Source: Microbotryomycetes sp. JL201 | Taxonomy: Eukaryota; Basidiomycota; Microbotryomycetes | Direction of reading: 5' to 3' | Assembly (NCBI GenBank): GCA_033819885.1 | Contig: JAQYUZ010000016.1 | Coordinates: forward strand, 186,001 to 250,000 | Length of the DNA: 64,000 nt | Part shown: piece after piece, positions 1-64,000 of the stretch | Layout of the letters: the number at the start of each line of letters is the position of its first letter | Numbering within the stretch: the stretch's first letter is position 1 | Notes under the pieces: generated by a model | Told to the model about the DNA's origin: nothing | Databases searched by the model: none | What the model saw: the letters and a program-made list of their open reading frames with translations, nothing else | Position numbers and translations under genes: made by a program

Positions 1-742
1 TCGAGATCGTCCTTCGAGGGCGGTGAAGTGTACAGATCGAATTCTGTGCATTCATCTGGCGCAAAGCCGTTGCCTGCGGTCGATGAGTCGGCCAACATTA
101 CTGTAGCTGCTCCGCCACCATCGTCAAATCTTGATCCGGCGCAGTTGGTTCAGTTTTCGACAACGTTGGGAGCCCAAGTATTTGCTGCCGCTCACACAAG
201 GTTGAATGATAAGGGAGCCAAAGAATCTCGTGGCGGTCAAGGGTTGTTGGAGTTTTGCTTGGCGAGGGCGACGAATCCTCGTATGCCAAACGAATTTGTT
301 TACGGAGAGACTGTGTTGCACGTCGAAGGTGGCAAAGGTAACAGTGGCAAAAGTGGAGGGTCGACAGAGATTGATGAACCGCGAGCCGGAGACGGTGAGT
401 GGCTCGGAGACGGTGCCGTTCCATGAGCGCTAACATTTCTTTTTCTTTCTGTTTTCGGTCCGTTTGTTGCTTGCCTGCTTGTTGCGGCTTTCCTTTATCG
501 TGTTTTCAACAGTCGTCGTATTCCACGATACAAAGTTCAAGCATAATTTGACGACGAGCCGGGTCGGTTCTGCTCAATCACCGTTCGCGGCTGTAGTTGC
601 GAGTTGGGACTCGAAGAAGCGCAAGCTCAAGACGATCGAGGTCAACGTCAAGGACAACCAAGTGGAGGAAGGTTCGCACAGGCTCGAGGATTTGAAACAG
701 GGTCATGTCATCGTGTACCGCGTCGTGCCGAACCCTGTCTGA
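1..742 (+). CDS. BBC1: C-terminal part of BBC1/MTI1-like myosin-I-interacting protein (5' cut by window)
   Basis: The reading frame is open from base 1, so this is the 3' end of a longer gene. Exons are 1..394 and 513..742. The intron has GTGAGT at 395 and ends TTTTCAACAG at 512, phase 1. Joined, it reads GDVVVFHDTKFKHNL, then AAVVASWDSKKRKLK, RLEDLKQGHVIVYR and a stop. This matches the C-terminal domain of fungal Bbc1/Mti1, in which a conserved Gly-Asp-Val-Val-Phe-Asp block is followed by an Arg-Leu-Glu-Asp-Leu segment. In yeast, Bbc1 has an N-terminal SH3 domain and tempers type I myosin/Arp2/3 actin polymerisation at endocytic patches. The SH3 part would lie outside the window. Identification rests on my recall of the C-terminal domain pattern. 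Confidence 0.75.
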
Positions 743-1253
743 TGCCCGGGAGGTTTAATTTTCGTTTCGGCATCCGTGTCTCTGTAATGAATGTCTTTCA
801 GAACAATGGATTATCCTCAATATGAGCGAATGATTATTGGGTGAGGGATATTCCTCCGCTTGTTGCGGCTGTCGTGTCGCTCGCGCCTGCTCGCTCTTGC
901 AAGTTTTCAAGGGGGGCCAGACTTGGTTAGTGCCTGCGTGTGGACGCCCAGGGATCGACCGACCCAGCGAGCATCAAAATTACCATTTAGCAGTGTCAAT
1001 AGGATGGAAAAGTAATCAAGTGAATTGTTGTGCTCTGGTCTTGCGACGACGAGCGTCCGATCGTTGTGGCAACCGGCGAGTTGGCGCTCGAGATCACGAG
1101 ATAGTCGTCTCCTTTCGCCGCGCACACTCCAGAGACTGTCGCACGACGCACAAACCCTGGTCATCAGGTGAGCTGGCGGTTACATGGCATATGTGTGATT
1201 GGATCGCTGACTAGCACGCGATAGTACATTGCATGGCCGTCGATTAAAGTCGG
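743..1253 (+). other. intergenic region BBC1 / RING-LON gene
   Basis: This is probably the 3' UTR of the BBC1-like gene and the promoter/5' UTR of the next gene. The open frames here (for example 837..1214 on +) have no recognisable motif and no coding-like composition, so I call nothing. Confidence 0.5.
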
Positions 1254-1319
1254 TTGCAACGGCAGGCGTCATTCGTGCGACCACACCGATTATACAAACG
1301 CACGTGCGCTCACGAGGCA

Positions 1320-4300
1320 ATGCCACCGCACCACCGGGCGTTTACCAACTCTGTCGAAGAGCGGCGCAAAGCTCAAGGCGGCGTCGTGACTCGACGGGCG
1401 CACCTTGACGCTCAGGCGGCGATCAGTGGCACAAGACGCGGGGTCGAGACCGTTGACCCCAGTACGCAACAGCAAGCGCACGCGACGACGTCTGCAGGCG
1501 ACTCGGTCGACCCAACAACCGGCTCGACACCCGCGCCAACGCGCAAGCGCTGTCCGCGGTCGAGTACAGACGCGAGCGCCGAGGCACAGGCCGCGATGGA
1601 CGAGCGCCCACACGCTCCACGGCGATCGGCACGCCTCTCGAGACCAACGGGCTCGCCATCGACAAGCTCTCCACATAAAACACATCTGTCGCCGCATTCA
1701 GACTCAGCCTCGGCTTCGTCCGCGGACCAGGCACCGCTTCCCGCGCGCAGCTCGGCCGAGGCGAGCTCTCCGACATCGGAGCCTCACGCTGCGCAACAAC
1801 CTCTACGGCGACGATCGCCAAAACTCGATCAGAACGCGCCACACCCTCTCGCAGCAGACTCGACCTCTGCTGCCTCTGCCGTCGCCGTAGCCGCAACCTC
1901 GGACAGGCAGTCGCCACTCGCACCAGTCGCTTCTGCCGAGCAACCGACGATGCACATGGCGACATCGCCACGGCCTCCTCAGTTGCAACGACGCCTGTCA
2001 ATGCCATCGTCCAACACACATCGGCGGACACGAGCGTCCTCTTACAGCCCCGAGCCAAGTCGACGCCAGGCGACCATGGCCCGAGCTGCACCAGGCCCGA
2101 GCAATGGTCGCATCGATCCAGACACGCATTGGCTGTCTGAAGACGAAGGCAGAACGTCATTTCACTCGGGTGCAGCATCTGCGAGACCGCGCGGCAGTGC
2201 AGCTCGAGGCTTGCACGGTTCCGAGTACGCGCCACACAACGATGACGACGACGACCAGGGCGACGGTTGCGTCGACGTCATTGACGGCAAGCAACGACGA
2301 GACGCGGCTACATTCGGATCCACAACACATAGAATGCACTCGATACACCATCGACCGTCGACTGCGCTACATTCGAGCTCAATCGTCTCCCGACCGAGTT
2401 CGCCAGACTCGCCTACGCCTTGGCTCGTGCCAAACCTCGTACCTATCGTCATGTGTAAGGCCTGCGACAAGCTCTTGCTCGATCCTACGACACTCGCATG
2501 CGGTCATTCTGTTTGCTTGGCATGCTCGGTCCCTGTCGTGCACCGCGCGGCCGATTTGCCTGCATTTGCCACCTTGCCTCAAGCGATCGGTATCGCTCAC
2601 ACAGAGTCGCAATTCGCTCGTAACCCGTCCATTCCTCTTTCGCCGTCGTCAATCATGTCCCGATCGTCATCGGCCGGCTCGCGCGTTTCGGAACTGCTTC
2701 ATCGAACCCGCTCGGGATCGACAGACGTGCCTTTGCCTCGGATCGCACCGTCGCCTGCATCAAGCGCACAAACGTCCCTCGACAAGCAACCAAAAGTTCG
2801 ATGCCCCGCAACAAAGGCAAAATGTCCGCACAAAGACTGCGATGGTGCCAAGGAGCGACCGGGAGCGTCGAAGAGTGCGAGCGAACCTCATATCGACTTT
2901 ACGTTACAAAAGGTTGTCATGGCTTTGAGGCAAGCTGTACCAAATATTGATGACGAGATCGAGCGTGTCAAGGAAGAGATTGAGCTCGACGCGCTGGCCG
3001 GTGATGACGAATGGGACGAGCAGGACGCGCCGATCGAGTCTGGCATGGTCAGGTCCGACTCGGGCAGCAGCCTGACTGGTGGGGTCGAATCGCCTCTACA
3101 TGACGACGATCAGAAGCGCGGCCACAAGACAAAGGATCAGTGGTCGCCTATCAAGCGCTTGAGGAGGTTGCCGTCACCGTTTGCCGATTGCATTGCCGCT
3201 CGACTCGTCATTGATTACGATCGCGTACCACAGTCGTTCCAATCTGATCTCGCCTCGGATCTCGAATGTCAAATTTGCGTGCAGCTGCTGTACGAGCCCA
3301 TCACGCCGGCTTGCGGCCATACATTTTGCCAGTCTTGCCTAGCGCGCTCGTACGACCACTCTGATAAGTGTCCGCTTTGCCGACAAGATTTCCCTTCGTA
3401 CACGTACTTCAGGTCCCAAGCTGTCAACTCGACTCTCAAGACTATCACTTCGACCCTGTTCCCTGCTCTGTACGCCGAGCGACAAGCAGCTGCCACCAAG
3501 GAACTCGCAGACAACGAGTTTGTTCCGTTGTTCGTTTGCACATTGTCGTGGCCAAATTTGCCAACATTCATTCACGTGTTTGAACCCCGGTACCGGTTGA
3601 TGATCAGGCGCGCTATGGACAGCAACAGACAGTTCGGTATGGTCTTGCCTGGGCGACAAGCCGGCGAAATCAACGAATTCGGCACCATGTTGTACATACA
3701 CACGTGCAACATGATCGAGGACGGCAGAAGCATTGTCGAGACAGTCGGTTTATATCGGTTCAAGATTCTCGAACGCAGCACAAGAGACGGGTACGCGATA
3801 GGTAGAGTGGAGCGGATCGACGACATTTCGCCAGAACAAGAGCTCGAACTCGAACGAGTTGCACTCGAATCAAATAACGAGCCTCTGTCCGTTCATACCA
3901 GCGCTGACCACGGAGGCGAAGAGACGAGTCCGCCACCCCGGATGTTTGAACGCTCCACGGCAGAGCTTATGAGCATTTGTCTTGAATTTGTCGAGACACT
4001 GCGGTCAGGCTCGGCACCTTGGGTTATCCAAAGACTCAATAATACCAGTGAGCTCGCTCGCACTCGGACTTTTCCGTTGACAGCAGATGTTGACATGCGC
4101 GTGTGTGCAGTCGGTCCAATGCCAACAAATCCGGCAGACTTTTCATTTTGGATGGCAGAGGTTATGCCTGTCGACGACCAGTTGAAGGCGACGTTGTTGC
4201 AGTCAGTCAGATTTCTGCATTGCCCATTTGGTCTGCACTAGTTGGTTGACGCATCGCTTGCAGGATCACGTCTCCGCGTGCACGCTTGCGCCTCATCGTA

Positions 4301-4420
4301 TTCTGGATCGAACAAGTGCGCTCGAGCTGGTGGTTCTCTCGCGGTTGTGAGTACCCAGTGACGGCCTGCGATGCTCCGTTACTGACTACGCTCATTCGTC
4401 ATGCAGGCGCGATCATGTAG
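1320..4420 (+). CDS. RING-finger and LON-substrate-binding-domain protein (LONRF type)
   Basis: About 992 aa if translation starts at ATG 1320; an in-frame ATG at 1254 would add 22 aa. Exons: 1320..4201, 4264..4346, 4407..4420. The first ~370 residues are Ser/Ala/Arg-rich and probably disordered. A first RING-like half (CKACDKLLL then CGHSVCLAC, residues ~378-400) is followed by ~100 loosely folded residues and a Cys cluster (CPATKAKCPHKDC). A complete C3HC4 RING lies at ~648-690 (LECQICVQLL, CGHTFCQSC, CPLCRQDF). A LON N-terminal domain follows (FVPLFVCTL, FEPRYRLMIRRAM, FGMVL). Splicing supplies the domain end ARLRLIVFWIEQVRSSWWF. The order RING-RING-LON matches LONRF ubiquitin ligases, and no protease domain is present. 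The second intron (60 nt) keeps frame whether or not it is spliced. Role as an E3 ligase is inferred from the family. Confidence 0.85.
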
Positions 4421-4654
4421 CTTTTCCTGTTTCCTTTCCTGCCTCTGTCTTTCTCGGCTCGTGCTTCCCTCATGTCCATCGTACCAGTATCGCTCTTGCC
4501 TCTTGTGGTATTGTCCCAGTCTATGTCCTTTGCCCTTTTCTTGCGCTCTAGCTCGTTCTCGTCGTTGTGTACATCCAATCTTGTGGATTTCTACTCGCTC
4601 GTTTGCTTTCGTTCAGGTATTATCCACTATAGTTGCTCGAGAATGTGCTACAGA

Positions 4655-6542
4655 CTAAAACCTAGTCAGATCTCTCCCTGCCAACCACCCCAAGAACCTG
4701 CGGGTGATAAAAAATTCAGATCACTGTTTGTACAGCAGGTCATTGCAGACGACATCACCAACATGACTCACCAATAAAAAGCGAGTGAACACCTATTCCT
4801 CCAACTCATCGTTTGTAACCAATAAGCTGAACGCCACAACAACCAACCGGCCCTACCTCCTTCTTTCGCTCTCGGTCCAGCTCGAGTTCCAGAAGCGTCT
4901 ACGAGTCCTCTCCAATCACCGATATAAGTCATGATTCCTTTGTTGACAAAATTGAATGGACCAGGCGAGGAAGACCAAGATCGAACTTGAGAATTCAAAA
5001 TTTTGGCGAGGTGTTTTGCTTCTTGGTTCGCGACTATTTTTTGTGCATCGAATATTAAGAACCAGTCAGTGTTCGAATTGGGAAATCTCGAACGATTACG
5101 AAAAGGGGAAACAGCTCACCTTGAGCCGTTGCCGGCAACGGATCTCCGTCAACCCTGGCAGCGTCTCCAATAACGTAAACGTCTTTTGCTTTACCGCCCT
5201 TCTCGAGGTATGGAACAAAGTGATCGTCTACCTTGATAGATGAAGTCTTGGCATCGTGCTGCAGCTCTTTCAAGGAGGCCACGAGCGGGTTCGGAGCGAG
5301 GCTGTCATGCGAGAGCAATCATAACGTCAGTGTGCCGATTCCACGGACGTCGACACTATGACGAACCCGGTTGACCAAACGAGGAGTCCGAATGGTACTT
5401 CACCCTCCTCTTTGATGATGATACTCGCCTCGTTGACGCGCTCGACATGTCTCTGATTCTTTATGGTGATGCCTTGGCGAGCAAACTGTTTCATGGCGTA
5501 CTCCACAAGCTCTGCATCAAACGCTCCGAGAATCGTCGGCGCAACATCATAGATGGTGATGCGAGCCATCGGTGCTAATTTCGGATATGCTCGCGTAATA
5601 TCTGTCGCGACGAGGTCGTGCAATTCTGCCGCAAATTCGCAACCTGTAGGACCTCCTCCGACGATCACGAAATTGAGCATCTGGGCTCTTTGAACGTCCG
5701 TCAACGTTGGTTGAGCAGCCAACTCGAAACATTCAAGGATGCGGGCTCGGATCCGTCTCGCGTCCTTGACGTCTTTCAGAAAGTGAGCGTACTCTTTGAC
5801 GCCTGGCGTGTTGAACGTTTGACTGTAAGCACCGACGGCAATGACGAGCTTGTCATACGACAAGTCGAACGGCTTGACTCCGGGATACGAAACTGCAGGA
5901 ACTTGCTGTGTCGAATGCGATGCCTTGTCTACCAAGTCATGCAACTTTTTGCTCGCCGTCGTCGAGCCGATGGCGGGAAGGCATTGGATCGTCTTCTTGT
6001 CGAGGTCAACAGCGTCTGCCCACGCCTGATACGACGTGGTGTTGCGGGCAAACCTTCGAACGGGTTCGAGACATGCTCGAAATTCTATCGTTCCTACCGC
6101 CGCGGAGGCGAGCAGAGGAGTGAACCTGACGTTGATCAACGCATAGCTCGTCAGTCACAAGCTAAGCTGGATGGGCTTTGTCGGCTATGACTTGCGCAAA
6201 GTAGGTGTTTGCCGACACGATCGTCACGTCGTACGCCGATTTATCGACTTTTCTCAGCAGTTCGTAGCCTGCATACATGTTTGATGACCGAGAAGCGTTA
6301 GTTAGCGCCAACTCCGCAGAGATCAGATCGTTCGCTTTTGAAACCGTGCAAGCTCAAGGGAGCCCACCTGCCCAGCCAGACCCCAAAATGACCAGTTTCT
6401 GTCGAGTACGAACGCTGCTCTGTGTAAACGCTCGCGAGTTCGGACCAGGTGATGGTGACGACGAGTTCGGCCTTGCGCGTGAATGACGCAACACGCCGAG
6501 TGCCGGTCGCAACAGTAATGGAGATGGCATAGTAGGTGGCAT
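4655..6542 (-). CDS. NDE1: Rotenone-insensitive (type II) NADH:ubiquinone oxidoreductase
   Basis: 497 aa in six exons: 6368..6542, 6196..6268, 5367..6125, 5120..5301, 4772..5033, 4655..4697. The N-terminus is Ser/Arg-rich, like a mitochondrial presequence. The FAD dinucleotide fold is split by an intron within LVILGSGWAG. The NADH-binding fold is IVGGGPTGCEFAAEL. Later conserved blocks are GLLVWSTG, VYVIGDAA, PFNFVNKGIMTYIGDW and the C-terminal GRDLTRF membrane-anchoring end. No EF-hand insert is seen. The enzyme passes electrons from NADH to ubiquinone at the inner mitochondrial membrane without pumping protons. Whether it is external (NDE) or internal (NDI) cannot be told from sequence. Intron 6126..6195 starts with GC (GCAAGT) and is required to join TYFA to FTPLL. 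The gene converges on the RING/LON gene with a 234-nt spacer. Confidence 0.93.
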
Positions 6543-8090
6543 GCCGAGTCAATGACACCAATAGGTGCCCTTTAGAGCACCGAGAGAGAACGGAGAGAGA
6601 CAGTTGCGCGCTCGCGACTCTGTCCGATCAACCCAGGCGAGTCGCGTGCTGCGGACGATCAGTTACAAGTTGCCGGACAAAGTTGCTGCAGAAGTGCAAA
6701 GGGTCTTTCAGAGCTAGTTGTCGAGCCCACAGGATAAGTCTTTCTCGGTCTCATCATTCTGCGGAAAGTCACGTGCAGCATCCTGCCGGCCTTTGCCGAA
6801 CATTCCTTGTGCCCCAACACCAGGGGTCCCGACCGACTACCGAGCAAAATGCAGTCGAAACACCATGTTGAAGCAAAGTGGGTCCAAGCAGGAGCTGCGA
6901 GAGAAGCAAGACGACACTGGGCCGCCAATAACGAATGGTACTGCATCTGCGTCTGTTTCTCAAGGGCCCAGAGCCGGTGCTGATCGTGCTGGACTTCCCA
7001 GCATGTGAAAAAGTTTCGGTCAGACGATGGTGAATGGCTCGAGACGCTCACCTCGAGCTCGAGTTCTTTCTGCCTTGCTGCCTGCAAGTTCAAATTGTGG
7101 GCGAGTCCGAAATGCTGCTTTTTCGGGGGCCTTACCCGCAATTTTCGGTCGAAAATGAGGTTGCTTGCGTAACCACGAACACGCGAAGCTTGTCAATAAT
7201 GGCGTCCTTTGTCGCAAGCAAGCCTGGGAAAACGCTGTCAGTATAGTCTTGCCCCGCATGGTCTGGATCATCTGTGACCTCACTGCTCCTGCAGCGCTTT
7301 GGCAGAATTGGTTTGCGTCCTCTCAAGGCCTCGAGCTTCGACTTGAGTTCCTTAGTCCGGCTCATCAGTATCTTGATAAACCACGCAGCCGGGTCTCAAT
7401 GCCTTCGAACACATTCACGTCCTCCTGCGTCACATCTAGAGTCCGCATGCGAACGTCAGTTGGGTCCAAACTACGCTCGTGCCACCGTTTTCAGATGCGG
7501 GCCCAAGCCATTCATGAGCCAGAATGGCAGCACAGGCGATCAGTGCGCCTGTAAATACCATGATACCCCGGCAAAGTCATGCCCGGGACACGTCTTGCAC
7601 TAGGGGCAAGGCTCTTCCGACACAAGTGGCGTTCGCGTCTGCGGAGCACAATGTAGCGAACAGACTGCTTACGGCCACGTACCAGGCGATGTCGTTGTGT
7701 TCATCGACTTGTGTTGCGCCCGAGCGGAAATGATGGAGAACGCGAACCTACAAAACCCGGAGGAATCACATCTGCCAGGCGAAAACCCGAGCCGAAACGA
7801 TGTAGCGCAAATGAAAGCGCACGAGAAGCCTGATCGCACAATCAATACGAGAGCAAGATGATTTGAATCTCGTGACGCTTGTGATTCTCGCTGCGCTCGT
7901 AGCTTTGAAATGTCATCCCCTCTGCACAACGGACAAACATTCGAAAGTGAGAATCGTCTTTGTGTGGGAGGCTTGTCTTCCCAATCGTGAGATGAATGAA
8001 CCACTTGATGCGTGAATTTCCTTCCAGCTCGCGATATCGAGAGTGGGAGAATACGAATGCTGATACCTCTGTACACAATCTTGAGAACTT
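6543..8090 (-). other. unresolved stretch with coding-like fragments on the minus strand
   Basis: No gene could be assembled, but several minus-strand pieces look exonic. ATG near 7700 is followed by CCTG|GTACGT. A hydrophobic segment GALIACAAILAHEWLGP lies after a TTTACAG acceptor near 7540. A lysine-rich helix (RTKELKSKLEALRGRK) is read near 7340-7300. A short coiled-coil-like piece (AARQKELELE) precedes a GTGAGC donor near 7053. Good acceptors (TTTTCCCAG, ACTTGCAG) sit between them. This would fit a small multi-exon protein with a transmembrane segment and a coiled coil. I do not recognise it and cannot join the pieces in one frame. The part from about 7740 to 8090 is probably the RhoGAP 3' region and the promoter of this putative gene. 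Confidence 0.3.
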
Positions 8091-10270
8091 CTAACCTCCA
8101 AATAATTTTCGCCTCTCCTCAATACTCAGAAACGACCAACTTTCCGTCTTAGACTCGTCGATCGAGGACACATCCGGCAGCAGAGGAATCGCAGAATGTT
8201 TGACACCCACATCTCCTTCGGAGTTTAGTCTCCGCGAGGCTGTGTCAGGTCCGATGCCGAGACCCTGCAAAGAGTCGACGATGACTTGTTCGTTCGCTCC
8301 GCCATTCGCTCTCAAACGAGGACTAGTCTTTGCACTGCCAGGTGCCCCAGCTCTGTTGACGAACAGAGCATTGGGCTCGGCGGACCTTGAAGGTATGAAA
8401 GGTCTCGCTGAACTGACGTGAGAGGGAGCAGGTAACGTCGGAGATGTCGCAAACGTGCTTGAAAATTTGTCTGCGATCGGAGTCGCAAACGATGCCGCGG
8501 TTGAGGGAGAGGCTGTCGGTTCGGCAGCTGGAACGAGACAGTCTTGGACGTCAAGCTTGCTGTCAGACGTGTCCGGGCTGGATCTTGGTAGTGCTTGATC
8601 GACGTTGTCCATTGAAAGACTGACAAAGCCGGACGAATGCGCCTCGTTTTTGGAACGAAGCATCTCTTCTGCAGGAAGCTTGCGGTCTCTTGCCGCTGAG
8701 TGCACGTCATTTCAGTCCGGATTCTAGCGCATTCCAGGCATTAATCTCACATTGGTTCGGCCCAGAAAACAATTTGTCTCTCTCTTCGACAAGGATGGCC
8801 AAGAAGACGGGCGACAGGCGCAGCGTAGGAGACAAGATCAACCTCAAATTGGCCAATCCCATCTTGTTTGTCGCAGAATACGTCGACAAATTGAATAGAT
8901 GGTAGCTTAGAGCTCTCAGAAGATGAAAGTATTCCGCTTCGAGTTGCTCAGCAAACCACTTTGCGAGTTGCTCGACGTATTCGTCGCAAGCTTTTCCATT
9001 AACGAGTCCGCCCGCTAGAGACGGGCTGCCGACTTTAGATCCTAGGAATTGAGAGACGGACGCGGAGCAGCCGAGAATTTTGAACGAGAACTCGTCGACG
9101 ACGCGCTCCAGCTGCGGTGACAAGAGCGAGTCGGGCACTGCAGAATAGAGTCTCGTCAATAAGAGGAGGTTCGAGGCTGCGAAATCAATACTACTCGCAT
9201 TCTCGCAACCAGGATTTGAACACGGACGCAACGGCATGTGGGTCCAAGTCCCCAGGATGGATCTCGCGCAAGTCAATGTCCATTCCGGCGTCAAACAATT
9301 GTCTCAATTGTGCGACCGAGTTTGCGCGTCCGGGAACGCGATAGATCCCTTCTTCAGCCTTGGCGTTGTGTTCGAGATACTGCAGACATCTCCAAGCGAT
9401 ACGGGGCAACCACCTGGCCGCATCATCTCCTGTTACTGGATTCGAATCTGGTGGTCTGACGACGGAGCTTGCTTTGACAGACGTGTTGGACACGGCCACA
9501 GGAAGCGGCAAACCGAAAACAAGCTGAGGGTTTGTTGCAGGTACTCTGACGCCGAAGACGTTAATGGCCGATTGTCCTTTCGAGCGAGACCTTGCCACGA
9601 AGTCTAGAGAAGACGACGATGACGACGACTTGGTCATTGGCTCGGATGATGGGATTGGAGAAAGTCGGGCAGAGCTGGTCGAAGAGGATGTGGCTTGACT
9701 GACGGCGGCCGATCCTATCTTCCACCCTTCCTGGAGCAAGCCTCGGCCCTTGCCACCCCATTCCTTACCGATCGACACGCCTGTAGCGAACCTGTCTTTG
9801 ATTTTGAGCTGATGATTCGTTTGAGCTAGTCGCGTGCCAAAAGTGGTCGGGATTGAAGTCCTCAATGGTGGTGGCGGAAGAGGTGGAGGCAGGCTGGCCG
9901 CTGGCTCACTCAGAGCTGGCCGAGGTGGCAAATCGGGTCCTCGTCGCTTTGTTTCGGCAGTGAGGACGCTGTGCCGGTCGTCTTTCTCGATGTCGTCCTG
10001 GAACATAAAGTCGAGCCAGGGTGTCGAGCTGCGCGCAGCCGGTGCGCGGTCGACCGTCGGTTTCAAGCTGTTGTGGACGTTGAATGAGTCGATTGAAGTT
10101 GGATGAGATTGTAACGTGACCGGTTTCGATGGGACTGGTGGCGGCAACGACTCGCGCTTGACTGTTGTGACGTCGACCAGGCTGCCGTACGAGTCACTCT
10201 CACGGACTGTGACAGGAAAGGACTGACGCATGCTATCCGTGTCATGTCTGGACCATGTCGTCGTTGCCAT
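8091..10270 (-). CDS. Rho GTPase-activating protein
   Basis: 687 aa in three exons: 9199..10270, 8751..9137, 8091..8695. The first ~270 residues are Ser/Pro-rich with SH3-ligand-like proline runs. A RhoGAP domain follows: LPRIAWRCLQYLEHN, then EEGIYRVPG carrying the arginine finger, then DPHAVASVFKSWLRELPDS. It continues in exon 2 through ATNKMGLANLRLILSPTL, the conserved Lys/Asn-Leu face. The tail is polar and low in complexity. Start ATG 10270 is chosen because the upstream in-frame extension begins only with GTG. Intron 9138..9198 has a GC donor (GCGAGT), needed to make SWLRE run into LPDSLL. The protein should stimulate GTP hydrolysis by Rho/Cdc42-family GTPases at polarity sites. The target GTPase cannot be told. 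Confidence 0.9.
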
Positions 10271-10470
10271 GGCGGTCCGCACCTCCGGGCTCGTGCGCTA
10301 TCGGTGATGAGCTGATGACACCTACTCTGTCGAGTTCGCAGGTCACGAGATATGATATGGAATCTGGCACTAAAAGAGTTCGTTGACTTCGTGTTGGTGC
10401 AATTTGAGCTGGACGCGCGAAAGGAACAGGAGCGGCCCACTGGTTTCGCTCGAACGCGTCGCGGCGCGTC
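10271..10470. promoter_or_regulatory. bidirectional promoter region, RhoGAP / HD hydrolase
   Basis: Two genes start 200 nt apart in opposite directions, so their promoters and 5' UTRs must share or overlap this interval. No clear TATA box is seen. Confidence 0.5.
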
Positions 10471-11332
10471 ATGGCCGACAGACTCATACAACGCTTCATC
10501 GACGAAGCTTACTCCTTTCATGCCAAGTATGACCCCTCACATGATTTTCAACACGTCCGTCGAGTGTGTTTGCTCGCGCTGAGCATCGCACAGTCGCTTA
10601 CGACATCGGCAAACACACCTTCGGTAGACCTTTTGGTCATTCAACTGGCATCGCTTGCCCACGACATGCTAGACAAAAAGTATCTGCCAAAAGTACGAGA
10701 TGGTTCGCCACTGCCGACAGCAAAAACGCACCTGGCAAGGTTGTACGAAGGGTTTGAGAATGTCGTCACGGTCGAGCAACAAGACTTGATAGCGCAAATT
10801 GTTGACAATGTCAGCTACAGCAAAGAAGTCAAGAGACTGGCAGAAGGGGCACAAACTCGCTGGCACGAAACTTGCTTGGAGCTGCATTGGTCAGTATCGG
10901 TTTTTTTTCCGCTTCGCACACCCCTCAGGGAACACCGAACCGTGTCAAGAGAGCTGATGGAATGGTTCTGGCTGTCGACATTGAACGATATGGCGACCGA
11001 ATAGCGTTCAAGACGCCGACAAGTTGGACGCGATCGGTTCGTTTGGTATCTTGCGTTGTGCCGCATATTCCGGTGCCACGAACAGACCTTTGCATGCACC
11101 TCCAACGGCGTCTTGTATATCTCATTTGATCAGGCCGAGCTCCGACTCGACCTGCACGCAGGATTCGGCGATTCAACATTTTCACGACAAGCTGTTCAAG
11201 CTTGAAGCGATGATGAAGACGAACAGAGGCAGAGAGTTGGCAAGGCAGAGGACAGAGTACATGAGAGGGTTTGTTGCGCAGTGTGAGCAAGAGTGGCGAG
11301 AAATTGAAACCGGGTGCCAGTCATTGGTGTGA
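10471..11332 (+). CDS. HD-domain metal-dependent phosphohydrolase
   Basis: About 248 aa from exons 10471..10889 and 11005..11332. The HD superfamily metal ligands are in order: HDFQHVRRV near residue 27, AHDMLDKKY near 68, and DADKLDAIG just after the intron. The last motif only appears when the 115-nt intron (GTCAGT...CCGAATAG) is removed. The C-terminus has the helix pair QHFHDKLFKLEAMM and ARQRTEYMRGF found in small stand-alone HD proteins related to bacterial YedJ. The substrate is unknown; relatives hydrolyse nucleotides or other phosphoesters. The stretch between SYSGAT-like residues and the helix pair is poorly conserved and might hide a further intron. Confidence 0.82.
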
Positions 11333-11457
11333 AATAGAGTGAATTGGCATCAGGTTGCGTACTGAGCTCGGATGGCGTTGATAGTATATGTATTGTGGAG
11401 AGCTCGCTTGGCTCATCCCTTTGGCTTGAGCCCTAGCGCTCGCCTGCTCATCTTGCG

Positions 11458-12866
11458 ATGTCCGATATCAGCAAGTCACCGCTCTCATATGTATCCGAGC
11501 TGTACAAGCATGCCGTCGAGGATGGGACGGCTTCTACGTTGACAATCAAGGACGTTAGGGCCAGGTTGGAGAGCGAGTTTGGGTGGACGTGCGACAAGGT
11601 TCAATGGAAGCAGCAGTGGAAAGACGTCGTCGAACAAGAGTGGTTGAAGTGTGCAGTAAGCACTCGATCATCGTGGGCGCCATGTCTGGCCCCTGAGCGC
11701 TGACCGCAAGAGCGCGTCGCAACGCGCCATCTAGCAACGACAGGCTGCGTCATCGTCGTCTGCCAAAGAAGCATCGTCTGCCCTCAACGAACTCGAACCC
11801 AAAAAGATTGGCACGGCAAGGAAAACCAAATATGAGCGCGTTGCCGAGCGCAATGTCAAGGCTCGGATCTCGCACTTACATGGCACGTGACTGGACCTCA
11901 CTCAAGGTTCTCTCGCAGACAATCATGGGGGCTTTCCTGGAAGACTTGACTTCAGGCGTGCCAAGTGGAAATGACGACGATGGCGACGAGGACGACGAAG
12001 ACTCTCTCAGCCAAGCTGGATCAGACATCAGTCGCACTTCGTCCGTCTCTGCAAAGAAGTCGAGCAAGGGGAAAGGCAAGAGGACAGAGTCTCAATCTAC
12101 CAACAAGCCGAGTAAGAAGCGCGCGAGGGCGAGCGCAGGCGAGTTCAAACCAGAAACGATTTCGGATTCAGATGACGAAAGACCGAGCGCGAGTACATCC
12201 AAGGCAAAGAAGAAGACCAAACAGGAGGACAATGACGTCATTGACAAAGATGACGAGGCCATATCGAAGAAAACCAAGGCGCTGAAAGCGAAAGCAACGA
12301 GCAAGGAGCGCGCGCCACCAAAGCTGAAAGAGGGAGATGCGCCGCGGGGTACAGACGAGCAAGAGGAGCGTGTCAAAAAGCTCAAGGTGGGCGTGTCATG
12401 CTGCTTTGGCGATGCTGTTCCGTCAAGACCGACTGGACTCGACGTGACCGTGACAGGCTCTTGTCGTTGCGACGGGTGTTGAGCGCGCTTTCACCGCCTC
12501 GACTGGTGCCGAGCGTAGATTGACGATTGAGGAACGGCTGGAGCGACTTGAAACGTTGCTCGCCGATGCCAAAGTGTTCAAGCGCGGAAGTGGCAAATTG
12601 CCTTCGCTCGAAGCGTGTCGCAAAGTCGGACAGCAACGGGCACTGGAGAAGGAAATGAGGGTGCGTGACCAGCGATGCTTGTTCTGAGGGGTGTGCTCTG
12701 GCCTGATTCATGCGTTGCGGTCCGGCAGGAATTGCAAGGGACGCCCGAGACGAGCGGTCTCCGAGATGGCAAGCGTCGCAGCGACGACGGCCGCAAAGAC
12801 GTCAACAGGCCCCAGTTTGGAGCGTTTCTCAAAGCATTTGACGGCGACAGCAGTGAGAGTGATTGA
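11458..12866 (+). CDS. DEK C-terminal-domain-like nuclear protein
   Basis: 372 aa in five exons, all introns phase 0: 11458..11655, 11744..11854, 11919..12386, 12457..12660, 12729..12866. The first ~65 residues resemble the DEK_C DNA/chromatin-binding fold (LTIKDVRARLESEFG then KWKDVVEQEW-like helix). The middle is a long Lys/Glu/Ser/Asp-rich disordered stretch with basic clusters such as KKRARA and KKKTKQ that could act as nuclear localisation signals. The end has two helices (RLTIEERLERLETLL, CRKVGQQRALEKEM) and a conserved-looking NRPQFGAFLKAF motif. A chromatin or transcription role is inferred only from the DEK_C resemblance and composition. I know no named fungal orthologue. Confidence 0.65.
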
Positions 12867-12980
12867 GTGTATTTGTGACGCGTGCTTTGCTTTTCTACGT
12901 TGTTGTTAAAATTTTCGGTTGCACTCTTTGCAAGCTTCCCGAACCAAAGTTTCGGGCTTGCCGTCTCGCCTCGTTGGCGC

Positions 12981-15123
12981 ATGGTCGACAAGTATCCACC
13001 GCAAAGATCAACTGAATCCCGTGACGCTGCGCCGGGTGCGAGTGCGAGTGCGAAGAGTGTGCCTGACGAGGAGCAGCAACGCGTGCGCGCAAGTCGTTTG
13101 GAGTATTCGGACGACGAAACCGACGGGGACGAACCTGACGAGTTTGAGGCAGAAATGAGCCTCGCCCAGAGCGCACTCAATGGCGGCAGACGCAACAGAG
13201 GCGCAGACATGGGCTTGCCGACAGACAACAAGTTTGGGATGCACCACGGGACCGGGACCGGCGCGGGCGCGCATCCGCTGCGCGCGTTGACGCCGCGTCG
13301 GATCGCCATCGTCGCCGCGTGCGTACTGACGGCGCTGTTCGTCTTGGGCAAGGCGCCGTCGCCGTCTGCAGTCACTTCAAAGCTGCCGTCCTCGAACAGC
13401 TTGTCAACAGACGTCGCAGGCGAGCGCGTCGACCTCGGCAAACTGCCAGACTCGTCGCCCCAGCATCAGCCCGGCAGCCACTCGTCGCAATGTACACCAC
13501 CACCAGGCCAGAAGCAAACAACGTACGCGCTCATGATCGACGCCGGATCGACAGGCTCGCGCATGCACGTTTACACTTTCAGCCACTGCGACCCGACGCC
13601 GGGCGCGTTGCCCAAACTCGAGCACGAGGGCTTTTTCACAACCAAACCAGGCCTGTCGTCGTACGCCCATAAGCCGAAAGACGCTGCAGAATCACTCAGG
13701 TCCCTCATGGAAGCCGCAGTAAAGGGCGTGCCCAAGGCAGAGCACGCGTGCACGCCCATCGCCGTCAAAGCCACTGCCGGACTGCGCTTGCTCGGTGAAA
13801 AAGAGAGCACTGAAATATTACAAGAGGTGGAACGGTGGCTGAACGACGAGTGGCCGTTCAAGGTCGTCAAGGACGGCGTCGTCATCATGGACGGCAAAGA
13901 CGAAGGCGAGTCGGGCCGCTCGCCACTCGCCCACATTGAAAAACAAGCAAAGCTGACACTGTTCAATTTGTCCTTTTGTACTCTCAGGTGTTTACGCATG
14001 GATCACAATCAATTCGGTAAGCAGCGCACAGCGTCACTCATTCACCAACAAGGCAAAACACGCAAGAAAGGCTGACTATCGAATTTGAGCAGCTTCTCGG
14101 TTTGATTGGACCAGAGGACGCCGATCCGACAGGCACCGCTGCTGTCATGGACCTTGGCGGCGCTTCCACTCAGATCGTCTTCGAGCCAACGTTTGATCCA
14201 AAATCGCCAGCCAAGCTCGCGCCAGGCGACCATGTGTATGACCTCGATTTTGCGGGTAAAGATCACGTCTTGTATCAACATTCTCACCTCGGATATGGTC
14301 TCATGCAAGCAAGGAGGGCCGTCCACAATCTCATTGCGTTCCAGCACGTCTGGTCGTCAGCTCCAAAGGGCAAACCGATCGTGTGGAACGACTTGACAAA
14401 GTCGGACAAGATTCACAACCCTTGCATGTTCAAAGGCGAATCCAAAGTCGTCAAACTCGATCCACCTGGCCGAGAAGAGGTCCAAGTGACAATGGTCGGC
14501 ACCGGCGCTGGGTTTGAAGCTTGCCGACGAGTTGTCGACGTCATGATTGCCAAAGACGCCGCGTGCGAGGAGCCTCCTTGCGCGTTTGCGGGAGTGTACC
14601 AGCCTGCTCTAGGCGAGGTCTTTGCGGCGGGCAAAGTCTGGGCGTAAGTTCTGCCTCTCGTTATGAATTTGGGGACGCTCGATTGATCTTGCTCGGACAG
14701 ATTGTCTTACTTTTACGACCGTATCGCGCCTCTCGGCCTCGAGTCGCCTTTCTCTATCTCGGACTTGCGCCAGCTCACGTCCGACGTCTGCGCTGGTCCG
14801 TCGTCAGCGGCGTGGAGACGGTTCAAGTCGAACAAGATGGCCATGGAAGAATTGTCGGATAGACCAGAGTACTGTCTCGATTTGACATTCATGTACTCTT
14901 TGTTGAGCTTGGGTTACGAGTTGGAGGACGAAAGACAGGTTTGGATCGGTAAAAAAGTTCAAGACGTTGAACTCGGTTGGTCAGTCAAGAGTCGCTTTCT
15001 GAGTTTCGTGCTTATATCTATCTGTTTGAGTACTTGCTGACTTGGTGATTTCAACTGGGATGTAGGGCCCTCGGCGCAGCGCTAGAAATGATTCAAGGGC
15101 ATTTGACTTGCAGAGCAGATTGA
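12981..15123 (+). CDS. GDA1: Golgi guanosine diphosphatase (GDA1/CD39 nucleoside phosphatase)
   Basis: 613 aa in five exons: 12981..13905, 13988..14016, 14093..14643, 14701..14979, 15066..15123. This is a type II membrane protein: cytoplasmic acidic N-terminus, then a transmembrane helix RRIAIVAACVLTALFVLG at ~106-123, then the lumenal enzyme. Apyrase-conserved regions are all present: MIDAGSTGSRMHVY (ACR1), KATAGLRLLG (ACR2), DEGVYAWITIN (ACR3), MDLGGASTQIVF (ACR4) and HSHLGYGLMQARRA. GDP (or UDP) released by Golgi glycosyltransferases is hydrolysed to GMP, which drives nucleotide-sugar import by antiport. Intron 13906..13987 has a GC donor (GCGAGT) and splits ACR3, so it must be spliced for activity. 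Exon 2 is only 29 nt. Confidence 0.95.
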
Positions 15124-15191
15124 TTCTTGTTTTCTTAGAAGGTTACTCATCTCGTTCTCCATTCACTCGTAGACGTTGTATGTTATGCTCA

Positions 15192-16898
15192 TCATTCCAA
15201 CCATTCCGGCTTGCTGTCTGCATAAGATTGTGCTGCCCACTCAGGGTCAAGGTCCAAGCCGTTGATTCGAGCTGCATGTCTGACTGTTTCGACCGTCTTG
15301 CCGTCAAACCCGTTTTGGTACGTAAGGGTTTGACCTCGATTGCGCAAGTCTGAAAGCGTTTCGAGTGTGGTGTCAAAAGGAGCTTCTCGAACACGACCGA
15401 GCGATCTCAAAAGGTTCGACATCGAGAGCAGACTAGTCCTGACGATGTATGAACCACCCTCGGACGCCCTTCTTATTAGAGCAGCCTGAATGCCAAACCT
15501 ATGTCACGTTTGATCAGCCCGTAGCCCTATGCCCGACCGACCGAAAATATTTTATAATGGCACTCACGCCAACATGTAACCGGCTCCGTGATCCAAAGCT
15601 TGACAGGGCAAAGGTTTTGGCTCGAAAGTTCCTCCCTTTGCTTGTTGCCAAGATTCGCCTTCGGCTTGATTTATCCCGGTTGCGAATTGTACCAAGGAAT
15701 CAAACCCCTTCTTGTCTTTTAAGGGACCCTGCCTGCCCCAAGCCGTCAAAGATGCGTAAATGCAATCCGGATTCAGGTTCCAAATTTCGTTTGGTCCGTA
15801 ACCTAAACCGTCGAGACCTCCGGGTCTGTAGGATTGTAGGATCACGTCGGCAGATTTGACCAAACCTTCAAAGGTCCGGCGGTCATTTGGGTTTGAGGAA
15901 CGCAAATCAAGCTGGATCGTCCGTTTGCCTCTACTTGTTTCAAAGTCGAGGTCGGGCAAACAAGGCAAATGGGGAGCCGTGACTGACAATCATGCTTCAG
16001 TGAGAGCTTGACAAACCGGGCGAGCAGAGAACTCGTGCGTACCCCACAGCACGTCTGCGCCGTAACCAGCCAAGGTCCTACCTGCTGTCGGTCCAGCAAT
16101 AACTCTGGTCAGGTCAAGAATTCGTATGCCGTCGAGAGGTCGTCTCGTGTTGCGAAAAGTTGGGAAAGATTTTGTCGGTCGTTCGTGGATTCTTTCGATC
16201 GAAATGGGTGGCAAGGTCGCTGAGGCTTTGCCGTGGTCTGTAGCGTCCCTGTCACGAATCGAGGCCGGGCGTCAGTTGAAAAGACTCGAGCGCCTGCTGG
16301 GCCAAAATGCTTGCCACTGCTCAAATGAGCGTAATGCGACGAGGAGAACGTTTTGACTCATCGCTCGGTCTACCGTTTCCCAGGCAAGACAGTCCAAGAA
16401 CCTCTGAGCGAGCTGATCTTTGGAAGTATTTTCAGGCAGGCCGAGCATATCAAGTAAACCCTTTCGGCAGAGTCGAGCTTGTCAAAGTTTGATTCATCTG
16501 ATGCCCCGAATAGCTCTTACGATGCGATGGTGCTTCCAATTGACATGAGGTCTTAGCCATCCGTCCTTGGCCCTGTATTGCCCTGCCAACTTGTCCCAGA
16601 CAGAACCTAATCGACCACCGATCAACGCCAGTCGCTCAACGCGGAACTCTGCCGCAGCGTCCGAGGCCTCAACGGTCACTATTCGTGGCTGACTATCACG
16701 CAGAAGTCTTGAAGTTTGAAGAAGGCTAGCAGAGAGGGCGCAGAGTGCTATCGTTGCTTGTGCGAACGCGGTGGTATCGAACGAACTCGGCATGGCACGT
16801 GCCGGACCACATAGCAGCAACGAGTCGAGTGCGGATGGCGGCAAGCCTGTGTCAATCCATATCCGTGTCACTAGCTCGCGCGCTGCCTTGTGCGTCAT
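15192..16898 (-). CDS. Class III CoA-transferase (CaiB/BaiF family)
   Basis: About 483 aa in five exons: 16521..16898, 16315..16460, 16043..16248, 15568..15982, 15192..15498. Conserved landmarks are [35 protein letters not shown] (across an intron), [29 protein letters not shown] and [14 protein letters not shown]. These are the two-lobed interlocked CoA-transferase family that includes formyl-CoA transferase and alpha-methylacyl-CoA racemase. The fungal branch has an N-terminal regulatory-like lobe, as here. Acceptor and donor acids are unknown. Intron 16249..16314 has a GC donor (GCAAGC), needed to give [14 protein letters not shown] 51-nt stretch in the last exon looks spliceable (GTCAAA...AAACAG) and keeps frame either way. 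The gene converges on GDA1 with only 68 nt between stops. Confidence 0.9.
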
Positions 16899-17137
16899 AC
16901 AGACGAGAGAGTGGGAGAGCAAGGAGGGGAGGGTCACGTGACTGTCAGAGTGCCCATTGCCTGAGTACGCTCTCAAGTCCACAAGAACAGCTAAGAGTAC
17001 AGTGTGACTATTGGTACTGCGGGGGAGCAAAGTGCTCTGCCCGCCCGACGAGTCGCAGCATCCGAGAAAACAAGCTGCGACCCGCTGGAGGGCAATCTTT
17101 TGCTGTACCCTCGTCGGCGGGACCGCCACTGCACAGC
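16899..17137. promoter_or_regulatory. bidirectional promoter region, CoA-transferase / nickel transporter
   Basis: The divergent starts at 16898 (-) and 17138 (+) leave 239 nt for both promoters. No specific site was recognised. Confidence 0.5.
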
Positions 17138-19302
17138 ATGAATGCACTTGATCAAGATCAGGAGCCAGACCAAGCTTGGACTTGGCGCCGGGGTTTGCTT
17201 GATCGAGCGCGAGAGCTTTATCGCCAATCGTTCGTTGGACGACACCAATTGACGTTGCTCGGCCGATGCACGCTGCTCCTCGTCGGAGAATTGGCTGTCA
17301 ACTTGCTGCTGTGGATAGTCGCCTTGGCCATGTTCGCCCCAGACAAGCAGACAAGGTCAGTTGGACTTTATGTGCTCAGCTCAAGTGGGGCACATCTTGC
17401 CTGGCAGTAGACAGCGTTCAGGCGAATCCTTCGCTGAGGTCATAGCACTCGTCCATGACTGCCCGCTGCTGCTACAGTAGGGTCCGGCTGAAGCCTATCA
17501 TCGCATCCTGCAGAGGCGTGCTCAGCTTGTGCTTGATAGCTTGGACACTCGGACTGAGACATGGTCTAGACATGGATCACATCATTGCTATCGATGTCGT
17601 GACACGAAGGCTCGTCTCCATGTCAAAGGAACCCGTCTGCGTCGGTATGATGTCTTTCTCGTCGACAGTCATGAGCGAATTCCGTGACTCACGCCAAATT
17701 ACGCTCCTGCAGGCCTGTTCTTCTCCCTGGGCCATTCGAGTATCGTGCTCGGCGCAACCATCGCAATTGTGGCAGCCGTCTCTGCAATCGACAAGATCCC
17801 AGACGTCTCTGCCGTCGGCGGTGTTATCGGTAAGGCGGCTGGCGAACGCGCGTGTGCAAGAAAGAACGAAAACTTGACTGACTTGACCGCACAATGAAGG
17901 CGTCACAGTTTCAGCAACATTTCTGTTAATTCTCGGTAAGCGTTGCCTCTCATCCATCACCTGTTGTTGCTGATCCCGACTTTATTACGCGTTTCAGCCA
18001 TTCTCAATTCCATCATACTGTTTACTACAGTCAAGGCACATCGAAGAGCGAGTCGGAAATTTGCTCAAGTCTCGGGCTCATTCGGCTGAAACACTGTACT
18101 ACCGCTTGCAGCGGCAACAAAACGAGAATCTCGCAGAAACGATCAGAGTTCTGCCTGCTGACGGACGTGTCGCCCAATGCGATTTCGACGCCAAGGCAGA
18201 TGTTGATGAAAAGAACCTCCAGGTGGGCGACCTTACAACCCACGCCCAACAACAAGACACGCTCGGGTTACAACCGACCACGTGCCTCGCGAGGATTGGT
18301 AGGCCGGTTTTCAAAATGATTGACGCGTCATGGAAGGTGAGCAAATATAATGCGGCTGAAATAGCGATCGCTGAGTACCGCGATTCAGATGTACCCTGTC
18401 GGCGTGCTATTCGGGTGCGTTCGGTTCATCACATTGCTGGTCTTGCTCTCATCAAAATTTTTTGGTGCAGGTTCGGATTCGACACGGCGAGCGAGATGTA
18501 AGCGACTGCATCGCCAGCTGTAAGCAAGCAAAGCGGGCTGACCCGTGTCGGTTCTTTCAGCACTCTCCTTGGCGTTTCTGCGATCGCCAGTAGCCACGCT
18601 ATCCCCCGATCACAAGTTTTGTTGCTGCCTTTCTTATTCACGGCAGGCATGACCTTGGTCGACTCGCTCGACAGTGTATTTATGCTTCATGCCTACATCA
18701 TCCCAGGACAAAATGCAGATGTTGCAAATGCAACCGGCGAATTACGTCGTCGCAAGTGGTGGTCTCGTGTGCGCTTGATCGAGGCCAAGCCGACGAATGT
18801 ACAACAGGACGATGTCGTCGCAACCAAAAAAGCCCTGAATTTGCCCGCCGCCGATCAATCAAAGTTGCTCAAGATCCAGATCGTCCTGACGGCCATGTCG
18901 ATCGTCATTGCTTTCTTGATCTCTTTCGTTCAATTCATGTCTCTTGCTCTCGAAAAGTGCTCGTCGTGTGCAGATGCAGCGGAGAACGATTCTGGACTGT
19001 CTGGGCGGTGGTGGCGATTCTGGGCCGAGATTGGAGACGATTGTGAGTGCGAAAGCTATGAGACCATCATATAGACTTGTCAGGCTCGCTGTGCGCTGAC
19101 TCGACGAGGACAATCCAGCGACGTATATTGGCGCGGGTGTCGTTGCTCTGTTCATAATCGTATTCGGCAGGTCAGTTTGTGTGCTTGCAGGGTTCGTTTG
19201 GTACAAACCTCTGAGCATGCTTTTTGCGCTTTGGCACGCAGCTGGTTCGTCGTGGACCGGTGTAAGAAACGCAAGGCTTTGACGACGACCGAAGAGGCGT
19301 AA
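17138..19302 (+). CDS. NIC1: High-affinity nickel/cobalt transporter (NiCoT family)
   Basis: 481 aa in eleven exons: 17138..17355, 17514..17644, 17713..17829, 17900..17935, 17998..18068, 18112..18336, 18389..18414, 18471..18497, 18561..19042, 19119..19170, 19242..19302. All four NiCoT signatures are present: [13 protein letters not shown] (metal-binding helix), [21 protein letters not shown] and [10 protein letters not shown]. Eight membrane helices are expected. The long cytoplasmic loop (~residues 185-265) is charged and variable. The protein imports Ni2+ (and perhaps Co2+) across the plasma membrane, probably to feed urease. Exons of 26 and 27 nt encode the [10 protein letters not shown] motif. 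The 43-nt intron 18069..18111 is short and its donor is weak, so the loop junction is the least certain. No regulatory site seen. Confidence 0.92.
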
Positions 19303-19470
19303 ATAGGTTTACGAAAGTCCATCATGCGTCGCGCTTTTCGGCTTGCATAGGGTGATAGTATCCCAAGGCTATGTTTCTGATGGAATATGCTGTATTCTTG
19401 ACTTTTTGACGTCATCGCGCGACTCGAGGCGGAGTTTCGAGTCGTCGTTGCTGTTCGCGTACGGCTCGAC

Positions 19471-20031
19471 ATGGCGCCCAAAAAAGAAGTGAGCGGTCGA
19501 GGCAGACACAGTTAATGTGGAATTGACATGACAATCCTTCCTTGAGCCCCTACATCGCGAGCAAGTCGCACCCGTGCCTCGCTCTCAAGCCCAGGACGAA
19601 CGCGAGCGCAACGCGCCACAACCAAAAGTGGCAGGCTGGACTTCGGAAGGCTCATTCGAAGCTGTGGACTCGAACAAGGCGACCAAGGCGGATCCGACGG
19701 CCGGCAAGGTACGTGTTTCAATTCGGCGTGAGAGGCCTGAGCGCACCAAGCGAATGACAACGTAGGCTGATTCGCAATGGCGGTCGACATACAGCCCAAG
19801 GGTGACCACGATGGAAAAAAGACGCTCGTAGAGGCGGGCACGACGACGGCAGGCGATGGTAGCGCGGATGGTGGCGTGAGTTTTCAATACTCTACTCAGA
19901 TTCGTAGATGCTTGGACTTTACGCTGGTCACACGAGCTGACACTCTTGCACACATGCAAACGATCTGTTCTTTGCTTTGATAGTTGAACGCAGACGAGGG
20001 TCACGAGCCAAAGTCGAAATCAAAGTTGTAA
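19471..20031 (+). CDS. small uncharacterised multi-exon gene (structure uncertain)
   Basis: ATG 19471 gives MAPKKE before a GTGAGC donor. The next piece (19547..~19709) reads a hydrophilic segment including PQPKVAGWTSEGSFEAVDSN and ends AAG|GTACGT. After the ACGTAG acceptor at ~19766 the frame can stop quickly (about 83 aa in all). Alternatively it may splice on to pieces encoding GDGSADGG and NADEGHEPKSKSKL with a stop at 20029-20031. Donors GTGAGT and GTACGT and the composition argue for a real gene, but I do not recognise the product and cannot fix the exons. Confidence 0.35.
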
Positions 20032-20180
20032 AACCTTATAGTACCTTCTAGTATCAGGGCCATGTGCAAATACCAAGACAATCAGTTCGTCAAAGATGAT
20101 CAAACAGTTGCTATCAAAATGGATTCAGAGGCGAATAATTGTTGTCGCGTCGCGCTTGATTGATCCGACTGTGCTCAACG

Positions 20181-22872
20181 ATGAGCGGCAAGAGGGCTGC
20201 AGACAAGCAGCTGACGGACCGGTCAGTATCTTGCATGCAACTTTGCATGACGTGCTAGCGTCTGACTGGTTCACTTTGGCGCGCTGCAGCGACTGGGACG
20301 ACGAGGACAAGGATGACGAGCCCGTGAGCGTCATGTTCGAGGCTGTACTGGCTCGCCAGCAGCGCACATACTGACTACTCATGAATTGAACCTAGACGCA
20401 GAACGGCGAATTTGCACAGGCAGCGCCAGCCGAGATCGCAACCCGCAAGTGAGTGCGCTCGTTCATTCTTTCTGAGCGCAGTAGCAGCCTCGGAGCGGTC
20501 AAGAGCCCAATTCTTGGATTGCTGACTAGCCTTTCACCGGCGCAGGATCCGCGGCTTGCCGCAGCGAAAAGGCGCAAGTTCTACAGCACAGGCGGCGGCC
20601 GCCCCTGCAGCAGCTGTACGCTTTCACGTGCACAGCGCTAGTGTCCTCTTCATTCTGACACCTTTCCTCATTGTTATCCAGAAACCTTTGTTCGGAGGTT
20701 TTGGCTCTTCGCCGAACCCGTTTGCCGCTTTGAGCACACCGCCGGCAGCGACAAACGGTGCGAGCAGCGCAACGGCTGACGTAGCAAAGCCGAATCCATT
20801 TGCTACAGTATCATTCGGTGCCACGCAACCCGCCTCGGCCAACTCGGCCACGTCAATGTTCAGTTTTGTGACGACGAAAGATTCATCCGCCACAAACGAT
20901 GCCGCGAAGCCACCTGCTCCAGCTTTCAGCTTCGGGACATCCACAGCTCCAGTTCCTAGCAAAGCTCAAGAAACACCGGCACTCAAATACTACACGGCTT
21001 TGCGGGGCCTCAACGTGTCGTTGGTCGAAGCTCTGACCGCAGAGGTCGAAAAAGATCCTTTCGTTAACCTCGCTACAACGTCTTCAGGGTTGGACAAAGT
21101 CAAACAGAAGTACGTTGAGCACAGACAAAGGATCGAGGCAGAGTATACGCAGGCAGGCCGCAAATCAGAACCAACATCGACGGCAGCACCTATACCCGCA
21201 ACCAAATCGGCAGAGGCAGAGGCATCCGCACCCGCACCACCTGCTCCTGCGGCCCCTTCCTTTGCTTTCACAAGCTCCGCTCCGAGCCAGCCTGCCACCG
21301 GCTTTAGCTTTGCGGCATCCCCGTCGCCACCTAAAGCAAGCGAGCCCGCCATGGCCAGCAAAGCGTTGAAAGGCGATACACAGCCTAAATCAGATACGAA
21401 GGGTTCCGCATTGGCACCGCCTGCGCCACCGTCTTCGTTCACCTTTGGCGGTAAGCCCGTCACGCAGGCCTCGACCCCGACCGAGCCGAGCAAGCCAGTC
21501 TCTGGCGGTTTCGTCTTCAATCCGTCTGCCCCAAAAGATCCGTATGCAGAAGAGAGCAAATTCAAACTGCCTGCAGCGGCTCCCTCAGCTCCAGCCAAGG
21601 CCTCATCCTCCGAAAGCTCCTCAGGCCCCAAGTCGTCTGGCTTGTCAGCTACGGCGACCAAGTTTCAGCCAGCGGCACCAAGTCCTCTGAGATTTGGCGT
21701 GTCTGACTCGACGGCAAAGGGCGATGATCCATCCGGTAACAAGCCGCCAGCCAAGTTTAGCTTTGGAGCTTCGTTCGGCGCTTTTGCAAAAGGCGACGCA
21801 GGAAACAAGAAGCAGGATGATGAGGCCTCAAAAAAGGCAAACGGCAATGTCGAGGCTGGGTCGCCCGCAACGACATCAGAGGCGCCGAAATCGGCGCCGC
21901 AATTTGGCCAGCCGGCGGCGGGTGCAACATCCGGCCCCTCTGCGCCGTCTGCGCCGGCTGCTGAACCTACATTCTCGTTCGGCTCGTCCACTTCTTCCAC
22001 TCCTTCCACTGCGTTCAGCTTTGGTGGACCCGCTGCGACGCCGACAAAACCTCTCGGGCTAAAGCCTCAGTCATCGCCACCACTCGCGACAGCTTTCGGT
22101 AGTGGTTCGCCCCCAGCTTTTGCATTCGGCGCTGCTCTTGGACCTAAGAAGGATTCGCCTAGCGCGTTCAAAGCAAATCCTGGGTTCAGCTTTGGTGTCT
22201 CGACTGGCGCTAGTCCAAGCTTTGGTTTCGGATCTTCAGCATCCTCTTCCACGTCAGCGGCTGCGGCTCCAGCGGCACCCGCTTTTGCATTTGGAGCAGT
22301 GTCAAACGCAGCGACGGCCGGAAGCGCTCTTTCGTCGAGAGCAGAGTCGCTGGCTGGGTCAGATACGGCTCCTTCGACTGTGGACGGCGAGGCTGTTTCG
22401 GCGGCTGACGCGGACGCAGCATCATCTTCCTCGGGTTTGTTTGGTCAAGGTGTTGGAGAGGAAGGTGAAACAGTTTTGCACCAAGTAAAGACGAAAGTGG
22501 TCGTGCTCGGCAAAGAGGGGCCTCAAGAAAAGGGCATTGGCATTTTGTCAATCAAGGAGAAGACAGGTGACGATGGCAAGACGGTCAGAAGAGTGTTGAC
22601 GAGGAATGAAGGCAACAATTCTGTCATGATGGTGAGTCATCTTGCGACCTTTCGTCCGTCCATGTTGGCGACGCTGAGACGGCCGTGACGACGTCCACGC
22701 CGTGCAGAACTTTTTGATACAACCATCGATGGTGCCAAAGTTGGAAAAGACGTTTGTGACGATCCTTGGATTTGACGGATCGCAGCCCACCATGTACCGA
22801 TTGCGCGTCAAGACCAAAGAGATGGCTGAAGAATTGCACAAACAATTGTTGGATGCCGCCAAGCAGGCGTAG
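20181..22872 (+). CDS. NUP2: Nucleoporin NUP2/NUP50 family with Ran-binding domain
   Basis: 770 aa in six exons: 20181..20221, 20290..20323, 20396..20448, 20546..20615, 20682..22631, 22708..22872. The N-terminus (KRAADKQLTDRDWDDEDK) matches the importin-alpha-binding start of NUP50/Nup2 and is spread over short exons of 41, 34, 53 and 70 nt. The middle has many FG and FSFG/FGFG repeats typical of nuclear-basket FG nucleoporins. Residues ~630-770 form a RanBD (LHQVKTKVVVLGKEG, KEKGIGILSIKE-like strand, RVLTRNEGNNSVMMNFLI). It should act at the nuclear basket in importin-alpha cargo release and recycling. Start ATG 20181 is fixed by this conserved N-terminus, which would be missed by taking the long exon alone. 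Confidence 0.93.
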
Positions 22873-23319
22873 CGTTGTTTTACACCATTTGTAACATACA
22901 CCATGAAACTCATCTCGAGCTTGTGGCACCACGCATCGGACCGACAATACTTTCACGTGAAAATAGTTGACCTTGTGCAGGCTGTGCAAGCTAATCAATA
23001 TTTTTGAAGTCTAATTTTCTGGCTATATCTGCCCGCGCCGCAGCCCGGGGCTTCGCGTGAGTGACGCTGTTTGGCCCTTCATACGTCATCGCTCAGCCCT
23101 TGCCTCCAAGCCACGAGCGCCTCGCCTCGATTCTCCCTTTCTCTTCACCCAGATCTTGTTGCTCGCAAACACATCCCGTTGCTTGACAACACTCACCTTC
23201 GTATACACACATCTTTGCACAACAGCTCTCGTCTGTAGAGCTCGACTGTCTCGACCCACTCAGTTTCCGCCTGTCGATCCCTGTCTTGCTCATCAACGCA
23301 CTCACATTCGCCGTTCGCG
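22873..23319 (+). promoter_or_regulatory. intergenic region upstream of HAM1-like gene
   Basis: A stretch of 447 nt that holds the NUP2 3' UTR and the next promoter. It becomes pyrimidine-rich on the + strand from ~23090 to 23310 (many CTC, TTCTC and CACTC runs), a pattern common just upstream of highly expressed fungal genes. No other feature seen. Confidence 0.4.
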
Positions 23320-26300
23320 ATGAGCCACAATCCTAAAGCGACACAGCAAGTGTCTGAACATCCCGCAAAGACGGCCGTCACGCACCCGACCGACCCAAAG
23401 TTCAAGCAAGTCGACAGCGAGCGCAAGCTGCGGTTCTACGGCGTTCTGCAGGCTCTACGCGCCGGAAAGTACCCTACAAATGAGCAGGTGAGCCTCTTGC
23501 ACCTTTTGTCTAGTTTTGGGTAGATTCTGTATACAGCATCAGCTCATGTTGATGGAGAAATCGGCGACTGACTTTATCGTGGCGTCATCTCGTTGGCGCT
23601 TCATTCAACCTCTCTAGATCTCCGAGACGCTCGACTACACGATCAACCATTCGCCGATCGAGACTTCAAAATTGTCATCAGAAGGCCAGGCTCTGATTGA
23701 GGACTTCCGGGGTGCGTTGGCCTACATGCCTCGATTTGTCGCAATTCTCTGGCGATTACAGGGACTTCTGACCTATTTGGCTGCATACTGACCCAATCTT
23801 GATTTTGTGATGTACCAGAAATTATCCGCACCGCCAAGCAGATCGTCGAACAAAAGAACGCCGACGAGCTCGTTCAAAACTTCCTATTCCATACGAGGCA
23901 GGTCGACTATGTGAGTTTTCTCTGAGGTCCGTGTCTATTGGGGCTACAAGTCGATTCTAACACGTCTGCTATGAGGATCAGTCAAAGGGCAACCTCAAGG
24001 GCATCACGCCCGGCGTCACCCAGGACGAGCGCGAGCGCGACGCTCAACAGGCTGTAGAGCATTTGCGCACCCTCGGCAAGGTCAGTCTGTCAGGCAGAGA
24101 GGCTGCATCATCAGGGAGTTGACGCTCTCGCTTTCGTAGCTCATCTTCACCAACTCTGAGGCTCGCAAGCTTTTGAAGGACTTTGGCGTGCTTGGCCGCG
24201 ATGTGCTGGCCGATGCCGCCGTGAAAGTTGGCGATGTTGCACGCCCCGGAGAGGACGAGCTCGCTCGTGCAGACGAACCCGCGCCTTCCAACCAATGGGT
24301 CGGCCCGGACGGCCAGGTCCACGACCACACCCAAAAAGTGCCCGACACTGGATTGGCTGAGAAGCGCGCAAAGGCCCAAGAGGCAAAGGAAAAGGCCAAA
24401 GCCGAGCGCGACGACATTGTCAATCAAGCTCAGGGTCACGCTGAGAACGTTGCCAGCGCTGCCGACCAGGGCCAACAAGCTGGCCTTGGCGACTCTGACC
24501 AGGCTCGCGCCGAGAATGCGGCTCAAGCTGGCCAGGATCAAGCTCAGACTGAGGCCGAACAAGCCAAGCAAACCGCCAAGGGCAAGCTCAACCAGCTGAA
24601 GGCCAAGATTCCCCAGGAGCACGTCGACCGCGCCAACGAGCACCTCGATCGCGCCAAGGTAAGTTCCTGTTTGCTCGACGCTATTCAGAGCGAAATTAAC
24701 ATTCACATTCCGCTCACAGGAATATGCCAAGGACAAGTTCCCCGAGGAGCGACGCGATCGCTTCATCTACCGCTTGAAGAAGGTTATTGTCGAGAATCAG
24801 CGCCACCGCGACTACCAAGGCGAGTCACGAAAAATCGTCTTTGTCAGGAAACGCTTGTCTGACCTCTCGGTCCTTCTACAGAAGCCATCGAGTTCTTCCT
24901 TGACCGCGCCGAGAACTATGGCAAAGTTGCCAAGGACACGTCCAACCAGGGCGGCAGCAAGGCGCTCGACGTTCGCAATGACCCTGCTTTCCGCTCGGCT
25001 GAAGACGAACTCCGCACTGTTCTCGAGCGCTTTGCCAACGGCGCTTCGATGCAGCCCATCTTTGACTCTGTCAACCAGCTCTACAAGGACTCGAAGAACG
25101 ACGAAGAGCTCCGCAACTGGTTCTCCCGCCTCGACTCGTACGTGCGCGAGGTTCTGCAGACGCCTGGCTACATCATGAAGGAGCAGTGCGACCGAGACGG
25201 TCGCCAACTGATGGACGACGGCAAGAAGTTCTGGGACGTCAAGAACGGCAAGTACGCTGGCCACAAGGACGACTTCTTCAACTCTGTCCAGACATTCTTC
25301 ACGGCTTATGCCGATGATCCTCTGAACGTTCAGCTTGGCAACAATGTCAAGAAGCTGACGACCGATCTGCTCTACGACTCTGACGGCAAACTCGCCTACA
25401 AGCCGCACCTCGTCGCCGACATCAAGCACCACATCTTGCCTGCGCTCGCTACCAACATTGGCTACGTGCCAATTCCACGCATCGAGTACACTGATGAGCA
25501 AGTGGACTTGGTCATCGAGAACTTGACACTCGAAAGCGCCAATTTGCTGCCGAACGTGATCGAGCTGGAGGCGCGCAACTACTTCAAGCTGTCGCCGTAC
25601 TCGGAGATCAAGGATGTTACAAAGCACTCGTTCTGGATCTCTTTCAGCCAGATCCAGGCCGATCTGCGCGACGTATCGTTCTACGTCAAGCGCAAGAGTG
25701 GCTTCCCCAAATTGACGGACGAGGGTCAGATGGACGTGTTCCTTGGTGGCAAGGGTATCTCTGGCAAGGTTCATCTGGAGAGCACTGGTCGCAAGCACCA
25801 CGTCTTCAACGTCAAGGACGTTTCTGTCAAGCTCGATTCGCTCAAGTTGGCTATCCGAAACAAGAGGCACAACATCTTGGTCGCTCTGTTCAAGCCATTG
25901 GCGACTGGTTTGATCAAGAAAGCCATTGCCAAGGCAATCGAGGGTGCCATTCGCGATGGTTTGCAACAGTTGGACGCCCAGCTGGCCGATATTTCAGAGC
26001 GAGTGGAAGATGCTGAAGATGAGGAGGGAGCCAACAAGTTCAACAAGGTCAAGAAGGCATTTGCCGAGAAGAAGTCCGAGGCTGAGCAGAAGAAGGAGGA
26101 AGTCAAGCGTGAGTTGTTGGCGCTCTCATGTCTTGCCCTTAAGAAATCTCTAGCTGACCGTTTTTTTCCGCACAGCCTCCGGACAATTCCAGATCACAAC
26201 TGATCGCGATTCGCGTCTCGTCAACTGGTCTGGTCCCGACTCGATCGTTGACAAGGCCTCGAACCGTGTCGATGCTGCAAAGGGCGGCGACGGCTGGAAG

Positions 26301-26525
26301 AGCGATGCTTTCTGGGTCACTGGCGAAAAGGCGCACCTCAAGTCGCAGGGCAAGACGGTTGGCGCTGGCGGTACCACCACCTCGACTGCCGCTGTCACCG
26401 GCGCGTCTACTGGAGCTCCTACCAACCCGGTCGTGCCAGCAAACTCTGCCGCGACCAATCTGCAACCGGCGACGGCTGTTCCTGGTGCACCTGCCACCGC
26501 TGCCCCTGGTACTGCTTCATACTAA
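23320..26525 (+). CDS. HAM1-like protein (DUF5923/DUF4449 type, lipid-binding-fold candidate)
   Basis: 884 aa in eight exons: 23320..23487, 23618..23711, 23819..23910, 23976..24080, 24140..24658, 24720..24819, 24882..26108, 26176..26525. The N-terminal half has helix-rich segments (RKLRFYGVLQALRAGKYP, LRTLGKLIFTNSEARKLL) and an Ala/Gln/Glu-rich coiled coil at ~170-310. The C-terminal half carries blocks typical of the fungal HAM1 family: DVSFYVKRKSGFPKL, DVFLGGKGISGKVHL and KLDSLKLAIRNKRHN. The end is Ala/Thr-rich and flexible. In my recall this family adopts a TULIP/BPI-like fold and was named from hyphal anastomosis; biochemical function is not established. Codon use is strongly biased, suggesting high expression. 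Intron 24820..24881 has a GC donor (CAAG|GCGAGT), required for DYQEAIEFFLDR. Confidence 0.85.
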
Positions 26526-27009
26526 ACCTTGAAGTGTCTGCTACATTCCCCTGTCAAGTTACCCCGCGCTCCAGCTTGTCTTTGCTTGAAAACCGAAGCA
26601 GCCATATACCTCGGCCGGGCCTATTTGTATATAAACCTACTTGTCTTTGATTACAGCTAGTTTTAGCTTTAATCTATCAAATCCTTTATCCTCAGCTTTG
26701 AAATACAATGTTCTGTGCTCTTTCTCAAATGTACCCTTGGGCGCGCCTCACGAGGTCAGTCGCGTCTAAATTTGGACTTTGTTTTGATTGCATTGCTCCT
26801 CGCGGGCTAATTGAGCCTTCTGTTTCGTCTCTCCAACTTTCAACGCACGGCAACGAGTAAGCTGCAGTGCAAGAATGGCTAGAGACGTTCGTGGACAGTC
26901 GCTAACAGACCCGGATCGTCACGTGCTTCCGCAGCCACACGTGTTGATCGACTCGGCGCGCCAAAAGTTGAACAACGACAACCACCAAGATACGACAACT
27001 GGACAGAAA
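26526..27009 (+). other. intergenic region between HAM1-like and RlpA-like genes
   Basis: An AT-richer stretch (~26590-26720), probably the 3' UTR, is followed by the promoter of the next gene. An in-frame ATG at 26875 precedes the chosen start but would put 45 non-conserved residues before the signal peptide, so I treat it as 5' UTR. The alternative cannot be excluded. Confidence 0.45.
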
Positions 27010-28061
27010 ATGAGGCTCTGGACAACAACTTTACTGGCGTCTGTTTCATTGTCTTTGACTTTGGCAATCCCTCAATTGTCCGAGGATCAAGTCTCTCTGA
27101 TCGCGGCGAGTACAGTCGTCCTGGACGGGACGGTCAGGAATGTTAGCTATATGAATGGCATTGTCGAGTGGGACGGACCTTTGTCCACTCAAGTTCCAAT
27201 TTTGACGCCACGAGTGAGAGCGAGGTCGGAAGAGAGTGAAGGTGATGACGAAGCAAGCGTCCATGACGAGGACGACGACCAAGATGAGGTTGGCGAGGAC
27301 GACAGCGAGGCCTTGTTTGACGTCGCCGATCGGTTATACACCGTCGGAGATGATCAAGTCGTCGAGCACGAAAAGGTCAAACGTGACACCGTGCAATCGA
27401 ACAGTCACGTCAACGACTTGGAAAAGCGCAGGCGCAAGAAACACGGACACAGAAACGGGCACAAGGGTGGCAAGACGTACGCTCCATCTCTCTAGTCTTA
27501 AACAAACGGCGACTAACTCACCTTGAATGATGAGACAGAGCGGTCATCACGTGGTATGATGGCGTCGACCTGCAAAACCCCTACTGCGGTAGTCGCAGTG
27601 GTTGGACTCCGACCGACAACTCGCTCGTCACTGCTCCGACGCTCCAGTGGGGAAAGAACAAACCGCCGTGCGGTGCATTCATCCAATTGCGAGCGCGTAA
27701 GCTGCCAACCGTCGGGGTTCTTCTCCCAGAAACTCGTCGAAACAATCGCTGATGCTTTATCCATCTTATGGCAGCCAACTCGAACCGTGCTGTCATTGTT
27801 CGAGGTAAGCCGACATTCTTGTACCGAATGCAGAATGCTCTCGCTGACCCTTGCAATTATTTGCACGCTCACAAAGTATGGGACGCATGCGGCGGCTGCC
27901 AGCCCAACGTGCCGCACCTTGATTTGACCAGAAGGGCTTTCAAAGCGTTGTACCCGATCAATGTTGGCAAAGTCAAGGGCGTGCAGTGGTCGTACGTCGG
28001 CCAGCCGTTCAAAAAGTGGGGCCGCCAGCAAGTGGCCATGTACGGACCAAAGCAGCAGTGA
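27010..28061 (+). CDS. Secreted RlpA-like double-psi beta-barrel (expansin/barwin-like) protein
   Basis: 279 aa in four exons: 27010..27476, 27539..27696, 27775..27804, 27877..28061. ATG 27010 starts a classical signal peptide (MRLWTTTLLASVSLSLTLA). An acidic propeptide-like region follows, then dibasic sites (VKR, KRRRKK) that a Kex2-type protease could cut. The double-psi barrel begins AVITWYDGVDLQNPYCG and ends with RVWDACGGCQPNVPHLDL, AFKALYPINVGKVKGVQW. The Asp and Cys residues of the fungal RlpA-like/barwin fold are present. Such proteins are secreted and cell-wall-associated; none of this type is known to be catalytic. Exon 3 is 30 nt. Introns 2 and 3 fall inside the barrel. Confidence 0.88.
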
Positions 28062-28673
28062 GACAGTAGCTCGGTTTTTGCAAATATACCCCTGAGTTCT
28101 CAAGACACGACGAGCAAAGAAGAGCACCATCATGACGCCGTGCCCGGTAAATCAGAGGCAGGCATCGGCGCCTTAAAGAAACTTTCGATGAATGTCAAGA
28201 GCGGTCTCACCTTCGTCAGCGCAACCCTTAGGATTATCACTCTCACCACTCATGGCTCAAGCCGTCGACACTCTCGTGAATCACAGCACTTTGTATACTT
28301 CTGCATTCGTTCTGGCTTTTGCAGACAAGCAAGACGAGATGAGGGGTGTGCTTCATGAGAAAAAGCATAATCTCTGCTACGGAGAGCTGTAGTACACCCG
28401 CAACTTGAAAGCAGGTTTTTGAAGCGTGAGAATAGGAGGTGCGGCGCTTTGCTGCGGCGATCTCGCTTCCAGTGCTTCGGCTCTGCCATCCGCTGTTCCC
28501 TTCATCACTCAGCAGGGCTCTCGACCGGCAAGCACATACTCGACAGCGACATTGCCGAGCCCGAGGAACCCCTGTAGCGTATCAGACGTCTTCGACGCGC
28601 TCTCACGAAGTCCCGGACCGCGTTTTGCCCCTTTCGGTCAAACGGCTTTCTTGCACGCGTATTGCCTGCAATC
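28062..28673 (+). other. intergenic region with no supported gene
   Basis: 612 nt between two same-strand genes. Short open frames on both strands lack motifs. The last ~200 nt are probably promoter and 5' UTR of the next gene (pyrimidine-rich around 28480-28560). Nothing else seen. Confidence 0.4.
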
Positions 28674-29537
28674 ATGATGATGCATCAGCATTCGTCACCC
28701 ATGTCGATCAAGCGCGGTCGCGAAGATGACCATTCATCGCCTACCAAACGCTCGAGGGTACGTGCATACACTCTGCTCTTCCGGGCGCTCTTCCTCGGCT
28801 CGCAATTCCCCGCTCTACAAAAAAACTGACTTGCTTCGCTGACGTGCAGACACATGCCGAATTTGATTTGCAACTGCACGCCGTCATGCCTCAAAGTTCG
28901 ATGACAGACCAGCAGCAACCGTCCCTTTTCGGCCAGCACGCCAGCGCATTTCACTTTCAACAACACCAACAGCAGCAGGCAGCCCCAGGCTACAACCAAG
29001 GTACAGGCATGGACATGACCATGGACGAAGATATGCCGTCATCAGCCGCGTCCGCTCACGCTTCGGCCGCTCATCCTTGGGGTCAGACGCAATGCAAGTC
29101 AATTTTGTCCGGACGTACACATTGTTTCATCGTTTCAAATGCTGACTCGGCTTTGGTGCTTAGTCGGAGCGTACTCGAACGCATCGTCGGTACCTTCATC
29201 CGTGCCAAATACTCCGCTCGACGAAGTTGATTTTCAACTCGAGGACGATGACGACTTGTACGGTGACAACACTTACGCGCGTCCACCTCCTTGCTTTCCG
29301 TCGCCGACCGAGTACAGCCAGACATACACGGACGCGCATGGCGTAACGCGCGTGTTCCCAGCTCCTGGCGCCACCGATTCGATGGACGACCCAAACGCTT
29401 TCGCCCAGTACGCCCTCACTCACGGTCTCAACAAGGCCGGGCAAGGTCCGCAGGGTCAGCAGCAGCAATCTGGTCAGGCTTACGGATGGGACGTACCTGC
29501 GCAATCTTTCGGCTCCATCAATTCGCACATGGCCTGA
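28674..29537 (+). CDS. uncharacterised Gln/His- and Ser/Pro-rich protein
   Basis: About 233 aa. Exons 28674..28757, 28850..29093 (or ..29081), 29164..29537. It starts at three clustered ATGs (MMMHQHSSP) and has a basic patch KRGREDD...PTKRSR that could be a nuclear localisation signal. A Gln/His-rich stretch, an acidic strip (DFQLEDDDDLYGD) and a C-terminal aromatic/Pro segment (PPCFPSPTEYSQTYTDAHG) follow. I do not recognise a family. The composition suggests a small regulatory or adaptor protein. Intron 2 can be read with a GC donor (GCAAGT at 29094) or a weaker GT donor (GTCAGA at 29082); both keep the same phase. Confidence 0.6.
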
Positions 29538-29939
29538 GCTCACGCCTCGCTCGTGATGGACCAAAAATCGACGTCAAGTCGATGTCCCGCAGCTGTTATG
29601 TGCTTTCGCCGGCTTTCGTCTTTCTTTCCCTTTTCCGTCACGATCTTCATCACACACGCTCGCATCTCACATCATCAATCGTCTCTGACGGTTTTTTGCG
29701 CCTGTTGTACACGCCTTTGATTCGCCAATAAACAGAAAAGGTCACGCTTGTTTCGACTTTCAACCTAGGCCTTGTTGTTTATTACGTGTCGCTTTGAGCC
29801 GCATATGGCCTCTGTAGACATTCGTTCTTTGCTTGAAATGTAACTTGTACACGCGCAAAAAGGAGCTGGCGAAACACTACTTTGATCGCTGCGCGGCGCG
29901 TCGCAACGCGATCCGCCGGCTGCGGGTCTGTCCTCCCTC
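29538..29939 (+). other. intergenic region
   Basis: 3' UTR of the preceding gene (a T-rich stretch, with AATAAA at about 29728) followed by the next promoter. No gene or RNA recognised. Confidence 0.45.
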
Positions 29940-32456
29940 ATGATGCTCGGCTCGAGCGCGCCCAACAAACGTCGATCGTCGCCGACAGACGCTGCTGCAA
30001 CCTCAGGTGACGAGGATGACCCACAACTCGAGTCGACCAGTCGAGTCGAGAGGCGCGTGCACGACAACACGTCGGCCAACCAGGTGTCCGAGCACAATCA
30101 ATCATGTCGGCTCGAGTTTCGAAGGAATTGCCTTGAACAACAAGGGAACGACGGGATCGCAAAGAATCATCAGCGGCATGACGAACCGCTTGCGCTTGCC
30201 GAATCACGTCCGGCAACAGCTAAACGACAAAAACGACAGCGAGTCAAGAGGAAGGAAATGCCAGATATTTGGGCTCAGTCATTGGAGAACGTGCTCGAAG
30301 ACCATCCTGGTGAGCTCACAATCGCGCCCCGAACGTTTTGTTTTGGCTTGTTCTCACGAGAACTCACGATGTGGCGTAATCAAAGGTATCGAGGCAACCA
30401 TGACAATTGAAGGAATGCTCGACCCCGTCTACATGATTAGACCGTGCGTTATGGCTTGGCAAAGTCCGAGATTCTATCCCTGAGACTTCTTTTCGCCACC
30501 AGACACCACGTCAGACAACTTCTCGCACTTTGTCTCGATCCAACCACGTGCGGATTCACTCGTCAAAAGACGAGTAAACAGTCTTTGGACGACTTTTACC
30601 AAGACGCTTCAGATCCGCTCGTCGAAACTGTCGACAAAGTGCGAATGACGAGTCGAAAAACTTTGCAACACGTCGCTCATGTCAATGGCCCGAGGTGTTT
30701 GTTTCGTTCGATACGAGGACATGGTTACGTTAAGGACGAGCTTGATGAGCAAAGACAACAACAATTGGATGGACCTGAATCTGTTTGGGATGATCCGGTC
30801 GAAGTGGAAGACGAGCAAGACGAGTCGAAGATCGCACACGCCGGAAGGACAGTCAAAAATCGCAAAGACGTTTGGGAACTGCTGCAAGCTGGCGTCGCGG
30901 ACAAGTTGTCCAGACCAAAGCTTGGTCAACAAGAAGATCTACTTTGCCTCGGTGGTTGGGACTTGTTGGACACCTTGTGCTCGATTTGGGAGCGCGAGAT
31001 GCAAGAGCGGATTCATGAAGGCTGTGAGTGTGCGGTTCCGATTCCGAGGACGATTCAGCTGACGTGCAAGCACCTAACGAAGGCGCAGCAGTTGCACCGA
31101 CATTCCTGTCGACGCTCGAATTTGCCGATGAAAACAGTCGAAGACTCTCGCATCGCATCGTTGACGTTCTATTCTGGCCATTTCGCTCGTCCATCGTAGC
31201 TGAGTCTCGCTCGGCGACAGCGTCCGGGGACAACTCGAGGGCGGGCACCCGCGCCAACACCGTAGAGGCGACAGAGACGACAGAGGCGACCGGCGCAATG
31301 GACAGCGAGCCGGACAGAACGTTTGAGAGGCAACGTATTTCGATGAGGCTCCTTGCTCTGGTCGGTAACACGCACAAATTTTGAGAGCGTGCGACTGCTA
31401 ACCAAATCATCTGGCTAATAGGTTGGCTCACATGTACAATCGGGACACATCGAACACTCGGCAACGTCTCGGCTCTTGATTGGCCTGAAAGAGTTGTCCG
31501 TGGACAACCTTGCAACCGCGCTCGAGCAATTGCCACGCGACCCGAGCCTGTTCAGTATCCGACTGCTCGAACTGTTTCTGGACAAGTCGACGCATCCTTC
31601 AGGATCAGAATCCAAGCCAAAACCGAGCCAAACGGGTTTACCGCTGTCGCCTCGCAAGTCGGGCTTGCTCGGTCGCACAACGTCTTTCGTCGACTCGGGA
31701 TCGAATGGCAAAGCGACGGTGCTATCTGCGCGCAAGTTGGCGCCCGGGCTGTGGCGAGACTATGACAGACTCTTGTCCGACTACCTGTCGAGGTTCCCTC
31801 TCGAAGCTCCGATCAAGCTCATCGTCGCCGCCGAACTTGAGCGAGAGCCGTCGTCAACGGTGGTTACGCCCGGAAAAGTTCAAACCGAATTAGTTCCTGT
31901 CGTCGACTTGACGATCAGTTCAAGTCCTTCGTTAGCACAACTGGCGAGCGGAGACGGTTCCTCGTCACCTTTACCTTCTCTTCCGGCCTTGTTGCACCGC
32001 GAACCGACCATGATCAAGTCAGAGCTGGACTTGACAGAGCTCGTTATTGACTCGGATCCGGCATCAAGCTCGACTCCTCCTCGTATCACTCCTGGATCCC
32101 CTAGACAGCCAAGTACGGAAATCCCTGACACGAGTTTGAGCGAGCAAGTCATTGTTCTTGATTCCGCTGTTCAGTCTCCAACTTTGGAACCTCGCGTCAA
32201 GCGTACGAGCGTCCCACTTACGAGAACGACTCTTGGGTGTCAAGCAAGATTGTCAAGTTTCGACAAAGCTCGTGATAAACTCTTGTTGGTCAAACTTTGT
32301 TTGATTGATCATGTGCTTTTCTCATTGGGCGAACGAGTCGAAAAGGATGAAACTTTTAGAATCGTCTTTGAAAAGGTTCAGAAGGTTGTTGATTGTGGCA
32401 GAGAATTAGACAGGGTTCATGAGGTGCTTGACAAAATTAGAAACAAACTAGAATGA
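29940..32456 (+). CDS. uncharacterised fungal protein of about 757 aa
   Basis: Five exons with consistent phase: 29940..30309, 30386..30443, 30503..31023, 31071..31360, 31422..32456. The N-terminus is charged with a bipartite basic stretch (KRQKRQRVKRKE), likely nuclear. This leads to a Trp-containing helix (MPDIWAQSLENVLEDHP). The central part has well-ordered looking helices (SLDDFYQDASDPLVETVD, VWELLQAGVADKL). The C-terminal half is Ser/Pro-rich and ends with a predicted coiled coil (TFRIVFEKVQKVVDCGREL). The third intron is short (47 nt). I considered a TEA DNA-binding domain for the Trp helix but the rest does not fit. Function unknown. Confidence 0.6.
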
Positions 32457-32669
32457 TGTCAGGCGTGCGGAAGAGCAAATTTGAAAACCAATGCATGTTG
32501 CATGTGCGCGTTCAAGCAAACCAAAAAGGAGTTTGGAAACAGCAATGATCAGATTCATGGGTAATAAGTATGATACACCAAACTTTCCCATCTGTCTTTT
32601 CCCTCTAGAGCAAGCAATCACGTAATTTTTTAATTTTTTTTTTTTGTTTTGCACACTTGATTCGATTGC

Positions 32670-34199
32670 TTAGCCGGGTGGCAACAAGCTCGAGTCCATT
32701 GCCTCTTGCTCTTCAATTGGTGAGTCTTCGTCTGCCATGCCCGACCATGGTGACGAGATGGGTGCCCTTGGCATGACCATCAAACCTGTCCTAGCCGCCT
32801 CGAGGATACCATAAGGTCTGACCAGTTTGAGGAACGCGTCCACTCGAGCCGTCTTGCCCGTCATTTCAACAATGACGGCGTCCGAACTCAGATCTACAAT
32901 CTTGCCGCCAAATTGTCTCGCGATCAGATTGATACTCTGCAGGTGAGTATGTTTTTGCCTCAGAGCTTCTGCTGCAGACAAAGGTTGATGGTGGTTGTGG
33001 TGATGTTTAACCGACGAAGGGTCGACGCCTGGGTGACCGTCTGCGACGTTTTGGAGCGTCTTGTCGATGTGTTGCTTGACTGGCGAGCCTTCTTCGGCTC
33101 CTTCTGTTGCTGGAAGGATGTCTGGTCCTTTGTTGGCAAGTTGCTCTTCAAAGTACTCTGGTCCGAGGATTGAGATTTTCGCGAGCAACAATTCTCGTTC
33201 GATCGTGCGCGTGCGCGTGTAGTCGAGGACGGCCCAAACAGGCACCTGCACGCGCAGACAAGGCAAGGGAAGGATTCTCATGTCAGCTGACTATGCGTCA
33301 AAGAGGTCCAGACGTGTCTTGCAAGGCGAATGAGTGCCGTACCAAGTCTTCAAGTTGTCTCCTGGCTTGTTCGATGACGCCGTCCTGGCCCCTCAAGACA
33401 ATGCACATGCGCGACAAGTCTTCAATCTCTGTCGCGCATACGACGAGCGAGTCGATGTTGAAGCCGCGAGCGGCAAGGATGCCTGACACGCGTGACAAGA
33501 CTCCTGGCTCGTTCTGAACGAGGCAGTTGAGCGTGTGTCGCGTGAAGGGCTGCAGCGAAGGCGGGGGAGCTGGGGCAGGAGGAAGCGAGGAAAGGTTCGG
33601 ACGCAGAAGTGTCAGCATTGAGTGTCATGATTTGGGCGTGTGCGGATGCTGTGGGGTTGAGGAGTGACACGGGATGATGCGGGTGCGCGTGTGAATCGAC
33701 TCGGTATTGCACGGGAACGTGTGCGGTATCTGTTGCACGGATCGCGATGTCTGTCGCTGGCTGTGTGGACGATGGGCGGGGTCGTGGGACAAAACCATTT
33801 GACTCGGACACGAGCGCGTGAAAGTACGAGAGCCGCGTGCGAGCAAACAAGGAGAGGGGACGCGAGGGCTTACTGTTGTACAAAATATTGTTGACGGCCT
33901 GTTCTGCACTCCATTTCGGCGGGTCAATCGTTGGCAGCGCTGCGAGAGCCAAGCGGCGGACGGATCAGTGTGAGTGCCTCCAAGGCCGCCCGAGTAAAAC
34001 TGGACTGACGAGGTGCTCTCCGCTTTGGGTGTGCGAGCTTGTAGTCTTGGGCTGACGTGCTCGAGTCTGCGACGAACGGCTGCTTGCCCTTTGAGCCTGG
34101 CGCATTGACCGGCGTCGACGGCGTGCTGTAGGCGAGACGCACGCCACACGTCGACGGCATCGATCTGTGCATGGATGCGGTCCATCGCCGGGCAAACAT
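32670..34199 (-). CDS. ILV6: Acetolactate synthase regulatory (small) subunit, mitochondrial
   Basis: 352 aa in four exons: 34010..34199, 33874..33939, 33343..33569, 32670..33245. A basic presequence (MFARRWTASMHRS) targets mitochondria. Then come SAEQAVNNILYNTPPPS, the first ACT domain (NCLVQNEPGVLSRVSGILAA, GFNIDSLVVCATE), and the linker VPVWAVLDYTRTRTIEREL. A His/Lys-rich insert precedes the second conserved part (SINLIARQFGGKIVDLS, LVRPYGILEAARTGLMVM). It regulates the catalytic subunit Ilv2 in valine/leucine/isoleucine synthesis and confers valine feedback. The intron 33570..33873 is 304 nt, the longest resolved in the window. The start codon lies inside the 5' coding end of the divergent NFX1-type gene. 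Confidence 0.95.
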
Positions 34200-37100
34200 A
34201 CCCGCCATCGGTTCGCGCGGACAAGTCGGAGAGCGAAAACCGTTCAAAGTCCGAAGCTGGCGCAGCGGCAGACGAGAATCTATAGCCGAGATCTCTCCTG
34301 CTCGCCCTCCGTCCGTCACATCCGACTCGAACCTCACGCTGGACGCCTCGACAGTCACGACGACGGCGACTACTGCTGACCAGCAGCAGCCGGGCAGCGA
34401 CCAGCAGTCCACAGCCGGCTCGTCATCGTCACCAGCCCGCCGCCACCCACCTCGGAGCAGGCAGTCGCAACACAACACCAACAGCAGGCACCACAGCGGC
34501 AGACAAAACCCTAGCGACGGCAACAGAACAGCTGCAGACGACAGCGCTCGAACCGCCGAGACGCGTGACTCGACACGCCCGAGCCGCCCTTCCAGCCACC
34601 GCGGCACGAGTCGCAACCCGCGCACGAATGGTACTGCTCACGCGAGGCAACTCGGCAACAACGGTGGGCCATCCGCGGCGCACACTAGCGCAAACGGCTC
34701 AATGACGACAACGGCAGCCGACGCCACCATCACCGTCGACGATCAACATGCAAGACCGCAACACGCAGGCAATCTTCGTAATGGAAACAGCAGAACGGCC
34801 CGCGGCGGCCGTGGCGGCACCAACAACACTGGGCACGCCAGCCGTCAACAGCAAGAGTCTGCCCGGCGAGCAAAGTTCAACGCCTCCCTCTCGCATCAGC
34901 CGAACCAGCAATTGAACGCCACCGCGGCAGCTTTCGACCCGACTGGTTCGTCCACAGCACAATCGGCGCCTGCACCCAAAGCTCGGGACTCTGCGCCAAA
35001 GCGAGACAAAAAGAACAAGGTGTTTGTGCCACCGGCGCCAGCACCCGTCTCGCAAACGCTGCTCGACAGGCTAACGGCAGAGCTCACTTCGGGCACGCAC
35101 GATTGCTCAATCTGTTTCAACGCACTCAGCCGCACGACTGCGATCCACTCGTGCTCAACCTGCTCGACACCGTTTCACCTGTCCTGTATCAAGGAATGGG
35201 CTCAGCGCTCTGTTATAGAGACGGCAGAGCGCGCTCAACTGCTCGCCACGCGCGATTCAAACCCGGATCCGGCGTCGCTTCAAGGCAATTGGCGTTGCCC
35301 GTCGTGTCAAACCAAGTTCACCCCTCGCGACGTGCCCAAAAAATACAAGTGCTACTGTGGACGTATGCAAGACCCGCCTCACAGACCTCCGGCAACACCT
35401 CACTCTTGCGGGAAACCTTGTGCGCGCCCGAGACCAGATGGGTGCAAGCACGAATCGTGCGGCTTGCTATGCCACCCGGGTCCGTGTCCGCCATGCGCCG
35501 TCGTACTCGAAATGCCTTGCCATTGCGGCAAATCGGACGTCCAGGTCAGATGTTCGGCCGTTCATGGGGTCAAAGGAGCGTTGTCGACCGGATTGACAAA
35601 AGACGAACTTTTGTCTTGCGGTCAGCAGTGCGGACAAAAACTCGAATGCGGATTGCACGAATGCGAGAGACAGTGTCACGAGGGCGAATGTGGGGCTTGC
35701 GTTCGAACGCGAGACAAGCAATGCTACTGTGGCCGCACCACAGTCACGGAAGACTGTGGGCACCTCAGGAGCGACAGGATCGAGTGCGCAAGACCGAACA
35801 AAAATGACACGGCCAAGGTTGAGCCTTGGATCGGAGAGTGGGAGTGTGACGAGGTGTGCGCTGCGTGAGTTCTTTATCATGCTTGCGGCCATATTTCGCG
35901 TGAATTGACTCACTTTTCCTTGGCTAGTCCGTACGACTGTGGTCACCATTGGTGCGACAAGCCGTGCCATCCTCACTCAGCAGAACCCCTCCCTTGCCCG
36001 TTCTCCCCCAACTTTGTTGCGTCATGTCCCTGCGGGGCGACGCCACTCGACAAGCTAATCTCGAGTTCCAGGCTTTCCTGTCAGGATCCGATCCCGACAT
36101 GCGACCAAGCCTGCGGCAAAGCACTGGCTTGTGGCCATGCGTGCCTGCGCAAATGTCACCATGGCGATTGCGGACCTTGTCAAACGAGAATGAATGTGCC
36201 TTGCCGCTGTGGCTCTCAAAAGACCGAACGGCTGTGCGGAGATCGCCAAGACGACGGTTCGCCTCTGCCCGACTTTACCTGCACTCGCGTTTGCAAGGCC
36301 GTGCGCAATTGTGGTCGTCATCAATGTGCGCGAGTGTGTTGTCCGTTGTCTTATCAAGAAGCCTTGACGGCGAAAAATAAAGGCAAGAAGCGGCAGCCGC
36401 TCGATTTCGCTCTCCAACTGGAGGACGACCCGCTGGGATTACACATGTGCGATAGAACGTGCGGCAGGAAGCTCAATTGCGGTGTTCACACATGTGAGCT
36501 AAACGACCACAAGGGGTGAGCTTTGTGTCTCGTCGACCGTTCGCGAAAGATATGACACTGACAGATGTATGGCTCAAAGACCTTGCCCTCCATGCCTTCG
36601 AGCCGACTTTGATGACCTCAGCTGTCATTGTGGCCGCACTGTCGTCCAGCCGCCGATCCCGTGCTCGTACAAGATTCAATGTCCCTGGCCGTGCACACGC
36701 GAATCGGCATGCGGTCACCCTCCCATGCCTCACGCCTGTCACGAGGAAGACGAGTGTCCTCCTTGCGCTTTCTTAACGACAAAGACGTGCGCCTGCGGGA
36801 AACGAGACGTGCCAAACGTTCGATGCGCCCAAGATTCTCGCAAAGTGTCTTGCGGCCAATTATGCGGTAAGCTCTTGCGGTGTGGCGCTCACAGATGTCG
36901 CAAAATGTGCCACGTCCCAGGAGAATGTGAACAGTGCGACCAAACGTGTCTCAAGCCTCGTTCATTATGTGGTCATCCTTGCCCTTTGCCTTGTCACGCT
37001 CCGTCGGCATGCAAAGAAGACGAACCCTGTCCAAAACTTATCCAAATGTCTTGTCCTTGCGGTCACTTGCAACAATCGACGCGGTGTGGGGCCTGCACGA

Positions 37101-38458
37101 CCAGGCCAGAAGGCAACAGCGGCAAGAAGCTCGTTTGCAGCGACGCTTGCTCAATCAACAAGCGCAACATGGCTCTTGCAGACGCTTTAGGCATTGAAAA
37201 GGACAAGAGAGAGGCCAAAGTCAAAGAGGTCGAGTACGACGGCGAGATGATGTCGTTCTATCAAGCCAATGTGGTCAGTTTAGAAATGACCGGTCTCCTC
37301 CTCTTCACTTCGCGAACTAATGACCGGAGTTTGTACAACGTGCAGGCGTTTTGCACTCAGATAGAAGCAACGTTGACAGATTTCGTCAGAGGCTTGAAGG
37401 CGCCATTCGATAAGCCATCGTACCATTTCCCAGTCATGAAGCGTCCGCAGCGGGCATTTGTAAGTCTCAGGGACTCGTCAGGTTTCGCATTCGCTGAATC
37501 AGAAACACCTCGCAGACTCACGAGCTAGCCGAGCTCTTTGGTTTGCGCTCCGAAAGCTTGGACGATGAGCCACGACGAAGGTACAGCTTTTGTTTTCCCA
37601 ATGATCATCAATGTGCTGCTGACACGTCCGATCTTCAGCGTCGTTGTCCATCGTCAATCAATCGCCGGCATTCCCTCACCTACCCTTGCTGAAGCGTACG
37701 CCAATCGACGCAAACCTGCAGCGGCGACTTTGACATTTGGCAGTTTGCGCAAGCAAAACGAGCGCAAACCTCACAATGCCTTGTTCCTCGAAGGTGTACT
37801 TGGTTTCGACGAATCTATGCTCAAAGATATTCTCAGACCTATGATGAGAGGACTCGTCTTTGCGGTGTCTTGGACGGGTGACGAAGACGTTCTTGTTACG
37901 TTTGATCACGTACCGTCAGCGACTGAACTGGAGACAAAATTGCACTCGATTCAAGCTTCATTGCGCATGCTGATTGAAGAGACTGGCTTTTGCGCTTTGG
38001 TCGAACTCGCAACTGTGGGTGAGGATGGAAAGGTCCAAAGAGGATCTTGGACACCTGTCGGTGGACTTGGTTCGTCAACTTTCACGACCGTCAAGTCAAT
38101 GTCGACGACTCCTGCTTCGAGGTCTTACAGCGGTACGGGTGGAGGCGGAGCAACCTCAAGCAATGGCCGTGGCGGCGTGTCGACGGGAAATGCGTTTGCA
38201 AGTTTGCAGAACAGTTCGCCACCAAAAACGACATCGACTGCCACCTATCAGCTACCTGGATCAATCGTCGGACCAGGCTTGTACAGACCTCCAAAAGCTG
38301 TCATCGCTTCCGTAACTGGCACGGACGAACCTCTGACAATCGTTCCTCGTGTCCAAGAGGAGCACAACGTGCCAGAGTCGTGGGACAATGATCAGGAAGA
38401 TGATGAACAGCCACAGCAACAAGCGAACGTAGCTGCTACGAACGAGCGTGCCGCGTAG
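34171..38458 (+). CDS. FAP1: NFX1-type zinc-finger protein with RING/PHD-like domain and R3H-like motif
   Basis: 1329 aa if started at ATG 34171; the next in-frame ATG is 34702. Exons: 34171..35864, 35928..36515, 36565..37273, 37346..37459, 37516..37580, 37639..38458. A long Ser/Thr/Asn/Arg-rich N-terminus precedes a C4HC3-type RING (HDCSICFNAL, CSTPFHLSCIKEWA, WRCPSCQTKF). A tandem array of Cys/His NFX1 fingers follows (for example CGKPCARPRPDGCKHESCG, CGHHWCDKPC, CGHACLRKCHHGDCGPC, CGAHRCRKMCH). Next come the R3H-like segment THELAELFGLRSESLDDEPR and an Asp/Glu/Gln-rich tail. Human NFX1 and yeast Fap1 are relatives. Fap1 binds the FKBP12-type prolyl isomerase and relatives have E3 or RNA/DNA-binding roles. 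The head-to-head overlap with ILV6 makes the start uncertain. Confidence 0.92.
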
Positions 38459-41211
38459 AAAATCCGTCTGCTCTCCTGATAATTGCCAGATCATCGTCAC
38501 CCTTTTTCTTACAACAAAAAAAAAACGAATCTGAAACGGATGGAAAGGAAAGTCTTGCCAAAGGCGTCTATCTCGCTCTGAATGTTCTCGACCACATGAA
38601 AGCTTCAGATAGCAACAACTCGATCTCCTTGTCTGTCCAACCTTGCGTTGGCAAAGACTGCAGGAACATAATGATGGACTGGAAGAGAAAGAAAAAAAAA
38701 GCGGCGAGTCAGCACCTTTCGCGACATGTCAAGTTTGCGTTTGTAGGAGACTGGTAAGCCGGACTGACCTGAAAGTCCATGTCTCGCAATTGATCGCTCC
38801 ACCTGACTAAGAAAGCCAAACAGACGTACAGGTGAAACTCTGAGAATGCGTCCCCTCCTTCAGCCTAGAATTTGTGTACGTAAAAGTCACGATCGGCGTG
38901 AGCGCGAGCAAGAACTAGACGGGGAAGCAAGGAGGGGAAAGGGCGTACGAGGTAAGTGTCCCACATTCGAATGATGTTTTTGACATTCATCTCTCGCATT
39001 AAAAGACAATTCATCCACCTGAACGCAAACTGTATAAACTCGACGCCGTTTTGTTCCAAGTGAACTGCCAAAGGAGCTACCGTTCCGATCCATGTCAGCG
39101 AAACACACTGGTTTGGACCGAGCCGGTACGTCGTGTGTGGACGTACCGTCGACTCTGGAGCAAAGTTCCTTCATTCTGGCAACTTGTCTAGTAATGCCAG
39201 GTTGAGCGAAAATGTAATTGTCCTGAATGCCATCCAACAATTTGGACAAGCACCAGAATGAGTCTGCCTCGAGAGCTTCAAGGACCGTTGGTGGCAAGGC
39301 CGAAACGTCATATTCCTCCGGATCAGTATCTGTAGCATGTGCTCAGTTTTCCGAGTAACGAGCGCGGGAGCGTCACTGACGTACCAATGTACGAGGATAG
39401 AAACACCTGGAAGAATGGCGTTACGAGATCGTTGATACCTTGGACGTAACCACTCGCGGGATGTCGAATTGCCCAGACGTACAATATCCGCTCGAGACTC
39501 TGGACACGAGGTATTCAGCATGTATCAGACGAGGCAGCCGTGATTGGGATTGCAAAGTAACTGACTCGTTGAGTGCCTTCGCCTTGCCAAAGTCTGACAC
39601 CGGCGTTGGTTCGGGGCACGTCAATGCTGATCTGATGCCAGATTGGACCATCCAGTCCATTGACGCCCCTGCTAAAGGCCAGCCGCACAGCGTCCGCGTA
39701 CTCTTGCCGTTTTCTTGCCAGAGTAGACACGCGCCTTGAAGCGGGTGCAGGAAGGTAGCCCTGGCCAAGGCAAAGGGGTCAGCAAAAGACGCGTGGACTA
39801 TATTGTCTACGACCTACCAGCAGCAGCTGCCATGCTGCAGGTCTGAGGTCACTCGGTATCCCAGACCATGCCAAGCCGCGAAGCTCGGCTGAACGCTCAC
39901 GTCAGCAGATGTCCTCGAAAAGCTGGTCTGGACTGAGCTTACCCAGATCAACATTGCTAGCCTGCAAGCAGTCGAAAAACTTTTTACGCCTCCTGCGCTC
40001 GCGACATTGCTCGGCTGTTTCTTCCGGTTCTTGCTCCTTGTTGTAATCGACGATCTCGGGCCCTGTCGAGCTGTAATTCGTCGCATCCAGTTGAACGTAG
40101 CCAGCGGCTGGATCCTCGTCCTCTTCGTCTGGATCGTCTGCCCTTGGTGCAGTGCTGCCAGCGCGGTCCTCTAAGTCGGCAGAGACCGATGACGTTGATC
40201 TTCTACGTGCAGCTGGCTCCGCCGTCGCCTGCTCATCGATACTGGGCCTGATAGGCGCCTTTGGGGGTACAATGTCTAGCCGGTCGAGCAAAGATACGGG
40301 ATCTTCGGGTGCGGGACAGTTTCAATGCTGTGACTCTGAGAAGAAGACCAGTCGAGCCTACCCTTGACAATTTCCAATACATTTTCTTTGACCGCCTCTC
40401 TACATTGGTCGAGCTGGTGCGTGGATGACCGTTTCGCTTTCCTGTGCGGGCCGTCTTCCTTGTCGTCGTCGACGACGTCGACGTCTGCGTGCGCCGTGTG
40501 TAGACTGTCGCCCGCCCTAGTCGAGGAAGCGCTCATACGGCGTGGTTGCTCCGAGCTGAGTCTCACCTGGCGCTGCTCCTGCTCGTCGACGACTTTATCT
40601 GCTTCTTCTTGTATTTTGTTGGCGGATGCGAGGTACGACGTGCCTCTGGTCGGAGTCGCGAGCCGTGCTGGCGCTAGTGGAGCGCCGCCACTTGCCGCGA
40701 GAGCTTCTGCCACTGCTTCCGGACCTGGTCTCGTGGCCGTCGGAGTCGGCGGCTGTGTAGCAGTAGATGGTGAAGACAAGGATCCGAGCATCGAGAACGG
40801 ATTAAACCAGGATGAAGGTGACGAAGTCGAGCCCGGCGAGGTTGCAGCCTGTTTTGAGGGCGTTCGCGTCTGTCCAGGGCGAGCCGGCGGACTTGCAGGC
40901 GGATTCGTGGTGTTGATTGTGCCGAGCGACATATGCGACATGCGCCTTGTCTGCGTATCGAGCTCGTTCCTGGTCGTTTCGTCATCGCTGCCTTCGTCCC
41001 ACGCATCGTCGTCATCCGTAGCGACTGCCTGCGATCCTCCGACGTGCTGCAATCGACTTGCACTGCCTTCTGATCGATGCTGTAGGCGTGATCTGCGTGT
41101 CGGCACGGGCGAGGCGCCATGAGCGTCACCGCCAGCATTCCTCAAAGCCGCAGCGGGCACGGCTGCTGCACTTGAAGTCGAAGACGACGCAGATCGCGAC
41201 CATGGTGCCAT
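38436..41211 (-). CDS. GYP1: TBC-domain Rab GTPase-activating protein, Gyp1 type
   Basis: About 746 aa in nine exons: 40362..41211, 39943..40302, 39818..39888, 39566..39760, 39385..39499, 39147..39329, 38949..39076, 38769..38864, and a last exon from 38678 down to ~38436. The N-terminal ~400 residues are Ser/Ala/Thr-rich. The TBC domain follows: GLAWSGIPSDLRPAAWQLLL, IWHQISIDVPRTN with the catalytic arginine, GYVQGINDLVTPFF with the catalytic glutamine, then FAFRWMNCLLMREM, RMWDTYLAEG and EFHLYVCLAFL. It ends PTQGWTDKEIELLLSEAFMW. By analogy it acts on Ypt1/Rab1-type GTPases at the Golgi. After SEAFMWSRTF the frame runs past a homopolymer tract (38515-38524) and would overlap the NFX1 3' end by ~23 nt, so the C-terminus is uncertain. 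Confidence 0.92.
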
Positions 41212-41738
41212 AAGGGCACTGCCTCCCAGCGCACAAATTCCGCTGAGTTCGTCGACAGATTCAAACGCCGCGCCGCAGCCATGCGAGCCGTGATCGAAAA
41301 CACGTAAACTTACAAGTAAATGAGAGTTCTGATACTATCATCCTCCTTTTCAAACTATTCTTGGGATCTCGAGTCGCAAGTTGTGTGCGAATTTGTGAAA
41401 AGGCGGCAAACAGCCGAGCTGTATGTCTACTCAAGCACGTCCCTGTGGTTCCAGCACAGCATGCTCTCACAATATGCTGCTTGCGCTAGCTGACCTTCTT
41501 TGCTGTCCCAAATGGCACGGGCACGACACACCCCTTCTACAGTGGCATTGAAATCACAACTTGTTATTTACAGTTTCAGAGCACGAGACATGCTCTGCAG
41601 CTGACCTACCAACCAGCATGCATATCTATATATTTGCACAACTGTACAAAGACAACATTCATCACACTTAATTCAACAGCAGAAATATATACGACTGGAG
41701 TTCCCAACTCGAGGAGGTTTCGTTTTTCGAGTTGCGAT
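41212..41738. other. intergenic region, Rab-GAP promoter / transcription-factor 3' UTR
   Basis: 527 nt between two minus-strand genes. The part near 41620-41700 is AT-rich (TATATATTTG, AAATATATAC) and probably the 3' UTR of the Zn2Cys6 gene. The rest should hold the GYP1-like promoter. No gene recognised. Confidence 0.45.
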
Positions 41739-43112
41739 TCAGGCGGCAAAGTGAGCCAAAGACGAGTGACTCATGGCGCCATACCCTTTCGATCCGCCCG
41801 ATGCTGTGTCAATTGTCGCAGGCATGATTGGCGGGAACAAGGCTGGCGCCGACGCCAGCAATTCGTCCACGCCACACGACATGAGCGCAAACTCGCCAAA
41901 ATTCGACTCGACCGCGTCCCACGGCGGAGACATTGGGTCCAATGAATGAGTGTAAGAGACTGGCGACATGCCTACAAAAATGGATTGTGGCGGACTGGTT
42001 GGAGTCGGGAGTTCAACGGACTCGGTCGACCTGGACGACTCGCGTCCCGGTATCGGCATGACATCTGGTTTGACGTCAAGAGTTGGGGGTCCCTGCAGGC
42101 TGGGCGGCGTGGGCTGCAGCGGGGGCGACGTGATCGTTCTCATGGGTGCAGTCTCGAGTTCAAGACCCTTCAAGGCCAGATTAATTGGCACGGGCTGCTG
42201 CAGAGTGGTTTGATGCCCTTGTGGTTTAGTAAGCTGTTGTGCAGCCGCTGCGGCGGCAACTATCGGCAAAGGGAGGAATCCGGTTGGCGCAAACATTTCT
42301 GTCGTAGTGGCTACTGCGGCAGCAGCAGCACAAGCAGCGACGGCGGGAGGGACCCGAGCCAACGCGCGAATGTTGGCCAAAGTCACCGGGTCCACATGAC
42401 TCTTGCTGTTGTCTTCAGAAGGTGGCGCCGCAGACAAGGGTTTGACTGTTGGCTCTGGCGCTGCGGACGAGGTGGAATTTTCGGTCTTCACGTCGATCGC
42501 GAAGCTTTCTACGGAGCTCGCATTGCTGCCACGCCTGCTGCTCGCCGAATCATGTTCTGTAATGATAAATCATTGGTCAGCACAAATGTCTCTGCGTCAC
42601 GTTGCAACACGCCACGGAGGCAGACACAATTTTAGCCCCGATGTGGGGGCCGAGCAAGCGCCTCCCGCGGGTGAGGCAAGAACCAAAGTCAAGCACCACA
42701 AGAGACCACCGCGAGCAAGAGCGAAACAAGCTTGAAGAAGCGCAGACGTCCAAGCCAAGAAGCCAACTTGCCTGAAGAGCCAGCGGCATCATCGCTTTTC
42801 GGCTTTGGATCGGCCCACCGGCACATTCCTTTGTCGCCACGTCGGTAGCGAGCTGTTTTTGTGCAGCTCGAGCAAGCCGGCTTGGCGCCATCGCATTTAA
42901 CTCGACGCTCGCGGCAAGCCAGACAAGCGGCCCCTCTGCATGAAGGAAAATTGAAAGTAGTGGGAAATGAGAAATTGAGTGTTAGCCTAATTCTTGAATA
43001 CCAAGCGCACAGGCTGAGTCAGAGTTCACACTCACTTTGCCAATGGATTTGGCGGTTGTCTGATGGTCCTTCCTTTCGAGGTCGAGATACGAGCCTGTTT
43101 GTGCTTGCCCAT
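41739..43112 (-). CDS. Zn(2)-Cys(6) binuclear-cluster transcription factor A
   Basis: 352 aa in three exons: 43036..43112, 42772..42935, 41739..42556. The first exon encodes a basic start (MGKHKQARISTSKGR). The cluster is CLACRERRVKCDG then AKPACSSC and a distal Cys in KGMCRW, i.e. C-x2-C-x6-C-x6-C-x2-C with a longer last gap. No fungal-specific middle homology domain is seen; the rest is Ala/Ser/Pro-rich and acidic near the end, like an activation domain. It is therefore a small DNA-binding regulator of unknown target. Intron 42557..42771 (215 nt) has a GC donor (TCAG|GCAAGT). A related factor lies 1.8 kb upstream in the same orientation. Confidence 0.87.
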
Positions 43113-44953
43113 GACGCTCGCTCGCAGTCCGAGCGGCGCGGACGCGCTCACTGGCGCAGAGAGAAACACACGGCTGCTTGACGGCGTTGCCCAAGGATCA
43201 AAGCCAGAATGCCAACTGAGCAGAGAAAGAGTGTTGTGAGAAGAGAGGAAGAGATTGCGCTCGTGAGACGACCTGAGTTCGCTCTGACGAAAGATAGTCT
43301 CGACTGCCCGCAGCTATGAAAAATCTGGGGACGGACTATCGTCCCGCGACGTTCATCTAGCGTGTCGCGTCCGTGAGCAAAAGCGCCTTCGGGCGTTTGC
43401 CTCGTGGCAAGACACCGGGCTATTTCGTTTCCTAATTGCAGAATCGCCATTTGCACGCTCGGGCTTTGGGCTTTTGACACAGCGATCAGATGCGCGGAGC
43501 GACGGCTCAGGTCTGCGACGTGCATGTCATGAGACCATTTGAGTGCATGAGCCTCGCGCAGTCGCATCTAGTACCCTGCAGCAAGCCTTAAACAACATGT
43601 GCCAGAAAGTGGGAATTCTTGCAAGCTTTCTTTCAATTGCTTTCGGCGGTGCAGCGACGATGGAAGCAGTGCAAGTGAGCGCATCGCCAGATCACCGGAA
43701 AGGCTCTCAAGAGGCTCTGATCGTGGATTTCGAGCCCGCAGGCGACAGATAACCCCACATAAATCGATTCCATTCTTTATGATCAACGTCAATAGTAGAC
43801 GATCTGCTTTGGTGTGAGAGAACGTCATGTGGCGCGCCGCACAAAACCCCTGCTTCGCGTCGCGAGGTCCCGACATATTCTCAGTGACGTGAATTGCATG
43901 GAGACAGGCTTGATGCACGAGTCAACAACGCTACGGCCACATTCAGAGGGCATGCAACATCAGAGTTGCAACCGACAATCGAGCTAGCCGCTCATTTGAC
44001 CCGGCATTGTGCCGACGAGTTTGCACGGCTGCAACGGCTGCAGCCGCTACGTAGAGTAATGCAGCCAGGAAAAAAAGGCTTGACTCGGTTACGATCAGAT
44101 GTGCGACAGAAGCTCAAGTGGCCGAGACAGAGGCGTGTAATACCATTCGGCTTCATGCATCTCGCTCGAGCAATTTGCCATAAGCTTGGGTGCCATCGTG
44201 GACAAAGCGCAAGCAACATGCGCTGCAGCGCTCGAGTCGTGCTTCAGTACATGCACTATCGTTGGGGAGGACGTGCATGGGAAAAGATTTGCCATTGCGA
44301 AAAAGCCTTTGCAGATCCTCTGTCTCATGAAAATCACGGCCCGGCTTCCGTGTCCCCTTACAGCATTCCGGGAAATCGATAGCTTGAATTGCACATCGTA
44401 AACTCTTGCCTGCAGCTCTTGCGACCGATCTGTCATCTTGACATGATCAACTTGCAACATTATCGTATCAGCAGAGCACCACATGTACAGAAGCGGTGAT
44501 GAGGTATTCACTATGACGAAGACTGCGCTTGTTCTTGCCACGTCATTCAATGAGAGCCAACTAGAAATTGCCTCATGACGCTGATAGGGATGACCACACT
44601 GGACATCTCCTTGATCTTGGATACCCAGAACGCGAGTTTGTGTACAAAAGTCCTGGGATGACACTTCGAAGCAAACGACGACGTGGCCGGCGGCGCGGAT
44701 CGAACTCGTCCGCTAGACCCACTAGGTCTTGACCGACTGCTTGCGATTTGTCTAGTTCACTGCTACTTGACCAGCTTTGAATGACGTGTATTGAAGTGTA
44801 TTCAACAAAGGAGGAGATACTGCTCTAATAAGTTACACAAACAAACAGGTACGGCGATGTGAAGGGAAACAAACGGGGGCACTGCAATAGATTCTGAGTT
44901 CCATACATTGAATTCTCTTTTGGCTCGATGAATCGCAAGGTATGCGAGCGCGG
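43113..44953. other. gene-poor 1.84-kb interval between the two Zn2Cys6 genes
   Basis: This is the largest stretch without a supported gene. Open frames of 100-190 codons occur on both strands (the longest is 44095..44664 on the minus strand), but none has a recognisable motif, convincing introns or a consistent codon pattern. Antisense shadows in real genes here reach the same size. The interval should contain the promoter of factor A at its low end and the 3' UTR of factor B at its high end. It could also hold a non-coding RNA or a diverged gene. Confidence 0.35.
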
Positions 44954-46475
44954 TCATGACAAGCCAAACAAGTCGCTGAACTCGGAATTGACGGTTGTCA
45001 ACTCTAACCAAGTGCTTGTGCTGACAGCTTGGCTGAGATCTATCCAAGGTGCGAGGTCGTCAATATTATCCAGCTTGGGTCGAGTGACAGCTTGTCTTTG
45101 AGCAGAGGCAGGCACAGCGAACAAGTCGAGCGAGTCGTCAAGCTTGGAAAAGGATGACCACAACCCGTCAAGCTTGTCGAGCACAACATCCCCCCTTTGC
45201 GGTGGCATCGGTCCAAACAAATTGTTTGTAATCATGTCGGGGCCAAAAGTTGTAGCGGGCATGATGCTCGGCGAGAAGGTATCGGGAGTGCTTGGGCCGC
45301 AGATCGAGGAAGCCGTCGAGGATGATGCTGTCGAAGCCGACGCAAAAGAGTGTGTTCGCTCACGAGGAGCCATAAATAAGGGTTGCAAGCCGAAAGGGCT
45401 CGCATTAACAGACATGGCGTCGAAATGGCTCGCAGGCCACGATGGGCTTGGGATGGGTTCGACCGCCGCTGCCATCGATTCGGATGTGATGTTTACCGAC
45501 GACGTTGGAGGCATGAAGCTTGTCTGAGGGAATTCTCCTCTCTGTGCATGTCTTGCTGCGTCCGCGAAAGTCAAAGTGCCCGAGGCGAGTGCCGCAAACA
45601 GTGGCACGTCGATGGCGGCCGGGTGCTCGAAAATGTTGGAAACGTTGGCCAGCAGCGAGGCGGGTACCAATTGGAGAGATGTGGCTTGATCGTTCTGAGG
45701 TGCGAGCACTGGCGAATTCGACATTGACCGAGCTCCTGGCATGACCGAAGGTGGCGTTGCCTCGGCTGCAAGTTGCAGGCGATCAGTAATGGTCTATGCG
45801 GTATAAGCTGGCACGTTGACAGAGCTTGTCATGTGAACTTACATGAACTTGAGCTTATCAGGCTATTCCGGCGGCTGTTGTTATCCTCACACATGTGTCG
45901 ATCTTGGTCCGCCGCTTTGGCCGACGAGCACAAGCCAGCTTTCGGCACAAGGCCTTCGTACACGCAGCAGACGGGCTTGCGACGAAAGCGAGCTGTTCGC
46001 ACACATGCTTTGCATGCTGGTTGTTCGCCATCACATCTGACCTTGCGCAGTCTGCACGACTGGCAAGCGAGACCCTGCGGGAAGCAAGATTGCCATCACG
46101 TTCGGAGTAGGTTCAGTTGCGACGGGCATGCGGCGGAAAGATGCCGCACGAACGAAACACGAGAGCGGGCCCAAAATTAGTATTTAGAACACGGGCGGGA
46201 ATCACGGGCCGGGGTTGCGGAGCAAGTTCCGTGAGGGCAGTCGAAAAAGATTGCAGGTTATGGGTGCAGGATTTGGTATACGCTGTCAGCTGGCTGAGCT
46301 TGTAGTCATCATCAAGTTGCACCTCTGTGCTCCTCACCTTCATTATGGAGCTCTTGCGGGAAATCTTTCGACCCCGTCGAACGCTCTTGGCTGCAGCAGC
46401 CGCCGACTGATCAACGTCTGTCGGCGTCGTTTCGGCAAAGTATTGCGCGTCTTCGTCCATCGGAAGCGGCGACAT
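44954..46475 (-). CDS. Zn(2)-Cys(6) binuclear-cluster transcription factor B
   Basis: 377 aa in three exons: 46338..46475, 45891..46074, 44954..45765. The ATG lies in GCCACCATG, a strong start context. Exon 1 ends in a basic stretch (KSVRRGRKISRKSS). Exon 2 carries the cluster: ACQSCRLRKVRCDG, EQPACKAC and KPVCCVYEG, the Zn2Cys6 spacing with a long last gap as in factor A. The large last exon is Ser/Pro/Ala-rich with hydrophobic-acidic patches near the end (LDNIDDLAPWIDLSQ, NSEFSDLFGLS) like transactivation motifs. No middle homology domain is seen. The introns are long for this window (263 and 125 nt). Cluster, exon layout and orientation suggest an old tandem duplicate of factor A. Targets unknown. 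Confidence 0.87.
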
Positions 46476-47723
46476 GGTGGCAGGAGCACGCGAGGTGCAC
46501 CGGTTGACGCAGCCTCGAGTGTGATTGGGTTGACGCGCAAGCAGAGCAGCTTGAACCGCAACGTTGGTTCCGTCGACAGCAGGAGGTGTGGCGACGACGA
46601 ACCAACTCGGGAAACGGTAAGATCAAGACAAAGTGGTATGTCGTGCTTGATCAAAGCCTGAAGAGCATGCTGACCATTTCGCGCGAACGCTGATTCCTTT
46701 TAGTCGTGCACATCCCTGAGCTCGCGATCGTTTTGACAAAGCCCGGCGCGCAGCGCGGCGCTGCGAACGTCGGGATTTTGCCAAAGGAAGCACGGACGAG
46801 GAGGCTGCTTCCGGTCGGGCTGCCGACTTTGGCTGATCAATGCAAGTCAACCTTGCTGGCGTCGACCACGTCCGGGTCCACGCGCGATGAGACTGCCTAA
46901 CGAATCCAATGCTGCACATACGCGCAAGTTGCATTCAGATATGATCGCCCTCTCATATGACCGTCACATATATAGTCCGTTTATTGGGTGAGTTGGTTTG
47001 TCTTTTGGCAATCACTTGATTAGCACGCAGCTCATTCAAAGCGCTACTATCGCTTTCCATCTGTTGGACCGCGACCCGGGTGCCGGAGATCAGCGGTCAA
47101 TTGGCAAAACTTCGGTTTCATCAGGACCAATTTGTTCCTATGTGTGCCTCAAATCGAACCCGTCCTACATTTTCTGCAAGCCAACCTGCAATTGTATCAG
47201 CATGGTACACATGTACGGCAAATTGGCGACCTGAGAAATACGTTTTGCCAAATTCGCTCTTGTAAAGATTGTTGAGCTCGTCAATGCCAGGCAGACGACT
47301 ACAGCGCGTACGTTGCAACATACGTGCAAGGCATCTTTCCAAGTCTTTGAGATCCCGTCCCGTCCCGTATACCGGAGCCGTTTCAGAAAAATTGCCAATG
47401 AATCCGAGAACAGAGGCCGCAGTCGTCATCGCGGCGCCTTCCTCGCCTCGGAAGCGCCAACTTGCGCTCAATCCACCCGCCGAACCATGCGGGACTCCAA
47501 ACTCCATGTGCGATGGACCTCTGGCTTCTCGGGATCGGAAAGTCGTACACACAATCGAATTGCGAATACGGCCCGACGAGAAATGGCAATGACTCGAGTG
47601 GATCCGGAGAATTCCTTTACGCTTGCGGCAAATGCATACACAGGATCGACGGTGGTCATTTCACAGGTACAGAGTCTGAAAAAGAATGATTACAGAGTCG
47701 CACAAACGTCCCATGCGACTTTC
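46476..47723. other. intergenic region with one weak minus-strand coding candidate
   Basis: 1.25 kb between factor B and the chitin synthase 3' end. A minus-strand frame at 47121..47552 (with an internal Met block MTTAASVLGFIGNF) and an overlapping one at 47468..47659 look mildly coding-like. They have no family resemblance I can name and no clear splice link. The AT-rich stretch ~46900-46990 may be promoter. No gene is called. Confidence 0.3.
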
Positions 47724-50700
47724 TCATCTGTTGAAGGCCCAACCAATCGTATAAATCGTGCATCCGATGAACTTGACTGCGGCCAGAACAGCGACAGCAT
47801 ACAGCAAAAATGCCATGTACACGTTCACACGCGTGCTCGTGACATTGTCGCCCGCAGAAGTGGACAGAATTACAGCCGCCAACGCGCCGTTTGCCAAAGT
47901 CCAAGCCAGCACGACATTCGTTCGCAAATTCGCGTCCGAGTCCTTCGCACGAGTCTGCGCATCAATGCTCTTTGTGACCTTGGGTGGTTTATTTGCCAAG
48001 ACATGGATTGCGTCCTGAGAACCGAAAAGAAAACCGTGAGCTCCGCCCGCCTCGTCTTAGGGATCATTCATGGAATGACTGACATCGTACGCAGCGTTTA
48101 TGTCTTTCTCGTCTTCTGGGAGAGACACATCAACTTGTCCGTCTTTGACTGGCGCGACACCGAGGTCGGTCGAAACCTTTTCCTCCGGTCGGTTTCTGCA
48201 CGCGTCAGAAAAATCAGCACGCGCCGCGTTCTGTCCTCGAACGCAATTAGATGACGCACCCCCATGTAACCTGCATACGAACCCAGAGTTAGCGGCAAAT
48301 TCCGGCAACTGGCCGCGTTCTGTCAGACTCACGTCGTGCAGATTGCAAAACGCGTAAATGTTGATGATGTTGATGTAAGCCGGCGCCAGCAACAGATATT
48401 GTAGGAATGAAGTGAACATATGTGCCGGCTGGAGGCCGACATGTCAGCGCTTGTCAATGACGTCCATACGTGAATTCAAAACTCGCATCGAGGAAGATGA
48501 CTGAAGCGAGCAGCCACAAGCCATAGGTCGACAACAAAGAAATAACGATGTTTCTGAACATAGAAGCATGGTTGGTCTCAAATACTCGTGCATCCGACCA
48601 GAAAGCCATGTTTTGGTGCTCACCTGAACGTGGCATTTGTGAAAATATCACTCAATGAGAATCCGTCAGATGATGCGTCCCGAGCATTTTCGACGCCTTT
48701 GACCGTGATCATGACGGCGCAGACCATCATGTAAACCGTGATGCAGGCGAAAATCGTGGCAATCGTATTGTACCATACTTTCGCGCCGGCCGGCCGGTTG
48801 CCCAAAGCGAGCAGGTAGCACGAAATGATGCACGCCACGTAGACGTATTTGACGACCAGGTTAAAGTACTTGATGCCTTCGATTCCAAAAGACGGATCGG
48901 CTCTGACCGAAAGCGCAGTCTCAGTCAGGCACACACGTTTTCGTGGGTAAATGTGTTGCATGAAGGCTCACAGTGACTGCGTAAGGATGACCCTTGCGCC
49001 GGAAACTTATTCATTAGCCCGGTATCGACATTCATGGATTCGTCGAATAACTCACATGATGATGCCCCAATTGGCAACGCCAAAGAAAGCAAATCTTCGT
49101 GATCCGAATATGGTCAATCTCCAATCCGGTCTTTATGTGATAGGGCGGGCTAGAAACTCACAGGGTGTTGAAAGATTGGTAAATCAGCTCCATATGCAGC
49201 CAAAACTTGCGCCAGAACGAGTGGTCGGACCGGTATAGGTAGCCAAAGTGGAACGTTGCATGGAGACTGGCAAAGAACGAGCCATTGAGCCAGCGGCGGC
49301 GCTGGGTGATCAAGTCCGTCAAGCTCTCTTGCACGTCCTGTGTAAAGGAGAGAAAGTAAGCTCTGAATGTTGCGGGATCAGCCACGAGAGGCGTGACGTA
49401 CTGTGACTGCATATGCCGACCGCTGATAACTCAAGACCCAAGCCGAGCCTCGCTTGGCAACCAGCTCCCAGCATAAGATGCGATCCTCCTGCGGTCCCAT
49501 CACACTTTAGTGGAGTATATTGACGGGCATGAGAGACAGCTAACCGCCAAATACATGTTGCGCGTCCACAAGTCGCTGCGCGTACGCTAGTCAGCCTCTC
49601 CGCCTCATCCGCCCTTGCAACGGCCTCGCACTTACGAATCTGGGTCATGGTCCAACGTTTCGCCCTTGAAGTACTCCTTCAATGGCCCTTCGCCGTTGCT
49701 GTTGTTCTGGATTGCAATGTACCTATAGGCCGAGAACGCACCAGGCAACACGGTGATGTAACCCATCGTCGACTCGAGCGGCTTGTCCAAGATGTCTTTG
49801 CGTCCCAAGTCAGCGAAATGGAATTACAGAATGCGAGGTTCGAGCGTACTTGACATCTTGTACTCAAAGTTCTGAGCGGCGACGATTGGATTGAGCCTTC
49901 GGTCGAGCTCATGTCAGCTCCCCAGCGTACACAAAGCCAAGCAGACATACAGATTTCTAAAATACTTGCCCTTGAGCGCTACGATCTCGCCGCATGCGCC
50001 GCCAACGTTCGAGTTGAGGTCAAACGTCTTCCACAGCTTGTAGATACTCCTCGGACCCGGTTGCGTGCCGACATCGAGCAACACACAGACATTCGGTTGC
50101 AGGATCGGCGCGAATGCGTTGAAAAACCACCGATGAGAGTTGATCTTTTTCGCATTCTTTTCCTTCAGGCAGAACAAAATTTGAACGGGTACGAGCCCAC
50201 GTTCGGCCGATTTGAAAGACAAATTGCCATCCGCGTTAGCAGAGACCGATATTTGTGATGTGTATTCGTAGATGTGCGCCGTGACGGGCTTGTCGGCGAC
50301 GACATTCTTGGCCACGCCGTCTTGGTAGACGCCCATGGCGGCAAGCACCGAGAGCGTGCGCGAATTGATCTTGGCCCGACCATCAGACACAATGCAGACG
50401 ACGACTGCCGCTACGCCGTCAGCACGAGCTCATGATTACATCAGTCAGCGCTCACCTTTTTTCCACCCATCAACACCCCAGGTTTTGGATCGAGTTCGCT
50501 CGCACAAGTGTTGAATGTTTTCTGCAGGACAAGGTTTTCAGTCGAGACTGGCGTGGGTACAGCGCAGTCAGACCGACTCATGACACCGTGCATAGTCCGA
50601 CAGAAAAGTACCTCGTCCTCCTGCACTCGGTAGTGTGCGTGTCAGACTCAACGAGTGGTATGCTTTGGGCCAGCGCCACATACGTTGTACATTGTCATGA

Positions 50701-51839
50701 CAATAAAGAGCTCTGTTCGTCGCGGGGGATCGTAAAGAATCTGCCTGAGAGCGTATTGCTCATCCAAAAAATTATCTGGCTGTTTTGACAGCGTCTAAGT
50801 AAGATTGCCGCGCGGATCTGGACGCAGCGTAGACTCACGTCACACGTTGCAGCCGTGTACCGCATGTGGGTAAACTCGCGCTCGTCTTTGCGAGGCAGCT
50901 TTTCGAGCAATTTGGGCGGGACCTGACAGTCGAGAACAAGGTTGCCGCGGACGAGCTTGACGCCTGTTGCAGTCGGAAAGGCCTCAGCATGCAAGCGCCG
51001 GGAAGTCAAGACAGGCCCAAACAAAGCTCACGTTTGACCGTCTTGTATCGCCGCGGCTGTCTTTGCGGAATTCTGCCGTAGCGAACGATGCTTTGCTCGT
51101 CATCTCCGATTCCGGCGCCATGCGGGCCTACAATATTGGGATCAAAGCCCCCTACCTCAGGACCGTAGCCGTAGCTCGGGTTGTATGGAGCGCCGCCGGC
51201 GCCGTTGCCGTACGGCGTCGTGCCGCCATTGGCAGACCAGTCTGGTCCGTTTCGGCGGCCGTTTGGAGACAGCAGCGGGACTTGTCCGCTGTCGTCAACG
51301 CCGTCGTCGTCGTGACCGTGTTGCAAGTGCAAGTTGGGGTTTGATGCGAACGGATCATGGGTCGAACCGGGCTGGCCGTACGAGCTGGTCGTGTGCAGGG
51401 GCGGGTTGAAGCCTCCGTCGCCGAGGTCTTGGTGCGAGTGGCTCGGTGGGAAATGCGAGGGCGGAACATTCTGGGCCCACGGCTGAGGTTGATGAGCGTG
51501 TGGTCCGTGCTGCTGCTGCTGCCCGTGCTGTGCGTGGTAGTATGCCTGATCGGCGAACGGGTCTGTCGAGGTTGGATGACCGTGCTGTGCGCCGTCAGCG
51601 TGACCGGGCGCATAGTATTGAGGCTGAGCGTGTTGTTGTTGAGCATAGTGATCATAAGCCGGGTCGTGATGCTGCTGCTGCTGCTGGGCGTGGTCGTAGT
51701 ATGCTGGCTGAGGGGTCCGTGCACCTCCTCGGCGCGGCTGCGGCCCGGCAGGCGGTTGCGACGAGTATGCGGGCGCCTGTGGGTCTTGTTGCTGACTGTA
51801 GTCGTCCATCGGCACGTGGCCCGGGTTGTAGTGGGCCAT
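47724..51839 (-). CDS. Chitin synthase (division 1, class I-III type), 18 exons
   Basis: 997 aa. Exons: 51032..51839, 50839..50963, 50684..50779, 50578..50620, 50456..50521, 49951..50410, 49850..49896, 49636..49795, 49545..49575, 49402..49488, 49162..49337, 49056..49094, 48624..48902, 48487..48553, 48333..48428, 48260..48270, 48084..48195, 47724..48014; phases all agree. The N-terminal ~260 residues are Gln/His/Pro/Tyr-rich. The GT2 core follows: [58 protein letters not shown] and [12 protein letters not shown]. Multiple C-terminal membrane helices follow, with [13 protein letters not shown] across a GC-AG intron. It polymerises N-acetylglucosamine into cell-wall chitin at the plasma membrane. 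No myosin motor is present. The position after QSFNTL (two small exons, one 153-nt intron) is the least certain. Confidence 0.95.
51495..51690 (-). repeat. Gln/His-coding CAG/CAC-rich tract in chitin synthase N-terminus
   Basis: On the coding strand there are repeated CAG and CAC codons giving runs such as [24 protein letters not shown] and AQQQHAQP. These are imperfect trinucleotide repeats within a disordered N-terminus and are likely to vary in length between strains. Confidence 0.6.
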
Positions 51840-52240
51840 GTTGCGGCGCGAGGCGGAAGGTGAGGGGCGCCGCAGGAGTTCAGCTCGAATGCTCCGACCA
51901 CCACCCTTTTCGGCTCCTGTTTGGCCAACGAGGCATGGATTGAACTGTGCCGAGTAGTACGATGTCGCCCGTTTCCTTTCTCTGCAAAATTGATCGCGAG
52001 GCGGTGACGGAATCGGGCGGTGCTCAGGCTCAGGCTCCGCTGGAGCCTCCTGTCTGACGCGAGACCTCCGCAGTCCGTCGCCGCAACAGCTGCGCAAGCG
52101 TGCACTCGACGCGTTCCAGGGGATACGACCGAGTCGATCGCACTTTTCAAAAACCCGTCTGGGCCCCGAAAAAAACGCGTCTGTATTACCAGGCTCGGGT
52201 CGCGACGCGTCGCTGATCGTTCAACCCGTTGCCGCCGCCC
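51840..52240. promoter_or_regulatory. bidirectional promoter region, chitin synthase / DAM1
   Basis: Divergent starts at 51839 (-) and 52241 (+) share 401 nt. The interval is GC-rich with no clear TATA box. Open frames crossing it are extensions of the chitin synthase N-terminal frame and are not needed. Confidence 0.5.
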
Positions 52241-53412
52241 ATGACCACCGATGTCGACGCCGGGCCGGCACCAGCGTCGCGTCCGCGGTCGTCTTCCCTG
52301 TCAAGGTCACGCCCTACGACTCCGCTGCGCCGAATCAGCGCGTCTTCGTTGCGCTCGCTGTCGTTGTCGCACTCGCGTTCACGCGCAACACAGAGCACAC
52401 ACGAGCCACCGCTGCAACACTTGTCTCAACTGTTTGCAGAACTCGCAGACTCGATGTCGGACTTGACCGTCAAGCTCGAAGACTTGGCCCAGATCAACAA
52501 CGACTTGGACGGGTTCAACCAGGCGTTTGCGAGCTACCTGTACGGCTTGCGCATCAACGCTTACACGGCAGACTTTCTCGAGGCGAGTCGTCACAGCTTG
52601 CGTTCTTTGTACGCGTCGTAATTGACCCTGTGCCACACAGGCACCGACAAAGCTCAACTTTGAACTCGCCGCCCAGAGACAACCGCCGTCGCCTCAATTC
52701 GCGCCGGTGCATGATGATATGCACCATCAGAATCAGGACAGCAGTCCACCGGGCTCGCCGTCTGCGTCAATGGCGCCCAACATGACGATGGATTCAGAGC
52801 ACAGTTTCGCACCGGCCATGCTGCCAACTTCTCGCGGCGGTGGCAACGTGGGCGCACGAGGCAGAGGCAGAGGTAGAGGAGGTAAAGCCGGCACAGTCAT
52901 GACCAAAAAGATGAAGGACGAACTGGCTGTGCGTACCGATGGCGTGCTCCCTTTACCCTTGTCTCTGATGCTGATATGGCTGAAACTCGCTCGTTCTAGG
53001 CATTTTCGGACTCGATCGTTCAGCTCATGCCCATCAAGTTCAGGGAGGATCCCGAACGCAGGGCAGAAGTGGAAAAAGTCGTCAGCGTCTTGCGCAGGAA
53101 CCCTGGTGGATTATGCAGTTCGTCACGACGTGCTTCTAGCGGCTGGACCGGAACTTTTCAGCTAACTCGGGCTTGGACAGTGTCTGATTTTGGCAACGAG
53201 GTCCGATTGCCCACTCATAGGATCAACGACTCGTTGACGGCTCTCGTTCGAGCCAAGGTTGTTCTCAAAATTTTTGCAGGTGTAAGCTCTCGATCCATAT
53301 CTCAAAACCAATTTAAAGTTCCGTTAAACTGGATGAGCGCTGATTTGCTACTTGGCAGGGTATCACAACGTATCGCTTCGATCCGACACGCGTTTCGCCA
53401 CCGACGTTCTAG
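52241..53412 (+). CDS. DAM1: DASH/Dam1 complex subunit Dam1 with extended C-terminus
   Basis: 300 aa in five exons: 52241..52582, 52641..52928, 53000..53117, 53181..53281, 53359..53412. After a Ser/Arg-rich start comes the Dam1 core: LSQLFAELADSMSDLTVKLE, then FNQAFASYLYGLRINAYTA and FLEAPTKLNF. Dam1 is the kinetochore-facing subunit of the ring that couples chromosomes to microtubules. The 52583..52640 intron has a GC donor (GAG|GCGAGT) inside the conserved FLEAP motif. A linker rich in Gly/Arg (RGRGRGRG) leads to ~70 C-terminal residues (EVEKVVSVLRRNPGGL, LPTHRINDSLTALVRAKVV, ITTYRFDP) that look like a small winged helix. These last three exons rest on splice signals and pattern, not on a known Dam1 motif. 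Confidence 0.85.
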
Positions 53413-53610
53413 TCTTGCAGTTTCTGGCGGCTTTGTTGTATCAGGGGCTCTCAACATGTTGACAAGGGTGTAATGAAAGATACAGCTTCTCTGTGATTGC
53501 GAAAACAAGACAGAACGAGCTAGGCCGCTACTTTTTTGTTTTCTCACTTTTTCTTTTCGTCCGACTCGCCAACTGGACCATCACACGGAGAGTGCGCGTC
53601 AACTTCCGGT

Positions 53611-54891
53611 TCAATCATTTGCATTCTCGTTATTTGGCTCACCGTTCAGCAACAAGGCGTCCGAATCGAGCATGAGCTTGTTATTCGAGTTGGAAACCAT
53701 TGTCGCAATGTCACGAGCTGCCTCCATCTTGCGCAATTGCAAGAAACTGGTTTGGATCAAAACATGTCAGCCACATGCAGCCGTCACGGTGGACTTGATG
53801 CAGACAAACCCCTTGTTCTGCTTGACGGCTTCACCAATCAACTCTGCACTTCGCGCTTCACCTTGAGCCTTTACGATAATGCTCTGCTTCTCTTGCAAAG
53901 CTTGATCGACCAAGTATGCTGCACGTTGAGCAGTCTGTTGTGCAATCTGCTTGGCTTCGACGGCGTCCGAGAACGCTGGACTGAATGTGACGTGGGTGAT
54001 CGAGACATCGTCCAAGACGAGGTTGAAGCGCGCCGCACGTCGTTGCAAGTTGTCTCGAACGAGACGAGAAACCATCTCTCGTTGGGTGACGAGCTGGGAT
54101 GCGTTGAATTGGGCGACGACAGATTTGAGCACCTCGTTGACGATCGAAGGCAAGACTCGCTCGTCGTAATCGAGTCCGAGCTCGCGATAGATCGTAGCGA
54201 GGGCGTCAACGCGCGGACGGCACAAGACACGGCAGGTGATGTTGACCATTTGCAAATCTGTGGCGATAGACGCAAGCTTGTCAATGCCGGCGACGGAGTA
54301 TGACGAAGCCAACACACGAACCTTTCGTGCCAGTCAGCGAAGCAATGTTGCGCGGCTTGGCTCGCACGTCATAAATGATTGGCGTTTCGAACCACGGAAT
54401 CTGAAAAGACGAGCACTCTGTGTGAGTCGGGATTGTTGTGCGCACGAGGCAACCTCTTTCAAGACTGACCAAGAAGTGTGTACCTTCGGCGTAGACGTCT
54501 GAGGTGACACCATTTAGCCTTGTGTACTTGATCGCGCGGTGACCACCATCGACTGCCGGTGCAGAGTAATCGGACAGAGCGTTGGCGATCGTCGAGGGGC
54601 CAACGAGTCACGAGGCGGGTGCGAGCGTCACATAGTCAGCGCAGGATTACAGCAGCGTGTACAATGAATGCCGAGATGGATTCGTGACTGACCGTTGAAC
54701 AAGGCCGAGTTGATTGTGAGGCCGGCGGCGGCGAGCAAGACGACGCCGCCAACGCCGCCAAGCGCCTGTCCGAGACGCGGATTGCCACCAGGCTTGCCCG
54801 CTCCACCGGATGACGGTCCGCCGCCAAAACCTTGACGCGCACGCTGTTGCATGAGGCGCTGCGCCAGCTCGGCGAACGTAGGGCGGCTCAT
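53611..54891 (-). CDS. PHB2: Prohibitin 2 (mitochondrial inner membrane)
   Basis: 314 aa in five exons: 54693..54891, 54470..54552, 54322..54400, 53810..54257, 53611..53746. The N-terminus has the Phb2 pattern: Gly/Arg-rich stretch then a single membrane helix (GGVVLLAAAGLTINSALF). The PHB domain follows (VDGGHRAIKYTRLNGV, GTHFLIPWFETPIIYDVR, AKPRNIASLTGTKDLQMV, RVLPSIVNEVLKSVVAQFNA). A C-terminal coiled coil contains EAKQIAQQTAQRAAYLV. Prohibitins 1 and 2 form ring complexes that scaffold the inner membrane and restrain m-AAA protease. Length matches the family. The last junction uses donor GTTTGT to give NKGFLQLRKMEAARD. Confidence 0.95.
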
Positions 54892-55374
54892 GACTGCACA
54901 AAGGCGGTAACAATGATAGTGACAATCAATGTCTGCACGAGTCCCCTGAATGGAGGTGAGATCGGCGTACCGAAAAGTAGGGCAGCCGAAGGGAAGCGGT
55001 GAAAGCCGAAAGGGGCCAAAGCTGAGGTTGCTTTCTTTGTCTACGCTTCGCTGGAATTCGCAATCTACGCAGCAATATTTGATTGCCCTTGACCACAGCA
55101 TCAGATTGTTGATGACGCACAGCCCTCGTGTGGCAATGCAGATCGCGTTCGTGGGACCGCGAGCGCCGCGAAACACTCACCTAGCTCACTCCGTGTACAA
55201 CCCTGTAATCACTGATTTCAACATGTTGAAAGCTGGCGCTTTTACACAACGATCGGACGACCACGATCGCCAGTCAGAATCTCGTCCTCGGACTTCCAGC
55301 CACAAGACTCCTCGGGTCGGGACTTTTCTTTCTCGACTTGTCGTTCGCACGGACGAGATTAAGCGCTCTTACTG
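54892..55374. promoter_or_regulatory. bidirectional promoter region, PHB2 / PH-domain gene
   Basis: 483 nt between divergent starts. The open frame 54950..55375 on + has no motif and is not called. If the PH-domain protein begins at ATG 55519 rather than 55375, the interval is longer. Confidence 0.45.
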
Positions 55375-58300
55375 ATGCAAGTGACGCCCGGTGCGTTCAT
55401 CGCCTCGCTCTCCAGCACTTCGCAACAGACTCCCTCCGTCAAGATCGCGCTCAGCTGTGGGCTTCTTGCAAGCCGAAAGTGTGCCGTGGCGCACGCGACT
55501 GTTGAAGAGACATCCAACATGTCGACTATCACGGGGCAGCCGCTCGTGGCCTCCCCTGAAACGACTAGCAGTGCTCAATCATGGCACTCGGCGAGCATGC
55601 ATCTGCCGCGACTGACTTTAAACCGCGACGCCGCCAGCCAGTCATCAAACTCGCTCCTATACTCGAGAGAGTCGGACAATACATCTCTTCGGTCTTGCAA
55701 CTCCAATCCGCTACCAGAGGGAATCGGAAACACGGGTATCCAAGCAAGGGTGGCGTTGTCGGATGAATCTTCTCGCGCGCCGCCGCACATGTCGTCGCCC
55801 GAGGCAGCACGTATCCAAGTTACACCGCCAAGAATCAAGATTGTCGACGGAGGCGTCATCGCGAGACTGAAAGCCAAACGAGCAGCCGAGCGAGCGACCT
55901 TTGCAAGCACCTCGAGTCCAGACATTTCGTCACATTCTTCCGAGGCTTCTGGTACGACACCAATCTCTGCTCAAAGAGAGAATGTCACGTCACTCTCGAG
56001 ATTGTCAGATTTCTGGGCGCAACCACCCAAAGCTTTTGACGAGAGTACCAAGAGTCAGGTTTTGGCTCGAATGAGGGAGCGGCTGAATCACCAACGAAGT
56101 CAATCCTATGATTCGTCCACCTCCGAGCTCCCATTCGCGAATCAGGTCTCGTTCGACGGCGAGGCTGCCGGAGCGGAGGAACTAGCTGGCGCGAGCCCAG
56201 AAGCAGAATCAAGCCAAGCCCAACACTCCAGCCCAGGTTCGAAAATTTTCCTAGCTCATGAACAAAGAGCTCCGTCAAGCACATCAGAAAACCTCGGCTG
56301 CGACGTGAATGCGCCAAAAGCGAATCCACTTGAAGAGTGGCAGTTTCACGCGCTCTCCGAAATCACGTGAGCATGGCAGATTTCTTCGCGCGAACAGATA
56401 TTAAGGGATCTTTGTTGCGCGCCACCAGCGAACGTACAGAGCGTTCGACACTCGACAACACGTCGCGGCATAGCGACTCTGTTGACTCTCAACTCTCAAA
56501 ATGGAGCTTCCGAGCCGACTCAATGCCAGCTTTGGCTCACAAACATCAGCGTCCGACGTCCTGCAATGGACTCCCGAGTATCTCGGAAGCAAAATCTGAT
56601 CGATCGGATGTGGCGAGCGGAGAACGCAAGCGGCACTCGGCTTTCATCGCGCAAGCTGTGCAGACCTTTGAAGGGTTGTCTCATCGACCATCTTCAAGCT
56701 CGCGTGCAGCTTCTTACGAGCTCGTAAGGCAACACACCGGCATATCAACGCCACCGGACTCGAAGAACGCGGACGCGGAACCGCTACTCCGGCAACGAAA
56801 GCCATCGCCTGCGTCTGAATCGTCGTCAGACGCCCTAGTTCCGCTCCACAAGGTCTGTTTCGGTTTATTTGTGTGATGAAGTCTCTTCTGACACGTCTCG
56901 TAAGCAGGGACGGCTTCTGATTCCGCCTCGTCAGCTTCCGGACGTGCTCAACTCTCCTCAGCATTGGCAAAGTCGACTCTGCGTTCTCAATTCGAGCACG
57001 CTCATCGTTTACCCTGCCTCAATTGACGATAAGCCACTCCTGCAACTGGCGACAGACGACATTGTACGCGTCCAAGAACAACATTCCGCAAGCTTGGCTT
57101 TCAAGCCTTTCAGAATCGACCTGAGCGACCAGACAAGCCATTACTTTGCTTGCACTAAGGGGGCAGACAGAGTCGATTGGATCTTTACGCTCGAGTCAGT
57201 CGAAAAGGTGTCTGCCGAAATTGCCGTGCAAAGCGCTGACAGTGAGCTTTAGACGAGTCATCTCGTCGAACCAACGTGATTGTGCCTCGTCATCTAGTGC
57301 TCAAGGACGTCATACTTCGAGAAAGGACCCGATCATGCAAGCTGTGTCTGTGCCCTATTTTCCAGCTCGGACAATCGACTTGTCCAAGGATTCCGCTGGC
57401 TCTTCATCGAATTCAGCAGCGCTTTTCGGGAAGCTGGGAGATGCGGCGTCTCACAGCCTAGAAGATCAGGATTGCAGTCAAACGGATGAAGTCGAGCTCT
57501 TGTATTCCGGCTCTTTCGAAACGCGCTGTCCGCCTGTCCATCTAACGACTTCGACAGCCTCTCCTCGCAATCGTGCGCCGTCTCCTGTCTTTGATCCCTG
57601 TGATTTTGGTGGTATTGCGAGAAAAGGAAGCTCGCCAGACATTACCACAATGTCGTCCATTGCTACCGAAAGCCGCAAAAGCTTTCAAAGGTCAATTGCA
57701 GAGGCCCGGCTCGAGGGTAGAGAGGTGGCCGGTGAAGGTGATCCTCGGCTAGACCCTCTCTCAGAGCAGAGCAATGCACCAGCGACACCTCAATGCCTGG
57801 CACGAGGATCGAACAAACTAGAAGCTGCCGCGGATTGTCGAAGGCAACAGCCTGACGAAATTGCCCAGCATCGAGCCATACTGGAGGTGAGTTTCGAGCT
57901 CTAGCGCTTGCTCGAGTTCTGAAATAACACGCTATCTAGGGGCTGGAAAAGCTTTTGCAAGGGATGAGCTCGTCAGAACGCTGTGCGGACCAAATTCGCC
58001 GCCCTTGCAGCCCTCTGGACAGCTGACCGCCATCGTCATAGACATAGCGTCAGCAACCCAGGAGCGAGAGCGACTTGGCGTTTTCATCAACACTTTGGCG
58101 CAGGTCAGCCTCCGGTCAGCCGCGTGCACTTGCTGATAACTGACAATGCAGCTCTTAGGTTACCTCTGATGCTCGGGCAGACAATGCAGTCAAATTTGAC
58201 GACGTCTTGACCGCGATATACGACCTTCGTCAAGACGTCGAAGACCTGCCTTCATGTATCATGTCTGAACTATCTTCGGCCAAATTTGCTGCTCGGCCTT

Positions 58301-59905
58301 TGTCCGAGACAGACCACAAACAAGAGTTTGACGACGGCCAATCAGTGTCTACGCTAGTGGAGCATTTCGAGGCACAAGTCGACGCTGAAGACAGGGGCAG
58401 GCGGGCTCAACGCCTGCAGGTTTCGTGCAACCTTGAGTCCGAGAAGAAAATCGACGTTTCGGAAGCTCCCGAAGCACGAAAGGAAGAAACGACAAAAGTC
58501 GTCGATGATACCATCACGCCAACGAGACGGGTGTCGATGACGAGGACTGGCAGCAGCAGGACTCGAGGACCGCGTATGCCAAACGTGAGACTTTGGGGTG
58601 AGCCGAAGAATTGTGTTTTCAAAGCGCGAGCTGACTTTCCATCGAGTTACAGGGGGAATCGACTCCGTTTCTGAGGCAGAACATGCAGCGCGGTGGGGAG
58701 GCTCACTGCCTCGTAGCTTGAGTGTCGCCAGCAACAAGCGAAACGAAGCTTCTGAACGCGGTCTCGCTGAATTGACCAACATGATCAAGACTGAGGAAGG
58801 CCTTGGCCTTGTGCTCGACAAGACGAGCAAGGGCGAAATCCAGCTTGACATGACAACTTTAGGAGGTCAGTCAAGAACTGCGTTCGAGTGCTCACGGTGT
58901 GGGCCAGAGCTGAGGTTTCCAGGCAGTCGCTGTACTTGAAGTCTTGTCACGCATACGCGACTCTTCGAACCAACAGACGGCTCGTGACATCCAAGAACGA
59001 GAAGAACGATCAAAGCATGGCGGTTTGACGAGCAAAGAGCGTTTGCAGCTAGAAGCGAGGCGAGCAGAGATTCATAGGCTTGAGGCTTTGACCCAAATGA
59101 ACAGCAAGAGACAAGCGCGTGAGTCATGGCAAATCAACGTCAGTTTCTGTCACTGAGCCCAGTTGATAGAAATTGAGGAGTCGATCTCACGACTGAACGC
59201 CAGAGCGGAACAGCAGACCAAGATGCTGCAGGATCTGATCCGCATTTCTCACGGTCAGAGAGACGAAGCTCGCGATGAAGCGGTTCCATCCACGGGAGGG
59301 ATTCAGAAACTGCTAGAGTCAGCACATACTAATGAGCTCGTCCGTTGCTGCGGCTGATCTCGTGCTCGCGTTAGTCAAGTAAAAGAGGGCGTGGACGATC
59401 AAATCAAGGACTTTCGTGCTCAAATCGCATCGGAGGTGAGTCTTTACGCGAGAGATTTCATTCAGTGCAGCTTACTGTCTGCGCGACAGCTTCACAAGAT
59501 GCTGACAGAAGTTGGGCGATTGCGAGAAGAGAAGAAGAGTGCGTTCAGGCTTGATCTTGGCTTGTGTGACTTTGCAGCTCTAACTTTCGAGGACAGGTCT
59601 ACAGACCGAGATTGCGGATCTGTTGTCTGTCAGTAGACTTTTGCCTTATGAACGCGGACCACAGCTGACGAAGTTGATTGCAGTTCCATGCTCGATACAG
59701 CAATTCAGCATCAAGCGAATCGCCTCGGGTATGGCTTTTTATACACTGTCAATGATTCTCTGGCTGACAATCGTGAACATGTGATTAGGCTGGCCCGGAC
59801 TTGCCCGGCCTAGCCGCCACTCCCACTTCTGGCGCACACGATGCTCGACCTCGAGCTGCACTGCCAAGTCTGTCTCTGTTTGGCCCGCGGCCTTTGAGCA
59901 AATAG
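55375..59905 (+). CDS. large PH-domain and coiled-coil protein, at least ten exons (joins partly unresolved)
   Basis: Exonic pieces are continuous in composition from ~55375 (alternative ATG 55519) to a stop at 59903-59905. The first ~450 residues are Ser-rich and disordered, with a short helix IVDGGVIARLKAKRAAER. A PH domain lies in exon 56908..57241 (HWQSRLCVLNSSTLIVY, LAFKPFRIDLSDQTSHYF, DRVDWIFTLESVEK). Another Ser-rich part follows, then a helical C-terminal third with coiled coils (TARDIQEREERSKHG, RLQLEARRAEIHRLEAL, EESISRLNARAEQQTKML, DDQIKDFRAQIASE). Confident joins are ..56852/56908..57241/57298..57886/57940... The junctions near 56360 and 58000 are not solved. A membrane/cortex-associated scaffold is a guess from PH plus coiled coil; I do not know a named orthologue. 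Confidence 0.7.
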
Positions 59906-60226
59906 ATGTTTAGCAGCACTGACCCCGTCCGTCGAATCTGGACAATCGAGTTCAAGGCGTATTCGTACAAGACCAACACTGAAACGCAGAAACTGAAACG
60001 CTTTCTTGGCGGCTGTTACATATTCAAGCACTTACACCGCTGCCAGTGCTATGTGAACAGTATATGCTGGAACCTCCTGTTTTATTTTTGAGTCAGTCCT
60101 CGCGCATGCGTCGCATGATCGGAAGCTGTGCATCCTCTGGCCTCGGACGCAGCGAAACCTTTTTTCTCCTCCTTTCGCCTTTGTTCGACAGCTCTCGTCG
60201 CGTGTACAGCCTTCGAGCGAGCGACC
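59906..60226 (+). promoter_or_regulatory. intergenic region upstream of eIF2 gamma
   Basis: 321 nt holding the 3' UTR of the PH-domain gene and the eIF2 gamma promoter. A pyrimidine-rich strip (60155-60190) precedes the start by about 40 nt. Nothing else seen. Confidence 0.4.
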
Positions 60227-62485
60227 ATGGCCGCCAGTCCGTCGCCGCTGCAGCAGTCGCACCTCAACCCGGCCTCCGACTCGGAGTCTGACGTGTCTGA
60301 CACCGAGACAAGCCAGCTCAAACCATCTGCCGCCTCCAGCAACGGCGCTGCGGTCGCTGGTTTGACGACAAAGCTGCAAGAACTCGCGCTCATCAAAGAA
60401 CACGACGTCGACATTGCAGATCTCAACCCTCTCAGCCCTGAAGTCATCAGTAAACAAGCGACAATCAACATTGGTAAGCGTTGCCTGCCAGTACAGCGGA
60501 CCGCGAGCGTCAAAAACGGGCCGCGTCGTCGAAAAAGACGCGGCCGCACGCCTTGCACCAGCACAGTCCGCGCTCGCTTGGATCAGCAGCTAACTCTTGC
60601 GCTCTTCTTGTGCTCGATCTGAACAGGAACTATCGGACACGTGAGTCGAGCGAGCAACCGTTCGGCACTTTCTCGACCCACGCACTCGAGCTAACAACGA
60701 GCATTCGCCTGTCGCCTTTCGCACCACAGGTCGCACACGGTAAATCACAAACAGTCAAGGCTATCTCGGGCGTGCACACTGTCCGCTTCAAAAACGAGCT
60801 CGAGCGGAATATCACAATCAAGCTCGGCTACGCCAACGCAAAGGTGCGCAGCTCAATTAGAGCCGTTTCAAGACACACCAACAATAGGCTGACCTGCGAC
60901 GACTTTTCTTTCTTTCGCAGATCTACAAGTGCGAGAACCCGAGATGCGAGCGCCCCGGGTCATACAAATCTTACAGCTCCGATAAGGAAGACTCGCCACC
61001 GTGCGAGCAACCAGGATGCGGCGGAAAGATGAAACTGCTGAGGTAAGATGCCATCTCATTCCTCCCGAGGGAGCGTATTCCTGACAGCTGTGGCGCGACT
61101 TGCAGACACGTCTCATTTGTCGATTGTCCCGGTCACGACATTCTCATGGCCACCATGTTGAACGGCGCAGCAGTCATGGACGCCGCTCTCCTCCTCATTG
61201 CTGCCAACGAAACTTGCCCGCAACCACAAACATCCGAGCACTTGGCCGCCATCGAGATCATGAAGCTTAAACACATCCTGGTCCTGCAGGTAAGCACACA
61301 AGGTCTTACTGACTCAAGACAGTCTTGGTCAACGACGCTCCACTAATCTCACGCATTGTCCAATCAGAACAAAGTCGATCTGATCAGGGAACAGCAAGCC
61401 GACGAGCACCAACAGTCAATTCTCGATTTTGTCAAAGGCACAGTTGCAGACTCTGCACCCATCGTCCCTATCTCTGCTCAACTACGGTACAACATCGACG
61501 CACTCGTCGAATACATCGTCACAAAGATCCCTGTGCCCGTTCGAGACTTTACGACGGCCCCGAAACTGATCGTCATCCGATCGTTCGACGTCAACAAGCC
61601 AGGAGCCGAGGTTCACGAACTCAAGGGTGGCGTTGCCGGTGGCAGTTTGCTCAAGGGTGTCCTCAAGGTTCGTCTCTTGTAGGCGTGACTTGTGTTCGGA
61701 TGGCGGTGCTCACACGCTGGTTGCGCCCTGTGACAGCTCGGTCAAGAGATCGAAGTCCGACCTGGTGTCGTGTCAAAGGACGCGGAAGGCAAAATTCATT
61801 GCCAGCCGATTCGGAGCAAGATTGTTACGCTGTTGGCCGAGAAGAATGAGCTCAAGTTTGCAGTGCCAGGCGGTCTCATCGGTGTCGGTACTCGTGCGTT
61901 TCTCTTCTTTCGCATCTCAATGACATTGGCTGACATTTTGACCGATGCAGTGATTGACCCGCAGTTGACTCGTGGTGACCGATTGGTCGGACAAGTCCTT
62001 GGTTCCAAGGGTTCATTGCCTTCGATCTACACCGAGATTGAAATCAACTACTTTTTGTTGCGGCGGTTGCTTGGTGTCAAGTCGGACGACAAGAAGCAGA
62101 CAAAGGTGCGAACCCGGCCACTTTTCTCAGACCAAATTTACTTTTCGGACACTGACCAAGCACGTTCAATCGCTACCAGGTTCAAAAACTCGCCAAAAAT
62201 GAAATTCTCATGGTCAACATTGGATCTACGTCAGAAGGTGGTCGAGTCGTCTCTGTCAAGGCAGACTTGGCAAAGATTCTGCTCAATACTCCGGCGGCGA
62301 CCGAGATTGGTGAAAAGGTGGCTCTCAGTCGACGTATCGACAAGCATTGGCGATTGATTGGTACGTTCCATTCTCACCTCTCATGAGACAACAGTGTTTA
62401 ACCGTGCCTCGTGCGGTGTCTCGTACTCGCAGGTTGGGGTTCAGTCAGGAGAGGAACTTTGTACGAGTTGCCAGAGGATGCTTAG
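60227..62485 (+). CDS. GCD11: Translation initiation factor eIF2 gamma subunit
   Basis: 508 aa in ten exons: 60227..60473, 60627..60640, 60730..60843, 60921..61042, 61106..61289, 61368..61667, 61737..61893, 61951..62105, 62180..62360, 62433..62485. GTPase motifs are [14 protein letters not shown] (G1), [13 protein letters not shown] (switch I region), VDCPGHD (G3), NKVD (G4) and SAQ (G5). The zinc-ribbon insert is CENPRCERP...CEQPGCGG. Domains II and III follow ([48 protein letters not shown]). eIF2 gamma carries Met-tRNAi to the 40S subunit with GTP. The 14-nt second exon encodes only GTIGH of the P-loop and sits between introns of 153 and 89 nt. Length is close to yeast Gcd11. Confidence 0.96.
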
Positions 62486-62965
62486 ACTTCTGTTTTCTCT
62501 TGCCTCCTTTTCCCTGTTTGTTGCGCTAGTACCCAGATCAAAAGTAGGAGGACCATCAGTTTCTTTTGCAATGGTGCAAACCGCTGCCTCGTCCCAGGAC
62601 ACATTCGTAAATGCGCTAACGCTTGAGTTTCAGTTGAATATGCATTGGCCTTTCAAACTCGGTGGCGCAGACATGGGCAGTGACAAACTCGGTTGACCAG
62701 ATTCCTCTGGATGCAGCGCCAAGAGTCTCGCTCGCCAAGTGCGAAATCTCGAAACGACATGCGACTTTCCGCAAACAAAACGTGTTGTTGGCCCGCCCAA
62801 AACAAAGGTATGTCATGTTACAAGCGAAGGTAGAGGGAGCGGAGCACGCCAAAAAAAGAGATGCAACCTCGAAAACCAAACCAAGATCACGCACGCTTCC
62901 AACTTGTCTCCATACGATCGCTCGAGAGTTGTACGCAGGAGAAGGGTATGGGTGAGGCGATCCGA
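62486..62965. other. intergenic region between convergent eIF2 gamma and eL36 genes
   Basis: 480 nt of 3' UTR and spacer. Open frames on both strands lack motifs. No gene or RNA recognised. Confidence 0.45.
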
Positions 62966-63823
62966 TTAGGCGGCGTGGCGCCTTTGCTCGGCTATTGGAG
63001 AGGGGATACTGGATCAGATGCGACTCGACACCAGAGCAGCTACCAGATTGTACGCACCGATGACACCGGTAAGCTCATCGACCTTGCGCTTGGCGCGGCG
63101 AAGTGTGCCAAGCTGTGTAGGAATGGCGAGCATGGTCAGCACGATGCTCTTGGGCGGTCCGCAGGACAGGTGGGTGCACAAAAGACAACGCGAGTCGAAT
63201 CGATGCGCCTCGCATCTTCGATTGGCGTCGTTGCCGTGCCGTGGTGATCATTGCGAAATGGGGTAACTTACGCGCTTCTTGGTCAACTTGCGAGCCTTCT
63301 TGTCCTGTATCGGCCGCGACGGGCAATTAGCCACCTGTTCCAACTCCGTTTATGCACGAGCAGGCCAACGAGCGTGTCGTTGTACTGTCGCACGCTTGTT
63401 GACCTGCACAGCCCGTCCCAGTGCTAACCTTCGAGTTACGGATCAACTCCATCACTCGTCGCTCGTAGGGGGCGAAACCAGCGACCTGCACGCAATTGAA
63501 TCCTCGTCAATTCCCTCCTAGTGATGATTTTGTTGCGACGGGTTCCAGACGAACCTCGCGAACGATTTGCTTGACGAATGAGGTGCGGGCAGACTGCTTG
63601 CCCTTGCGGTTTGACGGCCTAGGCTTGCGGGCGATGGCAGTCGTTGGTCGACCCGAGTTCTGGCCCCATCGCAAGTCTGTGTACGGCACCGCGGGGCGTG
63701 TCAGTTCGAGGATAGGAAAACTTGGGAGTCGACGGCGGTGCAGTCTCTGCGCTCGACCGGTACGTCTCGAGAGCAGTCGACAAGGATAGAAAACTGACTG
63801 GTTCGTGCTGCGACCTCTGACAT
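62966..63823 (-). CDS. RPL36: 60S ribosomal protein eL36
   Basis: 105 aa in six exons: 63799..63823, 63555..63676, 63429..63485, 63272..63304, 63058..63112, 62966..62991. The spliced protein reads NLRWGQNSGRPTTAIARKP, SFVKQIVREVAGFAPYERR, VMELIRNSKDKKARKLTKKR and LGTLRRAKRKVDELTGVIAE, the full eL36 family sequence and length. All phases agree. The introns (122, 69, 124, 159 and 66 nt) are longer than is usual in the window, and total more than the 318-nt coding sequence. The first exon codes for only eight residues plus one base. Ribosomal-protein introns in fungi are often involved in expression control, but nothing here shows that directly. Confidence 0.96.
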
Positions 63824-64000
63824 GGTTGGCGTTGAGTCGGACGGGGGAGCAGGGTGGGCAGCGGCCCTGTCGTCGCTCGAGCGAGCCGGGAGACGGAAAT
63901 TAAACAATTCCGCGCCGAAGCGTTCGCGAGCGGGCGCTGGCGAGCGGCTCATTTCCCCGTCTCCGCACCACTTGTCGACTTTGTAAGCTTGCGAAGCGCG
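63824..64000 (-). promoter_or_regulatory. upstream region of RPL36
   Basis: 5' flank of the eL36 gene to the window edge. GC-rich; no specific element recognised. The open frame through it (63701..63952, -) is only an in-frame extension upstream of the chosen ATG. Confidence 0.35.

What the first reader, a model, noticed from the sequence alone, without database searches (positions are those of the whole stretch)
6126..52640. About 7 percent of introns use a GC donor
Eight introns in eight unrelated genes start GC-A/G-AG-T/C: 6126-6195 (NDE, GCAAGT), 9138-9198 (RhoGAP, GCGAGT), 13906-13987 (GDA1, GCGAGT), 16249-16314 (CoA-transferase, GCAAGC), 24820-24881 (HAM1-like, GCGAGT), 42557-42771 (Zn2Cys6 A, GCAAGT), 48429-48486 (chitin synthase, GCGAGT) and 52583-52640 (DAM1, GCGAGT). 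Most junctions restore a conserved motif, for example DEGVYAWITIN or SWLRELPDS, and no GT donor in the right phase does so. I resolved about 115 introns, so the rate is far above the roughly 1 percent usually quoted for eukaryotes. All keep a strong A/G-AG-T/C at donor positions 3-6, which suggests U1 pairing compensates. The genome may have relaxed its +2 requirement.
Basis: partly seen in the sequence, partly recalled or inferred. Interest (0 to 1): 0.75.

Follow-up and report, generated by a model that had tools for sequence, protein, structure and literature searches.

The report
Unusually many GC-donor introns, one fungus
In this unnamed, probably fungal genome about one predicted intron in sixteen starts with GC instead of GT, several times the usual share, and most of these keep an otherwise strong splice signal, which makes the genome a good place to ask what lets a cell tolerate that change.

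Summary
All eight introns carry GCRAGY...AG at the stated coordinates. A homology-free intron caller that I wrote recovers 8 of 8 exactly when GC donors get 5% weight and 7 of 8 at 1%. Six of the eight are also backed by protein homology across the junction. The CoA-transferase junction rests on the model; the Zn2Cys6 one is weak, with an in-frame GT rival.

In 254 kb (window plus 19 stretches) GC donors are 31 of 509 introns, 6.1% (CI 4.2-8.5); outside the window 22 of 396, 5.6%. Strong RAGY-context calls number 25 for GC and at most 2 for each of 14 other dinucleotides. Published rates seen: fungal mean 1.0%, Ganoderma 1.85%, Phycomyces 3.2%.

"Relaxed +2" is only partly right. GC is concentrated where donor flanks pair well with U1: 20 of 56 introns with at least 6 of 7 flank matches, 23 of 455 below. 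The U1 found (a below-cut-off match with an ordinary 5' end), the U6 box, one U5 loop, the U1-C finger and Prp8 domain IV look ordinary. The likeliest mechanism is the standard spliceosome, with strong flanks buffering the +2 mismatch. Splicing is inferred; there are no RNA data.

The parts
6126..6195 (-). GC-AG intron, type II NADH dehydrogenase-like gene
   Evidence: GCAAGT..AG; log-odds 3.9 at 5% GC weight; GC reading aligns without a gap across the junction to the Ndi1-type chain 4g9k; no Pfam family
9138..9198 (-). GC-AG intron, RhoGAP gene
   Evidence: GCGAGT; log-odds 6.2; Pfam RhoGAP 72.4 bits with GC against 40.0 for the best model without that donor
13906..13987 (+). GC-AG intron, GDA1/CD39 nucleoside phosphatase gene
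   Evidence: GCGAGT; log-odds 3.9; GDA1_CD39 188.1 against 117 bits
16249..16314 (-). GC-AG intron, CoA-transferase III gene; rival GT donor 3 nt upstream changes one codon
   Evidence: GCAAGC; log-odds 5.7; junction outside the matched domain, 35.5 against 35.3 bits, not covered
24820..24881 (+). GC-AG intron, HAM1-like gene
   Evidence: GCGAGT; log-odds 8.3; HAM1_N 198.5 against 180.7 bits, the next-best model also using a GC donor
42557..42771 (-). Candidate GC-AG intron, Zn2Cys6 gene A; in-frame GT rival 42557-42747
   Evidence: GCAAGT; log-odds 1.3, lost at 1% GC weight; not tested by homology
48429..48486 (-). GC-AG intron, chitin synthase gene
   Evidence: GCGAGT; log-odds 5.6; no gap at the junction against chitin synthase chains 7stl and 7xs6; Pfam 15.2 bits (below its cut-off of 27) against none
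52583..52640 (+). GC-AG intron, DASH complex DAM1 gene
   Evidence: GCGAGT; log-odds 11.0; DASH_Dam1 73.7 against 63.6 bits, next-best model also GC
18048..18111 (+).
   Evidence: GCGAGT; log-odds 3.3; no homology test; the neighbouring structure is uncertain
29094..29163 (+). Weak further candidate GC-AG intron
   Evidence: GCAAGT; log-odds 0.7 with a GT rival 12 nt upstream

Best explanation
These are ordinary major-spliceosome introns whose donor +2 position carries C. In this fungus about 5-7% of introns do so. The +2C costs one U1 base pair (C against U1 A7), and it persists where the other donor bases (-2A, -1G, +3A/G, +4A, +5G, +6T) pair well enough with U1, and presumably with the U5 loop and the U6 ACAGAG box, to carry the site. 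In such strong sites +2 U and C seem close to interchangeable, so drift supplies many GC donors. Shown here by computation: positions, context, share, dependence on flank pairing, ordinary look of the snRNA and protein parts examined. Inferred: that the introns are spliced as predicted, and that near-neutral drift rather than selection sets the share.
For: GC alone of 15 non-GT donors stands clear of the others. Share 31/509, and 22/396 outside the window. Of 33 GC-RAGY junctions, 24 were tested with Pfam: 17 score higher with the GC reading, 4 tie, 1 has no family, 2 are not comparable. Six junctions were given to PDB searches: 5 fall inside a match and have no gap there (NDE, chitin synthase, two in aspartate aminotransferase, isovaleryl-CoA dehydrogenase), the sixth was not covered. 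GC share by U1-flank matches: 3/33, 2/110, 10/197, 8/115, 15/50, 5/6 for 2 to 7 matches. Predicted U1 duplex energy: 33 GC-RAGY sites mean -4.7, 468 GT sites -6.0, the GC sites read as +2U -9.0 kcal/mol. GT sites with 6 or more matches are fewer than column shuffling expects (36 against 49, P 0.0065); adding GC sites removes the deficit (56 against 61, P 0.20). U1 5' end AUACUUACCUU; no second copy. Branch motif CTNAY, not in the model: 79% of GC-RAGY, 69% of GT, 18% of random 64-mers, but see against.
Against: No RNA evidence. The caller starts from a hand-set RAGT donor matrix and favours such contexts, so weak-context GC introns may be missed and the low share there is partly detection. The count runs from 22 to 43 in about 510 introns with the weights chosen; with all donors competing at 1% the caller finds 4 of the 8 listed introns. 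The branch motif discriminates poorly: 111 of 194 decoy-donor calls (57%) have it too, and 66 of the 194 share an acceptor with a GT intron (25 of 43 for GC). At least one GC call is false (L003:1599 in the U1-C gene). In the strongest class GC exceeds GT (5 of 6; AG|GYAAGT 7 to 3), above the drift expectation of about 0.52 C (intron interiors), but n is small. The U1 match is below Rfam's cut-off (31.1 against 69.5 bits). No fungal genome could be run through the same caller.
Confidence: 0.7

Rival explanations
1. Selection, not mere tolerance: a fully U1-complementary donor is over-stable and slows U1 release, so in strong-flank sites +2C is favoured because it brings the duplex back to ordinary strength.
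For: GC sites land in the GT energy range and would be among the strongest if +2U. Only 1 GT site has all 7 flank matches where 6.2 are expected, while 5 GC sites do. In yeast, E-complex proteins prevent U1 accumulation on hyperstabilised donors (PMC5779234, abstract passage).
Against: Few sites in the top class (6). The same pattern follows from tolerance plus drift. The yeast paper shows that the effect of hyperstabilisation on wild-type U1 is largely masked by other factors (passages). The direction of change is unknown without relatives.
Confidence: 0.2
2. A changed trans factor (variant U1, U1-C, Prp8, LUC7 or U6) actively accepts +2C.
For: The share is several times the published fungal mean, so something may differ in trans. 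One LUC7 gene was found, matching yeast Luc7.
Against: U1 A7 unchanged and no second copy of that U1. U6 ACAGAG box ordinary; U5 loop ordinary in the one of three copies read. U1-C finger and part of Prp8 domain IV close to solved relatives. METTL16-family and SNRNP27 matches present. GC stays rare in weak-flank sites. Rest of Prp8, Prp28, Hub1 and SF3B not examined.
Confidence: 0.12
3. Much of the excess is a gene-model artefact: GC calls stand in for missed GT donors, sequencing errors or alternative frames.
For: One false GC call known; 10 of 43 GC calls at 5% weight lack RAGY and look like noise; 2 of the 8 listed sites have in-frame GT rivals; decoy donors also give 7-25 calls each at 5% weight.
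Against: In RAGY context with log-odds over 3, GC 25 against 0-2 for each decoy; Pfam favours the GC reading in 17 of 24 tested junctions; PDB alignments without a gap at 5 of 6.
Confidence: 0.08

Closest known systems
U2-type GC-AG introns of fungi, animals and plants (fungal mean 1.009%, PMC7072748 Table 1, seen as a passage)
   Same: GC donor, AG acceptor, otherwise strong donor consensus; human GC sites also have consensus G at -1 and +5 (PMC11732430, section headed 12, read)
   Different: Share about six times the fungal mean; about a third of strong-flank donors are GC
Fungi and algae with raised GC-AG share: Phycomyces blakesleeanus 446 of 13950 (3.2%), Chlamydomonas 532 of 25585 (2.1%) (PMC2846911 Table 2, section read); Ganoderma lingzhi 1.85% (PMC11590231, passages); 11 GC-AG introns in 10 of 75 Ganoderma MYB genes (PMC7407476, passages)
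   Same: GC-AG is the main non-canonical class
   Different: 31/509 exceeds even 3.2% (binomial P 6e-4). The Phycomyces and Chlamydomonas rates are EST-based, Ganoderma's curated; this one is computed
GA-AG rich animals Oikopleura dioica and Eurytemora affinis (PMC7072748, passages)
   Same: A lineage-specific rise of one donor dinucleotide
   Different: There the change is GA; here GA stays at noise level (14 calls, 0 strong in RAGY context)

Membership tests
U2-type GC-AG introns | GC at donor +1,+2 and AG at the 3' end | tested here: met
U2-type GC-AG introns | Strong remaining donor consensus (G at -1 and +5, RAGT) | tested here: met
   33 GC-RAGY introns: -1G 61%, -2A 67%, +6T 91%; GT introns 49%, 40%, 60%. 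RAGY was the selection rule for +3 to +6, so only -2, -1 and T over C at +6 are independent of it, and the caller's matrix also favours -1G
U2-type GC-AG introns | U2-type branch point and intron length as in GT-AG introns | tested here: inconclusive
   CTNAY 79% against 69%, median length 66 against 64; but decoy donors also show CTNAY in 111 of 194 calls, and length is in the model
U2-type GC-AG introns | Removed in the cell with exact ligation | not testable with these tools
   No RNA data held; only protein homology across junctions
Introns read by a variant U1 snRNA | A U1 gene with a base pairing with +2C | tested here: not met
   One U1 match with ordinary AUACUUACCU, no second copy by its own sequence at E up to 10; a diverged copy, or one in a withheld or missing stretch, is not excluded

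The most novel reading that the evidence does not exclude
In this fungus +2C is preferred, not merely tolerated, in donors that otherwise match U1 fully: +2 acts as a tuning base that keeps U1 pairing in a narrow energy range, so GT is depleted and GC takes over at the strong end.
Probability: 0.2. Interest if true: 0.7.

Novelty: new variant of a known kind. Interest (0 to 1): 0.5.

Why it matters
If the models are right, gene finders that allow GT only will break roughly one gene in four here (29 of 122 predicted genes, some cut by stretch ends, hold a GC intron at 1% weight). More broadly, the steep rise of GC share with flank pairing gives a natural measure of how much U1 pairing is needed to make +2 free to vary, and of whether too much pairing is harmful, in a genome whose U1 looks ordinary.

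Tried and rejected
Variant U1: not seen. The consensus 11-mer ATACTTACCTG occurs at two other places, no more than its reversed control; neither was reported as U1. Changed U1-C finger, U5 loop (one copy), U6 box, Prp8 domain IV: no change seen. Loss of METTL16 or SNRNP27, the factors tied to donor evolution in PMC10581693 (start of abstract, one passage): matches found, although the METTL16 Pfam family also includes bacterial enzymes (it passed its cut-off in 4 of 14 control genomes). General splice-site laxity: no other donor rises in strong context and no acceptor stands out (highest acceptor TG, 24 of 520). First-intron bias: 28% of 43 GC against 21% of 468 GT introns are first, not pursued. 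Naming the species: not possible with the collections held; that it is a fungus rests on gene content (DASH Dam1, Ndi1-type dehydrogenase, chitin synthase), and basidiomycete is a guess.

Literature: ten answered searches (one search listed 30 of 46 papers). In the listings and passages seen, no fungus was reported at 6%. The per-species supplementary tables of PMC7072748 were not seen, so I do not claim a record. Also seen as passages: PMC3488318, PMC5832005, PMC5100859, PMC13149111, PMC7789003.

I lowered the main confidence from 0.72 to 0.70 and raised the artefact rival from 0.06 to 0.08 for this.
Full report
Check of the observation. The eight intervals carry GCRAGY at one end and AG at the other on the strand of their gene. 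The window is contig C8:186001-250000 of a 17.15 Mb genome in 92 contigs. I wrote a semi-Markov gene model with a coding model trained on long frames, a donor matrix started by hand as RAGT and re-estimated on GT introns only, an acceptor matrix and a length distribution; it used no homology and no branch point. It was trained and run on the window plus 19 stretches of 10 kb from 19 contigs, one of them the window's own contig (a twentieth stretch, L019, was all N and is in no count). With GT and GC allowed it found 8 of the 8 introns with exact borders at 5% GC weight and 7 at 1% (42557 lost); with all 15 non-GT donors at 1% each it found 4 (6126, 9138, 13906 and 42557 lost).

More than chance. 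With the same 1% weight for each non-GT donor, the model called 465 GT, 22 GC and at most 4 of any other in 510 introns. With 5% for one dinucleotide at a time, GC gave 43 calls, 33 in RAGY context, 26 over 3 nats and 25 both; the other 14 dinucleotides gave 7-25 calls, 0-6 in RAGY, 1-7 over 3 nats and 0-2 both. The branch motif CTNAY, not part of the model, is in 79% of GC-RAGY introns, 69% of GT introns and 18% of random 64-mers, but it is weak evidence: 111 of 194 decoy-donor calls have it, and 66 of these 194 share an acceptor with a GT intron (25 of 43 for GC). No acceptor dinucleotide stood out in a like test (4-24 calls).

Rate. With only GT and GC allowed: 31 of 509 (6.1%, 95% interval 4.2-8.5) at 1% weight, 27 of them RAGY, and 43 of 511 (8.4%, 6.2-11.2) at 5%; the strict count is 25 of 511 (4.9%, 3.2-7.1). 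In 12 further loci 4 of 64 calls were GC, at least one of them false (in the U1-C gene the reading that matches U1-C uses GTCAGT). I take 5-7% as the estimate.

Homology. Of the 33 GC-RAGY junctions I gave 24 to Pfam as fragments of at most 180 residues, with the best model lacking that donor as rival; 9 were left out for want of an evident domain or for weak models. The GC reading scored higher in 17: RhoGAP 72.4/40.0, GDA1 188.1/117, HAM1_N 198.5/180.7, DAM1 73.7/63.6, chitin synthase 15.2/none, aminotransferase 172.8/163 and 134.6/126.5, Sel1 85.8/76.9, phosphatase 101.6/98.7, PITH 68.6/55.5, RRM 104/94.1, PPTA 69.7/63, acyl-CoA dehydrogenase 143.5/117, HK 156.6/151, amidase 88.1/72.6, PRMT5 145.8/106.6, Rad51 56/46.5. 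Four tied (CoA-transferase, Yippee, SET, one SMC5 junction). NDE matched no family. Two were not comparable: in TIP49 the fragments cover different parts and the rival scores higher, 147.8 to 132.3; the other SMC5 junction is mixed (SMC_N 39.7 against 31.8, AAA_23 42.1 against 48.2). Fragment edges differ a little between readings, so gaps of a few bits are weak evidence, and some rivals themselves use another GC donor (24820, 52583 and some others). Of 6 junctions given to PDB searches, 5 lie inside a match and have no gap there: NDE, chitin synthase, both aminotransferase junctions and isovaleryl-CoA dehydrogenase; the CoA-transferase junction lies outside its match.

What it depends on. Counting seven flank positions that can pair with this genome's U1 (-3R, since U1 has U at position 11; -2A; -1G; +3A; +4A; +5G; +6T), GC share is 3/33, 2/110, 10/197, 8/115, 15/50 and 5/6 for 2 to 7 matches. 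At 6 or more it is 20/56 against 23/455 below (Fisher p 3e-10), or 17/53 at 1% weight. GYAAGT is GC in 19 of 47; GYCAGT in 0 of 62. The low share in weak contexts is partly detection; the high share in strong contexts is not, because strong GT sites are the easiest to find. Predicted U1 duplex energies average -6.0 for GT sites, -4.7 for the 33 GC-RAGY sites and -9.0 for these read as +2U. GT sites with 6 or more matches are under-represented (36 against 49 in column shuffles, P 0.0065), and counting GC sites with them removes the deficit (56 against 61, P 0.20). So strong sites exist at about the expected number, and about a third of them carry C. Intron interiors have C 0.28, T 0.26, so a +2 free to drift would be about half C.

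Machinery. One U1 match, covering the whole model but below Rfam's cut-off (31.1 against 69.5 bits; the same search also gives below-cut-off matches in 9 of 14 bacterial and archaeal control genomes), with 5' end AUACUUACCUUG, so ordinary A7 and C8. Its sequence finds no second copy. U6 is over its cut-off and has the ordinary ACAGAG box. U5 has three matches over the cut-off; the one alignment that I saw has the ordinary loop. The U1-C finger and a 196-residue part of Prp8 are close to solved relatives, for Prp8 the human chain. Matches to the METTL16 and SNRNP27 families are present, the first of these a family that bacteria also have, and one LUC7 gene. I did not examine the rest of Prp8, Prp28, Hub1 or SF3B.

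Interpretation. As put in PMC11732430 (section headed 12, read), human GC sites are 0.87%, have G at -1 and +5, and cooperation of U5 and U6 pairing may offset +2C. The same logic fits here at a much higher rate. I favour tolerance plus drift in strong sites; selection against over-stable U1 pairing is a live rival, supported in spirit by yeast work on hyperstabilised donors (PMC5779234, passages) and by the 5:1 and 7:3 GC:GT counts in the strongest classes, which are small.

Known or new. GC-AG introns are known. Rates that I saw: fungal mean 1.009% (PMC7072748), 0.02-2.97% in fungal pathogens (PMC6176087), Ganoderma lingzhi 1.85%, Phycomyces 3.2% and Chlamydomonas 2.1% (PMC2846911). This genome lies above these (P 6e-4 against 3.2%), but its rate is computed and theirs rest on transcripts, annotation or curation.

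Noticed in passing
L027:1548-1614 (G000 C63, about 52526-52592): The U6 snRNA gene holds one mRNA-type intron, GTAAGA..TAG, 67 nt, directly after ACAGAGAA; without it the U6 core reads as the Rfam consensus. U6 introns are known in some fungi (recalled).
   Followed up: partly
254 kb sample: C at donor +3 in 22% of 468 GT introns; GTCAGT is the second commonest donor hexamer (62) although +3C cannot pair with U1, and no GCCAGT donor was called.
   Followed up: partly
L002:1501-1678: U1 position 11 is U where the Rfam consensus has G, which changes its pairing partner at exon -3; the U1 match as a whole is below Rfam's cut-off.
   Followed up: no
L019 (G000 C13:50001-60000): The whole 10 kb stretch is withheld and reads N.
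   Followed up: no
window 17848-17914 and 18048-18111: Two adjacent candidate GC introns in one gene; the first has the poor context GCGCGT and the gene structure there is uncertain.
   Followed up: no
L035, L036, L037: Three U5 snRNA matches against one each of U1 and U6.
   Followed up: no
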